A stretch of DNA of 58,255 nucleotides from an uncultured Erysipelotrichaceae bacterium (GTDB lineage Bacteria; Bacillota_I; Bacilli_A; RF39; UBA660), in contig CACZGA010000004.1 of the NCBI GenBank assembly GCA_902780585.1, positions 1-58,255 on the forward strand, in the 5' to 3' direction. The notes under the pieces are model-generated. The model was not told the DNA's origin. It saw only the letters and a list, made by a program, of their open reading frames with translations, and did not search any database. Positions 1 to 58,255 of this stretch are shown in pieces (within the stretch, counting starts at the first letter, position 1; every line of letters starts with the position of its first letter). Position numbers and translations under genes: made by a program.

Positions 1-527
1 TATAAACGAGATGTCATGTACTCTGGAGGACAAGCCTGCAATTCACAAAGCAGACTTATCAACTCCGAATACTTGAAGCATCCTTTATCTTCATGATGCT
101 GTTCAGTGTCATTCAACAGAGCCTTGAGAGTCTGGTCAATCCAAATCTTATTCTCAGAAAATGACTTGAATTGGCTCTGTGAAAGAGCTTTTACTGCATC
201 CTTCATTGCATTGAATGAGGAAACATTGAAATTACCACGAGTCTTATCCTTGCGAACATATACAATATGTCCACAATTGTCGGCATACTCAATATCATCG
301 AGATGTCTGATAAGATTTTCTTCACATGCCCTCATACGTCTTTCTAAAGATGCAATGAGAATTGGAGAATATGCTCCAATGAGATCTAGAGAATAACCTA
401 CAGATCTCTGACGTGCTGCATCGAGATCAAAATCGGAACCATGTTGCTGCTTATTGCAGTAGTTGATTCCAATCTGACACATCATCTGGATACCATTTTC
501 AGTCACTTCGAAACTAGTATTCTTCAT
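1..527 (-). CDS. hypothetical protein, C-terminus beyond window edge
   Basis: Read on the minus strand, an open frame begins at an ATG at 527-525 and runs off the left edge without a stop, giving at least 175 residues. The N-terminus reads MKNTSFEVTENGIQMMCQIG. The protein is mixed alpha-helical with several Cys and no membrane segment. It uses standard codons with no internal TAG and is clearly richer in G+C than the late genes on the right. I do not recognise the family. The orientation matches the three minus-strand genes at 2331-4058, so it probably belongs to the same early arm, but 1.8 kb without an intact gene lies between them. Confidence 0.7.
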   Translation of the reverse strand, partial: MKNTSFEVTENGIQMMCQIGINYCNKQQHGSDFDLDAARQRSVGYSLDLIGAYSPILIASLERRMRACEENLIRHLDDIEYADNCGHIVYVRKDKTRGNFNVSSFNAMKDAVKALSQSQFKSFSENKIWIDQTLKALLNDTEQHHEDKGCFKYSELISLLCELQACPPEYMTSRL

Positions 528-687
528 ATTGCTAAGTTTGACTACAGAATAGATGCTGTAGTACCATCAGAACGCATGATAATGCACACGAAACATACCC
601 TCATATTGATGGCGAGTCACAACCCCTCCGACTGTGGACTAGGGAAAATTCTACTATTATTCGAATTTTACGATTTGTGTTTTACAC

Positions 688-1140
688 CTAAAACTTAGCA
701 TTGCGTAGGATCACAAGGTCTTTAATTCCCGCTTTACTATTAACTAAGAAACTGGCGTCCTCAACATCTTGGAAATCCAATCTTTCTATTATAGAACCGT
801 TGATTCTAATACTTGAAAGGATATTTTATATTGAGTTTTTTGTTTAAAACCTTCCAGTTTTACGGATAGTGTATCTCCGACAGAGCTATCTTGAATTGAT
901 TTTACCAATGAATCTTTCCCAAGGTAATAGGCTATTTCGTCCTACTCATAGTTGCCCTCTCCAATATTTTATGTCTTATCGGCAACCCCCAAGACTTGCT
1001 GCATCGGCTGAGTTATGACCAAATGCTGTTACCATTTCACAACTCTTTCGATTGTGGAACACACCCATATTTCTATAGGTAGATAACATACGGACAGTTT
1101 TAAAGATACTGCATCTACTACTCTCATACTATGTAAAGTA
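688..1140 (-). pseudogene. possible broken gene with several frame changes
   Basis: Minus-strand translation gives protein-like stretches in successive frames. One (about 1089-985) contains STYRNMGVFHNRKSCEMVTA. A second (about 965-800) contains DSLVKSIQDSSVGDTL. A third (about 800-688) contains RLDFQDVEDASFLVNSKAG and ends at a TAG. The first frame change coincides with a run of five G, where removing one base restores the next frame. The next lies near 800. One TAA also interrupts the middle stretch. This could be a decayed gene, a sequence with homopolymer errors, or partly chance openness. No function is assigned. Confidence 0.35.
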
Positions 1141-1845
1141 CTCCTTTCAACCCTTGCTCTTGCGGATACAGAGGATGCCTCCTCTTACAAGTTGTTTACT
1201 CGTTTCATTTCTATACTTTCCTTGCGGTACTCGTATAGTCTGCGTATTACAGCAGAACAACCGTATTTTCATACGAGAGTGGACAACACTCTTGCTTTTT
1301 ACTTTAAACATTTTAGTGAAATGAGTTAAGCCCATTACTCTTAAATACTTAAAGACCCAATGAATGAATGATGTGGTTGTCCTTGTATATCTTAGTACCT
1401 TTTGAGTACCTTAGATATCTACACCATTCTGTTTTCAGCTGCCAAGCTTACTTACTTCTATTGATTTTATTTATCCTACTATTTCTAACTAAGTTGCCAC
1501 ACTTAGTATTCTCTTGGCAGAGAATATAGGATATTACCAACAGATTATCTACTCTCTTAAGTTGGCGACTTTCGGAAGTAGAATTATACTATATGTTGTC
1601 TTCCTTACGGAACAAGTTGACATTGGATGGATGCCAACGTATACTTCATTTAGTTCTGCCCGAACCTACTACAAAGTATACTTATATAGTATAGCTTTCT
1701 TATGACCACTGATTACTCAGTAGGCAAGTGGACAATACCACTCACTTTATAGCATCGCTGCTTTATTCTCAAAGACAAGAAGCCTGCCTTCCATCACCAT
1801 TCTATACATAAATGTATAGCCGACTACTTTGGACATGTCGGGTGT
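1140..1845 (-). ncRNA. candidate large structured RNA rich in tetraloop hairpins
   Basis: No convincing protein frame covers this stretch, but the minus strand is packed with short perfect hairpins. Examples: 1820-1841 (CCGAC/GTCGG), 1802-1819 (CTATACAT/ATGTATAG), 1727-1742 (AGTGG/CCACT), 1708-1721 (ACTGA-GTAA-TCAGT), about 1597-1614 (TTCC-GTAA-GGAA), 1508-1525 (ATTCTCT-GCCA-AGAGAAT), 1262-1275 (CGTAT-GAAA-ATACG), 1211-1238 (CTATAC/GTATAG enclosing CC-GCAA-GG) and 1170-1185 (AGAGGA-GGCA-TCCTCT). Four loops are of the GNRA class (GTAA twice, GAAA, GCAA), as seen in group I/II introns and in large phage-associated RNAs such as GOLLD and ROOL. I could not fit it to any of these, so the class is open. 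Confidence 0.35.
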
Positions 1846-1869
1846 AGGTTTAAAGACATAGTATTTTAA

Positions 1870-2330
1870 CGGGATTTTTAAAAATCTTATTAAGTTATAC
1901 TAATTTATTTTTTTAAAAATCTAAAAACTATATTTTGCTCTTAAATTTATAGTTGAAATTTCAACTTCAAAATTGAACTTAAGAACGCAGCCAACTTTTT
2001 GGGTTGTTGAGTTTTGAATTGTTTAGGTATTGGTGGCGAATTTGGCTGCACCAAAGAGCATATCTCTAACACAAATATTTTACGTGAAACATTAGCTCCA
2101 ATGCGTGAAACATACACCTAACTTGAGTTATGAAGAAAGAAACCCTATATTCTCACGAACTTAGGGTTTCTTTATTACATTATTCACAATTCTATAATTG
2201 AATCCTACTTTCTCAAGCAGGAAGTATCCAGACTGCCCAATTTGACTTTCAGAGAGTCCGAATACAGAGAGCAGATGATTGTCAGAAAGGATGTGGGTTT
2301 TATCCCACACCCTTCCTAAGACAGTAATCA
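1870..2330. promoter_or_regulatory. AT-rich intergenic region with repeats
   Basis: No gene is seen here. The region holds a palindrome (GTTGAAATTTCAAC at 1952-1965), an inverted pair GCAGCCAA (1987-1994) / TTGGCTGC (2042-2049), and two direct copies of CGTGAAACAT (2083-2092 and 2104-2113). It also contains a bidirectional terminator at 2139-2174. The A/T-rich block around 1870-1950 is a plausible promoter area for the candidate RNA to its left. The two CGTGAAACAT copies start 21 bases apart and could be protein-binding sites. Function is inferred only from this layout. Confidence 0.4.
2139..2174. terminator. bidirectional rho-independent terminator
   Basis: A perfect 9-bp stem, GAAACCCTA at 2139-2147 pairing with TAGGGTTTC at 2162-2170, is flanked by T-rich sequence on the plus side and by a TTTC-type tail on the minus side. 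It lies downstream of the minus-strand gene that ends at 2331. Confidence 0.65.
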
Positions 2331-2867
2331 TCATGCGAACGTGAACACAGGCACCTTGCGAGTACGAGTACCCACAATCTGACCGTCACGGTTGTAACGT
2401 GCTGCGCGAACCTCGTTGATCTCAGCAACCTTCAAGGTCTTACCCTTGATAGCCTTCCAGACATCAAGGTCATTCGGACACTGATTGGCAGCATCATACA
2501 CATCGTGTACATCGTCCGTCTTGGCATAGGAAATAGTTCCAGTGGGAAGCATGTCCTCGCCATACTCTGCTACGGAACGGTCAAGAGCAGAGAAATACAG
2601 AGTCTTAGCACCGATAGTACCCTGAGCAGACTTGCAAGGTGCCACTACACCATACAATTCATTACCATTGAAGGTGTTCTTGAACAGACTCTTGTTGTCA
2701 GCAGGAATTGCCAACTCGTCTCCGATGGCAAACTGAGCTGCACCTGGGTCGCTCTTGGTTCTCTTACTAAGGCTGCTTTCAATAGCTGCACCACTGTTAC
2801 CTGTTCCCATTCTCTTCAGGGCGATCTCAACTGCACCCTGAGCATTCTTTACTTCATTTTGTGTCAT
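2331..2867 (-). CDS. hypothetical early protein
   Basis: A 178-aa protein starting MTQNEVKNAQGAVEIALKRM. It is soluble, with no membrane segment or signal peptide, and ends with a basic stretch (RTRKV) followed by PVFTFA. The stop is TGA. It has no internal TAG and its G+C content is visibly above that of the late region. It is the third gene of a minus-strand series reading left from the control region at 4059-4574, separated by 103 bases from the gene upstream. A short GTGGG/CCCAC hairpin at 2293-2308 lies just past its stop. I do not recognise the family. Confidence 0.8.
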   Translation of the reverse strand: MTQNEVKNAQGAVEIALKRMGTGNSGAAIESSLSKRTKSDPGAAQFAIGDELAIPADNKSLFKNTFNGNELYGVVAPCKSAQGTIGAKTLYFSALDRSVAEYGEDMLPTGTISYAKTDDVHDVYDAANQCPNDLDVWKAIKGKTLKVAEINEVRAARYNRDGQIVGTRTRKVPVFTFA

Positions 2868-2970
2868 TTTTTTTGAAGTTTTTAAAAAGTTAATAATTAA
2901 TGTTATTTACTACTGTAACGTCAGCACAAACGGGTCACTGTTTAACGCACAGTGACCGAAGCGTATATTT

Positions 2971-3435
2971 TTACTCCTCGTCTAAGGATTGTTCCTTTAC
3001 TATAGGATACTTCTCAAGCATCTTAGCCACAAAGGCATCGACCTCAGTCTTCTCTGTGGTCAAATTGAGCCAGTCAGCCATTGGCATAGATTCCTCATAC
3101 ACCTTACCAGAAGTCCACTCATCCTTCTCCTTGTCACGAGAGATTTCACACTTCTTAAAGGTGACACGATCCAGAATCAGAGAATATCCGACAGGAGTAT
3201 AAGCGAAATATTGACGCCAATACTCATTGAAGTTACCCCAACGAGGTGACATGTCCATCTCAGGCTTGATACCTTTAAAGGTAAGTCCAACGTTGATAGC
3301 AGACAGATCCTCATTCTTACCACCAGCAGCCAAATCATTCACAATACCTGTGAGATCAACCCCATCTTCTGAAAATAGAAGTTGCTTCAGTGCATTTAAG
3401 GTCATTGCACTAATCTCGACCATACCCTGTTTCAT
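2971..3435 (-). CDS. hypothetical early protein
   Basis: A 154-aa acidic protein starting MKQGMVEISAMTLNALKQLL and ending QSLDEE, with a TAA stop. It contains aromatic-rich segments (about residues 64-85: RWGNFNEYWRQYFAYTPVGY) suggestive of a compact globular fold. No catalytic motif, membrane segment or cysteine cluster is visible. It is the middle gene of the three small minus-strand genes, with the same higher-G+C composition and standard code. Function unknown. Confidence 0.8.
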   Translation of the reverse strand: MKQGMVEISAMTLNALKQLLFSEDGVDLTGIVNDLAAGGKNEDLSAINVGLTFKGIKPEMDMSPRWGNFNEYWRQYFAYTPVGYSLILDRVTFKKCEISRDKEKDEWTSGKVYEESMPMADWLNLTTEKTEVDAFVAKMLEKYPIVKEQSLDEE

Positions 3436-3585
3436 ATTGTTTAATTGTTTAAGTTTGTTTATTCAGTTTGTAGTCTTTAAACCACCACAGAAAAACAATA
3501 TATACATACTGCTCTGCTGTAGACATTAGCAGGCAATACATATGGCTACGTTTTACCTATTGCCAGGCAGACCTGGCAAAAAAAT

Positions 3586-3607
3586 AGCCACCCGAATGGG
3601 TGGCTAA
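3586..3607 (-). terminator. rho-independent terminator after 3630-4058 gene
   Basis: On the minus strand TAGCCACCC-ATTC-GGGTGGCTA is followed by seven T. The 9-bp stem lies 22 bases past the stop of the gene at 3630-4058. A second perfect stem, TGCCAGG/CCTGGCA at 3562-3579, follows it. Confidence 0.8.
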
Positions 3608-3629
3608 AATCGAGAGAGAGTGGTGCGGT

Positions 3630-4058
3630 CTATTTCGTAACCACACCATAACGACCGTGAAAACCGTTGACACGACCGACAACGTGAGTCAAATTAAATT
3701 TGTAGCCGTTGTTTTTCAGGGCATCAAGCACATCATCATAGGTTGCACCCTCTTCAACAATGCCAGGTCGAGGAGTGAGGTTCCCATCATCTGTCACGAT
3801 AGCAGCTTTTCCAGAGAGAGCAGAGAGAGCCACAGCCTGCCCGTCGACATCGACGACAGGGTAAATCTGTTGCTGACCTTTTCGGTCGGTGTAGGTACCC
3901 TTAAAGAGAGCAATCTTCTTAGCGTTACCGCTACCAGTAGTTTTTACTTCGTGCTGTCCCGACGTAATGTCGAGCAAAGAACTACGGCGGTCTTTTTGTT
4001 TCAAAACGAGTCCGCTAAACTCGTTTGCCGTCATTGGCTGTAATCCATTCGTTGTCAT
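3630..4058 (-). CDS. hypothetical early protein ending in TAG
   Basis: A 142-aa protein starting MTTNGLQPMTANEFSGLVLK, first gene left of the divergent control region. It is basic, with Gly/Asn-rich turns and no membrane segment; the C-terminus reads VNGFHGRYGVVTK. Its stop codon is TAG (minus strand, 3632-3630), and a strong terminator stands directly after it, so TAG is very probably a true stop here. This contrasts with the right arm, where TAG is a sense codon. If TAG were read as Gln, translation would continue through the terminator stem. Function unknown. Confidence 0.8.
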   Translation of the reverse strand: MTTNGLQPMTANEFSGLVLKQKDRRSSLLDITSGQHEVKTTGSGNAKKIALFKGTYTDRKGQQQIYPVVDVDGQAVALSALSGKAAIVTDDGNLTPRPGIVEEGATYDDVLDALKNNGYKFNLTHVVGRVNGFHGRYGVVTK

Positions 4059-4574
4059 AAACGTAAAGATTTAATTGTGAATAATGTGGTCGGTGGCGCG
4101 AACCCCGCGAGTGTGAGGATACCCTCATACCTATTGGTATGTACAAGTTCTACGAATTGACTACGTTTTCCCAACGGGGAGCCCAGGGGGCTACCCGTTA
4201 GGGTGCCCCGTCACCTCCACAATTTTCAACAAAAAAATTTTTACAAAAAATTTCTAAAAAAATTTTTATTTCAAAAATTTTTCAAATAGAAGTGGAGGGG
4301 GGGGGGATCATAAAATACTTTTAAAAAATAAAAAATTTTAAAAAATTTTTATATTGGAGTATAACTCGAATGGGAAAATTCGAAGAATTTGCCCTTAAGT
4401 ATAGTTAATCTTAGGTATAGTAATAAGTATAGTTAGACGAAAAATGGTGCTCAAGTTTGATAATCCTATGTTCAAAGTAAAAAATTTTTACATAATTTCC
4501 TGCTCAACATCCGAAATTTGGTGCTTATCGAAAATAAATTTTGGAAAATGATTTTAGAAAAATAAATTAGAATT
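4059..4574. promoter_or_regulatory. divergent control region, possible origin
   Basis: This 516-base gap separates the minus-strand early genes from the plus-strand genes and probably holds both promoters. Near the minus gene are consecutive hairpins: GAGG-ATAC-CCTC at 4115-4126, CATACC-TATT-GGTATG at 4126-4141, and ACGGGG (4174-4179) / CCCCGT (4206-4211). They would lie in the 5' leader of the gene at 3630-4058. Then come CCTCCAC (4214-4220) and its complement GTGGAGG (4292-4298) around an A/T-only stretch, and a run of ten G at 4297-4306. Near the plus gene are three spaced copies of a GTATAGT element (4397-4407, 4414-4421, 4425-4435). Origin or operator roles are inference. Confidence 0.5.
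4397..4435 (+). repeat. three iteron-like GTATAGT repeats
   Basis: AAGTATAGTTA occurs at 4397-4407 and 4425-4435 with a shorter GGTATAGT at 4414-4421 between them, on one strand with starts about 11-17 bases apart. They lie about 140 bases upstream of the winged-helix gene at 4575, a natural candidate to bind them. Confidence 0.45.
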
Positions 4575-5303
4575 ATGAAACAACATATAGAATTGCCATC
4601 AGAAAAAGAAAATTCTGAATTAACTCCTAAGGATAAGCTAATATATTTAGCATTAAAAAGCTTTGAAAACAGTGAAACACATGATTGCTTTCCTTCCTTA
4701 GCTAAAATTTCAGAAAGATGTGGAGCTTCAGAACCTACAATTAGAAAATCTCTAAAGTTATTAGAATCTGAAGGATATATTAAAATAGAAGAGATAAATA
4801 AAAGAAAAAAGAGATATACATTTAGTCCTTATAAAAAATTTGAATGTTTCTCATATGATTTTTTATATAATAATGATTTAACCTTTACAGAAAAATCTTA
4901 TTTAGCGGCTTCTCAAGAATTCATGTTAAGTAAAGAAACAGGAAAAGGAAAGATAGAATATTCTAGTTATGAATTGTCTGATAAAATCAATATGCCTCCA
5001 TCCACTATAAGAAAATGTGAAAATTCATTAATAGCTAAGAATTACATGGAAATAGTTTATCAAGCCAAAAAAGATTTAGTAAATAATAATCATAAAGGTA
5101 CTAAGTATTATTTATTTGCTGAATATAATAAGGCTGTTTGTGATGCAATTATATCTCATGAAAATAGATTAACCACAGTAGAAGAGAAGATGGATAATTG
5201 GGAGAAAAAATATGAAGATAAATGTAAAGAAGCAGAAAATTATAAAAACGCTTATTTGCAATTAGCTAATAAGATTCAAGAAGAAAATAAAATAATAATG
5301 TAA
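4575..5303 (+). CDS. winged-helix DNA-binding protein, early regulator or replication initiator
   Basis: A 242-aa protein. Residues about 18-80 form a classic winged helix-turn-helix of the GntR/DnaD-like sort: a helix reading KDKLIYLALKSF, then CFPSLAKISERCGASEPTIR as the helix-turn-helix and KSLKLLESEGYIKIEE leading into the wing. A second similar unit follows (ELSDKINMPPSTIRKCENSL, about 137-156), so the protein has two wHTH units, as in Rep-type initiators and some phage regulators. Residues 195-240 form a charged coiled coil. The stop is TAA and there is no internal TAG. It is the first plus-strand gene after the control region with three short repeats. A replication or transcription role is inference. 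Confidence 0.75.
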   Translation: MKQHIELPSEKENSELTPKDKLIYLALKSFENSETHDCFPSLAKISERCGASEPTIRKSLKLLESEGYIKIEEINKRKKRYTFSPYKKFECFSYDFLYNNDLTFTEKSYLAASQEFMLSKETGKGKIEYSSYELSDKINMPPSTIRKCENSLIAKNYMEIVYQAKKDLVNNNHKGTKYYLFAEYNKAVCDAIISHENRLTTVEEKMDNWEKKYEDKCKEAENYKNAYLQLANKIQEENKIIM

Positions 5304-5305
5304 TT

Positions 5306-5866
5306 ATGTTATACTTAATTAAAGAATATGGTAAAAATAATAAAGAATATTTAAAAATAGGAAAAGCACATGATGTAAATAAAAGAATACAACAGTATAA
5401 TACTAATTGTGCTGAATTTGAATTAATAGATACTTTTGAAGGAAGTCTTCCAGAAGAAAGCTTATTACATTCTTTTTTAGAAAAATATAAAATAAGAGGA
5501 GAATGGATGGAATATAATAATGAAATACTTTTATTATGGAAATTATACAAAGAAATAAGACCTAAAATAAAAGAAAGCATACTAGCAACCGGAGAATTTG
5601 TTGAGGAAGAACTTTATAATTCTCAAATAAATTATTATCAAAATAAGATAGAAGAAGTACAAAATGAAATAAAATACTTAAAAGAAGATTGTTTACACAA
5701 ACTAGAACAATTAGAAAATAGAACTTCTAATTTTTCTGAACTATATAACGAAAGTACCAATTTAATTCAATTCATACTTAAAATAATTCCTTTAAACTAT
5801 AGAACTCAAATATTTGAAAAGTTTAAAGGAAAATTACAATATTTTAAATTTAAAGAGGAAATTTAA
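5306..5866 (+). CDS. GIY-YIG-like (T5orf172/MUG113) protein
   Basis: A 186-aa protein starting two bases after the previous stop. The N-terminal ~75 residues match the T5orf172 / MUG113 branch of the GIY-YIG fold: LYLIKEYG near the start, YLKIGKAHDVNKRIQQY (about 20-36) and a conserved-style Glu and His in LPEESLLHSFLEKYKIRGEW. The remaining half is a coiled coil with a hydrophobic C-terminus. Such domains occur widely in phages as stand-alone or DNA-binding-fused proteins. Nuclease activity is possible but not shown. There is no internal TAG and the stop is TAA. Confidence 0.65.
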   Translation: MLYLIKEYGKNNKEYLKIGKAHDVNKRIQQYNTNCAEFELIDTFEGSLPEESLLHSFLEKYKIRGEWMEYNNEILLLWKLYKEIRPKIKESILATGEFVEEELYNSQINYYQNKIEEVQNEIKYLKEDCLHKLEQLENRTSNFSELYNESTNLIQFILKIIPLNYRTQIFEKFKGKLQYFKFKEEI

Positions 5867-5914
5867 CATTTTTTAAATTTGCTTTATGAAAATAAGTAAT
5901 ATATTTATATCGTT

Positions 5915-6280
5915 ATGAAACAAGAAGAATTATTAAAACAACTCATATCTGAGTTGATGTCAATGTCAGAATTGCATCAAGAATATCAAGATAATGATAC
6001 TCACTTTGCAATAGATTCTAAGAAAGAAGGTAATAAATTAACAATAGAAGTTACCTTAAAAGAAAACAAAGATAAGAAAGAATTTGAAAGTTGGTTAGAA
6101 ACAGTAGATGATGGACTATTCTCAGAAGTTTTAGAAGAATTACAAGAGAAAGAAGGACTAACAAATCTAAATGATCTTTATGAAGGTAAAGATTATAGGA
6201 AAGTAATTAGTAGAGTTAAATCTAAAACTAAAGAAATAGCTGCAAGAAAAATTAAAGAATTGCAGAAATTTATTAATTAA
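5915..6280 (+). CDS. hypothetical acidic/charged protein
   Basis: A 121-aa, highly charged, mostly helical protein starting MKQEELLKQLISELMSMSEL. Stop TAA, no internal TAG. It lies 48 bases after the GIY-YIG-like gene and 64 bases before the suppressor tRNA, so it may share a transcript with the tRNA. Family not recognised. Confidence 0.7.
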   Translation: MKQEELLKQLISELMSMSELHQEYQDNDTHFAIDSKKEGNKLTIEVTLKENKDKKEFESWLETVDDGLFSEVLEELQEKEGLTNLNDLYEGKDYRKVISRVKSKTKEIAARKIKELQKFIN

Positions 6281-6316
6281 TATCGGCCGATGATGATAGA
6301 TATTAATTAATTTTTA

Positions 6317-6340
6317 AAGATTAGAAAGGCATCTAATCTT
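6317..6340 (+). other. hairpin abutting the suppressor tRNA
   Basis: A perfect 8-bp inverted repeat, AAGATTAG (6317-6324) and CTAATCTT (6333-6340) with an 8-base loop, ends four bases before the tRNA. It could attenuate read-through into the tRNA, or position RNA processing at the tRNA 5' end. Confidence 0.6.
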
Positions 6341-6344
6341 ACTT

Positions 6345-6416
6345 TGGTTTATGGTGTAATGGTAGTCACAGGGGACTCTAAATCCTTTAGTCTGGGTTCG
6401 AATCCTAGTAGACCAA
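6345..6416 (+). tRNA. suppressor tRNA, anticodon CUA, probably Gln
   Basis: A full cloverleaf can be drawn. Acceptor TGGTTTA (6345-6351) pairs with TAGACCA (6409-6415). The D-arm has GTG/CAC. The anticodon stem GGGGA/TCCTT encloses the loop CTCTAAA with anticodon CTA. The T-arm is CTGGG-TTCGAAT-CCTAG, and the discriminator is A at 6416. The CCA end is not encoded. The CUA anticodon reads UAG. The weak U1-A72 first pair is a hallmark of bacterial tRNA-Gln, so Gln is the likely charge, which agrees with TAG falling in Gln-rich contexts downstream. Confidence 0.93.
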
Positions 6417-6418
6417 CT

Positions 6419-6757
6419 ATGGAAGTAACATTTAAATATAATAATAAAATTATTACTACTCCAAATTTAGAAAAGAAATTAAAGAGAATGAAACTTCAAT
6501 TATCTGATATAGAAATAATTGAAACTCCAATTAAAAAAGAAAAACCTTCTAATGATGGAATAGAAGATTATATGAAAGATAAAGAACAAGTTATAGTTCG
6601 TTCAACTAAAGATAATATTAGAAGAGTGTGTTATGTTTTAAAAGGAACAAGACCTCCAATTAAAAAGTTATTTGAAAAACAAAAGTGGAATGGTAAAACA
6701 GGAATAAAAGATTTTACCGATAAATATTTTATGACAATGTATTATGAAGAGAACTGA
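6419..6757 (+). CDS. hypothetical basic protein directly after the tRNA
   Basis: A 112-aa basic protein, starting MEVTFKYNNKIITTPNLEKK. An open frame continues upstream to 6344, but that part lies inside the tRNA, so the ATG at 6419, two bases past the tRNA 3' end, is the real start. It includes a stretch VIVRSTKDNIRRVCYVLKG and ends in TGA. No family recognised. Because it is so close to the tRNA, 3' processing of the tRNA would leave a leaderless or near-leaderless message. Confidence 0.65.
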   Translation: MEVTFKYNNKIITTPNLEKKLKRMKLQLSDIEIIETPIKKEKPSNDGIEDYMKDKEQVIVRSTKDNIRRVCYVLKGTRPPIKKLFEKQKWNGKTGIKDFTDKYFMTMYYEEN

Positions 6758-6905
6758 TTTATTTCGTTAGCTTTATGAAGCTAATATAGATGAGATTAAA
6801 GCAATAGAACAATTATCAATAGATAATAATATGCTAGATAATGGCTACTATCTTTGGTGGCACGATCAATTAAATAAACTTTCATTAGACTCTGATAGAG
6901 TCTAA
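6744..6905 (+). CDS. small hypothetical protein, first gene with in-frame TAG
   Basis: A 53-aa protein, readable only if the TAG at codon 9 is Gln: MKRTDLFR-Q-LYEANIDEIKA and on to a TAA at 6903-6905. It overlaps the previous gene by 14 bases. The continuation is protein-like (acidic helix followed by YYLWWHDQLNKL). It is the first TAG-containing gene after the suppressor tRNA. Function unknown. Confidence 0.6.
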
Positions 6906-6951
6906 TTTTTTCAAATTACTTTTTCATAACTTTCTTTTTTTTAAACAAAAA

Positions 6952-6986
6952 AGCCCGGTAGATTAATTTCTATCGGGCTAATTTTA
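6952..6986. terminator. bidirectional terminator between converging genes
   Basis: AGCCCGGTAGATT and ATTTCTATCGGGCT form a long stem at 6952-6979, with an A-run to the left and T-rich sequence to the right. It sits between the plus-strand gene ending at 6905 and the minus-strand gene ending at 6990, so it can stop transcription from both sides. Confidence 0.85.
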
Positions 6987-6989
6987 TAT

Positions 6990-8411
6990 TTAATCAATAG
7001 GATTAAGTATCATTTCAAATTTACTGATATCGAATGTAGAATGTCCTTCATCATTTCTATTTTCATCAATTAAGAAGTCATTATCTTCAAATATAGTAGG
7101 TAATGAAACTATTCCCCAAGTTTTTCTTGGATTATTTGGATTTCCTCCAAATATATCATTTCCCCAAGGATTAACTTCTTTAACAGTTCCATTAGGATAA
7201 GTATATTTAAATGTAATCGTAGAAGCTAATTCTCCTGTATATTCTACAGTCATTTTAGGATACTTTGCACCATCAGCATTTACTGCACCTTCCCAACAAC
7301 GCTCACAATTCTCATAAATATAATTTCCATTATCATCTAATATATAATCATCAGTTCCTTGTTCTTTCTAAGCATCAGCTATAGTAGCAACTCTTTGCTC
7401 AGTAGTATTCCATAAATCCTCTTTAGTAGGAGCATTTTCCTAATCAGACCAAGCATAATACTATTCTAATACAGTATTACTATTATATGATTCTTCGTCA
7501 TTTATTAAAGCATAATATTTAGAAGTATCATTAGCTTTCTTATATTCATAATAAGTATCAATACTAGAATCAGCACATAAGGATTCAAAATTTACACTTT
7601 CACATTCTCCGTTATTATATGTTATATTTAAGAATGTAGAAAGAGATTTAGGAAGATTACTTACTTGAGTATTCTTAATATTATTAGCAATTCTCTCCAT
7701 TGCAGAGAATGTTAGGTATTTAAAAGCATTTCCATATTTATTTATGAACTTTTCAGCATAAATAGCTTTTACAACTTCTAATACAACGTCTTCAGACCAA
7801 ATATTAATTGAATATAAATCTTCACCAATACCTAGTTTAATACTATTAACTTTAAAAAGACTATCTCCTCTAGTAGCTAATCCCTAATTATAGTTAGATC
7901 CTTTTAGGAAAGATTTATCAATATATTCTTCTGTCATATATTCATAATTTCCAGGACTTAACCAGAATGGCAAAGAATTCATTACTAGTTGAACATTTCT
8001 TAAATCAAAATTATCTTTTCCTTTTAATAATCCTTTAATATAATCAAATATTTCTTGATTAAATTTATTTATGTATTTATTGTCAAAAACATCAGGATGA
8101 GATTGAACAACTTTTCCATCAACTACTTTATCTCCTTCTTCAATTAAATACTATAATGGGAAATAACGTTTAATAGTTCTTTCTGAATCTGTAATAAATT
8201 CTGCTACAATATAAGGAACTTTATCTATATAAGCTTCTGGCTGAAGATCTACTATCATTCCATCAGCTTTACTTGAATCAATATCTACTAAATAACTACT
8301 ACAACAATCTATATCAAACTTCTTCTTTTTTGATTCAATATCAAAGATTGTATCGTTTGATATGTAATAAACGTTTTTTCTCCATTTGAGATTTGTTAAA
8401 TTTTTAATCAT
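6990..8411 (-). CDS. hypothetical late protein (TAG-recoded)
   Basis: With TAG read as Gln, one frame runs from the ATG at 8411 to a stop at 6990, giving 473 aa. Read with the standard code it breaks into pieces ending at TAG (minus-strand CTA near 8150, 7886, 7460, 7440 and 7370). The N-terminus reads MIKNLTNLKWRKNVYYISND. The protein is soluble and acidic, with Tyr- and Asn-rich patches. I do not recognise it. Recoding, length and position in a late-type block suggest a virion or late accessory protein. It follows the 1122-aa gene by five bases, so both are probably on one minus-strand transcript. Confidence 0.8.
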
Positions 8412-8416
8412 AATGT

Positions 8417-11400
8417 TTAAGACATAAACTAACTATATGCTCCTAAATTTTCTCTATTAATTGTTTGTCCATTAATTGTAACTTCTTTAGAAGGAGCACC
8501 ATTATCTACTTTTTTATTTAATAAATTACCTAATTTGTTCATAGCAAAGTTTCCAGCAGCTCCGATTATACTTTGAATCGTACTTGTTCTTTGTGCAGTT
8601 TCTTGCTATTTTAATTCTAGTTCTCTTTGTTCTTTTTCCTTCTACTACTTTAAAAGTTCAGGAAGTTTTAGCTAATAATTTAACCAGCTAGTAAAAGCTG
8701 TACCTCCCATAGCATTAGGATTCTAAATTTGATTTTGAATTTCTAATCCAAACTATCCTTTTTTAACTTTCTTACTAGCAGCTTTACTCATCTTAGGATT
8801 ACTATCTAAAACATTAACTCCTGTTCTAAAAGCTCCTCCTTTCTTTAATCTAAATCTAAATTTTTGTCTATATTCTTCTATTAAAGCTTTTCTTTCTTTC
8901 CAAGCCTGTTTATATGCAGGAGTTCCTTTAGCGTGTTTAGATAATCTAAGTTCTATATTATGATGTCTTTTAGCAAATGTAGAATACTTACCTAAAACAT
9001 TCCAATCTTCTGTATCCTAAGCAGCAGTTCTTGTACTTCTTCCAGAATAAGTATGTCTAAGATCTCCATCTTCATAAGTTTCATTATACTTTGCTTTTAA
9101 CTACTAATTTTTAGAAGGAGTTTCTTTCTTTTCTTGATAACGTTCTTTAGCAGTCCTTTTCGGAGCTTTCTATTCAATCCTCTAAACAGAATTTAATTTT
9201 TTCTATAAAGGCTAAGCTTGTTTAGGATATCTTATGTCAATAGGATCAAATCCATCTAATTTTAATTCATAAGAAGGTCTTCCTGTAGGTAACTAAGCAT
9301 TTATCTAATTTTCAGGATTCATTTTATTCCAATCCTAAACAGCAAGTTTCTCAGCTGGATTAGTTGGAGGATTTTTCATATTTCCTAGTTTAGTATCTCT
9401 TACACTCAATCCAGTTTCAGATATTGATTGAGTTCCAGATGTAGGAGTTACTTCATTACCTTTAATAAATCCTTTTCCGTAAGTAACATTATCAATATTT
9501 CTAGCATTTAGTATACTTTCTGCATTACTTTCAAACGATTTTAATATATTTTTATCACCAGTTCTAAAAAATTCCTTCCATTTTCCTATATTTTTTGTTA
9601 CTATATCTTTAGCCATAGAAGGAAATTTATTAATTAATTCAAATAAATTCGGAGCTTCTTTTTCTATTATTTCAACTCCTTTATTCATTCTTCCAGGAAG
9701 AATAGTAGGAGTTCCTGTTTGTGGACCAAACTTAGCTCCTGGCTAAGGTCCTCCTTCTTTAGAACCGTAGAACAAAGCTAATGGACTATCAGAAGATCCG
9801 AATTTAGCAGCACCAAAGAAAGGCATAGATCCAATACCTTTACCAGTAGTATCTCTTCTTCTATCTACATTTGTTATTAATCCATACTAACCTTTTAGTA
9901 TTCCTCCATCTTTATATACCTATCTTTTTAATTTAAATTCTTCTATAATACTTCCACCAAGACGATGTTTGAAGTGTCTTGCGTTGTCAGCAAACGTAGC
10001 TCTCTTTACTAAAGTAGGATTACCAGAAGCTTTAGCTTTTCTAATACATTCATCTGTTACTTTACCTCCGCAATAATCTGTGAACTTTCCTCTATTTTCT
10101 TTTTTAATATGGATTCCACTTCCTTTCTTTAAAAATTCTAATACATTCATTTTACCTCCTTGTTTCTTTTTGTATAAAAATGGGTGTGGTATAATTATCT
10201 CTCCGTTAACCACTTTAGCATCAATTCCTCCATACGGATTAACCCAATTATGAAAGGCTTCTAAAAATTCCTACTATGTAGCTTCTCCTGTTTTAGTTTT
10301 TTCTAATAAATCTGAAATAAATTTATTATCAATACTTTGACTATTAAATGTAGTAAATCCATCAGGAGAATATCTTAGATAATATGGACTATTTTCCCTG
10401 TTAGCCTATTTTAATAAAGCTAAATATGAATCAGTAGATAATCCGTCTTCCCTTCTTTTCCATTTTTCAGGATGCATTAACTAATTCCTAATATCTTCCC
10501 AAGTAGTACGTCCTGAACCAATAATATTCCCATTATTATCTTGTCTATATCCTTTTTTAGAAAGCTCTTTAAACTATCTTATTAAAGTAGCTCCTTTTGG
10601 TAACATTCCTTCATCTCCAGATAGATAAACACCAGGACGCAAACTCTATTGTACTCCACTCCAAAAATCTCGCATTATATTTTTACTTATTCTAGGAGAT
10701 TGAGTTTCTATTAATGTTTTTTTAGCTAACTCCTATTCTGGTGTTTCCGTAATAAAATGTACAGCATCATTTTTTGGGGCTGTTAAAAATATTTTACTAT
10801 AACCATGTCTACCAGATCCAGCAGAAGCTTCTCCTACCCTAATATTGAATTCTGGAGAAATATTAAACATCCTATAAGAGTTATAACCAATTCCAAAATT
10901 TCCATTTCCGTCTGTAACTAATTCATAAGTTCCTCCATTTGGCCTATTCCAGGCCCAAGATAATCTTCCACTAGAAGGAACTCCATCATCAATAAGCTAT
11001 CTTAAGGCAGAAATATTTCCATTTGGAGATACCCATGATGGTTCAGCAGTTTCCATATTAATTGTGGGAAGTTGTCTATGCTAACCACTATTTATATACT
11101 GATTTAAATCTTCTAAAGCATCTTTCTAAAATCTATTTAAATTAGTTTTTTCATGTTTAGTTAATCCTAATTTTGTAACTAAATCTATTTTAGAAGGTCT
11201 TTCAAAAAATTTTAAAGAAGTTAATCCAGATTCATTCTATTTAACAACTGGCTAATATAATAAAGAAGTAGCTTGTGAAGTTATTGTAGGAACAGTTCCA
11301 TTAAAAGAATTTTTAAAAGCATTGCCTACAAAATATCCTCTTCCCCAATTTCCTAATTGAGTAGTAGGAGCATATTTAGCAATATTCCATAATCCAGTTT

Positions 11401-11785
11401 TAGCTAAAGCTCCGATTCCATTTAATCCTACTCCTCCTACATAAAATGAAAGAAGAGGATCTGCTCCAGACATTCCAACAATTTGAGGTCTCTATTCATA
11501 TTCATCTTTTTTACCTCTAAGTTTTTCTGATATAGTAACTTTTCTTTTAAGAGTAGGACGCATTTCCATTCTAGATTTTATTTCTTCTTCTTTTCTTTTT
11601 GCTTCCTATTCCTAATACTACTAAGCCTAAACTCCTTCTTCTCTATATCTATTTCCTCCAGAATTATTCATTCCAGGAACTCTAATAACTTGACTTTCAA
11701 GCTAAGCTATTTGTTCTGGAGTAAATTTTATTCTTAGTGGATCTCCAGCTGCAGTCTGCATCTTTCTAATCTATTTTTTATTCAT
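8417..11785 (-). CDS. large late virion-associated protein (TAG-recoded)
   Basis: A 1122-aa frame, start ATG at 11785, stop TAA at 8419-8417, rich in TAG (the first at codon 5, MNKKQ). Separate standard-code fragments at 11252-11473, 9920-10213 and 9335-9688 all lie in the same frame, which confirms one gene. A central segment (about residues 545-610) has the pattern KKGSGIHIKKENRGKFT, then two Cys, then KRATFADNARHFKH. I recall this pattern from virion-associated proteins of gut Bacteroidota phages. The C-terminal part is Lys/Arg-rich and helical, ending near GAAGNFAMNKLGNLLNKK, which could contact membrane or DNA. The exact role is unknown; a virion cargo or tail-associated protein is the best guess. 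Confidence 0.8.
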
Positions 11786-11932
11786 ATTTTATATAAAGTG
11801 TTAAATTTAAACTATTTATCTTATTCAAAAACTTGATTTTTGTATTTTTAAATATTATTTATTTTGACATCATTAAATGTATCAATACTTTAGAAAAGAT
11901 AAAAATTATTTTAATTAAATGATAAAACAAAT
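11786..11932. promoter_or_regulatory. divergent late promoter region
   Basis: A 147-base A/T-rich gap between the minus-strand 1122-aa gene and the plus-strand late cluster. It probably holds both late promoters. On the minus side TTAACACTTTATATA stands just before the ATG, resembling TTAACTTT-ATATAT stretches before other late genes (40219, 48060). Confidence 0.4.
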
Positions 11933-12610
11933 ATGATTTTAGAATGGATTAAAAATGTGTGGGAGTTTATAAATAAAATCCATCCTGAAACAAGAAGTTT
12001 AATAATTATTATACTTTTTGGGTGGATGATGTACTCACAGATAACAACTGAAACTGCAAAGTAGATAGATGAAAAACACAAACAAGAAATTGTTAATAAT
12101 AAAAGAGCTGAAAGATACTCTAGAGAAAAAGCTATTGATATTAATGAACAAGTTCAACAAATAGCTGAAATAGATTAGGACGCTTTTGATGTATTACTTT
12201 TAAATTATCATAATAATACTCAAAGTTTACAAGGTTACAAATATTTATATTTATCTTGTCTCACCGAAGCTCCGAGATCATTAGATACTCCTACTTTACA
12301 ACAGTAGTGGAATAAATTAGACTATATATATTACGCAGACGAACTAGCAAAAATACACGGGCAAAGTTTTGTTAAATTTGAAAATATTGAAGATATGCAA
12401 CATAATCTTCCAAAACTTTATAGATTAGTAAAAGCAAGCGAAACAAAAGCAGTTTCTTTCTTTACTATAGAAGGACACGATTCACAAATTGGATTAATTA
12501 TTATATTTTATAATGACTCTAAGAAATATGACTATAAATATGCAGGAAGAATTTTACCACACATTTAGAAACTTGCTTTGTTGTTAGATTATGATAGAAG
12601 TAACAAATGA
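11933..12610 (+). CDS. membrane-anchored protein next to the amidase, possible holin/spanin function
   Basis: A 225-aa protein with four in-frame TAG. It has one clear N-terminal membrane segment (about residues 22-40, RSLIIIILFGWMMYSQI), followed by a charged helical stretch (about 45-75) and a soluble domain. It overlaps the amidase start (ATGA at 12607-12610), the usual sign of a lysis pair. A single N-terminal anchor with a coiled stretch suits an inner-membrane spanin-like or signal-anchor role; a classical holin usually has more membrane segments. The family is not recognised. Confidence 0.65.
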
Positions 12611-13212
12611 AAACAATTATATTAGGAACAGCTCATTTAAAAAGTACACCTGGAAAATGTTCTCCTGATGGAAAATTTAAAGAGTATGAATATTCTAGAG
12701 AAGTATGTAAGGCTATAAAACTAATTTTAAATAATTTAGGATATAAAGTTTTCATTGATATAGAAGATGATGATTTAAATGTTACACAATCTTAGGAATT
12801 ATGTCTAAGATGTAAAGTTGTTAACGATTTATAGAAGATTTATGGGAATTGTATATACATTTCAATTCATGTGAATGCATCATCTTCTGATGGAAAGTGG
12901 CATAATGCTACTGGATGGGAAGCTTATACTTCTGTAGGAGTAACATCAGCAGATAGGTTAGTTAAATATTTATATGATGCTGCTGAAAATAATTTATTAG
13001 AAAAGAAGATAAGAAAAGACTTTTCAGATGGAGATTCTGATAAAGAATCCAATTTTTATGTTCTTAAACATACTTTATGTCCTGCTGTACTAACAGAAAA
13101 TTTCTTTTAGGACAATAAAGAAGATGTTGAATTTTTAACAAGTCCATTAGGATTTCATTAGATAGTGAGAATTCATGTAGAGGGAATACTAAAATATATA
13201 CAAGATAATTAA
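12607..13212 (+). CDS. N-acetylmuramoyl-L-alanine amidase (Amidase_3), endolysin
   Basis: A 201-aa zinc amidase that would cleave the bond between muramic acid and the stem peptide. Visible motifs are ILGTAH with the first metal His (H10), an acidic YEYSRE segment supplying the Glu ligand (about E28), SIHVNAS with the second His (H88), and LTENFF with the catalytic Glu (E164). The length fits a stand-alone Amidase_3 catalytic domain. Four TAG codons must be read as Gln; without them the gene is cut into fragments at 12795 and 13110. There is no signal peptide, so release would depend on a membrane partner, probably the preceding gene. Confidence 0.9.
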
Positions 13213-13240
13213 GTACAATATTTAAAATGTTATATGTTAT

Positions 13241-14146
13241 ATGGAATATGATAAAATTAATAAAGATGTAGGATTTATAGAGAGTACTCATACTTATAAA
13301 AATTTAAAAGACGATTCTATACAATATACGTCTGTTACTACAATGATTGGTAAATATGAACCTGAATTTGATAAAGAATTTGTCTCAAAATATAAAGCAA
13401 TCGAAAGATTATTATCTCCTTCTGATTGGAAAAAAGAAAAAGGAGGTTTATGGAGATCTAAGAAAATACCTAAAGATTTTTTAGAAGTATATAATATATC
13501 AGAGAATGAACTTAATCAAGTTCAACAAGACATTCTCGATGAATGGGCTAAGATTAATAAAGATTCTTGCGAAAGAGGAACTAAAATTCATTCTCAATTG
13601 GAAAATTCATTCTATAAAGCTGGTTCCAATATTACTTTAAAAAAATTTGGAATTGGAGGTAAATTTGAATGTAAAAAGAATTATAATGACTTAGACTTGG
13701 AATATGGTATATATCCAGAATATTTAATTTATTATGATGATCCTAAATTAGATTTACATATTGCTGGACAAATTGATTTATTAGTTAAAAACAAAAATGA
13801 TATTCACATCATTGACCACAAGAGTAATAAAAAAATCGACTTAAAAGGATTTTATAATAGTTCTACTAGAACAACAGAAAAACTAAAATATCCTTTAACA
13901 AACTTAGATAATTGTAATTTTAATGTTTATCAACTTCAATTATCTACTTATGCTTGGATAATTCAAAAAATTAATCCAAAGTTTGTTATTAAAAGTTTAA
14001 CTCTTAATCACTATGATCATGATGGAAATAATACACTTTATCCATGTTCATATTTAAAAGATGATGTAGAAAAAATGTTAAAGCATTTTGCTAAACAACA
14101 AAAATTAGAAAAACAAAAACAAAAGTATGCACGTATAGAATATTGA
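13241..14146 (+). CDS. PD-(D/E)XK family nuclease
   Basis: A 301-aa protein with a RecB-like nuclease core: an upstream Glu in ERGTKIHSQLE, then IAGQIDLLV (D179), HIIDHKSNKK (D192-x-K194) and a conserved-style QLQLSTYAW helix. This is the E...D...DxK...Q signature of the PD-(D/E)XK superfamily. It has no internal TAG and ends in TGA. It could take part in DNA processing, recombination or packaging; crAss-like phages often carry such a nuclease near the late genes. The next gene begins 20 bases before its stop. Confidence 0.85.
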   Translation: MEYDKINKDVGFIESTHTYKNLKDDSIQYTSVTTMIGKYEPEFDKEFVSKYKAIERLLSPSDWKKEKGGLWRSKKIPKDFLEVYNISENELNQVQQDILDEWAKINKDSCERGTKIHSQLENSFYKAGSNITLKKFGIGGKFECKKNYNDLDLEYGIYPEYLIYYDDPKLDLHIAGQIDLLVKNKNDIHIIDHKSNKKIDLKGFYNSSTRTTEKLKYPLTNLDNCNFNVYQLQLSTYAWIIQKINPKFVIKSLTLNHYDHDGNNTLYPCSYLKDDVEKMLKHFAKQQKLEKQKQKYARIEY

Positions 14147-14342
14147 TGAAAGACAAAGGATATGTAATGAATGTCCTATTTATAATCCCGGAAAAGGAAT
14201 TTGTAATCCTAAATTATGGGTTAATCCAGATACTAATGAAGTAAGTACACATGCTAAAACAGGATTTATCCAAGGATGTGGATGTATATTAGCAAGTAAG
14301 ATAAAGAATTTATCTAATCATTGTGTTGCAGGGAAATGGTAA
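14127..14342 (+). CDS. small zinc-ribbon-like protein
   Basis: A 71-aa protein with one TAG (codon 4, MHVQ). Its cysteines are arranged as CNECPIY, C in GICNP, GCGC and a last C before VAGKW, which looks like one or two zinc-binding knuckles. It overlaps the nuclease gene by 20 bases and the next zinc-ribbon gene by one base. The partner is unknown; it may bind nucleic acid or act in head assembly. Confidence 0.7.
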
Positions 14343-14557
14343 TGACTCTCTTTAAAAAATTACGAAATATAATAATAGGTAACTGGAGAAACTTAACTGG
14401 TTACACATCAGATGAAACTAAACGTAGAAGATAGATATGTAATAAATGTGATTCAAATATAGGATTTGCTGGAATAAGATATTGTGAACAATGTGGTTGT
14501 CCAATAAAATCTAAGACTACAGTTGAATCAGAAAAATGTTTAATGAATAAATGGTAA
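14342..14557 (+). CDS. second small zinc-ribbon-like protein
   Basis: A 71-aa protein with one TAG (RRRQ). It has CNKC and CEQCGC clusters about 20 residues apart, a C-x2-C...C-x2-C zinc ribbon, and a basic N-terminus. The C-terminus ends NKW, as in the preceding gene (GKW), and the spacing (ATG overlapping the previous TAA) suggests the two are translated together and may be related. Confidence 0.7.
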
Positions 14558-14558
14558 T

Positions 14559-15149
14559 ATGGAACAAAGACCTATTTTAAGTGAGAAAGAAAAAATAGCA
14601 TTGATGAATGCTGGAGATAGTACAAGTAGGATAATGACCTTAGATGGAACTACTGCAGATGATGTAATTCAACAAAGACGTACTAAAGAATTTAATAAGC
14701 AAGTTGATGCTTATGTTGAAAAATTAAACGAACATTCAGCTAATTTAGAGGAATATTCAAAACAAATAGCAGAGAATGTTGAATCAATAGAAATAATGCC
14801 TATCGGTCCATATATAATGGTTAAGTTGTTTGATGAAAATCCATTCCAAAGAATTGTAAGAGACGATAAATCAGGATTAATTCTTGACTTAGGTGGACAG
14901 AAACCTCAATATAAGAATACTGATAACGGACAAATAGAAGAAGAAGAGAACTTTATAAAAGTTGGAGTAGTACAAGAAGTAGGTCCAGAATGTAAATATA
15001 TACAACCTGGAGATACTATCTTTACAACTAAACCATCTTTAGTTCCAATTCCTTTCTATAAACAAAACTTATATCAAGTTGCTGAAAATAGAGTTATGGC
15101 AGTAGTTAATGAAGGACTTACAGAAAGATTTAAAAATTTAAAGAAATGA
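14559..15149 (+). CDS. GroES/Cpn10-like protein
   Basis: A 196-aa protein. Residues 1-70 are helical and charged. Residues about 75-190 follow the co-chaperonin pattern: IMPIGPYIMVKLFD (the P-x-G-x-x-x-V-K strand), SGLILDLGG, VGVVQEVGPECKYIQPGDTIF, and YQVAENRVMAVVN at the end. Phage T4 gp31 is a known phage co-chaperonin used for capsid folding, and a similar role is possible here. The mobile-loop region is less clear, so this is a fold-level call. No internal TAG. Confidence 0.55.
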   Translation: MEQRPILSEKEKIALMNAGDSTSRIMTLDGTTADDVIQQRRTKEFNKQVDAYVEKLNEHSANLEEYSKQIAENVESIEIMPIGPYIMVKLFDENPFQRIVRDDKSGLILDLGGQKPQYKNTDNGQIEEEENFIKVGVVQEVGPECKYIQPGDTIFTTKPSLVPIPFYKQNLYQVAENRVMAVVNEGLTERFKNLKK

Positions 15150-15370
15150 TGAATGACGAGAAAATATACTTCTCTCCTGGTTAGAGAGTAATCTTAAAAT
15201 AGGAGATTGATTACAAACCTATAATGGTTGTATAGAAAGTAGAAAGAAATATTATTAGAAATAGAGAAGGTAATGATTTACTTAGAGGGATCAAATGTCG
15301 TTGGTTTACAAAAGATGGATTCTTATAGGAAGCAGTCTTCTCTACTAAAGATTTAAAATTAATTGATTAA
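15146..15370 (+). CDS. small hypothetical late protein
   Basis: A 74-aa protein with four TAG codons (GQR, KQE, VQK, LQE contexts). Two consecutive ATG codons (15146 and 15149) are possible starts and overlap the previous stop. The sequence reads as a small beta-rich domain (YFSPGQRVILKQEIDYKPIM). Function unknown; it lies in the block leading to the terminase. Confidence 0.65.
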
Positions 15371-15375
15371 CTACT

Positions 15376-16011
15376 ATGGATGAAAATAAATTAATGATAC
15401 AGTTCCTTTCTGAAGAATTAGGAACAAATGATCCAAAGAAAATTTAGAACTATTTAAAAGGATTAGATGAATCTAAACAAAAAGCTTTAGCACAAAAATA
15501 CCAATAGTGGAAAGAAGCTAAGAAAAAGAAATAGGCTACTAAAGCAGCTCATGGTGCTAAATTAGATTATATAAAATCACTTAAACATATTTGTCCAGAA
15601 GGAGAAGAACTTGTTTATTTTAAACAAGGAGGTTCTGTAAAATGTGGTTGTGTAGGAAAGAAGTTAGAAGAAGGAGCTAAAGTTAAAAAGGCTTCTACTG
15701 GAGCTGTTACTAGATTTAAAGAAGGAAAGAAAGTATCAAATAATGATTCTACAAAAATTGTAAATGCTATAGGTACTATCACTGGAACTAAATCTGGATT
15801 TGATAGAGCAGCTAAAGAGAAAAAAGAAAAAGAAAGAAAGCCAGTAACTAATGTTGCAACTTAGGATAAGAATCCTGGTTCTACTAAACAACCTATGCTA
15901 GAAGCTCTAGAAAGACAACACCATAAGAATAATTATAAAAATTTATAGAGTGGTGGAGCAGTAGCCAAATTTAAATCTGCTAAATGTGGTTCTAAAATGA
16001 AGAAAAAATAA
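15376..16011 (+). CDS. Cys-containing conserved late protein
   Basis: A 211-aa Lys-rich protein with five TAG codons. A segment CPEGEELVYFKQGGSVKCGC (about residues 75-94) resembles a C...G...YF..GG...C.C pattern that I recall from many gut Bacteroidota phage proteins. A second Cys/Lys cluster ends the protein. It is probably virion-associated and DNA- or membrane-interacting because of its strong positive charge, but the role is not known. Confidence 0.7.
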
Positions 16012-16032
16012 TTAGTTAAATAAATATGTAAT

Positions 16033-16611
16033 ATGAATATATGGGATTATGATTAGAAAACTGGAAAAGCAGTATTAGTTACTGCTGATTTAGTTTTAAT
16101 TGATGAATTTAAAAAACTATTAGAACCCTCAAGAAATAAATGTAAAGAAGATTCTTCTGGATTAAATCATATCCGAGCAGATAAAGAATTTACTTATATT
16201 TATCTTGCTATTGATTGGAAATCTCCTTATAGTGGATTTTCTAATTAGGAAAAACACGAAGCAGCTTTATAGGATGCAGAATTAACTGAAGAAGAATGGA
16301 ACGATCCCACATTTAGAGCTGCTTGTCGAAAATATGTTGCTTTGTAGGATTCTAATAGATATGTAAGATTATTACACGCAAGTTAGGAAGTAACTGATAA
16401 AATTATAGATTACTTTGAAAACTTAGATTTAAATGCTACAGACGATTAGGGTAAACCTTTAGTTAAAATTGCAGATATTCAAAAAGCAATGGATTAGTCA
16501 GTTAAGTAGATTGAATCTTTAAAATAGATTGAAGCTCTTGTTAAGAAAGAACTTACCGAACAAAGCTAGATTCGTGGTGGTGCTGTTGAAGGATTTATGC
16601 CTGATGTATAA
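16033..16611 (+). CDS. conserved protein upstream of terminase
   Basis: A 192-aa protein with ten TAG codons, one of the most TAG-rich genes for its length. It starts MNIWDYDQKTGKAVLVTADL and has a coiled C-terminal part (about 150-180) in which several Gln are all TAG. It overlaps the terminase start by one base (TAATG). The position suggests a role near packaging, such as a small terminase or an assembly factor, but no small-terminase DNA-binding motif is visible, so function stays open. Confidence 0.75.
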
Positions 16612-18947
16612 TGGAAGAAATTAAAAAGAAAAGAGGAAGACCTCGCAAAAACCCAGAACCAGAAATTCCCAAAGAAATAAAATCCATTATAGAAGAGGTT
16701 TAGGAAAAACAAGATGAACTTCAACAGCAAATAGAAGAACTTCCTAAAGAGCCTATTCATAAAGAAGGAGAATGGGATGTCAAAATAGGAGATCCTATTC
16801 CTTATTTTGATAAAAGGCTTTCTTACGAATTAACTGGTTATAGACCTATTACAGAAACAGAAGGATTAGATTTTGATCCATCTTGGTTTACAGAAGCTCG
16901 TGAAACATTCTTAAAAACCGAAAGATATTGTTCTTACTATCCTGGCTCTAAAATGTATAGAGATTTCTGGAATGAAGAATATAGACGATGTAAAAATGGA
17001 ATGACAATAAATGGATATACCATTACTGGATTTAATTATTATTTCTTAAACTACTATCAATTACCTAGTACAGAACAAGAAAAGGCTGGTGATAGTCGTA
17101 CTGTTATATTTCCTAAGTTCTTTGTATATCAATATGAATTCTTTCATTACTTTGAATTATGTAGAAGTCTTAGAAAGAATGTTGCTATAATGAAAAATCG
17201 TGGATGTGGAGCAAGTGAAATGAATGCTTCTATATTTGACTGTTTCTTTAACTGTTTTAGAAATAGCATATGTCTTCTTACAGCATTTGATGGTAATTAT
17301 GTTACTAAGACTCTTGATAAAATATGGAATGGAATATCGTTTACTGATGATAATACTCAAGGTGGAATGTTGAAACTTAGACAAGTTGTTAATACTGCTA
17401 CTAAAAAACGTTCTACTTATTATAAAGTAGTAAATGGTTAGAAAATTGAAACTGGTTTTAATTCTCAAATTGAAGGTATTATTGTTGATAAAGATAGAAA
17501 GATGAGAGGAGATCGTGTTCAAATGTTATTCCTTGAAGAGGCTGGATCTAATCCAATTCTTGAAACTTCTTTTATTAAAGCTGAAGAACTTGTTACTGTT
17601 GGTGGTAATAAGGTAGGTGTAATAGTAGCAGCTGGAACAGGTGGAGATGAAGGTCCGGCATTAGCAGGACTTAATAAAGTATATTATAATCCTTCTGATT
17701 TCTTAGTTTTACCTTTTCATCATAATTATACAGAAACAGGTGAATGGGTTGAGACTGCATATTTTATGCCTGCATATATAACTATGAATAAAAAAGAATA
17801 TGTAGGAAGTAGAGGTGAATATATATTAAAAAAGTAGAAAGAATATTATATTGAAAGAAGAAATAGTATTAAAGATCCACAAACACTTCTTAAACATAAA
17901 GCAGAGCAATGTTTTACAGCTGAAGAAGCATTTGCTGCTGAAGGTGTTAATAAATTCAATAAACTTAAAATTGCAGACTAGATTATTCGATTAAGAATAA
18001 CTAAGAATAAACCTACAATACAAAGAGGTTATATGCAATTCATCTTTAAAGGTTCAAGTAGAGAAAGAAGTGATATAACTGGAGTAAGATTTGTACCTAA
18101 TCCAAATGGATCTGTTTTTATATTGCAACCTCCTTTATGGGAAATGACTAATCAAAAAGAACCAGGAGAATCTATAGAAGAATACGAAGAAAGAAGAAAT
18201 CAAGATGAATTTGTTACTGAAAAAATAAATAATCTTTATGTTGGAGGAATTGATGGAATTGATATAGGACAGACTGAAACATCTGACTAGACTAGAGATC
18301 CTTCTAAATTCTGTACTGTAATCAAAAGAAGAATATATGGATTAAAAGAACCTACTTATGTTGCTTATTATTTAGATAGACCTAATGATGTAAGAGATGC
18401 TTATATTCAAACTATAGGTCTATTAATGTGGTATAATTGTCAAGCAAATCTTGAAGCTACTCGTATGTCTGTACTTACATATGCTAGAGATAATAAATTT
18501 ATGCAATATTTTATGAAACGTCCTAGAGTATGTAGTGGAGACATAAATAAAAGAAAACTAAATAATAATTAGTATGGAACAACAGCTACAACAGCTATGA
18601 TTGATCACCAAACTGATTTGATAAGAGATTATATTGAAGATTATTGTCATAATATATGGTTTTTAGAGATGTTAGATCAATTAAATAAATATACTGATGA
18701 AAATAAAGGTAAATTTGATATTGTAGCAGCTATGGCAATGGCAGAAGTAGGTGATGAAGAATTAAGAGATATAGTTCCTAAGAAATAGGAGGTTGTATCT
18801 CAAGAGTTTTAGGATATAGGTTACTATATTGATGAACATGGACATAGAAGATTTGGAATTATTCCAAAACAAAATAATTAGACAAGAGCATCATGGAATC
18901 TACATGATGGAAATGAAACTATAATAAGTAATCCAAGGTATAGATGA
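16611..18947 (+). CDS. terL: terminase large subunit (TerL)
   Basis: A 778-aa packaging motor, ATPase plus nuclease. The N-terminal tail is basic (KKKRGRPRKNP). The P-loop region is NRGCGASE (residues 196-203), which deviates from the usual GxGKS/T. Walker B is MLFLEEAGS (E309-E310) and the coupling motif is AAGTGG (about 340-345). The C-terminal RNase H-like nuclease shows VGGIDGIDIG (D548, D551), a Glu in ANLEATRMS, and GKFDIVAAMAMAE. Standard-code fragments at 16953, 17502, 18033 and 18597 share one frame and are joined by TAG read as Gln (nine TAG). It is slightly longer than typical TerL and is followed by a one-base-overlap ATGA start. Confidence 0.93.
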
Positions 18948-19231
18948 ATAATATGGAGAAAGCCATCTACGATATTATTGAAAAACGTTATAAGCGTAAA
19001 TTTGTAGGTGACATTAAAGTGACTAAATTAGGGAAGGGTTGGGCAGGTTATAAAGTTGTTCTATATAGAGAACATTCTGCCATACCTTTAATATCAATAT
19101 CTGCTGATTTAGAAGCAGAAGATTTTTTAAAATATGTTGAACAAGAACTAATATCCAGATAGTTACATAAAGTTCAATCTTTCACTGGAGTAAAAAAAGA
19201 ACTAGAGGATGAAGTACGAAGAACTTGTTGA
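18944..19231 (+). CDS. small protein between terminase and portal
   Basis: A 95-aa protein with one TAG. It starts inside the terL stop (ATGA) and overlaps the portal start by 23 bases. It is a mixed alpha/beta, basic protein (KRYKRKFVGDIKVTKLGKGW). Family not recognised; a head-assembly accessory protein by position. Confidence 0.65.
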
Positions 19232-21386
19232 CAGAACTATTAATGAACTTGTTTATGATAAAGTAAAGTTACAAAAGGCGTATAATTATTATAATTGTAA
19301 ACGAGATAAGGAGTAGTTTAAGTATTTAGAAGATAATTTTGGAATTGGATAGCCAACAGCGGTTGAGTTTATTCCTTTAATTAGGAAGCATGTTGATGCA
19401 TTAGTAGGAGAATATCTAGATGTTCCAATTCTACCAAAAGTATCTTGTAAAGATAAAGAGACTATTAATAATATATTTAGAGAAAAACAACTGAAAATTG
19501 CTTCCGAATGTTATAATCTCCTACAATCAAATCTCAAAAATAATCTCTTACGAATTCTTGGAAGTAAAGATATGGTTGATCTAAATATAAAAGAATAGTT
19601 GGATAAAGTAGTAGAAGATATTAATGAAAATTTCATTTCGGAATACGAAATTGCTGGACAAAATATAATAGAATATATTATATAGTCTAGAAATACTGAT
19701 CTTATAACTAAACTAAAATAGTTATTTGTTGACTTGCTTGTAACTGGGTTTACCTTTTACAAAGTTCTTCCTTCTCCCTCTGGGAATAATATTCAAATTA
19801 AATGTTTAAATCCATTAAACGTTTTTCCAGAATTAAACTATGAATCTCCATACATTAATGAATGTAAAAGAGTAGTAGTTAGATATTATTTAACTAGAGA
19901 TGAAATATTAAATATATATGGAAAAGAGTTATCTAAAGATGATAAATCTAAGATAGATGAATTGTGGAAAGACTATAGAGAGAATTCTGGATCATACTAT
20001 GTTAGAAGTAAGACTACTACTTTAGGTACTCCAGCTACTGATGGAATTCTAGCAGGTGAAGAAGTTGTGCCTGGATATCCAGGGGAATCCTATAGAATGT
20101 ATAATAATAGTGTTATCCCAGTATATGAAATTGAATGGATAGAAACAGATAAAAAAGGAATAGAACAACGTTATAGTGCAGTAAAAATAGGACAAGAGAT
20201 TTATATCATTAGAGGTAAAGACGAAAATGTTATAAGAACTAAAGATGCTCCAGATAAAGCCACTCTTAGTATAAATGGAGTATGGTTTAATAATAGAGGT
20301 TCAGAACCTTATTCTATGGTTATAAATTGTATGGTATTGCAGGATAAATATGATGTATTACACTTCTATCGTGATAATCTTATTGCTTCTTCTGGTACAG
20401 TTGGAGATTTTATTAATTTACCAACATTACCTACAATCTTAGGTAGTAATCTATCTGAAAGATTAATGAAGTGGAAAGCTTATAAAAAAGAAGGTATTGC
20501 TTTAATGGATACTTCTCAGGAAGGACAATTAAATACAGGACAAGCTCCATTAAATACTCTTGTCAATGGATATGATGATACAATTAAAGCTGATGCTGTA
20601 TAGGCTATCCAATTAGCAATTGATTCTATTGAATAGACAGCATCTTCAATTACTGGAGTATTTAGAGAGCGTTTAAATGGAATACAACAACGTGATGCCG
20701 TAACTAATGTTAAAACAGGAATTAATAATTCATTTACTATTACAAAACAATGGCACTTCTAGATGGATTTAGTTACAAGAGAAATTTTATTAGATTCATT
20801 AAATTGTGCTAAAATAGTTTATAGTAAAGGATTAACTGGAACATTAATTCTTGGAAATAAATTATAGAGGTTATTTACAGCATTACCTAAATATTTTACT
20901 GTTACTGATTTTGATATACATATTATTACCTCTACTGAGATAATAAAAGAAATGGAACAAATAAAAGCTATTGTTCCAGAATTTATAAAAGGAGGAATTG
21001 TTCCTGCAGATATATTAATGGATATAATGACAGCTAAAAGTCTTACTGAAATGAAAGCTGACGTTAAAAAAGCCATTAAGAAACAAAAAGAAGAGAATGG
21101 ATAGCTACAATAGCTTACTCAATAGGTCGAAGAATTACAGAGTAATTTATAGCAAGCATAGTAGCAACTTCAATAGGCTCAATCTAAAATTGAATAGCTT
21201 AATGAATCCAAACTTCAAATTGAAAGAGAAAAGATTCAACTTCAGTATAAAATTGATGACTTTAAAAATAAAACTGATAGAACATTTAAAGAAAGTCAAG
21301 CTGAAAATGATACTAAACGTACTGAAATTGAACTTATGTAGTTATATGATGGAAATCCTTATAATGATGAAGTTAAAAACATATGA
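19209..21386 (+). CDS. portal protein
   Basis: A 725-aa protein directly after terL, in the usual place of the portal. It has the features of a crAss-type portal: a helical N-terminus with PLIRKHVDALVGEYLDVP, a clip/wing region around 180-380, and a long helix region near 490-560. The C-terminal part from residue 632 is a Gln-rich coiled coil with eight TAG codons in about 35 positions (GQLQQLTQQVEELQ and on). About 18 TAG codons occur in all. The portal forms the DNA gateway of the capsid and docks the terminase. The call rests on position, length and overall pattern, so it is strong but not proven. Confidence 0.82.
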
Positions 21387-22063
21387 AAATTTTAAATGAT
21401 GGTGTAACTTTTTTTGAGAATAATCCTACTATATAGACTGATGTACTTGGAAATATTATTATAATGGATGATATAATATATCCAATTAAAGGTATGTCTA
21501 AAGACGATTGCTTTTCTATATATGTTGTACAAAAGAATACAAGTGCTACATCTAGAGTAATTTATTATTAGATAGGCAATCCCGGAGAAACTTTTACTCT
21601 TCCAGCTACTGATGGATATATAACTTTCTGTCATATAGTACTTCCAAATAAAGATTTTTTCGACTCTCATCCAGGATAGTTTACATATTATTCTGATGGA
21701 GTTGGAAAAATTTACAATAGTCAAAACGAAGAAGTAGAAGTTTAGCTTATTGTAGAAGTTAATGATTCTACTTTAATTAGACATATGCATAACTTCTTTT
21801 CTGTATTTCATTTAAGAAAGTGTTATGTATCTTTATGTTAGAAGATATTTAAAGATAGAGCATTTGATAGATGCTTTAATAATAAAATAGACTCATAGTT
21901 AATTTTAAAAAGAGATTTAGTTTGGGCAGCACTGAATGTTATTCAGTATATGATAGATTTTAATCAACTTGCGGAAGCACAAAGATTATTAGAACGCATC
22001 AATGGATGTAATGGACTATGCTCTAGTGAAGATACTGGAGATAAAGGATGTGGTTGTGAATAA
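21383..22063 (+). CDS. conserved late protein with Cys-rich C-terminus
   Basis: A 226-aa protein with six TAG codons. The N-terminal half is beta-rich; the C-terminal half is helical and ends LLERINGCNGLCSSEDTGDK and then a GCGCE tail. The CNGLC motif is, as I recall, a recurring feature of a conserved crAss-like protein next to the portal. It overlaps both neighbours by a few bases. Probably a structural or connector protein. Confidence 0.7.
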
Positions 22064-22353
22064 TGAGTTGCTGTAAATGTTGTTCTCCAATAATTCCAAT
22101 TTTTGAGTTTGATATAAGTAATGATATATTTATTTCAAATACAAAGGACGTAAATTTGCCTATTGTACCAGAAACAGATATAGACTTGCTTAAAGACAAA
22201 ATAATTTGTGAGTATAAACTAATAATTAGTAAATTGGAGCAAGGTCATAAACCAGATTTGGAGTTTCTCTTGGAAGAAATTTCAGCAGTTGATTTAGAAA
22301 AAGAATTAGATAATCGAGAATTTGTTATTCAATATTACTTAAATAATAATTAA
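22063..22353 (+). CDS. small Cys-rich late protein
   Basis: A 96-aa acidic protein starting MSCCKCCSPIIPIFEFDISN, with five Cys in the first seven residues or so that may form a metal site. No internal TAG. It overlaps the previous TAA by one base. Function unknown. Confidence 0.65.
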   Translation: MSCCKCCSPIIPIFEFDISNDIFISNTKDVNLPIVPETDIDLLKDKIICEYKLIISKLEQGHKPDLEFLLEEISAVDLEKELDNREFVIQYYLNNN

Positions 22354-22357
22354 TATT

Positions 22358-25300
22358 ATGGAAAGAGAACATACTGTCAGTATGTCAGTAACCAATGGAG
22401 CTGAGTGTATATGTAATCCGGAGATTCTTTTAGGAACTGTTTTTGGATTATGGAATATGGAACAGCAAAGAGCTCCAAGAGGAACATTATTAGATTTAAA
22501 TGCTGCCTGGGAATTATTCTTAAGTAAAAAAGAATTAGTAAATGATTTAAGATTTGACGAAGAATATCATCACCAACATGAGGTTATTGATGGAGTAGTA
22601 TACGAAGATGGAGATACTACTTATACCTTAATGGATGCTGATGGTAATAAAACAAATGCTACATTTACTATTAAAGCTAATAAGGGTCCTGTAGAACATA
22701 TAGAATGGGAACAAGGAAATCTTATTTTATATTATACAAAGACAAGACCGCTTACTACTGAAGATACCAATTCAGGAGTTCCTATTCATTATGTATATGA
22801 TAATAATGAATAGCCTGTAATAGACTCTGATACTGGGCAACCTCTTGTTTATGATTATGTAAAGATTCCAGTAATTGAAATTTTTGATAATCATGAAACA
22901 CACAAATTGTTTCCTTGGTTTGCTGACGATCAACATACCATAAGATTAAGATAGAGTCTTGATGGAGATGTTAATTAGAGTCATCTTGGTGATTTTGCAG
23001 TAACTAGTGATAGTGAAGTTTTTATAGCTAAAGAAAGACACGCTGAAAATTAGAATAATGTTTTAGTTAGTTTATAGAGTCTTTATGAATAGTTAAAAAC
23101 AGACTTGGGTATTACTCCAAGTTATACAACAACTAATGATTATTCTGATACTGAAGGTAATTCAACACATCAAAGAGCAACAGGAAGTAATATAGGAACT
23201 GTATTAAATACGTCCGATAAAACTTCAATAATTGCTGCTATTAATGAAAATAAAAATAGAGTAGATAAAACTCATAAGTTAATTAACGCTACTGATTCAA
23301 GTACTTAGAATGAATTACTTGAATTCTGTGAATATATCCTTGAACATAAAACTAATTGGACAAATAATACTAGAAATTTACTAGAAGCATTAAACTGGAT
23401 ATAGGATAATGAAATTGGTGATTTTATAGATGATATTAATATTCAAGATGCAGATACTATTACAGAAGCATTAAATATTATATTTGATGAAGCAGAAGAT
23501 AATAAAGAAAGAATAGGATTTGCTAATGATCAATGGATAGAACTAAATACTGATAGTAACTCTAACTTAACTGAAGCAATTAATGAAGTAGATGAACACA
23601 ATAATGCTTTAGCTGATATAATAGATGTTAGAGAAAGACGTGATTAGGTTAATAGAAGAACTTATTACGAAAATTCAGAGTTAAATGCAATTACTAAAGG
23701 AAGACTTAGACCAACACAACCTAATAAAAATAATACTACTATTGTTGAAGATATAAATGAACTTCAATCATAGATAGGAAATCTTGATTAGGGTAGAAGT
23801 GGAATTAGTGCTTGGCCTGAATTAACTACTACTAATAAGAATACTATTGTAGAAGCAATTAATGAAGTAGATTTACATGCTGATAACAACGATGCTTTAA
23901 TAGGAGCTTAGTATTCTAAAAATAGTTCTGGAGAAAAAACTGGAGATATAACTAATCTTTAGACAGAAAGTAAAGGTACTTTAGTAGATGCTATTAACGA
24001 ATTAAATTCTAATATTGGAGAACTAGGAAATCTAGATTCAGAAGATTAGTCTAGTATAGTAGATTCAATTAATGAAGTAATTGAAAAATCTCCAATTGTA
24101 TATGAAGATCCTACAGATCCAGATAGTGGTATTAAACTTAAAGATCAATAGAATACTGCTGGATAGAAATCTTTAGTTGTAGGTGAAAACAATACTGCTG
24201 CTAAATATTCAATTGTAGGAGGACAAAATAATAATTCAATCGGAAATCATAGTATTGTTACTGGAAAAAATAACGTTTCTAGAAAACAATATTCTCAAGT
24301 ATCCGGTGAATCAAATACTAATAAAGGATCTTATAATAATCTCTTTGGTAGAGGTAATATATTAGATGGAGATAATAATATTCTTAACGGAGTCAATAAT
24401 GATGCTGAAACTAATGGTTCATTAATTATTGGTGATGGCAATACAGTAGATGCTGATAATGTTGCAGTATTAGGAGATTCTAATAATGTTACTGGAGACG
24501 ATGCAAACGCTTTAGGTTCAAGTAATGTAATAAATGGAAGAAACTCAACAACAATAGGAAAACAAAATGTTGTAAATAAAGATACTACAGCTATTGGTAT
24601 TAATAATGAGTCCAGAGGAGAATAGAATTTTGTTGCTGGAAAAGATAACTTTACAAATGGAAATAGCAACGTATCTCTTGGTAATATTATAAACGTTGAA
24701 GGAAATAAAAACTTTATAATCGGTGAAAATCAATCTATTGAAGGAGATGAAAATATAATTGTTGGAAATTCTCAAAAATCTTATGAAGTAGATAATGCAA
24801 TAATTATAGGAGAAATTAATACTCCACATGATGATTCAACGCATATAGGTAGAGATATTTATATTTAGACTCATGATACTGAATCTAAATTACAATCTCT
24901 TATTTTTGTTGATTTAAATGATTGGTGTAAATCAAATAATTCTTCTGTTCTTAATGGAGAAAAATTCCTTGATTCTATACATCTAGTAAGTGCATTAAAG
25001 ACTTATCTTAATAGAGGATATACTGATAATGCTATTATTAGATTTAAGATGCAAGATGATAATGAAAATGGATTTATAATAGTTCAAGGAAAGTCAAAGA
25101 GAATCTATGCAAATGGAACTTGGTATTTCTCTGATAATGTTGAAAATGGTTGGAGTAGACATGAGGGTACTTATCTTAAAGTAATAAGAAAAGATACTGT
25201 AGATGGATTAGGTCGTACTGTAACTAAGTATTATCTTGCATTTAAAGATCAGTTATCTACTGAAGATATTGTTGATACAACAGGTGCTCAACGTTGTAAT

Positions 25301-26449
25301 TCTGAAGATTATAGGGATATAAATTTAACACATGCTTATGGTGCTGTAGATTTTGACGATTTTGATGTTGCTTTAGGATTAAGCGATAAACTAAGAAATA
25401 AGGTGGATAAATCTGCAAAAGTAATTACTAAATACCATAATGCAAATGGAACAATAATCCAAAAAGAGTAGAATTTTATAGATCCTAATAATCCAAATCT
25501 TTCTGGAAATATTATTCTTGACTTAGAAAATGACTTTGGATTTAATCCAGATACTTATCAATTAAGAATAGAAAAAGGAGAACCTAATGGATATGTTCCA
25601 CTTAATTCTGGAGGACTTGTTGATTCACAATATCTTCCTTCTTATATTGATAATGTTATAGAGGTTTGGGCAGAATACAATATTGATAATACTACTGGAG
25701 CTGCATGTGATATACACTTATATGAAATAGTTGCAGGAGATAAAGGACAAGAAATACTTCAAGGAAATTCTGCAACAATTTATGTTGAGGCTAATCCTTC
25801 TTCTTAGAGAAGATTTGCTACTCAATTTAGATGGACAGGAACTCAATTTATAGCAATAGGATTTTCTAATCTTGTCATAGGAGAGGTTACTGGATCGGCA
25901 TATGATGGAGGTAAAGGAAAACGATTAAAGGATGATTTTGATGATCATATTAAGAGTGGAACTACTACAGTTTCTGTAGAAGGACCTGTAGGAGTTTATA
26001 GTCAAGTAACATACAATCCTAATCCTCACCACGTTACTCCAGAACAAATGTCTGTTAGTGTTAATGATCCTAATGATCCTACCAACTATAATTTAGATTC
26101 AATATTCATACGTACTTATAATGTAGCAGATGCTATACAATTATTATTTAATAGAATGAATTCTGTTGAGGATTCTGCTGATGCATTAAGTGCTATAGTA
26201 GGAACAACATCAGAAATAAATTAGCTAAATAATAAGACAGTAACTGAAGTATTGCTTGAAACTAAACAAGATTTAGAAACGTTAAATGATACAGTAGGAA
26301 CAGCTGCAGAAATAAGTCAGTTAGGTAATGATACAGTAGTTGGAGTATTACTTGACACTAAAAATACAATAGACTCACTTATTCCAGAAACTTCAGAAGA
26401 TATTCAAGACATTGTTAATGATAATTTATTATTCTATGGCGAAGAGTGA
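22358..26449 (+). CDS. tail fibre with YadA-like beta-roll
   Basis: A 1363-aa late protein assembled across many TAG codons; fragments at 22358, 23105, 25049 and 26252 are in one frame. The N-terminus (GTVFGLWNMEQQRAPRG) is probably the virion-attachment part. Residues about 240-580 hold repeats of the type TIVEAINEVD / TLVDAINELN, common in phage fibres. Residues about 608-827 repeat a GxxN...SxxxG pattern (GENNTAAKYSIVGGQNNNSI, GNHSIVTGKNN, GDNNILNGVNND), matching the left-handed parallel beta-roll of YadA/Hia heads. The C-terminal part is beta-rich with helical linkers. It is most likely a trimeric host-binding fibre. Confidence 0.8.
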
Positions 26450-26804
26450 TTATGATTTTTCTGAAGTATTAATTAGTCCTAGAGAACCTTACGATAAAAA
26501 AACTATTTGGATACATCCTACAGATGATGATATCCAAATAAAAGTTTTTCACAAAGGATGGAAAGTAGTATCTAGGACTAAAGATATTGGCCTTTCTAAT
26601 GAAGCTAAAAGTTAGGTAGAAAAAATCAATCTAGATTTTAAAAACCTTATAATGGAAATTCTTAAAAAACAATTTGGAAGAATTTCTTCTAATAATAACA
26701 TCATATACGAAAGACAAAAATCGTTAGAGGAAAAAATAAAAGAACTAGAATACAAGTTCGATAAATTGAATAAGAAATATTCTACGCTTAGAAATAATGA
26801 ATGA
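26436..26804 (+). CDS. small fibre-associated coiled-coil protein
   Basis: A 122-aa protein with one TAG. The ATG at 26436 is preferred over an upstream ATG at 26412 because it gives the normal short overlap with the previous gene. The N-terminal half is beta-rich (PREPYDKKTIWIHPTDDDIQ); the C-terminal half is a coiled coil (SLEEKIKELEYKFDKLNKKY). It is placed between two fibre genes, so a fibre linker or chaperone role is plausible. Confidence 0.65.
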
Positions 26805-27717
26805 AGAAAAATATTATATTGATAGAGACGGATTAATTGCTTTAATATAGAATATTTCTAATTCTATTATTTAGCATACTTCTGGAGAAATTACCTTTAC
26901 AGAAGAGACTGATCCTAATACACAAGATACAGTTAAATCCGTAGATAGTCCTAATAATTTTCCTACTGTAAAAGCTGTTACAGATTATGTTGAAGGTATT
27001 GATTTTAAGACCATAAATGGACAATCAATAGTAGGAAATGGTGACATTGAAGTAAGTACTGAAGAATATTCGTTAGCAGACGAAGATACTGACGGATTAA
27101 TGTCAAAAGAAGATTATTCAGCTCTTGATACTATTAAAAATGAAACGCTTCCTGCAATTAGAGAAGATATTAATTCAATTCTTCAAGTATTAGATGGAAG
27201 TGTAGATCCTTAGGAAATTTAGGAAATAATTGATAAATATAATCAAATATCTGAATTTATTGAAGGATTAGACAATAATGATGTAACACAAGTTTTATCT
27301 GATTTATCAAATGACATATCTTCATTATAGGACGATATAAGTTCGATATAGAATGATATAAGTTCAATATAGGGTGATATAACTTCATTATAGGGAGATG
27401 TTGGTGATATAAATCAAGACATAGTTTCTGTATAGGGAGATATAACATCATTACAAGGAGATGTTGGAGAAATAGGTCAAGAAGTAACCTACTTACAGGG
27501 AGATGTAAGAGATATAAATTAGAGTATAGAAGGATTAGATCAAAGAATTACTAGTTTAGAAGAAAATCCAGCAGTTCCTGATAATCTCTTAGACCACGTT
27601 GTTCTTACTTAGGCCGAATATGATAGTTTACAAGAATATGATGAAGATACTTTATATTTAATATTAGAAGATGAAGATTGGGGATTTGGTGATGATTTCC
27701 CTGTTATTTTAACTTAA
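26797..27717 (+). CDS. coiled-coil tail fibre protein
   Basis: A 306-aa protein with eleven TAG codons. It contains INGQSIVGNGDIEV (about 70-83), a motif common in phage fibres, and EYSLADEDTDGLMS. Residues about 165-249 are a repeating coiled coil with units such as DISSLQDDISSIQNDISSIQ and DITSLQGDVG. In the DNA these are near-direct repeats (27290-27545), and the core Gln is mostly TAG. It ends in a short acidic domain. It would form a trimeric stalk. Confidence 0.75.
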
Positions 27718-27729
27718 TAATTTTATTTT

Positions 27730-29025
27730 ATGCAAAAACATTATACATATTCAGCAAAAGCTGAAGGAGATCCGTTAACTCATACAGAGTGGAATAATCT
27801 TGCTCAAGATGTAGATGCAGCAGTAGAAGCAATTAATCAGGGTGCAAGTGGAGTTGTTAGTGTAACAGACGAAACTGAATCAGGTGGAGATCCTACAGTA
27901 GGTGTTTCTATTGCTTCAGGTGTACAACAAATTGGTTCTCCTAAAGTAATAGAACTTACAAAAAAGAAGAAAGGAGTAAACACTACAATTACTTCTGAAA
28001 ATAATATTAATATAGAACCAAGAGAAAGTGTTAGTGATACAAAAGGAGGTAATATTTCTTTTAAACCTGGAGATGATATTGAATTTTGCTCTCATCATAG
28101 ATTAGCAGCAAATCAAGATGAAGTTTCTATAAAAATTATTGATGGAGATGATAATCCTGTAAAACTTCAGTTAAATGCTGCAGAAATGACTCTTACCACG
28201 AAAGATAAGACAGGAAATGATGCTAATGTATTTGATATTAATGTAAATTCTGGAAAGAATACAAAAGGATATTTAAAAGTACGTGCTCAAGCTATTGATT
28301 TAAGATGCGAAGAACATGGTGGAATAGCTCTATAGCCTAAAGGTACAGATGGATAGGGAAATGAAAACAAAATTAAGTTTGAACACGGTGGTGGTGATGG
28401 ACTTGAATTTGGAACATTTAATACAGAAAAAACTTCTATCTTTACTGATGAATATAGATTTAATAAGAAAGGAGATATTTATCTTTCTACAAGAACAAAA
28501 GTTCTTTCTGATAAAGTAGATGCACTTGATGGAACAACAACATATAAATATGTAAAAGCAAATGATGACTTCTATGATAATATTGATTTAAATGATCCAA
28601 CATGTACATGGTAGGATATTCTAACATTTATTGCATGGGCAAAAGATAATGCAGAAGGACCATTTACATTAGATTACTTAGTTAATAGTCAATTACCTTC
28701 AGATGGTTATGTATTACTTACTGATTCTATGATAGGAAATAACATATCTAACTTCGTAGATAGTATTACTGGACTAACTGTAGAACATGAAGGAACTAAT
28801 GTATAGCTTACAAGAGATCGTTCATATCCTTCATCTCCTACACAGAATGGACAAATGGCAATGTATGAATTGTATTTCAAAAATTCTTCTGATTCAAGTC
28901 AATAGTCTTCTATGCTTTCATTTTCATATGCTTCTGGAAAAATTAAAATCATTCCATACTTAGATGGAGGATATTATGATCAAGATAATGTAATGTCAAT
29001 TGCAATATCATCAACAGCTCCTTAA
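27730..29025 (+). CDS. tail fibre/appendage protein
   Basis: A 431-aa protein with five TAG codons. The N-terminus (HTEWNNLAQDVDAAVEAINQ) is an alpha-helical, fibre-type start. The middle (about 80-230) alternates short strands and turns, as in a beta-helix, and the C-terminal region (about 370-431) is a beta domain. It sits in the fibre cluster and begins 13 bases after the previous stop. Receptor or polysaccharide binding is possible, but no catalytic residues are recognised. Confidence 0.7.
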
Positions 29026-29030
29026 TAATT

Positions 29031-29210
29031 ATGATACGCATAAATAATAAAGATATAATAAATGTATATATAGGTTCTAAATCAATAAAAGCTATATATA
29101 AACAAGATAAATTAGTTTGGGGTAAAACGAAAGAACTTCTTTCTTGTTTCTCTAATGGATATTGGATCGATATATATCCATGGCTGGATAGTCAAATTTG
29201 GTCTGATTAA
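29031..29210 (+). CDS. small late protein
   Basis: A 59-aa protein with no internal TAG. The pattern VYIGSKSIKAIYKQDKLVW resembles a short beta-hairpin module found in phage tail proteins (G..IK.IY.G..LVW). It is between two large fibre genes, six bases after one and 13 before the next. Confidence 0.6.
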   Translation: MIRINNKDIINVYIGSKSIKAIYKQDKLVWGKTKELLSCFSNGYWIDIYPWLDSQIWSD

Positions 29211-29222
29211 AAATAATAAAAT

Positions 29223-32200
29223 ATGGCAAAAAAAGTTTAGTCTACATATAATGAGAAGATTAACGAATTTGTTGATTGGGTAACTGGAAATAATAGTCTT
29301 ACTGGAGGAAATGATACTGGAAACTTACCTGTATCAGGAGGAAGAATTAGAGAATTACTTTAGAGTAAAGTAAAACGTCCCGTTCATGTAGAAAGATATA
29401 AGGATGAACACTTATATAGAATTTTTAGTAGTGAGGATGCGAAAGAAGCTTGGGAGAGAACAAAGGACGATAGTCTTGTAATCGCAAGCTTCGTAGCTCC
29501 TTCAGAATATGCTATAAATATTACTTTAAGAAGTAAATAGCATGTTTATATGAGATATGGTGTTGATGGACAAGACGGATCTGTAATAAGATATACTTGG
29601 GAAACAGCTAACGATAAAGGAAATGTATTCTCTGAAAATGTATCCGTTACTTATACAAATACTACAACAGGAGAAAGTTTTTCTGAAATAATATCTCCAA
29701 ATCCAGATGAAGATGAAAATCTAGTAGAAAAAGATATAAGTAAATATCTTTAGTTAGGAAACAATAACATAAGTATTAATTTTAAAGGTATTACAACTGG
29801 AGCAGAAGCTAAAATAGATATTAATATAACTACAATCTAGTTTACTATTGATACTTCATTAAAATATACTAATTTATAGAGAAATGGAGATCCATTATCA
29901 TTTAATTTGTATGCAAATCGTAATATAACTGGACCTTTAACATTTAGGTCAAGAAGAATATATTATGGAACTAATGATTTCGATGATAGTACTTATGTTA
30001 CAGAAGTAATAGATTCTTCTAAGAATATATCATTATCACAAGAAAATTCTTTAAATCCTAGTGATAGTTATAGTGAAACAGGAGAAGCTTCTATAGTAAA
30101 TCTTAAATCTAGAATACATAGTATTTAGGTTTGGGGATAGATGGAAATAGATGACAAAATATTCCATAGTAATCTATTATATTACTTAATAGCTACTGGA
30201 CTAGGAGATGGAGAAACTGTTGGAAGAAATCCAGATGGAGTTGTCATCAAATATGAATTTAATAATAAAATAGACTTTTTGAACCCAGGAGAATTTAGTA
30301 TGTCTGCTACTTAGTATGAAGCTATAGAATTCGATTGGGCTTATATAAGATATATAGATCTTACTTAGGGAAATGTTTCATGGTTCTTGAGAGAAGTTGA
30401 TATAGAAAATCCGTTGAATGTATCTAATACATTTATAAATACTTATCAATGTTCTCCTAATCAACAAGCTCCTAAGTTTACTTATATTCCAACAATTTAT
30501 ACAGAACCTACTAAGAAAACATATTTAGTTGCTTGTATAGATAATAATAATAATCAAGTTATCGATATTAACGAAAGAGAAATAATAGCAATTCCTATTA
30601 CTATTGCTGAAAGTACTCTTGGTATATCTGAAACAACAGGAGCTAATTTAACATTAAAATTATCTGCTTTTGGAAAATAGAATTTTGGTTTGAGTGCAGA
30701 AAGTTGGGAATATGGAGATTACTATACAACATTTAATGGATTTAAATGGAACGATGCCAGTGGATGGTATAATAATAGTTTGCGTACATCTGGAACTAAT
30801 TAGTTCGCATCTATAAACTTTAATCCTTTCAGTAATGTTGATATTGATGCAGAAAATAATGGTCTTACAATAGAAATAGATTTTGAATCTGAATATGTTT
30901 CATCTAATAACGATGAACTTATAAGAATTGGAAGTAATATTTCAAGTGAACCTCATATAAGTATTTATCCTAATAAAGCACAATTATTTATACAAGGAAA
31001 TGCAATTATTACTACTAACTATAAAGCTAATGAAAGAGTTAAACTTGCATTTATAGTTGAACCAAGACTTGGAGTAAGTGATGAACTTAAGAACGTAATA
31101 TTTATTGTAAATAATGGTATATGTGAAAGAGCAGCTGGATGGAAGGACTACGAACCTTCAGCATTTGTGTCCAACTCTGGATCCATTAAAATAGGTGGAA
31201 CAAATTCAGGAGTAAAGGTCTATGGAATAAGATGTTATTCTACTGCAATAACTATATTAGATGCTTATAATAATTACGTTTATGATAGTGATAATAAGGG
31301 AGAAATTGTATCAAATAATAATATCTACACAGCTGGATTAATTGATATACAAAAATGTCGTAGTAAAGGAGATGTTATTATAATTAAAGGAAATCTTTCT
31401 AAGGTATTAGATAGAAAAACTACAAAGAATGGATCAAATACCGACTGTGATATAGAAAGAATTTGTATAAAAGATCCTTCTAAGAACTTTACTGTTACTC
31501 ACGGAAGAATCAGAAAACATGGTTAGTCTACTCTTAATTATCCTTTAACATCTTATAAATTATGGACTTGGTCATCAATAGATGATGTACATCCATCTAT
31601 GACGATTGATGCTTCTAATGATATTCCATTTACTAAGAATAGATATTAGATGAAAAATAATTCTATTCCTTCTAATAAATTCGTTCTTCAAGCAAACTAT
31701 GCTGACTCTTCTGGAGTACATAATGGAGGTTTTGAAAGACTTATTCAAGACACTTGGTATAATGCTAAATTTAAAGTAGGAAATACTGATGAATATAAAC
31801 TAAGAACTTCTCCTCAGTTATTTAGTTCTAACCAAGTTATATCCTTACAAGAAGGAGATACAACTTCAGATTAGGCTGTTATAAATTTATTTAGAGGATA
31901 TAATGAATAGGGTAATCAATGGAAAGATTACTTCGGAGATGTTAAATTCCCATATACTATAAGAAATTCTCCAGATTCATTCCCTTGCTTAGTATTCTAT
32001 TAGAATGAAGAAGTAGGTGATACAGCTCCTAAGTTCTTAGGACAATACGTATTTATGGACGATAAAAAGTCTGATTTCGTATATGGAGAACGTTCTATTT
32101 ATAAAGTATAGAATCAACAAGCTGGTACTAATAATGCTAATGATCCATTCTGTGTAAAGATGAATTCTGAAGGGACAGAATTATGGGATGAAAAACAAGG

Positions 32201-35200
32201 TACTAAAATTTGGGATAACAACAAAGTACTTAGAATAGAAGTATTATCTGTAAACAGTACTCTTGCTGATTATCGTGGATATAATGCAGATAATAGTGGA
32301 CGTAGATTTGATAACGTTATACTCGGAAATAGTGATGAAAATACTTCTATTGGATGGGAAGAAGATTTTGAATTAGTATATCCTGAAAAAGAAGAAATTA
32401 CTACAAACAAAGTATTTGATGCTAATAAATTTGTAGCTACAGTTAAACCATTTACAGATTGGTTAGAATGGCTAATTGGAACTAAAGGTAATCAAGCTAA
32501 ATTCCAATAGGAAGCTGCTTCTCACTTAGATTTATATAAATTAGCAGCATATTATATTTTTGTTTTAAGGTTTGGTCTTGTTGACTCTTTAGAAAGAAAT
32601 GCTCAAATAAAGACTTATGATGGAGTTCACTTCCATTATGAACCTTGGGATATGGATATTGCATTAGGTAATAGAAATACTGGAGGTATTGCATTTGATC
32701 CTCCTATTGATAGAAATACAATGATGGATAGTAATACTGCAGCTATATCTGGTAAATCTATTATTGATACAAATAATGATACTATTCCAGATACTATGGT
32801 ATCTAACTGGTTATGGGATGCTCTAGAAGCTTGGCCTCATTGGATTAATGATATAGTTCCAGAAGTAGCAAAAGCTTTATTCGATGCAGGATTAACATAT
32901 GCTAATGTAATAAAGATGCTTGATAATGAGTATCAAAATGCATGGAGTGAAACTATCTATAATGAAAGTGGAAACTTTAAATATGTTGTAAATAGATAGA
33001 ATGTTGATGATAATGGAAATATACTTCCTGGATATAATGATGGTTGGTTAGCTTGGTTACAAGGAGCTAGAACAACTCACAGACACTGGTGGTTAAGAAC
33101 ATCAATGGACTACTATGATGCTAAATGGGGAGTAGGAGAATTTACATAGAGAAATATGTATATTGCTTGTGAAATGCATAATGTACAAGGAACACTTGAT
33201 ATTATGCCTACATCAGATACTTATTTCTCATTCTAGAGAGAAGCTACTAAATTTGGACCTTATCCAGCTAATACTACTACTGGACTTAACTTTGATATGT
33301 CTGTTATTAACTCTGGTGCTAAAGTTCCATTTACAATATTTGGTGCTAACTTTATAAAAGAAATAGATATTAGTGATATAGCTTCAGGACTTTAGGTATT
33401 TGGAATTGCAAATGCTTATTCTTCAGAAGTAGGTCCTGTTATAACTAAAGTAAATATTGGTGTACCGATTACAGTTGAAACAGGAATTCATATGGAAGGT
33501 AGTGAGAATGGTAAAGACGTCACAATAGAAGCTGGAAATTCTTTAAATGCTATCGAAGAATTAAATGTAAGAGGACAAAAAGGAAATCTTTAGGCTCTTG
33601 ATTTATCATTCTTAGCTAATACAAAGACAATTAAAGTATTAAAAGCTGCTGGTTCTGGATTAAGAGCTTTAACTAGTGCAGTAGGTACTAATTATGATAC
33701 TCTTGAACTTCCTGATACAATAACAAGTATTTCATTTAATAGTACTACTTGGGATACATCTAAATTATCATTCTGGACATTAACAAGTGGAAGTGTAGTC
33801 ACTCATACATACACTCAAGAAGTTACTGATGAACAAGGTAATATCGTTTATGAATAGGATGGAGTTACTCCACAAATGGAGGAATATCAAGTTACTGAAA
33901 TAACTTCATCACAATACGATAAGTATGATTTAAATGATGTTAATATTGTAACTTCTATTCCTAGAAGTCTTATTTCCGTAAGTTTCAAAGGAACTACAGG
34001 TAAGAACTTATGTGCTAGACAATTTGTAGTAGACTGGATAAATTCTATTATTAAATGGGGTACATAGGATTGGAATAATAATGTCAATGATATTTAGAAC
34101 GAAACAACTGAAGTAGATGGAGAAACTGTATTAAGATATCCTACATTAGATGATTATCTAGAATCTTTATTCAGAGCAAGATAGTTATAGGTAGAAAACA
34201 TCTACTGGAATAATGTATTAATTCCTGGATTAAGTCTATAGCAATTATATTGGATTTCAAGATTTAATAATATTGATTATGACAATATTCCAGCACAACA
34301 TCCAAATATAACTAATTTTGCTTCAGGTTATGTAGTAATTACAGATAACTAGGAAATATCTAATATTCAAGCTTCTGAGTTAACAACATGGTTTGGAAGT
34401 GGTGTATTTAGACTTAATAGTGGAGGTCTTGTTATAGACCAACCTTTAAATAACTATACCGCTATAAGTATTGGTAATCCAGCATATGTTGTAAACGGAG
34501 AAATATATCTTAAAGAAGGTGAAAGAGCACAAATTAGTGCTACTAAATTTAGATTATAGGCTAACTTAGGTTAGACTACATTTAACTTAACTCTTAATCC
34601 TTCAGATACTCCTAGACCTACATTAATATATCCTGCAGGTAGTGGAAGAACAGCTTGTGCAATTTAGGAAGATGCAGTAGGAGAAGATCACTTCTATTAT
34701 TTATAGACTTATCCAAACTCTACTGGACTTGGATATGATATTAATCTTATAAGTGGTGGTACAACTCTTCCTATTCATATAGTTCCATTAGACTATCCAG
34801 AAGCAGAAGTATTAACTGTAGATGGATATAATAAAGCTGCAAGTTATGGTTCAGTATCAAGTGAATTTATGTATTATAAAGATGCTAACCTATTTGTACT
34901 TGGTGCTAGAACTGGAGTAAAAGAATTCGGAATATTATTCAAAGAAACTAATGCTTTAGGATAGAATGTATATTTAAAGAAACCTAGTAATAGAAAATTA
35001 AATATAGAATATGTAAAGTTTAAGTTATATAAAGAAGGAGTTTTATGTTCTGCATTTGGAGAATATGGACTTGATTATACATACTTTACATAGAATGAGT
35101 CTTCACAAAGTGTATATGTTGATTAGTCTGATATAAATCTAGCGTTCTATAAAGGATATAGACAATCTACTAATTATCAATATTTTATTCCTTTAAATGT

Positions 35201-36272
35201 TGTATCTGTTCCATTAGATCCTGTTATGTATGAAATGGTTGTCGATATTAAGATTGGAGGAAAAATAGAACAATTAAGATAGAAGTTTACATTATGTAAT
35301 GAAGCAGCTGGAGGTATTGCTGTACAAGGTCCTATATGGGGATTACTTAATAATTCTTATGTTCAATAGTTTGGAGTTAATTTTGATTAGGATTTATTTA
35401 CTAAGTCAATTGGAATACTTCTCACTGGAGATATTAGTGTAGATGGACAATATCAAAGCGGATCTTCTTATATAAATGTATCTGATAATCTAAATTAGAT
35501 TACAAATCTAATAGCTATTTCTGGAGGAAGTATATTTAATTATTTACCAAATATCACAGGAATTAAATTAGATGGATTAACAATTCCTTCTTAGTCAAAT
35601 GATGGAGGTACAACTATTACAAATATAGATTTAACAGGTCTTACTAAACTTGAAAGATTCTCTGTATAGAATTGTACAGGATTAACTCAAGATATAGATT
35701 TAACAGGATGTCCAGATATTACACAAGTTGATGCTAGTGGTACTACTATAAACGTATTTATACCTTAGAATGCTAAATTAACTAAGTATGAATTAGGTAG
35801 TCCTACAAGTATAAGTATTATTAATCCTACTGTACTTACTGTTGGAGGAGTAAATGTAGATGTTTGTGAAAATATAACCTCATTAGATATTGTTAATATT
35901 CCAAATAATAAAGGATTTACAATATTTGATAAAATATATGAACCATTATATTCAGGAGAATTTACAGAGAATGGAAGTTATATTAGATCAGAATATATAC
36001 AAAATCCAGGATTAACAAAAATGCGTATATCTAGAATAGGAAATAGTATTGGTTATACATGTCAAGTAAATGGTTATTCGAATTCATCAGATACAAGAAT
36101 AGATTATTGGGCTCTTTATGCAGATAATTAGTCTTCTTATAGAAATATAAATACTAGTACTTTTGAAAGAATCAAAGTTGATGTAGAGGCATCTGTTCCA
36201 ATAGGAAGTGGATGGAAAGTAACCAGTGAGGATGAAAGTATAACAATATTTAAATGGATTAGATTATCATGA
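29223..36272 (+). CDS. giant tail protein with CotH-kinase-like module
   Basis: A 2349-aa late protein made of many TAG-joined pieces. Fragments at 29550, 29907, 30387, 31167, 31650, 32160, 32652 and 33876 share the frame, and the stop is TGA at 36270-36272. Residues about 710-1150 match the CotH (spore-coat kinase-like) fold: GQSTLNYPLTSYKLW (767 on), FVLQANYADSSG (about 819-830), FLGQYVFMDDKK (938 on), a helix with LVDSLERNAQ, and HYEPWDMDIALG with D1143 and D1145. Downstream are beta-rich regions, and residues about 2100-2200 show leucine-rich-type turns (NIDLTGLTKLERF, DIDLTGCPDITQ). The N-terminal 300 residues probably attach to the virion. A kinase or glycan-binding role for the CotH-like part is inference. 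Confidence 0.8.
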
Positions 36273-38440
36273 CACATTTAAAGATAGAACAAAATAACGG
36301 AATTACGGAACAAGTGTCTCCATCTGTTATCGAGAAATTATATGAAATAGTACATAGTGGAAATTTAGACTCCTCAAGTAACCTTATAGGGAGTCTAAAT
36401 ACCACTAGTACATATTAGGATTATGTAGACTATCTTGAGGAGTAGTTTACTAAAAATGGAGTTAGATAGTTAATTATTACTGCTAATAAGTTATATATAT
36501 CTTTTAACGATCCTGCTGTTGAAAGTTATTGGGCAAATAGTGTATATGGAGATGGTACAGGTATAACTACGACAAGTGCTGCTACTATTACCACCATATA
36601 TAATAATCCATTCTTTGGGAATACTGATATTACAAACCTAGACGGAATGTAGTATTTTATCAATTGTACTGATATAGGGCAAAGATTTGCAATGAATGCA
36701 ACAAACCTTACATCTTTTATAGCACCTCCTAATCTTACTAGTTTATCTCATCCTGGTAACTTAGATCCTGCGTTTTTAGGGGCATTTAGAGGTTGTAGTT
36801 CCTTGTCAAACGTAGTATTGAATGAAGGATTAGAAATGATAACAAACCAATGCTTTTCTGGATGTACATCTTTAACCACTATCGATATACCAAGTACGGT
36901 TACCAAGCTAGCATCAAATACAAGTTTTACAGAAGGAAGTTATAGTGTGTTTTATGGATGTTCCGCATTACAGACAGTTACCGGTGGAGAAGGTATAATC
37001 GTATTAGGACCAAGCGCATTTAATGGTTGTTCGAATCTTCGTTCTATTTCTGATATAGATTTTTCACAAATTACACACATTGGGGAATTGTGTTTTAAAG
37101 AATGTTAGAATCTAGAATTAGGCTCCGTTAATTTACAAAATATTACTACATTATGGAACGGTACGTTTTACAATTGTAAAAAACTGACAAGCCTTAATAT
37201 TCCAAATGTAACAGAGATAAAAGATATTACAAATTTTTTAAATGAAGGGGCTTGTAGAAAATGTACAGGGTTAACTACTGTAACAACCGGACAAAACCTT
37301 AGTAAAGTAGGAAGTTATGCGTTTCAAGGTTGTTCAGCACTAACTACTATTGGAGATTTATCTGGTGTTACAACTATTGGTAATAATGCATTTGAAGGTT
37401 GTTCATCATTAACTAGTGTTGGAAATTTATCTAATGTTACAACTATCGGTGCAAATGCATTCAAAAATTGTTCATCATTAACTACTGTTGGAGATTTATC
37501 TAATGTTACAACTATTTAGGGAAGTGCATTTGAAGGTTGTACTAGTTTAACAGCAATAAATTTTAATCATAACAATGTTACGTTTGATGGACATGTCACA
37601 TTCCATAATTGTACAAGTTTAACAACCGTAACAGGAGCTGAAAATGTTATAACGTTCTCACATAATACCTTCAATGGATGTACAAACTTAAAAAATATTA
37701 CTGTAGGTGAAAATACAGATATAGCTGGAGGTATTTTTCAAAATTGTTCAAACTTAGAAAAAGTTCAAGGAGCAAAATTTGGAAAAGTTTGTGATAATAA
37801 TTTTATAGAAAACACATTTTCAGGATGTAGTAAATTAAAATGTATTGATTTTTATTTTTAGTCTTCCGCTGTTACATACGATGGATTATTTAGTGGATGT
37901 AGTCAATTATAGGATCTAACTACAAATGATCCAAATAGTATAAATACTGGAGAACAAACATATACATTTCAAAATGTTACACGTCTTCATTCTGGAGTAT
38001 TTTTTGGAACTACTTCATTAATAAATAAAATATTTGTTTTCCCTAGTTTAACAAGTATAACTGGCTAGCATTGTTTTTCAAATTGTGGTGCAAAAAGTTT
38101 TAGTGCTCCATTATTAACTTCTTTAGGAGCTCAATCATTTGCATCATCTAATTTTCAAACAGTAAGTATTCCGAGTGTTACGTCTCTTCCAGAAGAATCG
38201 TTCCTTAATGCTTCACAATTATAGAGTATAGAATTGCTAAGTGTTACAAGTATAGGTAAAGATACTTTTAAAAATTGTACAGCTCTTACAACAGTGAAAG
38301 TTGGAAGTAATTTAACTACAATGGGACAAACTCCATTTACGGGGTGTACAAGTTTAACTACTATATATGTACCTTCTGCAAAATTAAGCGACTATCAAAC
38401 ATCATTCCCAGACATAGCTAGTATGATGGTATCATATTAA
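36269..38440 (+). CDS. BspA-type leucine-rich-repeat tail adhesin (paralogue 1)
   Basis: A 723-aa protein. Residues 1-105 are an N-terminal module (MTHLKIEQNNGITEQVSPSV, later FNDPAVESYWANSV) shared with the next gene. The rest is a long series of BspA-like repeats (LRR_5 type) with units such as AFxGCSSLTSVGNLSNVTTI and CFSGCTSLTTIDIPSTV. Ten TAG codons are read as Gln. BspA-type repeats of host bacteria bind mucin, fibronectin or cells. In a phage tail they may bind host surface glycans or proteins. It overlaps the giant tail gene by four bases (ATGA). Confidence 0.88.
36364..36399 (+). repeat. inverted repeat inside BspA paralogue 1
   Basis: TTTAGACTCC (36364-36373) and GGAGTCTAAA (36390-36399) are perfect 10-base complements with a 16-base loop. 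AGTGG and CCACT continue the pairing outside after a short internal loop. It lies in the conserved N-terminal module of the gene. Confidence 0.75.
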
Positions 38441-38472
38441 TATAACTGGTTACTGTTATTTTTTTGAAAATT

Positions 38473-40155
38473 ATGACACATTTAAGAATAGAACAGAATA
38501 ATGGAGTAATAGAAGAAGTTTCTTCAGAAGTTATTAAAAAATTATATAATATTGTACATAATGGTACTTTAGATAATACTAGTAATCTTGTAGGTAGGTT
38601 GCATACATCAGCAACCTACCAAGATTACATAGATTACTTAGAAGATACTTTTAAAGTAAATGGAGTTAAATAGCTGATTATAGATTCTACTAATATATAT
38701 ATACATTTTAACGATCCGGTTGTAGAAAGTTATTGGGCGAATAGTGTAGGAGATGGTGTCGGTGTAACAACAATATAGGCGTTAAATGTAACAAATATGC
38801 CACAAAATGTATTTAATAACACAACCGTAACATCATTTAATGAACTTGTATAGTTTGGTATAACATCTCTTCCAAGTAATTGTTTTAATGGAGCTACGAA
38901 TTTAACATCTATAAATACAAGTAAAATAACAGATTTTGGTGATAGTTGTTTTAATAATTCCGGTATAACATCTATAGATTTGTCGTCTTGTAATTATTAC
39001 GTAGGCGAATCCGCTTTTAATGGATGTGCTAGTTTATAGTCTGTTATTTGGCCAGAACGTTCCTTTAATATGTATAAAAGTGCATTTTAGGGGTGTACTA
39101 GTTTATAGTCCGTAGATCTTACTTATCTTAATAATAGTAATGCAAATTACGCAATACGATAGTCTTGTTTTGGCGGATGCACAAGTTTGACTTCCGTAAT
39201 AATTGGTACAAATGTAAAAGCTATAGATGCTTGGGCATTTAGCAACTGTCAGTCACTTTCTTCTATAAATTTATCTGGTATAGAAACGATATCTTCTTCG
39301 TTTGACGGTTGTAGTTCACTTACGTCTATAGATTTATCCAGTTGTATAACTATTGGGAGTGAAGCTTTTAATAGATGTACTTCTCTTACAAGCATAGATT
39401 TATCATCTTGTACTAGTATTGGAAAAGAAGCGTTTAAAAATTGTACATCATTAACAACAATTACATTGGGAAGTAATATAACACTTGGATCTTATGTTTT
39501 TGCTGGATGTACTTCATTAACTACAATAAATAATACACATTATATTACTTAGATGGGGTCAACCAACGATTATGGTCCATTTAATAATAATGACACCCCA
39601 TTCTCATCATTGGTTATAAATAACCCTAATTTTAGCGGTGTAACTACTACTGGTACGTATGCATTTAAAGGACTTTCTGGTTTAACTGGAACTTTAATAC
39701 TAGGTACAATAACAAATATGCGTAGTGATTCTTAGTTGTTTAAAGGATGTTCTGGATTAACTAAAATTGTAATAGGAAGTATACCATCGTTGAGTAGTTC
39801 TTATACTAATTGGCAAAATTCTTCTCTTTCTAATTGTAATAATCTTCAAGTTTTAGATATTGGTAATATTACCAAATTTACTCTAAGTAGAAGTTCACTT
39901 ATAACACACAGTACAAATTTTAAAGCACTCATATTAAGGCAAACTACTCCTCCGACAATAGAGATAGCTAATGGAAATGCTGCTTTGACAGTTGGTTTTA
40001 ATTAGTTTGTTATTTCTGATCTTACACCAGCATATAGTCAAGCAAAGATATATGTTCCTGATGCAGCAATAAGTAATTATGCATCTGCACAACATTGGAG
40101 CAATTTATATAACGACGGTTATATACTTCCATTAAGTAGTTATGTCGAGTCTTAA
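38473..40155 (+). CDS. BspA-type leucine-rich-repeat tail adhesin (paralogue 2)
   Basis: A 560-aa paralogue of the previous gene. The ATG at 38473 is chosen because it aligns with the MTHL start of paralogue 1, although the frame opens at a TTG nine bases earlier. Residues 1-100 match the shared N-terminal module (SNLVGRLHTSATYQDYIDYL, FNDPVVESYWANSV). The repeat region contains units such as AFNRCTSLTSIDLSSCTSIG. It ends with a short domain containing IYVPDAAISNYASAQHW. Several TAG codons occur. A 32-base gap separates it from paralogue 1. The pair probably arose by duplication and gives two versions of one adhesin. Confidence 0.85.
38582..38628 (+). repeat. long inverted repeat inside BspA paralogue 2
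   Basis: GGTAGGTTGC (38593-38602) pairs with GCAACCTACC (38611-38620) around an 8-base loop. GTAATCTT (38582-38589) and AAGATTAC (38621-38628) extend the stem to 18 pairs with a 3-base bulge. It is at the same codon region as the inverted repeat of paralogue 1 but with a different stem sequence. Confidence 0.85.
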
Positions 40156-40297
40156 AACTATAACAGAAGCCTAACTGTATAATTTGTATTTTTTGTTTAA
40201 ATTAATATTTAACAATAATTAACTTTAAAAATATATAATAATAGATAAATTTATATTCAGTAGATAGTTCTTTTCTAATATTTAAATAATTTAAATT
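40156..40297 (+). promoter_or_regulatory. intergenic region with possible late promoter
   Basis: This 142-base A/T-rich gap follows the fibre cluster. TTAACTTTAAAAATATAT at 40219-40236 closely resembles TTAACTTTTAAATATATT at 48060-48077, which lies just before the scaffold-like gene. A shared late promoter motif is possible. No terminator stem is clear. Confidence 0.35.
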
Positions 40298-40405
40298 ATG
40301 CCAAAAATAGTTAGTAGACCAAAACCTATGCGTAGAAATTTAACTAAAAATGGAAGATAGTATAATAATGGAGGAAAAACGTAGAGTTCTACTAAGAAAT
40401 CGTAA
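40298..40405 (+). CDS. very small basic protein
   Basis: A 35-aa strongly basic peptide (MPKIVSRPKPMRRNLTKNGR and on) with two TAG codons, ending in TAA. The start follows an A/T-rich leader and the gene overlaps the next one. Such tiny basic late proteins can bind DNA or act in the capsid. It could also be a non-coding stretch with a short frame, hence moderate confidence. Confidence 0.45.
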
Positions 40406-40769
40406 AATATTTCTAATATTTACTAAATATCTATCTCATATACTAGGTTTTGGATATATAATTTATACTTTACTGGGATTTTTCGGAATAGATGCTGTAG
40501 AAATTGGATATTTAGTTCAATTATCAGTATTGCCTTGGTTTTATGCTTTTTCAGCATCAGTAGCTCTTGAATTTTGTTATGTTCACAGGTTACCTTTATA
40601 TTATATAGCAATAGATGAATTAGCATTAGTAATAGATAATTATTATACTATTCCTTTAGATTCATATAATTTATTTTTATCTCATTTGTTTCTAGTAGGA
40701 TTATTAATTTTCGGATATACATATTATTATGTTAAAAATCATAAGAGAAATACTACAGCGATATATTGA
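40350..40769 (+). CDS. integral membrane protein, about three membrane segments
   Basis: A 139-aa protein with hydrophobic segments at about residues 24-47 (FTKYLSHILGFGYIIYTLLG), 52-75 (LVQLSVLPWFYAFSASVALE) and 106-127 (LFLSHLFLVGLLIFGYTYYY), and basic ends. Without TAG. It could be a holin or another inner-membrane late protein; the topology suits a holin, but it is 28 kb from the amidase. A second Met at codon 7 (40368) is an alternative start. Confidence 0.65.
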   Translation: MEDSIIMEEKRRVLLRNRKIFLIFTKYLSHILGFGYIIYTLLGFFGIDAVEIGYLVQLSVLPWFYAFSASVALEFCYVHRLPLYYIAIDELALVIDNYYTIPLDSYNLFLSHLFLVGLLIFGYTYYYVKNHKRNTTAIY

Positions 40770-41016
40770 TGAAATAGACTCAGGTAACTCAAATATTTCT
40801 GAAAAAGAATAGATAAAATTAATAGATATATTTAGAGAAATAAATAAAAAAGAACTATCTGCTTTAGAAGCATGTAATTATATAGGTGTCTGTAAGTCAA
40901 CATTTTATAATTATATAGATAAAGGATATATTCCTAAAGGCGATAAAAAGCCTGGAAAAGGAGTAGTCTGGTATAAATCTGACTTAAATAAATTTTTAGA
41001 ATAGGAGGCTTAGTAA
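40729..41016 (+). CDS. excisionase/MerR-like helix-turn-helix protein
   Basis: A 95-aa protein with three TAG codons. LSALEACNYIGVCKSTFYNY (about residues 45-64), then IDKGYIPKG and WYKSDLNKFLE, form the winged HTH pattern of the excisionase family (HTH_17). The N-terminus is helical. The stop is TAA straight after a TAG. A DNA-binding role is likely: a late regulator, or binding the excision/replication region. It is followed directly by terminator hairpins. Confidence 0.72.
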
Positions 41017-41027
41017 AGTCTCCTATT
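41004..41027 (+). terminator. terminator overlapping the end of the HTH gene
   Basis: GGAG near 41004 pairs with CTCC before a T-run (TATTTTTG). The stem overlaps the stop codon of the HTH gene. It is weaker than the next stem, at 41053. Confidence 0.5.
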
Positions 41028-41052
41028 TTTGTTTTTGTACTAATTAGTCCAA

Positions 41053-41089
41053 AGGTAACTGTCTGATTTTCAGGTAGTTACCTTTTTTT
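41053..41089 (+). terminator. rho-independent terminator
   Basis: AGGTAACT (41053-41060) pairs with AGTTACCT (41076-41083), with inner CTG/CAG pairing, followed by a run of T. Strong hairpin before the next late gene. Confidence 0.85.
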
Positions 41090-41176
41090 ATATCTTATAT
41101 TTCCAAATAAATACTCATTAATAAATTAGTTTTAGTTGCAACTAGATATTTATTTAAAAAACTAAATTAATTTATT

Positions 41177-42157
41177 ATGTCTGAAACAAAAGTTTTTAGT
41201 GTTCCTGATGGAAACAATTCAATTGATCCTTCATTAATGTTAGCTTTATCTCAGAACGGAGGTTTTGGTAATGGTAACTGGATGTGGATGATGTTTATGT
41301 GGATATTATTCCCTTGGATTTTTGGAAATAATAACTTTGGCGGATTTGGTGGTAATGGTGCTGGAACTGGATTCTTAGCTAACCAATTAAACAATGATGC
41401 AGGTAGAGATTTACTTTTACAAGCTATTAATGGTAGAGCTGATGCTCTTGGACAGCTTGCTAATATTCTTAATACTAGTGTAAGTCAAGTTCAAAACGGA
41501 GTTAATGCTATTCAATCAGCAGTTCAAACTGTTGGAGCATAGGTTGGACTTAGTGGACAACAAGTTATTAATTCTATTCAAGCAGGTAATGCCTCTCTTA
41601 GCCAGCAATTATGTAATTGTTGTTGTGAGAATAGATTAGCTATTGCTAATCAAACTAATGCTATTCAAAGTTAGATGGCTGCTAATCACGCTGCTAGTTA
41701 GTTACTTGCTTCCTAGAATCATGCTGCTGATTAGTTATAGAATGCTTAGATTGAAGCTGCTGATTAGTTAGCTGTATGTCAATAGACTAACACACTTACT
41801 AATCAAGCTGATAGAAATACAAATTCTATACTTAATGCTATTGCTGGACAGAATACACTTATTACTAAAGAATTCTGCGACCTCAAAGAAAGAGAATTAT
41901 AGAATAAGATTAATACTCAAGGTGATATAATTACTCAGTTAAGAAATCAAATCAGTAATGACAATCAAACTCTTGCTTTCAATAAAGCAATGTCTGCTTT
42001 AGATGACAAGATCGATGCTATTGCTGCTAGATAGCCAAATACTATTCCCGTACAATGGCCTAACATAATTGCTGCTAATGCAACTCCTTATGTTGGTGCT
42101 AATTATTCAGGTTATAATGGATGGGGTAACGGTTTTGGTGGTGGTATTGTATTTTAA
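41177..42157 (+). CDS. Gln/Asn-rich late structural protein with hydrophobic N-terminus
   Basis: A 326-aa protein with eleven TAG codons. Residues about 30-52 are very hydrophobic and aromatic (NWMWMMFMWILFPWIF), followed by Gly/Asn repeats (NNNFGGFGGNGAG). Residues 75-280 are helical and Gln/Ala/Asn-rich, with a Cys cluster CNCCCE (about 152-157). The C-terminus is Gly/Tyr-rich. I recall similar proteins in many gut phages. A membrane-interacting tail or ejected protein is a reasonable guess, not shown. Confidence 0.7.
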
Positions 42158-42169
42158 TTAATATGGATT

Positions 42170-42508
42170 ATGGGAAATTGTTTTCAAATTTTAGGGACTA
42201 ATGCAGGTGGTGTTCCATATATATTAACTACTAATACTACTGTAGGTACAGAGACTGTAGATATAGCGTTAGGATTTCGCAGAATATAGCCAGTAGGATA
42301 TTTAACTATTGCTATTTCTGATGTTATTCCTGCAGATGCTACTGCAACTCTTCCTGTTACTTTAACAATGAATGGTACTACTAGGAATTTAACTCTTCCT
42401 AATGGTACTAATGTTACTGCTGCTGAATTGTTAAATGTTAATACAATATTAATATTTAATGACAGAAAAAGAGGAGTTCTTAACTTAATGTCTAGAACTG
42501 TAATTTAA
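42170..42508 (+). CDS. small beta-rich late protein
   Basis: A 112-aa protein starting MGNCFQILGTNAGGVPYILT, with one TAG. Alternating short strands and Thr/Asn turns indicate a beta-sandwich-like structure. There is no membrane segment. It may decorate the tail or capsid. Confidence 0.6.
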
Positions 42509-42509
42509 T

Positions 42510-42971
42510 ATGTTTTCAGCATTATCACAAGGAAGTTCTATCTATTTGTTAGATAAAACTTCCTCTCCTAAATTTGTAATTGGAGAAATTGTTGGAGTAA
42601 CACAACCTAAATATAGTTTTAATTAGGCTACTGTAGATTTAAAAGTAAAAATTGATGATTCTATTTAGGAATTTAATAATCTTCCGAGTATTAATAATAT
42701 AGTAACTTATAATAATGGAAAAATTATTATAAGTGAAACTAAACAAGGTATTCAAAATGAAGTAGAAACCATTTTAACTAACAGTAAAAATATTCTTGAC
42801 AATATCGATACATATAAACAAAATATCGAAGATTGTGAATATATTCTTAAATAGTTAAATCCATAGTTTGCTAGAGATAAAGAAAGAGATGATAGACTAT
42901 AGAATCTTGAAAATAGATTTGATGGTGTAGAATCTAAATTGGATAAAATTTTTGAATTTATAAAGAAATGA
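42510..42971 (+). CDS. late protein with beta N-terminus and coiled-coil C-terminus
   Basis: A 153-aa protein with five TAG codons. Residues 1-75 are beta-rich; residues 80-153 are a coiled coil (DRLQNLENRFDGVESKLDKI). This layout is common for small tail or baseplate trimers. It begins one base after the previous TAA. Confidence 0.65.
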
Positions 42972-43180
42972 TAGTATTAGAAATTACTGAGGATAAATTT
43001 GGAAAAGCAATGAAAGCTGTTTCTAAGATTTATGAACACGCAGATTGTCTTCACGAATTATTCGAAGATATGGCTGAAAACTCTAATTACGGAGATCGTT
43101 ACGGAAATAGAAGAGAATATGACGATGATGATATGTACGGTTCTCGCTATGGTATGCGCCGTAGTGGCAGACGTTATTGA
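42968..43180 (+). CDS. small protein with Asp/Arg/Tyr-rich tail
   Basis: A 70-aa protein. The first 38 residues are helical (EDKFGKAMKAVSKIYEHADC) and the rest is low-complexity with Tyr-Gly-Arg and an acidic run (EYDDDDMYG). It has no TAG. Start overlaps the previous stop (ATGA). Similar small proteins are found in crAss-like genomes; function unknown. Confidence 0.65.
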   Translation: MIVLEITEDKFGKAMKAVSKIYEHADCLHELFEDMAENSNYGDRYGNRREYDDDDMYGSRYGMRRSGRRY

Positions 43181-43182
43181 TC

Positions 43183-43569
43183 ATGAGACTAGATCTGTAC
43201 GATGATAGACCTACTTCTATGAAACGTTATTTAAAATATTATGGAGAACACTTCAATAATAAATTATGCGAATTTGCTATTTCTAAAATGAATCACGGAA
43301 AATCTCCAGTTCAAAAAGAAAAAGTGGATGAAATATTAACTAAACATAATGTTAAACTAGAACATAATTAGTTATGCGATTATGTATATGTTTATAATAT
43401 GGGAAATAACGATTATATGGGAAGTAGTATAACAGACGAGAAACATCTAGCATTGTATGTTAAAGATGTTATAGATGATAAAGATGGATATGATGGAATA
43501 GTATTTAATAGATGGTATGCTGATATGGTAATTCAAGGAATTCCTATTGAATGGGATGATATGTTATGA
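43183..43569 (+). CDS. conserved crAss-like protein
   Basis: A 128-aa protein with one TAG. ATG at 43183 is preferred to an in-frame TTG at 43177 that overlaps the previous stop. RYLKYYGEHFNNKLCEFAIS resembles a segment I recall as widely conserved in crAss-like phages. The C-terminus is acidic. Role unknown. Confidence 0.65.
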
Positions 43570-43964
43570 TTATAGATAAATTTTTTATTTATAATTGGAA
43601 GATAACTATTCTATATGAAACGACTTGTGATGATATTGATTATATAATGAAAACATTAATGGATATAAATTGTCCTAAATATTATATAGAAAGAGCCCTT
43701 GATAATTTAGAAGAATGTAAACTAAATTCTGGGTTAACATATTCAAACTCAAAGTTAAGAAGTTCTGTTATTATAATTAATAAAACAAGTTCATTTTCAT
43801 AGTTAATAAATACCATATCACACGAATATTTTCATTTAATCTGTCATATTTCAAAAGAATTAAATATAGAAGATGAAGAAGAATTAGCTAGTTTAAATGG
43901 AGATTTAAATATGCGTTCTTATAAAATTGTTAAAAAGTTAGAAGAAGAAGTAGGTTCTGAATAA
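43566..43964 (+). CDS. possible zinc metallopeptidase, HEYFH motif
   Basis: A 132-aa protein with one TAG just before the motif. ISHEYFHLICHISKEL contains HExxH with H86, E87 and H90, the zinc-binding and catalytic signature of many metallopeptidases. The short length suits a minimal domain. It may process a virion or host protein. A possible third zinc ligand follows, but it is not clear. It has a strong terminator after it. Confidence 0.6.
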
Positions 43965-43981
43965 GAATCTACTTTTTTTTT
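43949..43981 (+). terminator. rho-independent terminator
   Basis: AGTAG with inner TTCT pairs with AGAA and CTACT (stem about 43949-43973), followed by eight or more T. The stem overlaps the last codons of the preceding gene. Confidence 0.85.
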
Positions 43982-44105
43982 GTTTTTACTAAACATATGA
44001 ATATTTTTTATTTTATAGAAATAGTATGTTTAAAAATAATTATAAGTGACATACTAGTTAAAATATTAAAATAGATAATTTTTATAACATTTTAAACACA
44101 AAAGT

Positions 44106-47100
44106 ATGGCACAAAATAATGAGGAATATATTGGAGATTCTGGTAAGGTATTGTGTTTAAGAAATTCTGGTCAAATAAAATTATAGTATGGAAATAGATA
44201 TATAAATTTATTTGATTCCGAAGGTAATTTAAACGCTAAAATTAAAAACCTAATACATGTCGGACCAAAACCTACTAATTCGTCTTAGGACGGATTTTAT
44301 TTTACTCCAGGTAGTGGTAATATTCTTCCAAAATTTTATATTAAGCAAGGAAATCAAATATTAGAAGTTTCCAATGAATCTTCTAAAACAAATTTGCCTG
44401 AAGGAAGTATTATAATGTATAAAGGTTCTTAGGCTCCAGATGGATGGTAGAAATTTAATGCTCCGACTGATATAAGTGGAACGATTTATATCATTAATAG
44501 TACTGAACAAGGAGCAGGAACTCCAGACCTTTATGATATTTGGTTAGATTGGTTAGATTCAAATAATAATAGAGTTATTACAGCTACTGCTAAAATGGGA
44601 GAACCATTTAATTAGCCTTAGTTAAGAAATTTAGTAAATAGTTAGGTCCAACTTTAGTATGAATATTCATCTAGTGATATTGGAGTTGCTACAATTGATA
44701 GTAATGGAACAGTGAGACTTGTATCTCCAGGATGGACTATTATTAAAGCTGAAACACAAGCAAATGGAATTCATAAATATGATTATGCATCATATACATT
44801 AAATGTAACTTCAGCAGAAAAAGCAATTGTTATAATCTCTGTTTCTAATTAGAGTGTAGCTAATACAAATACTACCTATACTCCAGTAATGGGTGTAACA
44901 GGAGCATCCTTAAGTGAAATAGAACTTTAGAAAACTTCTGATCCAAACAATATTATTAGTAGTATATCTGGACAAATGATGTCTTTGACAGGAAATGTAG
45001 GAACGGCTAGTTTACGTGCTAGTATTTCAGAAACTAGTTCTCATAAGAGTGCAAATTCTGGATTTACATTAACTGTTACAGGAACTTAGAAAACAGAAGT
45101 TACTATAAATGCTTCTGATTAGACAATAACTAATGATAATGCTACTTATACACCAACTATAACTGTTACAGGAGCTTCTTTAAGTGAACTTACACTTACA
45201 AAGAGCGGAGATTCTTTAAATAGTATCATTAGTAGTATATCTGGAAGAACATTAACACTTGGTGGAAGTACAGGAACAGTTGCATTAACTGCTACTATTC
45301 CAGAAACTAGTACACATTATGGAAAAACTAAAGGATTTTTATTATCTGTTACAGCAGCTTAGTAGTAGTCTTCTTTCGAACCTTATACAGTCGGATTAAT
45401 TTCTGATGCACACTATTGTGTTATGAGAGGTTCGTAGTCGATTGTTACTTGGGATAATGCTAACGATTCAACTACAGATGCAAGTAGCTTATATGATAAA
45501 GATTTAAAGTATTTATTAAATAATCCATTTAGTAATGTTGATTTTGTAGCATCAACTGGAGACTTAGCTGAATGGGATATAAACGATTTTATTAAATTTA
45601 CTTCTGATTTTAAATCTGCAGCTCCCAATAAGAGATTTTATTCTTGTATGGGTAATCATGATCATTAGGTAGTTTATGGTACAAATAAATGGACTAAATA
45701 TGATTCAAATCATGAAGAAATAGGATCTCCTGATGGAAGTAGATGGCGAGGTGTAGGTAATTATGATTGTCCTGGAAGTTTATCTGGACAAAGTGATTTA
45801 TCATATTATATTCAAAAAGGAAATGATATGTATATATTCTTGTCTACTAACTATGGTAGTTAGAATATTAATCATGATGGAGCTTAGTGGGCACACCCTT
45901 AGAATCAATTAAATTCGAGTGATTCTTATGTTTAGTAGATGATAAATTTATGTGGAGTAAATTCATTTACTGGTAATGAATCTAACTTTAATTTTTAGTA
46001 TTATTCTCCTTCTGATTTAATATGGTTATATAATTTAATTAATAATAATCAAAATAAGAGAAAATTTATATTTGTACATCATTTTCTTCCAAATAAAGCT
46101 GGTGGCGGAAATAAATTTGAATCAGGATAGTCATCTGTATTAATGGGTATAACATTCCATTTCTTAAATTGGCTTAATGATTAGTATCCCCAAAAAACTA
46201 TTTGGTTTAGTGGACATTCTCATATAAGTTGGAGAGATACTTCATTAAATGGAGAAGTACACTGGTGTAATAAAAATTATGATTATATTAAACCTTCATC
46301 TTCAGACAATACAGCAATATCATTAGAATCAAATTATACAAGTAATAAATATATTTCTAATAGTGAGGCATACAATAGAAACGGAAGTACTATTAGAAAA
46401 AGCGGAAGTGCATGGACAGTACATTTACCAAGTATGTCAAGACCTTGTACAATTGCATCTAATGGAGCTACTCCAGTACGTAATATAAATGATTGTGAAG
46501 CAGCTATTATGAGGGTATATGAAAATTATGTAGAAATAGAAAAATTAGCATATACAACTTCTGATGGCGGAACTACTTATACTAATGCATATACTATTGC
46601 AGATAAAACATTAACTGTAAATAATGATGGAACTGGAAGTAGTAGTGGAGAACAAGTAGGCGATTCTGATTATTTTGAAATAAGAATAACCAATAATCTT
46701 AATGTTGATGCTTTATACTCAGGAAAGATGGAAATAAAAATAGAAGAAATTAGTACTGGAACTGCAGTTTGGATGCCTTTATTCTATAGTCCACCTACTG
46801 GAGAATATAATGGAAAATCAAGATGGTATACTAATATTCTTAAAATTGAAGCAGGATAGTCTAAAACTATAAGATATACTAAATTTATAGATTATACTGA
46901 TGACTATGGATATCCTGATTATCATGAATACCAAATTAGTGAGTATGCTAATGGAAATTATCGTTTTAATTCAACTGATGAGGGACCTTCAGACAATTCT
47001 CCTAATGTAAAATTTGCCACAGCATTAACAGGTGAAACCGATAACACTACGAATAATGCATTCTATATAGCTCCTTTAAGTGGAACAATTAATAAAAATA

Positions 47101-47999
47101 CAACTTATAATCTTATAATAAGTTAGCTTGGAAATAACTATTCTGGACGTACGTTAGCTCCTTATACAGGAAGTGAATCAGGTGGAGGAAACACTCCAAC
47201 ACCTTCTGGAAATTTTGGAACTACAAGATATCCTTTAATATTTATTAGAGTAGGACTTAAATAGAACAGTACTTATTCTATTAGTGATGTCAATACAAAA
47301 ATAAAGTTTGTATTTGATGATGGTACCTATGTTTATGGTTATAAAGGAGATTCTTGTGAATATTCTAATGGAGGTAGAGAAGCATTTAGAATTTAGAATA
47401 AGAATGGACTTAATGGTACTATAGCAGGATATATGTTCTTTACATCAACAGTACTTAAAAAATATTCTAATGAACAAAATCCAGATATTCCAGAAGCTTT
47501 AAGATATATTTGTTGGGGTTCAGTTATTGGAAGTTATGCTAATCCAGCATGGGATCCAAATAATAAGGAGACATCTCACTTGGATTATAGAGATGACTAG
47601 TCTAAATATGTTATGGATGGAATGCCAGTAGGTAGTACTATTACTAATTTTAATTCTACAGGAAACTAGCCTTCATTTGAAACACCTTATTTCTATACTG
47701 CTTAGGGTAATCCTAGACCAAGATGGTACACTAGTACTGAAATAGACTAGTTAGAGGAACATTTCTACGATCTTATGGATAATTATTTAGGAAAAACTAT
47801 AATTAGTGCTAGTGTTTATCGATATAATGGTACTACAGGTGGATCTTGGACTGAACAAGAAATTCCAGCTACTTGGCAAATCTATGAATACGATAAAGAA
47901 GGATCTAATGATAATGTTGGGTCTTTATGTAGTGATTAGACTACATTTAGAAACGGAAATACTAGTGCTGATGCTGTAATGTATAAACTATTTGTTTAA
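44106..47999 (+). CDS. tail fibre with collar-like, Ig-like and metallophosphoesterase domains
   Basis: A 1297-aa protein with many TAG codons. Residues about 97-118 read PEGSIIMYKGSQAPDGWQKF, like the phage tail-collar motif. Residues about 235-430 are two Ig-like repeats (VTGASLSE... units, about 90 aa each). Residues about 428-710 form a calcineurin-like phosphoesterase: SDAH (D434, H436), TGD (D486), GNHD (516-519), VHH (H658, H659), GHSH (703-706). All five metal-site motifs are present. The C-terminal 580 residues are beta-rich. The enzyme domain could remove phosphate groups from a host surface polymer or nucleotide; the substrate is unknown. Confidence 0.88.
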
Positions 48000-48080
48000 T
48001 TAAGTGTCTTATTAATAAAAATTTTGAATTTTAAAAATTTATTATAATTTTAATTTAAATTAACTTTTAAATATATTTTT
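48000..48080 (+). promoter_or_regulatory. A/T-rich leader before scaffold/capsid genes
   Basis: An 81-base gap with TTAACTTTTAAATATATT at 48060-48077, right before the ATG. A similar string stands at 40219. Possible late promoter for the capsid genes. Confidence 0.35.
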
Positions 48081-49106
48081 ATGGAATTAGGAATTGATGA
48101 TTTGTATGATGATGATGATGAGGTAATTGAACCTTCTAGTCAAGTTGTTAATTAGGAAACTAATCCAGAGCCTTCTCAAAATCAAGAGATTTCTCACGAA
48201 GAAGGTAGTGTGATTGAAGATTTCTTAAAAAGTAGAGGAATAGATGATCCTACTAGAATTAGATTTGAAGATGAAAACGGAAATATTGAGGAAAGAGACT
48301 GGAATACTTTATCCAAGGAGGAGTAGTTCAACATTTTGAACACTCCCCTCTCTTCTTCTGAAGAACAAGATAATTATGATGTTGGACTTACAGATGATGA
48401 GATAAATTTGATTAATTAGATAAGAGAAAGTAATCTTAGTCCTTCTGACTATATACAATAGTTACAAGGTCAGTCTGCTGAACCTCAATATAAAATTGAT
48501 GATTTATCCGATGATGAAATCTATTTATTAGATTTAGAAGATAGAGTCGGAGAATTATCTGATGAAGAAGCTGCTTAGGCTTTAGCTCTCGCTAAACAAA
48601 ACGAGTAGTTATTCTAGAAACAAATAGAAGGGATTCGTAAAGAATATAAAGAGAGAGAAGAAAACTAGACTAAATTAGAAGAAGCTCAAAGAGAACAAGA
48701 AGAATAGGAAATTTATAATTAGTTCCAATCTTCAATTATTAATGCCATTAAAGATTTTGATAATGTTGGTAGCTTTGATTTAAACTTTGATGAAAACGAT
48801 AGAAACGAATTAGCCTAGTTTATGTTGGAAAAAGATGAAACTGGAAATAATTATTTATGGCAAGCTCTACAGGAACCAGAAACCTTAGTAAAAGCAGCAT
48901 GGTTTATTCTTAACGGTGAAGAGGCTTTTGAAAATATTTCCGATTATTTTACAAGTTAGATAAAGCAAGTAGCAGATACTTAGTACAAGAAAGGTTTAGA
49001 AGACGGAAAAAATGGAAAAAGTCCTAAGCCTACAGTTATAATTAATAAAAATAACAACAATCATCGCACATACAATAGTATAGAAGATTTAGACGATGAT
49101 GATTAA
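48081..49106 (+). CDS. scaffold-like protein
   Basis: A 341-aa, very acidic, helical protein directly before the MCP. It starts MELGIDDLYDDDDEVIEPSS and has coiled coils around residues 170-215 and a basic C-terminal tail (KPTVIINKNNNNHR). This is the usual layout of an internal scaffold. It has about thirteen TAG codons, against one in the MCP behind it. It ends 15 bases before the MCP start. Confidence 0.72.
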
Positions 49107-49121
49107 ACATATAAATGATAT

Positions 49122-50543
49122 ATGAGAATTGCTAGTTTTGTTTCTAATATCCCTACTATGGACGATACCCGTACATATGAGGATTTTTACAAGTATTTAG
49201 GTGATAAACCAACAAGACTTGGTGTTGTAAGTAGAATGTATCCTAATAATACTGCAACTTTTATCACTGAATCTTTGAAAAACATTTTCCACTTAAGCAA
49301 AGGAAATAACAACAGATATCAATCTGTTAATTCTCTTATGTATGAATGGGAAATTGAAACTAATTATATTAAGAGAATTGAATTTGCTGCTGTACCTGAA
49401 GGCGATGGTGCAGGTGGTACAGAAATCGTAATGGCTTTCCGTGAAAGATATTATGCAAAGTTTGATACCTTTAAGATTGAAGATAGTGGTCAGCAATGTT
49501 TCTGCTTAACTAATCCTATTAGAAAAGGTGACAATTATTGGGAATAGACTGTAAGATTAGTTGATAATAACTATGATACAGTTCTTGATTTAAGTGCTTG
49601 TCAACCTGGAGCAAAAACACGTTGGATTTCTAACTATATGCCTGAATTACATGATGAAGGTCATGTTAAATGGCAGAGCAATGTTGAAAGACATCGTGGT
49701 TATTTAAGCACACACAGAAATGATGCTTCTTATTCTGCTTTATATGCTGCTTATGAAGATAGATTCATTAAGATTGCTGATGATAAAGACGGAAATAAGA
49801 AAGAAACTATTTACAGACTTGATAAATTAGAGAAGAACTTACTTGAAAACTTCTTAACTGCTAGAAACCAAGCTTTAATGTTCGGTAAGAGCAATATTGA
49901 TGCTAATGGTAAGCCTACAATCGTAAATCCTGAAGATAATAGACCTATTTATATGTCAGATGGTATGATTCCACAATGTGAAGCTTTCTGTAATAAATAT
50001 GTTTATAACAAACTTAATATTACAACATTACAAACAGTTATTGGAATGTTAAATGAAAAGGCTGATAACGAAACAGGTAACCACTACTTATTCGTTTGTA
50101 ATACTAAGTTCTGGCAAGATATTTACAGAGTACTTGGAGATTATCTTGCTCAATTCCATACTGATGGAAACTATCTATGGTCTATGAAGGCTAATGGTTA
50201 TGTATCAGTTGGTGCAGAAGGATTTGATACATTTAAGTATGCAGGTAATTCAATTACCTTCAAAGTTGATAGAGCAATGACATTAGAGTATGGCAATGCT
50301 AAGGGTTATGCTTTAGCAATTGACTTAACTGGTAATGCTACAAGCGCTCAACCTCCTGTTGCAATGTTCTCACTTAAGGGTGCTGACATGGTTACTAACA
50401 AATATGTTGGTGTAGGTGGACTTGATGGTGTAAGTTCTGGAGAAGTTGCTTCACCAGTAGCAGGAAGTAAGAGAATTGTATGGGGTTATTCTTCTATTGC
50501 TGTATTCAACCCATATAAGTCTGCAATACTTAGAGAAGTTTAA
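49122..50543 (+). CDS. major capsid protein
   Basis: A 473-aa protein with the expected length and position, after the scaffold-like gene and before connector genes. It starts MRIASFVSNIPTMDDTRTYE. Motifs include YMPELHDEGHVKWQSNVERH (about 175-194) and GSKRIVWGYSSIAVFNPYKS near the end, a typical crAss-type HK97-fold capsid shape. A single TAG occurs at 49545-49547, whereas eleven Gln are CAA/CAG. A strong terminator follows at 50569. High expression is expected. The HK97 fold is inferred from family and context. Confidence 0.85.
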
Positions 50544-50568
50544 TTAATTTTATAAAATTAATAGATAA

Positions 50569-50615
50569 TATTGGAATAGCTACCTCTTTAATGAGGCCTA
50601 TTCCAATACATTTTT
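50569..50615 (+). terminator. terminator after major capsid gene
   Basis: TATTGGAATAG (50569-50579) pairs with CTATTCCAATA (50598-50608), with inner ACCTC/GAGG-type pairing, followed by ATTTTTA. It ends the capsid transcript. Confidence 0.85.
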
Positions 50616-50633
50616 ATGATAATATGAAATAAT

Positions 50634-51470
50634 ATGGCAAATAAGAAAGAAGAAATTAATATATCTAATAAGATAGTCCTTAGGAATGTAAGAGGTAAGG
50701 TAAATGTGATTAAAATACAACCTTGTCCTGATCCTAATACTGGTAGCTATCCAGATTGTGTAAAAAGAATTAATTCGAGTGGTGATATGGTTCTTTCTGA
50801 GAAAGAGTTAGCTGATCCAAATAGACCTTACTTTATCAGAGAAGATTAGATTTTTGATATTGTAGATGGAACCACTTTTGATTTAGATAATGTTTAGGAA
50901 AGATTTATTTGGGAAGCTATAAAGAATTGTCCTTTAATTGCTCCGGATATGTATGCTAAAGATAGAAACGGAGACTCTCTTATAAACGGAAATGCTAATC
51001 GTTATGGAGTAGCAGAACTTTATATAGAAAGACCTGGTGTTGAAGCATACAGAAGAATTTCGAAAAAGAAACTTAAGCATGATGCTGAGTCTTATATTTA
51101 TAATGATGATAGAGGAGCAGAAGGAAGAGTTCTTAAAGCTAAACTTCTTGGACACAGGATGGATAATATGCCTGATGCCGATGTAACTGACTACTTACTA
51201 CAAGTAGCAGAACAAGATCCAGAAAAGATTATTAATCTTTATACTGGAGGAGATACAGCTATAAGATTATTATTTATAGAAGCAAGAGATAAACATATAA
51301 TTAACTTCAAGAATAAGCTGTATATTTATGCAGATAATGTGGTATTAGGTGCTACCGATGAGGCTGCCATATTATATCTGAAAGATCCTAAAAATGCTAA
51401 TGTTTGTAAACTTATTAAACAAGATACTTTTCCTGAATTAACAGGAAAATCCGATAAAAAAGAGGATTAA
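50634..51470 (+). CDS. head/connector protein
   Basis: A 278-aa protein with two TAG codons. It starts MANKKEEINISNKIVLRNVR and contains CPDPNTGSYPDCVKRINSSG. It lies right after the MCP, where crAss-like phages have a conserved capsid-associated or head-tail connector protein. It ends in a Lys-rich tail. Function is inferred from position only. Confidence 0.65.
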
Positions 51471-51514
51471 AAGAGGTTAATTTAGGTATAATCAATTAAA
51501 TAATTGATGATACA

Positions 51515-52519
51515 GTGACCACAAGACAATTATACGAAGGTGTATTAATTGAGCTTAATAAGGAAAATGCTCCTAATATATTATTAGAAGATTTTAACTA
51601 CTTTGCTAATAAAGCAATAAATAATTATGTCAATAAAAGATATAACATTTATGATGTTAATCAACAAACTACAGACGATTTAAGAGTACTTAAAGCTACA
51701 GCATTATTGAAACCAACATTAGTTACAGATTATGTTGGAATGACAATGGCTGGAAATAACAAAATGGCTACATATGAGGTTATAATGCCTCCTGATTATC
51801 TTCATATTCTTAATTGTATTTGTATTTATAGTGTAAAGAAAACTTATAAATGTTATAATGCAGGAGATACTTGGAGATCTGCAGCAAGACGTTTAACTGC
51901 TGATATGTATTCTCAGGTACTTGATAATTTCTGGAATAAACCTACTTATAAAAGACCTTATTATTATATACATAATGTAAATACTAGTAAAGATACATCT
52001 GCTTCTGGAACAGTTACTCGTGCAACAGTTCCAACTAATACTAAAACAGACGAAACTCCAACTACAACATATTAGAGTACGGCTTTAGGAAATGACGGAA
52101 ATGGTAATGCAATTAAAACTGCAGGAAGTAAAGGAAAAACTCTAACAATTGGAGGTGGTGCTACTAGTAATGTAGAACGTGGTTAGGCTATTCGTTATGG
52201 TAATGTAAGTGAAGTTCGTCTAGAAATTAGATATGGTACTGATAATTCAGTATTTGAATTAACTGATGTATATGTTGATTATATAAAAGCTCCTCAAAAT
52301 ATACGCCTTACACAATTAGAAATTGATAAAACAGAGGATATTTCACAAATGTTAGAATATCCTGATTATGTTTGTCAAGAGATTATAAATGAGCTGGTAC
52401 ACTTAGTCATGGAAAATATTAGTGACTAGAGACTTCAAACACATCCAGTAGTTACTTAGTCTATTGCAAACCCGGCTCAACAATAGACAGAACCTGTGGC
52501 TCAACAATAGCCAACTTAA
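51515..52519 (+). CDS. head-tail connector/structural protein
   Basis: A 334-aa protein with six TAG codons. GTG at 51515 is the most likely start: the upstream in-frame TAA at 51497 limits choices and no ATG lies between. The N-terminus TTRQLYEGVLIELNKENAPN is helical, as in phage connectors (gp6/HK97-like). The end is Gln/Pro-rich, much of it TAG (AQQQTEPVAQQQPT). It lies between the capsid-associated gene and a large structural gene. Confidence 0.65.
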
Positions 52520-52533
52520 AAAATTAATTAAGT

Positions 52534-53601
52534 ATGTTTGAATTTACAACTTAGACTGTTTTTAACAAGATTGTTAAAACAACTGAAAATGACGTAAGAA
52601 GCAAAAGTGCTCCTAAAGGTTATAACGTTATTGTTAAAGATACTGCAAAAGGACCAGAAGTAAGAATCGGTAACACAAGATTTAATCATGATAATGTTCT
52701 TGATATCCAAGTTAAGAATCATACACCTGAAAATCTTGCTAAAGCTGAAGTTGATTTAGCTAAACTTATTAGTCTTGTAACTGCTGATAGTCAAGACGTA
52801 CAAGAAGGAAGTTATAGAATTGTTCTTTATGTTGGACTTTCTATGAATTCTCAAGATTCTTTCTATGCTAATCCATTTGTTTACAAAGGAAAGCCATTAT
52901 TTGTTGAATTTCCTATTACAGCAGCAGATACAGCTGAAACAGCTGCTGCTAGATTAGTAAAAATCGCTAATAAATATTTACTCTTCACAGCACAAGAAAA
53001 GATTCTTGATGTAACTGCTGATGAAGGTGTAGTTACATTTGAAGGAACTAATGGATATCAAGTTTTCAAACAAATCCTTGTTTAGAAGTACGATCCAAAT
53101 GCTTCTCAAATTGATTGTTGTAATAATAATGGTGATTTTGTTACAATTATGAAGGGTGTTCCTGTTACTTATACTGTTGATTCTTCAACTGGTGAAGTAA
53201 CTGTAGGAGAAAAAACATTAGATTTTGATGGACTTCGTGATCTTGCAGATGACGAAATTGCTATCGAACCTGGTATTGAAGCATTCTTAGACTATAATTG
53301 GATGACTCATAATCTTAGACTTCCAACTTTAGCTAATACTAACTGGTGGACAGCTAACAAGTCTGAATTACCTGTTGTTGGAGGAGAATATGTACAATTC
53401 ATTATTAGAATGTGTGCTAAGAGATTAGGAGTTTCTGGTTCAGTTGTCGGACATGAAACAACTTCTGTTACAACTCATGTTTTCTATGTTTTAGACTAGG
53501 GTAATAATGTTGCTACATTAAAGCAAGCTTTAAATTCTTTAGGAACAGCTAATACTGATGCTGATGATGCATTAGAAGATCCTTATGCTGGAGTTCAGTA
53601 A
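52534..53601 (+). CDS. abundant-type structural protein (tail or capsid)
   Basis: A 355-aa acidic, Ala/Val-rich beta protein with three TAG codons. It starts MFEFTTQTVFNKIVKTTEND and has even codon use like the MCP. Low TAG count suggests high expression. A strong terminator follows at 53620, as with the MCP. It may be the auxiliary capsid or a major tail protein. I cannot tell which from sequence alone. Confidence 0.65.
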
Positions 53602-53619
53602 TTTATTGTATATTAATTA

Positions 53620-53659
53620 AGCTAGGCCAGACCTGTTAGGTCTAGTCTAGCTTTTTTTA
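53620..53659 (+). terminator. rho-independent terminator
   Basis: AGCTAG (53620-53625) pairs with CTAGCT (53647-53652), with inner AGACC/GGTCT, followed by seven T. Strong. Confidence 0.88.
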
Positions 53660-53666
53660 GTTTTAT

Positions 53667-54392
53667 ATGGTTTGGACATCAATTAGTAAATTAGCAGATG
53701 CAATATTTAATGATGTAGTTTCTGGTATTCGTGGTTATCACTAGACTATTTCTCTATCTAAACATTAGTTAGAAGAAGAAATAGTACAAATGCGTTTGTT
53801 AATTATAAAAGAATATATGATGCAAGGAATACTTCCTATTTAGGATTTATTGTTATCAATAAATTGTATTCCTGTAGATTGTGACAGTTTAGATAAATGT
53901 GGATGTAATGCTAGTAATTGTGGAAGTGATCCAATAGCACATTTTCAAATTCCATAGTTACTTTTTGATTATGGTCTTAAAAAATCTATATATTATCTTG
54001 GAACTGTCGATAAACAAAGTCCATTTATAGTTTATACAAAACCGTTTGATGTTATTTCTACAATTTAGAAATATAGAAAAAGAGGAAAAAATAGACCTTG
54101 GGTATATATTGATGTAACTCCAAATTAGGAAGGATTACTTGATTGTTATATCTTTAATGCTCCATTAATAAAGCAAGTTTCAATAATAGCTATTTTTAAA
54201 GATCCTAGACAATTAGAAGAATTTCAATGTGATTGTTAGAGTGATTCAGAAGTTGATAGAGAAACACAAATGGATAATAATTTTAATTTTTTAGATACTG
54301 TTATAAAGGAGAGACTTACTAAATAGAAATTATATTATTATAGATAGATGGCTGCTCCTTTACTTCCTAACGATTAGAGACCTGCTTCATAA
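53667..54392 (+). CDS. late structural protein with Cys cluster
   Basis: A 241-aa protein with ten TAG codons. The N-terminal 60 residues are helical; a Cys cluster INCIPVDCDSLDKCGCNASN (about 70-89) may bind metal. Position and spacing suggest a tail-related protein in the crAss-like set. Confidence 0.65.
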
Positions 54393-55090
54393 TGAATAAT
54401 TTTCACTATATTTCAGTATTATTGGATTTACTCTATGGTATAGAAATTGAAGATCAAGATATGGAAGAATTAGGTCTTTTAGCTTGGAATTTAATTGGAA
54501 ATAAAAATACCAAATTATATAGAGTAAGATTATGCATAGATCCTAAAGATAATTCTATTACTCTTCCTTGTAATGCAATAGGTGATGAAGGTTGTGTAGA
54601 ATTAGTAACTTCTTCTTGGGAAGATTGGGAAAGAGTTACAAATAAAACATGGAATGGAGATTTAAATTCAGCTTTTGTAGAAACTGCTATAGAGGCTGAA
54701 AAAGTTTATCAAAGTCCGTGGTATATGCCAGGAAAAATTCTTAAGTACGAATAGTCTGGTGATAAATTATATTTTACACATAATTATGGGACGGTAAATG
54801 TATTATATAAAGGGATATTTGCAGATGAAGATGGACTTCCTCAATTAACAGATAAGGAAGCTACAGCAATAGCAACTTATATAGCATATATTTTAAAATT
54901 TAAAGAGTCTTTAATTACTAATAATTAGAATATAGCTAATTAGGCAGCGATGATTAAAAATCAATGGTTACAACAATGTGACTAGGCTAGAATTAGTTAT
55001 CTTAATTAGAATGACTTTAATAATATATTGGATATAACTCATTCTTGGGGACGTCATGTTTATGGTAAAGGCTCAAAAATGATTAAATAA
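54392..55090 (+). CDS. late structural protein
   Basis: A 232-aa protein with five TAG codons. The first 120 residues are mixed alpha/beta (SVLLDLLYGIEIEDQDMEEL); the rest is helical, ending SWGRHVYGKGSKMIK. It overlaps the previous stop by one base. A tail or connector protein by context; family not recognised. Confidence 0.65.
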
Positions 55091-55091
55091 T

Positions 55092-55541
55092 ATGAAACAT
55101 TATGCTACAGGGTGGGCTTGTAATTTAAATGATATTTTTGTAAGGTTTCCATATGAAAAATGTAAATCCTTAATGACTAAATTTAAAACTAAACAACTTC
55201 GCAGATAGAAAGTTAAACAAGTTTTTAGAGAAGGTATTTAGTAGGTTCTTGAAGATATTGTTGAAAATAATATAACATACAAAATTCAAGGAGTAGGTTA
55301 TCAAGGAGGAGAACTTCATATGGAAGCCATTACAGGTCCGGAGTTTGAGAAAGTTAGATAGAAAGGAAAATTCGAAGATGTTGATTTTTTAGAATCAGTA
55401 TTTACAGGATTTCAGTTATATTTATATATTCACGGAAAGAGGGATAATTTTCTACATAGAAGAAAGTTTCCTGTTTATATAAGTTCGTTCTTAAAGAATA
55501 AACTTACTAATTATACTAATCAAGGAAAGGTATATTGTTAA
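55092..55541 (+). CDS. small basic late protein
   Basis: A 149-aa basic protein with four TAG codons, including a TAG-TAG pair (GIQQVLEDIV). The sequence GWACNLNDIFVRFPYEKCKS opens it. It may bind DNA or fit into the connector. It starts one base after the previous TAA. Confidence 0.65.
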
Positions 55542-56108
55542 ATGAAAATAAAGAATGTTAATGATTATGTTGATTCAGTTCATGAGAAATTTCCAGAATT
55601 AACTAGAGAGGAAGTAAAAAGAATTTTAGTTTATGGATGGAAAATGATAATTTAGTATGTAAGTGCAGGCAATGATGTTTCAATGATGACTCGTGAAAAA
55701 TTTATGTTTATTGGAATGATTCCGAAAAGTGGATTGGCTGCATTCAAAACATATTGTTATAAGTTATCGAAGAGAATAGCTTATATGTTTAAAAGAACGA
55801 ATTCTGAATGGGATGGATATTATTACTTTACACGTAGTGAACCTTAGTTTAAAGAATATCTATCTTAGTCTAGAAAGTAGTATAAAGTTTTCAAAGATGT
55901 ATATCTTTTTAAACTTCTTGAGGAATTGAGAATTAAAAATCCATGTTCGCCATATATTTTTAGATTAAAAGAATAGAAAACGAGATGGATGTCAAAATAT
56001 TATAAAGAGATTAGAACAAAAAATGCAGAACTTATAACAGTTCGAGATGCTTTAACTATGAATGATGTAATGACTTCATACAACAAATTTAAATATATAC
56101 AACAATAA
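55542..56108 (+). CDS. conserved late protein before giant tail gene
   Basis: A 188-aa basic helical protein with five TAG codons. KFPELTREEVKRILVYGWKM (about 16-35) looks like a short DNA- or protein-binding helix pair. It starts directly after the previous stop and overlaps the giant tail gene by one base (TAATG). Confidence 0.65.
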
Positions 56109-58255
56109 TGGAACAAGCTGTAAATCAATTTAATAAAGGACTTTAGAGCGATACCCACCCAATGGTTCAGGGCAATGATACACTCTCCGATGCTCTAAAT
56201 GCTACTTTTGTCACAATGAATGGTAATGAAGTAGTATTACAGAATGATATGGGTAATAGGAGAGTAGATAATGCATTTCTTCCATCTGGATATGAACCAG
56301 TTGGAATAAAGGAGTATGGAGGAATTATATATGTTGCTTCATATAATCCAATAACTAACAGAGGACAAATTGGAAGTTTTCCGTCTCCAGAAAGAAAAAT
56401 AAATTCTTTAGACGATGAAAGTCTTGGGTGTGAATTTAAATTATTTGATCACTTCTATGATCCATCAATAAATCCTATAAGATTTATAAAATCTGATGTT
56501 GTTTTACTTCAATTAACAAGTGATACATCACTTCACGCTGGGGATAAATTTGCAATTTATTCTGATCAAATAACTACTTGGGGTTAGTATCTTACAAATT
56601 ATTATAATACATTTTATGATAAAATTATAACTCCGAAAAATAAACATTTAACTCTATCTGTTGGAATATTAAATTCTTAGAATTAGTTTGTTGATATAAC
56701 TAAAAATTTAAAAAGATGGACTACTAAATCTAAATAGGAATTAGTAGGTACGGAATTTATAATGAAACATTGGTCAGAAGAAATAAAATATACTGATAAA
56801 CGCTCGGAAGATTATATATTTAATGATGGATATTTTATTTCTAGATATAATATCGATGATAACTCTGAATATACACAAGATGATAGGGATTTAATAAGAG
56901 AAAGACAAGTAGTTACAGCTAATACTTATTCTTACAAATTAGTTGGTCCTTTATATTTAAAAGTTCAACTTAATCATATTCAAGAATTTAGTTTTGATAT
57001 TTCTGGAGATAAAGAACCAATTGAAAGAAGTAATAATAATAAGATAACATTATATATTACAGCTGATATAACATACAATTGTCCTGATACTGCAGGATAT
57101 GGTACATCGAATTCCAGCAAGTATCAATTTTTAAATGATGGAAAAATAAAAGATTGGATTTCTTCTGATTCAATAGATGAAGATGATTCAACAGATTATT
57201 GGTGGCCTTTTGATTTTTATATTAGACAAAGTGGAAATTATGTAAAAGAAACATCAAGAATAAAGTCTGTAACATTCACTAATCCTGTATATGATTATGA
57301 TACAGGGTTATATAAAACAAAGGCTACAATGAAATGGGTACATAATAGTTTCTATGGAGATGATCGCAACACAAAATTATATTATTTTATAGGAGTTGAT
57401 TCAGGTATCCCCCACGATAAAGTAAATGACATAGAAGGAGAATTACATCCATATTATATAGAAACATTATCAACTTACGGTTCAATAGATATAACTAAAC
57501 TCGGTAGCGGAGAAATAAATTTAAAATCATTTAGATTCTTTAATAATGATGAATCTACTACAATAACATATGTATTAGAAGCTTATCCTAAGGTTAATTA
57601 GAAGTTTAATAGTATATCTATGACATTTGTAAATGTTATGGATCCAGTTCATTCTTTTACATATAGTAATCTTCCAGTTAATAATGGAAAAAATATTGTA
57701 ACTATAGATTGGGAAAATAAAATAGAGAGTAGACAATTATATAAAGTATATATTACTGCATATGATAATACTAGAGGATATAATTTAGACAATAGATGGT
57801 TTTTAAGTACAAAATTATTTAATGATTGTTATAATCCATAGTCTTAGAATTTTGTTGAAGATTTTGGTCCTAAAATATATACTCCAGCAGATCCTGAATA
57901 TAATAGTAGTTATGGAATTTTATATAATAAATTAAGAGTAAAACTAAAATTAGAAACAAATCATTTATCAAGAGGAACTGTTACAAAAGGTGTTACTAAT
58001 GGAAATCTAATAGAGGATAGTTCAAAGAAATATATTAAGTATTATTCAGAAAATTTATATAAATTAAATGAAACAATTAATGATTATCTAAAAATAGATA
58101 ATGAAGATTTATATCCAGAAGGAATTTATATTGCTACTAGTAGTCCGTTAATACCTGTAAAAGAGGCTGTGCTTAAAAGAGATTTCGAAATAGAAACAGC
58201 AAGTAATGGTAGTGAAGTTTCAGTAGAAAATGATACTAAATTAAAATTAAACTTT
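56108..58255 (+). CDS. giant tail protein, N-terminal part (runs off window)
   Basis: At least 716 codons with no stop to the right edge when TAG is read as Gln; eight or more TAG codons. Near the N-terminus is MVQGNDTLSDALNATFVTMN followed by MGNRRVDNAFLPSGYEPVGI and KEYGGIIYVASYNPITNRGQ, a motif block I recall as highly conserved at the start of the large tail protein of crAss-like phages. The region after about residue 160 is a series of beta domains. It probably forms part of the tail hub or tube. Confidence 0.8.

Follow-up and report, generated by a model that had tools for sequence, protein, structure and literature searches.

The window, a stretch of 58,255 nucleotides, contains two gene arms that diverge from an intergenic spacer (Table 1). 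The leftward genes form a presumed early arm; in the opposite direction runs an operon in which an amber suppressor tRNA follows a replication-initiator-like gene, itself preceded by origin-like repeats. Two recoded genes converge on this operon, and the presumed late arm follows.

Table 1. Features around the arm boundary and in the late arm of the window
Feature	Position	Strand	Details
Early-arm gene, 178 aa	2331–2867	−	Stop TGA; TAG-free; homologue adjoins initiator in relative G107 (E 1e-57)
Early-arm gene, 154 aa	2971–3435	−	Stop TAA; TAG-free; G115 homologue (E 2e-23)
Intrinsic terminator behind the TAG stop of the 3630 gene	3585–3606	−	Stem 3606–3585, then seven T
First gene of the early arm (3630 gene), 142 aa	3630–4058	−	Stop TAG; G107 homologue (E 2e-8)
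Divergent spacer, putative replication origin	4059–4574		Three TAAGTATAGT-like repeats at 4394–4435
Replication-initiator-like protein, 242 aa	4575–5303	+	TAG-free; HTH_36 (1.4e-16), DnaD_N, phrog_8102 replication initiation (1.3e-16)
T5orf172/MUG113-domain protein, 186 aa	5306–5866	+	TAG-free
o121, 121-aa protein without function match	5915–6280	+	Gene preceding the suppressor tRNA
Amber suppressor tRNA, anticodon CTA	6345–6417	+	ARAGORN; Rfam tRNA, 56.8 bits
'post' gene, 112 aa	6419–6757	+	TAG-free; ATG at base +2 past the tRNA
53-aa gene	6744–6905	+	Codon 9 is TAG (6768–6770), first in-frame TAG of the right side
Terminator-like hairpin at the operon end	6884–6906	+	
Second terminator-like hairpin	6952–6979	+	Between convergent gene sets
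Two recoded genes converging on the operon	6990–11785	−	5 and 40 TAG
Recoded late arm	11933–58255	+	Amidase/endolysin, terminase, portal, capsid, others
TAG-free island, exonuclease	13241–14146	+	phrog_298; TAG at 0/13 Gln sites here, 3/106 in nine relatives
TAG-free island, 196-aa protein	14559–15149	+	Weak GroES-like match (phrog_3188, E 1e-4)

Judged by its proteins, the window is part of a crAss-like phage, with two features of Crassvirales found, a crAss-type capsid and a related large terminase. The major capsid protein matches PF23898 Crass_capsid (E 5e-13; 48.7 bits, cut-off 27), and the large terminase gave tblastn matches in 136 phage records, including the crAss-like cr55_1, cr1_1 and cr109_1 (26–28% identity across 80%). 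Related phage genomes measure 175–183 kb. In two complete relatives with 127-base end repeats, one genome half is TAG-poor and the other TAG-rich, with the tRNA at their junction. The window probably opens the recoded half of such a large genome, the two arms of which diverge from a putative replication origin in the spacer.

Cumulative GC skew computed over positions 1–7000 reaches a local minimum at 4283; in relatives G101, G102 and G104, the minimum lies at most 8 kb from the initiator and the maximum at +91 to +95 kb. Three TAAGTATAGT-like repeats, against 0.35–0.85 expected, are present in 12 of 12 regions upstream of the initiator. Tandem repeats of 21–22 bases were present in eight relatives, and tandem iterons in the window were not significant (41 of 200 shuffles were as good). 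Between 2000 and 7200 we counted six terminator-like sites against 2.8 ± 1.6 in shuffles. There was no excess of promoter-like sites (25 against 22.4).

Distribution of TAG codons across the boundary

The original prediction held that no gene left of 6744 contains an internal TAG and that TAG is a sense codon to the right of this position, and both statements were borne out. All eight genes on the left are TAG-free, with no TAG at 50 Gln codon sites, whereas on the right 30 of the 33 genes that are 100 aa or longer contain at least one in-frame TAG, which occupies 307 of their 712 Gln sites (0.43). The contrast gives P ∼6e-13 if sites are treated as independent, an assumption that does not hold completely. 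TAG is read as Gln: among the 507 non-TAG residues of relatives aligned to TAG codons of the window, 196 are Gln, 10.9-fold above background. Late-arm genes were called so that they end only in TAA or TGA, and their stop usage was not taken as evidence. The window thus holds a real boundary between a standard-code and a TAG-recoded gene set, with tRNA-CTA placed at it. The operon at 4575–6757 lacks TAG despite being transcribed in the late-arm direction. The initiator gene has no TAG at 115 Gln sites in 11 records, window included, the exception being G101 with TAG at 4 of 13 sites. As for the 53-aa gene, similar ORFs in G101, G102, G108 and G115 indicate that it looks like a real gene, the TAG of which is private to the window among these; codon 9 is Asp in all four, in an alignment judged by eye.

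The arm boundary is not sharp. Recoded TAG in early genes, the observation named in advance as refuting a switch point, is absent from the window (0/50) but present in the early arms of at least six relatives, for example at 18 of 33 sites in a 516-aa gene of G102, 24 of 51 in G108 and 25 of 43 in G112. Because a few early-arm genes are thus strongly recoded, the rule is one of gene class rather than strictly of arm. Within the late arm, where most genes have TAG at 0.3–0.5 of their Gln sites, the 196-aa protein shows TAG at 0 of 13 sites here and 0 of 77 in nine relatives, and both the capsid gene (1/12 here, 1/40 in four relatives) and the gene at 52534–53601 (1/49 in relatives) are TAG-poor. 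Avoidance of this kind, which extends to the capsid, is compatible with timing and also with selection for yield.

The gene at 3630–4058, which is overlapped by a longer antisense ORF, does end in TAG with a terminator just behind it, as predicted. No support was found for a special role of its read-through by the suppressor tRNA. With TAG read as Gln, the frame reaches the terminator after ∼16 codons and meets no TAA or TGA for 51 codons, so that the ribosome would run off the message and yield no defined longer protein. The same layout occurs in the G107 homologue and at one G104/G114 gene. A designed run-off at early-gene TAG stops was rejected, because a terminator with no in-frame TAA or TGA before it is not commoner behind TAG (2/3) than behind other stops (9/20). 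We thus saw no sign of selection for read-through of this gene. Few early-arm genes end in TAG (28 of 445), and such stops are more frequent within 3 kb of the initiator (6/23) than farther away (22/422; Fisher P = 0.0017, uncorrected for kinship). This count leaves out G100 and G114 and lost two TAG-ending near genes of G107 to an overlap filter.

Conservation of the o121–tRNA-CTA order

The positioning of the tRNA at the boundary, also part of the original prediction, proved to be conserved: tRNA-CTA lies at the arm boundary with o121 before it in 17 of 19 records, a set that counts the window and in which G104 and G114 have one cassette in common, and the remaining two, with neither element, seem to be cut before the boundary. 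The o121 profile separated the records cleanly, with the worst true match at 1.9e-4 and the next at 0.26, and o121 precedes tRNA-CTA in all five extra loci found through o121 alone. In one set of 16 loci o121 was present in five (tRNA-CTA called in four, intron-split in one), and the majority of the remaining loci end short of the boundary. Of two GenBank relatives, the recoded one has o121 and an intron-split tRNA-CTA, and in the non-recoded one neither was found within 34 kb. Locus L201, matched by its elements but not positioned with respect to the boundary, has neither tRNA-CTA nor o121. In two relatives tRNA-CTA is interrupted in the anticodon by an insert, one of them a group I intron. 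A second tRNA-CTA call in G101 (54896–54973) was not counted owing to mismatched anticodon-stem pairs. The o121 gene itself contains TAG in 6 of 23 records.

No convincing match was obtained for o121 in Pfam, PHROGs, NCBIfam or PDB sequences, nor for 'post' in PHROGs or NCBIfam. Comparison of the predicted structures with PDB folds likewise gave no convincing match: for o121 (pLDDT 84) the top scores were a Foldseek E of 0.08 and a VIA-align Z of 5.0 to a nucleoporin across 62 residues, and for 'post' (pLDDT 77) the best E was 1.9. Two single queries did not find o121 in 50,697 phage records, nor was it found among genome contigs; because the profile does match GenBank record MT835539, such single-query misses mean little.

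Explanations for the placement of the suppressor tRNA

These observations are probably best explained by an operon-driven, timed code switch, with the tRNA at the origin-side arm junction. TAG is nearly absent from the early arm and from the operon that opens the late arm. Transcription of this operon, with initiator, o121, tRNA and 'post' probably on one message, would supply a tRNA, most likely charged with Gln, that competes with release factor 1; TAG would then be decoded, allowing full-length products of the capsid, packaging, tail and lysis genes. A timed switch of translation, as originally proposed, is plausible, although its timing is an inference.

The arrangement could instead reflect yield, the tRNA being always present and genes that need efficient translation or translation under weak suppression avoiding TAG because its decoding competes with release factor 1. 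The capsid, expected in bulk late, is indeed TAG-poor, as are 52534–53601 and the exonuclease. We consider this account unlikely, as it leaves the recurrent placement of the tRNA at the arm junction unexplained and does not account for a nearly whole early arm being TAG-poor while most late genes are heavily recoded. More improbable still is a mainly anti-host role, in which the tRNA reads through host amber stops and phage recoding is a by-product. Such a role has been proposed for crAss-like phages (Yutin et al. 2021, PMC7886860; zeta crAss-like phages, PMC12386605; in the parts of these papers considered here), and amber closes 18 of the 98 ORFs that reach 150 aa or more across eight host contigs, but it predicts neither the arm-wise TAG split nor a fixed place for the tRNA. 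An assembly chimera, with the switch point being a join at a G-run near 4300, was suggested by the 38–49% GC of the left 4.3 kb, a GC jump at ∼4300, DNA similarity to locus L003 starting at 4312 and first searches without matches for the left genes, but is rejected as extremely improbable, since homologues of all four left genes lie next to the initiator, in the divergent arm, in G107, G115 and G116 (those of the 178-aa gene being weaker in G115 and G116) and the noncoding stretch also matches G107 and G115, so that the left arm belongs to the same phage.

Returning to the timed switch, we tentatively propose a more specific form of it, which is possible rather than probable: the cassette may be a dedicated code-switch module triggered by the start of DNA replication, with o121 bound evolutionarily to the suppressor tRNA and acting as a helper of the switch. 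A single transcript would deliver the replication initiator, the tRNA and o121, and the latter might weaken release factor 1, guard or charge the tRNA, or regulate the operon.

Recoding of late genes is already known, and Borges et al. reportedly described it in code-15 crAss-like phages in 2022; that study lies outside the literature comparison, in which the initiator/o121/tRNA cassette was not found. Code-15 (TAG = Gln) crAss-like phages with recoded late genes (Yutin et al. 2021, PMC7886860; Peters et al. 2022, PMC9523058) share with the present phage TAG as Gln mostly in late genes, a CTA suppressor tRNA, early genes in standard code and arms on two replichores; the fixed initiator-like/o121/tRNA-CTA operon at the origin-side arm boundary and a protein family that accompanies this tRNA set it apart from the portions of those descriptions compared. 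Theta-ribozyme-linked suppressor tRNAs are likewise phage tRNAs of Gln type, and in the part of the source considered, the code switch is suggested to be controlled through their release (Kienbeck et al. 2024, PMC10879173). Here, by contrast, the 'post' start codon begins at base +2 behind the tRNA, both in the window and in four relatives, which leaves no free trailer behind the tRNA, and the inserts of two relatives interrupt the anticodon. A theta ribozyme would be an HDV-like element cleaving no more than 5 bases from the tRNA 3' end; Rfam models gave no such match in 1–7200. The zeta crAss-like phages, as far as the compared text goes, are similar in having large genomes (∼155–177 kb), two gene blocks from a predicted origin and suppressor tRNAs, but several of them retain a CTA tRNA without recoding (PMC12386605), whereas the window is recoded.

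The trigger of the code change in recoded phages has been called poorly understood (Kienbeck et al. 2024, PMC10879173, in the part considered). A fixed operon with the tRNA near the initiator and one conserved protein makes this trigger concretely testable, through the time at which the operon is made, the binding partner of o121 and replication as the clock. The TAG-bearing initiator of G101 and the tRNAs split by introns offer naturally occurring variants on which the switch model can be tested. Taken together, the presence of the tRNA and o121 beside a likely replication start suggests how the phage may time its change of code.

TAG usage on either side of the boundary

The contig, all of whose 58,255 bases form the window, had been binned into a 1.75-Mb bacterial MAG, and the sampled host contigs have a GC content of 27-33%. 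From about position 4312 rightwards it is a crAss-like phage, with capsid (PF23898), terminase, portal and amidase markers in the window. Its closest large relatives in IMG/VR measure 175-183 kb; 127-base end repeats are present in G102 and G104. We fetched 18 relatives' records, G099 and G100 through the initiator-like gene and G101-G116 as 16 of the 35 terminase matches, mostly the longer ones; with the window, the set comprised 19 records.

The original prediction had standard-code genes free of internal TAG on the left, TAG as a sense codon on the right and a suppressor tRNA at the junction, and all three were borne out. Left of 6744, none of the 50 Gln sites in eight genes was TAG; in the right arm, TAG occupied 307 of 712 Gln sites in 33 genes. 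Opposite window TAG codons, Q made up 196 of the 507 non-TAG residues of relatives, 10.9 times background, and TAG recurred in a further 159, so that right-arm TAG is predicted to be read as Gln. The first TAG is codon 9 of the 53-aa ORF, where similar ORFs of G101, G102, G108 and G115 have D.

We also considered an assembly join at the code boundary, since the left arm has a GC content of 38-49% and first searches gave no matches. This was rejected because homologues of the four left-arm proteins lie next to the initiator in the divergent arm of relatives: those of the 2331 protein in G107 (1e-57), the 2971 protein in G115 (2e-23), the 3630 protein in G107 (2e-8) and the 3-527 protein in G115 (3e-105) and G116 (5e-62).

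Two further left-arm stretches were noted. The first is a noncoding element with three blocks that hardly vary (24, 31 and 22 bases); it recurs in G102, G104, G108 and G115, its middle block being found in 16 IMG/VR contigs in all. The second, 739 bases with no convincing ORF, is 80% identical to its G107 counterpart and is possibly a large noncoding RNA; an Rfam search with it gave no match.

Positions of features; cassette members are listed in order rightwards from the divergent spacer
Feature	Record	Position (strand)	Remark
Noncoding element	window	674-842	three blocks
ORF-poor stretch	window	1057-1795	G107 15912-16630
3630 gene	window	3630-4058 (-)	TAG stop
Divergent spacer	window	4059-4574
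Cassette: initiator-like gene	window	4575-5303 (+)	HTH_36/DnaD_N domains; phrog replication initiation match
Cassette: T5orf172-type gene	window	5306-5866	T5orf172/MUG113 domain
Cassette: o121	window	5915-6280 (+)	121 aa
Cassette: tRNA-CTA	window	6345-6417 (+)	amber suppressor
Cassette: 'post'	window	6419-6757 (+)	112 aa
Cassette: 53-aa gene	window	6744-6905	first TAG
Cassette: terminator-like hairpin	window
Initiator homologue	G101	71251-71970	6 in-frame TAG in ORF
Interrupted tRNA-CTA	MT835539 (L187)	9976-11052	1,003-base insert
Interrupted tRNA-CTA	L203	5319-5594	202-base insert
tmRNA gene	G104	4032-4431
tmRNA gene	G105	4443-4839
tmRNA gene	G110	35726-36093
tmRNA gene	G112	28801-29195

A conserved cassette around the suppressor tRNA

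The order initiator, o121, tRNA-CTA is kept in relatives. An o121 homologue directly precedes tRNA-CTA in 17 of the 19 records, at a spacing of 11-352 bases (G104 and G114 share one common cassette). Neither was found in the remaining two, G100 and G109, whose contigs run from within the late arm to the early arm, so that they seem to lack the boundary. The o121 profile was selective: its worst match beside a tRNA scored 1.9e-4, and the best of all other ORFs across the records had 0.26. When o121 was the sole query against IMG/VR, 12 loci were returned, seven in records already in the set and five new, and all 12 had a same-strand tRNA-CTA downstream. In L137, L139 and L140, inspected by eye, other proteins take the initiator's place while o121 and the tRNA are retained. 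The T5orf172-type gene separates initiator and o121 in the window and G099 and is absent from several other relatives.

GenBank record MT835539, a recoded human gut phage, has o121 (4e-5) and 'post' (3e-5) flanking a tRNA-CTA that ARAGORN misses because an insert with an HNH ORF splits the anticodon between its second and third bases. The rumen contig L203 has an insert at the same site; its match to RF00028, the group I intron family, had E 1.7e-9 and, at 42.2 bits, fell short of the gathering score of 50. Joining the halves yielded a tRNA-CTA call in both; two different inserts occupy one anticodon site, and standard tRNA calling misses both genes. The stretch 83715-117447 of MT835470 is not recoded, and neither tRNA-CTA nor o121 was found in it. 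As to other tRNAs, the G101 cassette tRNA-CTA has a long variable arm (90 bases), and a tRNA with a TCA anticodon, a possible opal suppressor, lies in the early-arm tRNA cluster of G101, G108, G110 and G112.

Gene class, code and a putative origin

Across 11 records, the window among them, none of the initiator's 115 Gln sites was TAG; G101 was an exception (4 of 13). In o121, TAG took 8 of 111 Gln sites over 23 records; since six of these carry at least one, the cassette is TAG-poor, not TAG-free. In terminase, portal and other late-arm genes of relatives, the TAG share of Gln sites is 0.30-0.55, and early arms are TAG-poor across tens of kb. There are late-arm avoiders in relatives (exonuclease, 3/106; the 14559 gene, 0/77; capsid, 1/40; the 52534 gene, 1/49) and strongly recoded early-arm genes in at least six relatives (G101, G102, G107, G108, G112, G115), and the first 10 kb of G103 has TAG at 17 of 64; this suggests that the code tracks gene class more than gene place. 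One recoded early-arm family, with N-terminus MNKLVSKNPIQRFK (G100, G101, G102, G108, G112), presumably resembles virion proteins.

Upstream of the initiator, three or four TAAGTATAGT-like repeats were present in 12 of 12 records (0.35-0.85 expected from shuffles). Eight relatives (G100, G101, G102, G104 with its twin G114, G108, G112, G115, G116) have 21-22-base tandem repeats that differ in sequence between phages; for the window, G099 and G107, the strongest tandem signal was elsewhere or not significant. Cumulative GC skew in G101, G102 and G104 has its minimum less than 8 kb from the initiator and its maximum at +91 to +95 kb. A bidirectional origin may therefore lie at the code boundary.

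Expected consequences for translation

The 3630 gene does end in TAG with a strong terminator behind it, as predicted, but extension of its protein by the suppressor tRNA was not supported. With TAG read as Gln, its frame runs through 51 codons without TAA or TGA, and the terminator is reached about 16 codons on; the expected outcome would be a ribosome stalled on a message that lacks a stop, with no defined longer protein. We found no excess of this layout, a TAG stop followed by a terminator without in-frame TAA or TGA. Separately, 4 of the 18 fetched relatives carry tmRNA genes; speculatively, a phage tmRNA could rescue ribosomes stalled on stopless messages. In the window and in G099, G102, G108 and G112, the ATG of 'post' lies at base +2 behind the tRNA, so tRNA 3′ end processing would leave 'post' with a nearly leaderless message.

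PMC7886860 and PMC9523058 describe late-gene TAG recoding in crAss-like phages, with a temporal switch as the current hypothesis and proteome support for late use. Late recoding is common to those phages and ours; the fixed cassette with o121 is what is added here. No description of an initiator/o121/tRNA-CTA cassette was found in the literature searched, which does not extend to Borges 2022, and as far as that literature goes cassette and partner are new. Most likely, transcription of the cassette operon would supply the suppressor tRNA and so make the late arm readable.

Follow-up and report, generated by a model that had tools for sequence, protein, structure and literature searches.

Evidence for TAG decoding as glutamine in a crAss-like phage fragment with its own amber suppressor tRNA, and for a variable tRNA slot in its relatives

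Gene content and the boundary of recoding

The window, the whole 58,255-nt stretch analysed here, comprises a left arm that keeps the standard code, a CUA tRNA in an early-type operon, and a long right arm rich in sense TAG codons. Its principal features are listed below.

3585–4058, minus strand: left-arm gene (4058–3630) with a probable end at TAG, followed by a strong intrinsic terminator (3606–3585)
4575–5303, plus strand: replication-initiation-like protein (HTH_36/DnaD domain matches), standard code, TAG-free by codon counts
5306–5866, plus strand: MUG113/T5orf172-domain protein (domain matches), TAG-free by codon counts
5915–6280, plus strand: 121-aa protein upstream of the tRNA, TAG-free here and conserved in the slot
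6316–6341, plus strand: hairpin immediately upstream of the tRNA (RNAfold on the 60 nt that precede the tRNA)
6345–6416, plus strand: amber suppressor tRNA, anticodon CUA (ARAGORN; Rfam RF00005, 56.8 bits; sequence)
6419–6757, plus strand: 112-aa protein, TAG-free, beginning 2 nt past the tRNA and kept beside it in most relatives
6744–58255, unstranded: recoded region of about 40 genes with TAG as putative Gln (coding density, per-gene counts, residue test)
13241–14146, plus strand: PD-(D/E)XK-type exonuclease, TAG-avoiding within the recoded arm (0/13 Gln codons)
14559–15149, plus strand: GroES-like protein, TAG-avoiding (0/13)
16611–18947, plus strand: terminase large subunit (TerL), 9 TAG (phrog_6681, E 9e-72)
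19209–21386, plus strand: portal protein, 18 TAG (phrog_6547, E 4e-47)
29223–36272, plus strand: 2349-aa protein, 46 TAG, free of internal TAA or TGA (ORF calls)
49122–50543, plus strand: major capsid protein (MCP), a single TAG at codon 142 (phrog_11589, E 7e-11)

The gene content supports the window as a 58-kb fragment of the genome of a large gut phage, crAss-like but as yet unclassified: TerL, portal and MCP are all of crAss type, and tblastn searches with TerL matched named Crassvirales. TerL fell in a clade apart from the sampled Suoliviridae and Steigviridae, on long branches, and a search of the phage record collection gave no close DNA match for the right arm. By its release factor 1, the bin that includes the contig matches ruminant-gut Bacilli (94% to an Erysipelotrichaceae MAG). 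Bacteroidota are the usual hosts of crAss-like phages, and for this reason the link to a Bacilli bin may reflect a binning error; a TerL scan of genome contigs for named hosts confirmed none. A chimeric origin of the left end (1–4300, of higher GC) was ruled out by gene order in L110, part of a 108-kb contig, where homologues of the left end, the tRNA slot and genes further right are arranged as in the window.

Coding density, calculated from non-overlapping ORFs of at least 90 aa, delimits the recoded interval. Between 6744 and 58255 it rises from 0.278 under table 11 to 0.950 with TAG as sense, versus 0.320 with TGA and 0.545 with TAA as sense. Positions 4401–6743 have a density of 0.878 that is identical under every code keeping TAA as a stop. 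Over the entire window the change from 0.315 to 0.922 exceeds the >10% gain with TAG as sense used to call code 15 in contigs of 5–100 kb (PMC9523058). All 44 IMG/VR stretches examined also gain density with TAG as sense relative to table 11; the gain is wide for most of them and slight for L107 and L112.

Codon counts also separate the two arms. The right-arm gene set contains 326 in-frame TAG against 431 CAA/CAG, so that TAG accounts for ~40% of all Gln codons, whereas none of the 23 Gln codons of the left operon is TAG (versus 326/757; Fisher p=4e-6). The sequence-only reading had described TAG as in frame in nearly all genes from 6744 onward and, in the frames followed, never as a terminator, and this description holds: with TAG as sense, the complete genes called in the right arm all stop at TAA or TGA, and no TAG terminator was found among these calls. 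Three short table-11 ORFs with TAG ends at 56162–57841 are in-frame pieces of one ORF that leaves the contig end. By these measures TAG is recoded throughout the right arm and the left arm retains the standard code, with gene 4058–3630, on the minus strand outside the recoded interval, probably terminating at TAG (3630).

The 2349-aa gene has none of the ~154 internal TAA or TGA codons that chance predicts for a random frame of the same composition (ln P(0) ~ -160). It had been described as nine fragments in one frame; of the nine table-11 plus-strand ORFs (60 aa or longer) listed inside it, eight do share its frame and the ORF at 33163 does not. The tRNA had been placed just before the first recoded gene. 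It does not directly precede that gene, as the TAG-free 112-aa gene lies between the tRNA and the first recoded ORF (6744–6905).

The residue read at TAG and its uneven use

Assignment of TAG to glutamine, as first proposed from the letters of the DNA, is supported by aligned TAG columns, the tRNA acceptor and coiled-coil repeats. When TAG columns were aligned with relatives, 49 TAG of the window gave Q a log10 odds of +34.2 and all other residues negative values, with K next (-3.7) and E at -3.9. Over all rows (935 TAG) Q reached +502, with E next at -3 and K at -79; controls for Q, E, K, R, Y, W, S and L were all correctly recovered. In relatives, TAG corresponds to Gln wherever enough sites are scorable. 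The CUA tRNA with a Gln-like U1-A72 pair was recovered by both ARAGORN and Rfam, and its acceptor continues with G2-C71 and G3-C70 to a discriminator A73. The bin's own tRNA-Gln has G73 instead, which counts against the reading. As had been noticed for places where coiled coils need Gln, internal repeats of the coiled coil at 26797–27717 exchange TAG and CAA/CAG at the same heptad position.

TAG use differs from gene to gene (heterogeneity p=7e-7 by codon counts). Across homologues, TAG makes up 32% of Gln codons in TerL and 30% in the portal, versus 3% in the exonuclease and 1.4% in the GroES-like protein. The MCP, encoded by what is probably the most heavily translated gene, has TAG at 1 of 12 Gln codons in the window and at 0 of 48 in three relatives. 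Codon 142, suggested earlier for peptide mass spectrometry, is indeed the sole TAG of the MCP gene; the three relatives have Val or Cys there, which makes the site uninformative as a residue check. The near-absence of TAG from the MCP is consistent with a lower reading efficiency at UAG than at CAA, and its near-exclusion from both capsid and early-type genes argues for a decoding cost rather than a timing switch alone. A simple rule that late means TAG fails, since some late genes, above all the MCP, use little of it. The lack of TAG in early genes is also not absolute in relatives, as the C20 homologue of the 121-aa gene contains two.

Overall, we consider it very probable that this large crAss-like phage fragment encodes its own amber suppressor tRNA, charged with Gln, which reads UAG from 6744 rightward. 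The tRNA would be made within the early-type, standard-code operon, whose TAG-free genes would be translatable at once, and would then decode UAG as Gln in competition with host release factor 1 (RF1), a gene for which was found in the bin's genome. Most late genes would depend on the suppressor, with full-length late proteins appearing only after the tRNA had built up. Charging would proceed either by GlnRS or by GluRS with GatCAB; GlnRS had no match in the bin's genome.

Three other accounts of the in-frame TAG were weighed against this one. Reading as pyrrolysine, Lys, Glu or Tyr is highly improbable: ARAGORN labels the tRNA as tRNA-Pyl, a label it gives to any CUA tRNA, and K scores as high as Q in single rows with few TAG sites (L054 and L105), but the tRNA is an ordinary bacterial cloverleaf with a Gln-type acceptor and the column scores favour Q in the window and over all rows. 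Pyrrolysine specifically was ruled out by the residue test. It is very unlikely that TAG is instead a leaky stop, yielding short proteins first and a minority read-through product with no true reassignment. The RF1 gene found in the bin's genome and the avoidance of TAG by the MCP and early genes, which may signal inefficient reading of UAG, are compatible with leakiness, and it may describe an early phase of infection. However, low read-through of genes with up to 46 TAG would leave negligible full-length product, and TAG occurs within conserved TerL and portal sequence and at a large share of all Gln codons. That the host itself uses TAG for Gln, with the phage merely following, is scarcely credible, given that TAG is absent from the left arm and the early genes of this very contig, that one left-arm gene probably terminates at TAG, and that RF1 is present in the bin.

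The suppressor tRNA slot in relatives

The suppressor tRNA occupies the same slot in relatives, while its body differs, with U1-A72, a U1·U72 mismatch or a long variable arm. Most relatives have a hairpin at a similar position upstream of the tRNA, though its sequence differs, and in L109, L110 and L062 it is weak or absent. Structure searches with the 112-aa and 121-aa neighbours found no fold with a significant match. Because the 112-aa ORF begins at 6419, 2 nt past A73, there is no HDV-like ribozyme directly 3′ of the tRNA; Rfam gave no ribozyme match.

Suppressor tRNA and TerL have conflicting histories (AU p=4e-5, nine taxa). We tentatively propose, at somewhat short of an even chance, that the slot is an exchange site: whole suppressor tRNA genes of several builds (U1-A72, U1·U72 mismatch, or Gln-type acceptor with long variable arm) would supplant one another in situ while the flanks stay fixed and TAG stays Gln. 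Such exchange might be a response to pressure that acts on the tRNA body, not the code, for example from host defences aimed at tRNAs or from shifts in the host's charging enzymes. Vertical copies that diverge very fast, with no replacement, form a less likely but serious alternative. tRNAs are short, the AU p value is only 0.03 in the stricter set of seven slot-verified taxa with the variable arm left out, and the long-arm tRNA of L035 matches that of the window at 86% identity outside the arm. Set against this, L108 and L106 share 92% identity in TerL and 84% in the 112-aa gene but only 59% in the tRNA, L109 and L105 share 96% in the tRNA but 76% in the 121-aa gene, and the nine-taxon conflict is strong.

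Reassignment of TAG to Gln with a phage-borne tRNA has ample precedent in this phage order, and the sequence-only reading had described recoding as known in some crAss-like phages: suppressor tRNAs of this kind were published (Yutin 2021, PMC7886860) and Gln was verified by peptide mass spectrometry in two other crAss-like phages (Peters 2022, PMC9523058). The window shares with those phages sense TAG in late genes, a partly standard-code genome, a CUA tRNA, and crAss-type TerL, portal and MCP. It differs in the fixed early-operon slot of its tRNA, 2 nt before a conserved 112-aa gene, and in a right arm lacking close matches in the phage record collection. The Burzaovirus (Suoliviridae) phages cr7_1 and cr124_1 carry a CUA tRNA with U1-A72 that is 79% identical to that of the window, but they appear to belong to another crAss family and have another tRNA neighbour (dUTPase). 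Their tRNA is annotated as tRNA-Gln though its anticodon is CUA. Theta-ribozyme-associated suppressor tRNAs of gut phages (PMC10879173) similarly tie a phage CUA tRNA to TAG as Gln; unlike them, the window leaves no space for a ribozyme directly 3′ of its tRNA.

Zeta crAss-like phages, the proposed Echekviridae (PMC12386605), have genomes of ~145–192 kb with many tRNAs, and members such as S22M_St_77 combine a CTA tRNA with amber suppression. Relatives of the window may resemble them in contigs of 136–193 kb, in tRNA matches (25–42 in four of six records searched, 4–5 in two) and in TAG suppression, the window itself being a 58-kb fragment. A further possible likeness is that TerL or MCP matches are interrupted in some relatives; the collections searched contained no recognised Zeta reference.

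New here are a capsid gene almost without TAG and a single genomic spot that retains a suppressor tRNA in relatives while its body varies widely. These observations add to the known cases of code-15 recoding a phage lineage for which the phage record collection offers no close match, and they provide usable sequence constraints, namely TAG-tolerant versus TAG-intolerant genes and the position of the suppressor. The code stays constant, while the body of the suppressor tRNA appears to undergo turnover at a single locus.

TAG as a glutamine codon in the right arm

Reading TAG as sense raised the coding density of 6744-58255 from 0.278 under table 11 to 0.950, bearing out the comparison of codes proposed in the sequence-only reading; with TGA or TAA as sense the values were 0.320 and 0.545, respectively. 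Density in 4401-6743 was equal under every code that keeps TAA as a stop. The window gene set contains 326 in-frame TAG codons against 454 CAA/CAG, and every complete right-arm gene, when TAG is read as sense, stops at TAA or TGA, as expected from the claim that TAG never terminates from 6744 onward. Three short table-11 ORFs at the right end do finish in TAG, but are pieces of one ORF in a single frame, since the distances between their starts (56162, 56762 and 57620) are multiples of three. The 2349-codon gene, proposed to be joined across TAGs, holds 46 of them and no internal TAA or TGA (~154 expected by composition).

Alignments of TerL (terminase large subunit), portal and six further proteins with up to 32 IMG/VR relatives were used to score each TAG, by comparing the residue profile of its column in the remaining rows with background. 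At the 49 window sites glutamine scored +34.2 log10 units, with K at -3.7 and E at -3.9; over all rows (n=935) the scores were +502 for Q, -3 for E and -79 for K. The same scoring recovered each of the control targets Q, E, K, R, Y, W, S and L. These data support the assignment of TAG to glutamine, and its proposed placement where coiled coils need Gln agrees with the protein encoded at 26797-27717, in which SLqGDV and SLQGDV repeats (q = TAG) exchange TAG with CAA/CAG at one heptad position.

Code regimes and uneven TAG use

Features around the boundary of the recoded arm:
4058-3630, leftward: left-arm gene
4575-6757: early-type operon (replication initiator, T5orf172-like, two unknowns)
5915-6280: 121-aa gene
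6345-6416, plus strand: suppressor tRNA, anticodon CUA
6419-6757: 112-aa gene, TAG-free
6744-6905: first recoded ORF

The tRNA had been placed just before the first recoded gene; the tRNA itself stands, but the adjacency does not, because the 112-aa gene intervenes. TAG makes up 0/23 Gln codons in the early-type operon versus 326/757 in the right arm (p=4e-6). The left-arm gene terminates at TAG, with a terminator (9 bp, run of seven T) ~24 nt beyond, and its homologue in the relative L110 likewise carries TAG at the equivalent position. Judged from this gene and homologue, TAG probably acts as a true terminator here, beyond the recoded arm, which would fit expression of the gene without the suppressor.

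Use of TAG also varies among genes (chi-square p=7e-7), its share of Gln codons across homologues being 32% in TerL and 30% in portal, against 3% for the exonuclease and 1.4% for the GroES-like protein. In the major capsid protein (MCP) the share is 0/48 in three relatives and 1/12 in the window, at codon 142, which gives no support for Gln because the residue there is Val or Cys in the three relatives. As MCP is both late and abundant, we infer that its avoidance of TAG reflects the cost of decoding UAG more than timing alone. MCP and TerL are matched in pieces or incompletely in some relatives (L122-L127, L062), a pattern that introns or inteins would produce in large crAss-like phages.

Structured RNAs at the left end

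The minus strand of 1040-1810 holds a large structured non-coding RNA of ~750 nt. Its alignment with L110 gave an RNAalifold value of -168.6 versus -77.6 (sd 8.4) for shuffled columns, with 30 pairs altered on both sides. A 147-nt covariance model located a third copy in the distant phage L224 (E 6e-17), with both sides changed in 22 of 49 pairs (shuffles as high, 0/500). The stretch adjoining that copy matches Rfam GOLLD (E 1.3e-12, below gathering score) and contains a tRNA, which suggests that the RNA is probably a divergent GOLLD; the window copy has no Rfam match. Separately, 540-845, adjoining a conserved leftward ORF (48-536), is ~81% conserved with L108 and L135 (~570-660 nearly invariant) and ~70% with L134, and is probably non-coding because identity is similar across all reading frames. 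The relative L136 carries a RAGATH-1 hammerhead ribozyme above gathering score at its positions 1871-1959, corresponding to window ~2018-2106; none was detected in the window.

The suppressor tRNA and its genomic slot

ARAGORN and Rfam both confirmed the CUA tRNA with its claimed U1-A72 pair; the acceptor also has G2-C71, G3-C70 and A73, and the anticodon loop is CUCUAAA. In E. coli tRNA-Gln, the pairs U1-A72, G2-C71 and G3-C70 serve as identity elements for glutamine. The bin (assembly GCA_902780585.1, 1.75 Mb) has a tRNA-Gln with G73 and an RF1 that shares 94% identity with the RF1 of a rumen Erysipelotrichaceae MAG. A GlnRS model found no match in this genome, so that, if the bin were the host, charging would have to run via GluRS and GatCAB. 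Among the closest records are two Burzaovirus tRNAs (79% identity over the whole tRNA). These two, at 296-367 of the stretches L130 (from NC_055895.1) and L131 (from NC_055899.1), are annotated tRNA-Gln but actually have a CUA anticodon; they are amber suppressors, their label perhaps given by isotype. A hairpin (6316-6341) lies directly 5' of the window tRNA, and most relatives have one at a similar place with another stem sequence; the window, L068 and L107 have the loop AAAGGCAT in common, and the loop of L105 is AAAAGCAT.

Relatives that carry the 121-aa neighbour gene, the 112-aa one or both have a CUA tRNA in the same slot. The spacing from A73 to the start of the 112-aa gene is 2 nt in the window, L106, L107, L109 and L111, 3 nt in same-bin contig C20, and longer in L105, L108, L110 and L062; a search for this gene in L035 gave no match. 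The tRNA bodies are of different builds:
U1-A72: window, L106, L111, L062
U1·U72 mismatch, one body type: C20, L105, L108, L109
U1·U72 mismatch, another body type: L107, L110
Gln-type acceptor with long variable arm: L035, L063 (the latter placed by its tRNA)

Same-bin contigs C20 (L068, 1-2900) and C69 (L069, 2057-6934) carry CUA tRNAs of other builds and tRNA clusters. In C20, which has homologues of the operon around the window tRNA, the 121-aa gene contains TAG. The bin appears to combine more than one recoded phage.

L108 and L106 share 92% identity in TerL and 84% in the 112-aa gene versus 59% in the tRNA, and L109 and L105 share 96% in the tRNA and only 76% in the 121-aa gene. The tRNA alignment rejected the TerL topology (AU p=4e-5, nine taxa; p=0.03 with seven slot-verified taxa and variable-arm columns removed). 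Such differences may arise by convergence or fast divergence instead of replacement, and the number of replacements is uncertain because the tRNAs are short. TAG scored as Gln in rows with enough sites, namely L035, L036 (contig of L108), L040 (contig of L109) and L063; L105 had too few informative sites.

In crAss-like phages, TAG-to-Gln recoding with a suppressor tRNA, late-gene restriction and suppressor gain have been described (Yutin et al., PMC7886860), the reassignment has been shown by peptides (Peters et al., PMC9523058), and Zeta crAss-like phages suppress TAG or TGA (PMC12386605). Theta ribozymes adjoin suppressor tRNAs elsewhere (PMC10879173); the window differs in having no ribozyme directly 3' of the tRNA, because coding sequence begins 2 nt after it. 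Our literature search found neither TAG avoidance in MCP described nor a suppressor slot that keeps its synteny while the tRNA body changes, although absence is unproven. The recoding is correctly identified and ordinary for its phage order, to which the apparent slot turnover and capsid avoidance of TAG add slightly.

Follow-up and report, generated by a model that had tools for sequence, protein, structure and literature searches.

Two tandem genes for BspA-type LRR proteins each contain a strong inverted repeat in the coding sequence of a shared N-terminal module, and the paired sequences differ between the two genes. Are these hairpins one structure that selection holds at the same codons, as a preliminary description of the locus proposed, and what could a hairpin at this place do?

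The tandem LRR genes belong to a crAss-like phage

The window, by which we mean the whole stretch of 58,255 nucleotides analysed here, is a contig of a gut crAss-like phage. The capsid gene matches Crass_capsid, the Pfam model of the Crassvirus major capsid (E 5.1e-13), and the terminase is less than 60% identical to the matching Crassvirales records. The genome carries both a crAss-type capsid and a crAss-type terminase, the pair of genes by which crAss-like phages are recognized. Its genes are open solely when TAG is read as Gln, and a tRNA gene with the anticodon CTA (6345–6417, plus strand; labeled Pyl by ARAGORN) is a plausible candidate for a TAG suppressor. Positions 1–4058 have a G+C content of 0.36–0.44, compared with about 0.29 in the phage part, and minus-strand genes unlike the remainder; this segment may belong to a different element or result from a chimeric join.

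LRR gene 1 (36269–38440, plus strand; Pfam LRR_5, E 6.7e-82) is an open reading frame of 723 residues when TAG encodes Gln. Its homologues begin at MTHL, corresponding to a start at 36269, and an in-frame ATG at 36254 is also possible. LRR gene 2 (38473–40155, plus strand; LRR_5, E 1.5e-50) is a tandem paralogue of 560 residues. The N-terminal module of gene 1 (36269–36595, plus strand; about 109 residues, MTHLxIEQ...) has profile matches in other crAss-like contigs, and it aligns without gaps to the module of gene 2 (38473–38796, plus strand) at 62–63% identity.

Both LRR genes carry an exceptional hairpin

The hairpin of gene 1, W1, spans 36350–36411 (plus strand), corresponding to +82 to +143 of the coding sequence. 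It contains the perfect stem ATTTAGACTCC/GGAGTCTAAAT (36363–36373 and 36390–36400), which is extended beyond the core by GTAC.TAGTGG/CCACTAGTAC. The whole fold has about 22 bp and a small inner stem, with two outer stems around a 12-bp core, and its folding energy is -29.2 kcal/mol (z -5.66; none of 200 dinucleotide shuffles is as strong). The hairpin of gene 2, W2, spans 38574–38636 (plus strand; +102 to +164). Its perfect 10-bp core, GGTAGGTTGC/GCAACCTACC (38593–38602 and 38611–38620), is enclosed by an outer stem of 9 bp (38582–38590 and 38620–38628), and the whole fold of about 25 bp has an energy of -28.1 kcal/mol (z -5.68; again 0/200). When the codons are permuted gene-wide, preserving the protein and the codon usage, none of 500 synonymous shuffles matches W1 (z -6.87) and none of 500 matches W2 (z -6.27). 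The window contains 33 perfect stems of at least 9 bp, and stems of 10–11 bp alone are unexceptional in this A+T-rich contig. Unlike such bare stems, the complete folds of W1 and W2 are exceptional. Rfam gives no match above the gathering score; its one chance match (E 0.63) lies outside the hairpins.

The preliminary description was right that both paralogues have perfect stems of differing sequence, and the structures are larger than it stated, the outer stem of gene 2 having 9 bp rather than 8 bp. Its placement of the hairpins at equivalent codons does not hold. In the alignment of the modules, the core of gene 1 pairs +95..+105 with +122..+132, whereas the core of gene 2 pairs +121..+130 with +139..+148, and the 5′ arm of W2 overlies the 3′ arm of W1. 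The two hairpins share a region and occupy different places in it.

The LRR module does not require the hairpin

A profile search of the fetched crAss-like contigs identifies ten further N-terminal modules at eight loci (L011, L020, L021, L057, L063, L085, L086, and L088). Single-protein queries against viral contigs, against phage records, and against 59 relative genomes give no closer relatives of W1 and W2. Weak profile matches in genomes (L091–L094, E ~1e-3) are read as chance, and at least three of them resemble HrcA by eye.

In 7 of the 11 LRR modules tested by synonymous shuffles, the strong hairpin is missing. Such shuffles detect no strong hairpin in L021, L085, L086, or either L011 gene, all of which keep the protein, and in L057 the hairpin is weaker (2/500). 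The first gene of L020 has a strong 16-pair stem elsewhere in the module, at about +31 to +65. At the same locus, L071 encodes a different N-terminal module, also with an extreme hairpin; an apparent relative of this module, in L079, contains a stem at the corresponding stretch. A significant helix is also present in a related module from L099, a crAss-like phage of pig origin. Because most homologous modules lack a strong hairpin, the LRR protein does not require it.

In addition, by the refutation criterion that the preliminary description set for itself, the homologues do not support the proposal that one structure is kept while its bases change. Among eight aligned modules, 57–64% of the cells are paired in the registers of W1 and W2. 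In the W2 register, covariation does not exceed that of column shuffles (133 of 500 reach the observed count), and in the W1 register it is weak (8 cells versus 3.7; 3/500). Compensatory changes in a fixed register distinguish two other gene families, B and A (see below), from W1 and W2. What recurs in the LRR genes is a hairpin in a general region and not a fixed structure.

The N-terminal modules are mosaic. The first ~120 nt are common to the second gene of L020, L021, L085, and L086 at 77–100% identity, which then falls to 33–63%, and the first gene of L020 is 97% identical to L021 solely past about nucleotide 120 (compared segments: L020:1144–1323, L020:2330–2509, L021:1484–1663, L085:2186–2365, and L086:2760–2939). 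This pattern of identity suggests an exchange of the downstream part of the adhesin. At L088:5001–5323, the reading frame of the module ends after about 70 residues, and a tRNA-Ser gene (5247–5323) comes directly after it. The adhesin could be truncated here, or the tRNA could mark the site of an insertion or of an assembly join.

Strong hairpins are concentrated at the 5′ ends of crAss-like phage genes

As first described, the finding is weaker than claimed, yet it led to a broader pattern that replicates. We scanned 919 coding genes, taken from the window and from related contigs, for ungapped helices and compared each gene with its own synonymous shuffles. Strong helices (score at least 26) between +30 and +105 number 17, 21, 18, and 15 per 15-nt bin, compared with 1.1–3.3 expected. 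At the 5′ ends, 57 of the 919 genes have a strong helix versus 8.3 expected, and at the 3′ ends 11 versus 9.2. The 5′ bases of the helices are concentrated at +20 to +40.

The effect was discovered in the window group and was therefore tested on separate data, consisting of pieces of four crAss-like records (cr55_1, cr273_1, MT835470, and MT835539). In this independent set, strong helices are found at 20 5′ ends versus 2.1 expected and at 3 3′ ends versus 1.9 expected. When the 238 crAss-like genes are tested one by one, 18 have p ≤0.01, where 2.4 would be expected. The phages T4, B40-8, and SPO1 combined give little signal (3 5′ ends versus 1.1 expected), and bacterial stretches give a mild 5′ excess (7 versus 2.3).

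The signal is unevenly distributed. At p 0.01 it appears in 18/38 genes of family C, 14/66 of family A, 18/140 of the group with family B, and 3/16 of the LRR and fibre group, and there is little of it in the capsid, the 41177 family, or the large tail protein. With one randomly drawn member per family, the share at p ≤0.01 is 4.9%, against 2.3% for control segments. The class is therefore genuine, although the enrichment comes mainly from a few families (A, B, and C).

W1 and W2 resemble the class in strength and differ from it in position. Within about the first 165 nt, both fold far above their synonymous versions (0/500 each); the centers of their cores, at about +113 and +134, lie beyond the +30 to +105 zone. 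Past +105 the enrichment is weaker (5 and 5 helices versus 1.0 and 1.8 expected in bins 105 and 120, and 3 versus 1.9 in bin 135). A literature search of incomplete coverage found no prior report of coding hairpins in crAss-like phages.

Compensatory changes maintain the hairpins of families A and B

Family A is represented by a gene in the LRR gene block (42510–42971, plus strand; MFSALSQGS...). Its conserved 5′-coding hairpin, AGGAAGTTCTATCTA/TAGATAAAACTTCCT, lies at +21 to +55 (42530–42564, plus strand), and none of 500 synonymous shuffles of the window copy is as strong. Across 25 sequences, 90.9% of the cells are paired, and 17 cells are compensatory versus 6.7 in shuffles.

In the 24 sequences of family B, a helix of 17 pairs occupies +35 to +74, and 93.9% of its cells are paired. 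Both sides have changed in 11 of the 17 pairs, and 36 cells are compensatory versus 10.1 in shuffles (0/500). All slid registers are far lower in covariation. Some of these changes alter the protein with pairing preserved: L041 combines I to V with Y to H, and both L046 and L072 combine N to D with GTT to GTC. The member of family B in the window (43566–43964, plus strand) lacks the hairpin (p 0.18).

The selection for the hairpin itself that was proposed for W1 and W2 is supported for the class, by the 5′ enrichment and by the covariation in a neighboring family, and it fails in the form of a structure conserved at the same place in the two LRR genes. Family C provides a closer counterpart. 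The member in the window (40350–40769, plus strand) has no hairpin (p 0.12), and many relatives have long 5′-coding hairpins that differ in register and sequence. The shifts within family C are the same behavior as that seen between W1 and W2.

Mismatches bear on which strand might act. Family B has more G.U than A.C (37 versus 7), the pattern that sense RNA should show, and A.C lies beneath its own shuffles. G.U, too, falls short of its shuffled value in families B and A, because Watson–Crick pairs dominate there. Over the class as a whole, G.U and A.C number 147 and 101 in 5′ helices and 50 and 33 in control helices. Because this comparison does not separate 5′ helices from controls, the sense-strand RNA is unproven as the acting form in general; RNA is presumably the acting form rather than a DNA strand.

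The hairpins probably act on translation

We favor the reading that W1 and W2 are outlying members of this class of 5′-coding mRNA hairpins and that the class probably acts on translation, and give it a probability of roughly 0.55. That they are elements of the same kind is suggested by how strong they are, by where they lie in the gene, and by the behavior of family C. Of the roles listed in the preliminary description, the best fit is a regulatory RNA structure or a translational effect, the mechanism itself being our inference.

On this model, W1 and W2 would be mRNA stem-loops in the early coding sequences of two tail-adhesin genes, kept by selection acting on synonymous changes and on those amino-acid changes that are tolerated, and for the class a position near the start would outweigh the exact sequence or register. 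Most class helices begin just past the footprint of the initiating ribosome and could act in cis as a barrier right after initiation, slowing or gating ribosomes. Such a barrier would set start selection and the output of single genes within a polycistronic late message, which these genes presumably share. W1 and W2 begin further in, at about +82 and +102 on the distal margin of the enriched zone, which makes it more probable that they influence early elongation than that they help in choosing the start codon.

Coding-region stem-loops near the start that act by structure and position include the alphavirus DLP and the flavivirus cHP, which differ from the present class in that they belong to RNA viruses of eukaryotes and occur as one element per genome rather than in many genes. 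One parallel is START (Structure Assisted RNA Translation), a stable coding structure just 3′ of the start codon that is proposed to hold the initiating ribosome; it begins at about +16 to +19 and has no sequence consensus, and the screen covered cellular genomes by folding stability (PMC7664666). Only family A, which begins at about +21, comes near this position. W1 and W2 begin well past it (+82 and +102), too far downstream for the steric model of START. The crAss-like class differs from that screen in being found in dsDNA phages and in showing covariation. In plants and human cells, double-stranded elements shortly 3′ of AUGs (uAUG-ds and mAUG-ds) influence start choice (PMC10499604). As would hold for the phage hairpins, they are recognized as structure and not as sequence; their setting differs, with eukaryotic scanning ribosomes and helicase control. 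Bacteroidota is the phylum infected by Crassvirales (PMC10136315). Its mRNAs lack a Shine-Dalgarno sequence, and structure tunes initiation; in Flavobacterium johnsoniae pairing is low from -20 to +20, and the accessible part of that study does not describe strong hairpins deeper in the coding sequence (PMC6847099).

The main rival to a translational role is that the hairpins protect or process late polycistronic mRNA. A stem at a cistron boundary would block nucleases, or be cut by a double-strand RNase, giving each gene its own message stability, and where genes abut, the stem would be forced into the coding sequence. We regard this as unlikely, while granting that several observations agree with it. 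The stems of W1, W2, and family C reach 20–25 bp, the upstream gene abuts in 37/246 hairpin genes versus 29/497, and boundaries of 40–400 nt with an intergenic helix seldom add a coding hairpin (3/95 versus 21/193). However, the abutting effect is gone (p 0.41) without families 0, 3, and 4, which contain B, A, and C. The stems of families A and B have 14–17 bp, which makes them short substrates for RNase III, and a cut within the coding sequence would destroy the message. A translational role is favored because the helices have their 5′ bases at +20 to +40, because initiation in Bacteroidota is tuned by structure, and because downstream hairpins that aid start selection are known from eukaryotes and have been proposed for bacteria.

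A functionless origin is improbable. Template switching during replication could perfect imperfect inverted repeats, and the hairpins of W1, W2, and L020 are indeed unrelated in sequence and register and absent from most relatives. Such a by-product is already disfavored for the class, since it does not predict the strong 5′ polarity, the much lower rate in control segments, or the compensatory changes in families A and B. It is more improbable still that conserved amino-acid sequence coincides with A+T-rich codon usage. The conserved peptides KVIV and DYNL of family B are encoded by reverse-complementary codons, as a coincidence would have it, but synonymous shuffles would then fold equally well and instead fall short of the observed folds, and family B shows compensatory changes. 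Least credible is the earlier suggestion that the hairpins guide recombination swapping LRR domains between adhesin genes: the mosaic breakpoints fall in the stretch occupied by W1 and W2, but hairpins are missing from the breakpoints of the mosaic modules, and unrelated genes that do not encode adhesins (families A, B, and C) bear like hairpins, which makes such guidance unlikely.

A wider proposal is more tentative, and we place it somewhat below even odds. CrAss-like phages may use hairpins after the start codon as a widespread, sequence-independent control of a defined subset of genes, in which register and sequence are free to change and the need for a stem drives amino-acid replacements; the tandem LRR adhesin genes would then hold two examples, each evolved independently, that adjust the dosage of adhesin. 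In the human gut, crAss-like phages rank with the most abundant viruses, and their late-gene regulation is little known. If early-coding hairpins set the output of each gene, their presence would be a legible mark of dosage control over adhesins and other late proteins. They would also be a prokaryotic parallel to eukaryotic control by downstream hairpins, and would caution against taking synonymous conservation at phage gene starts for protein constraint.

Other features of the window and its relatives

A large protein encoded at 44106–47999 has a calcineurin-like phosphoesterase domain and repeats of Ig-like appearance, and is possibly a fibre-associated enzyme. A hairpin in its gene was flagged by the helix score and was excluded from the count, its folding energy being ordinary. 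In the crAss-like phage cr55_1 (L098:38749–40074), an annotated reverse transcriptase lies close to tail genes. Arms resembling CCCCTAACT form a strong intergenic hairpin that recurs 5′ of the 41177 homologue in many related contigs, for example at L077:9857–9889, L071:9850–9882, L069:9855–9887, and L064:9845–9871.
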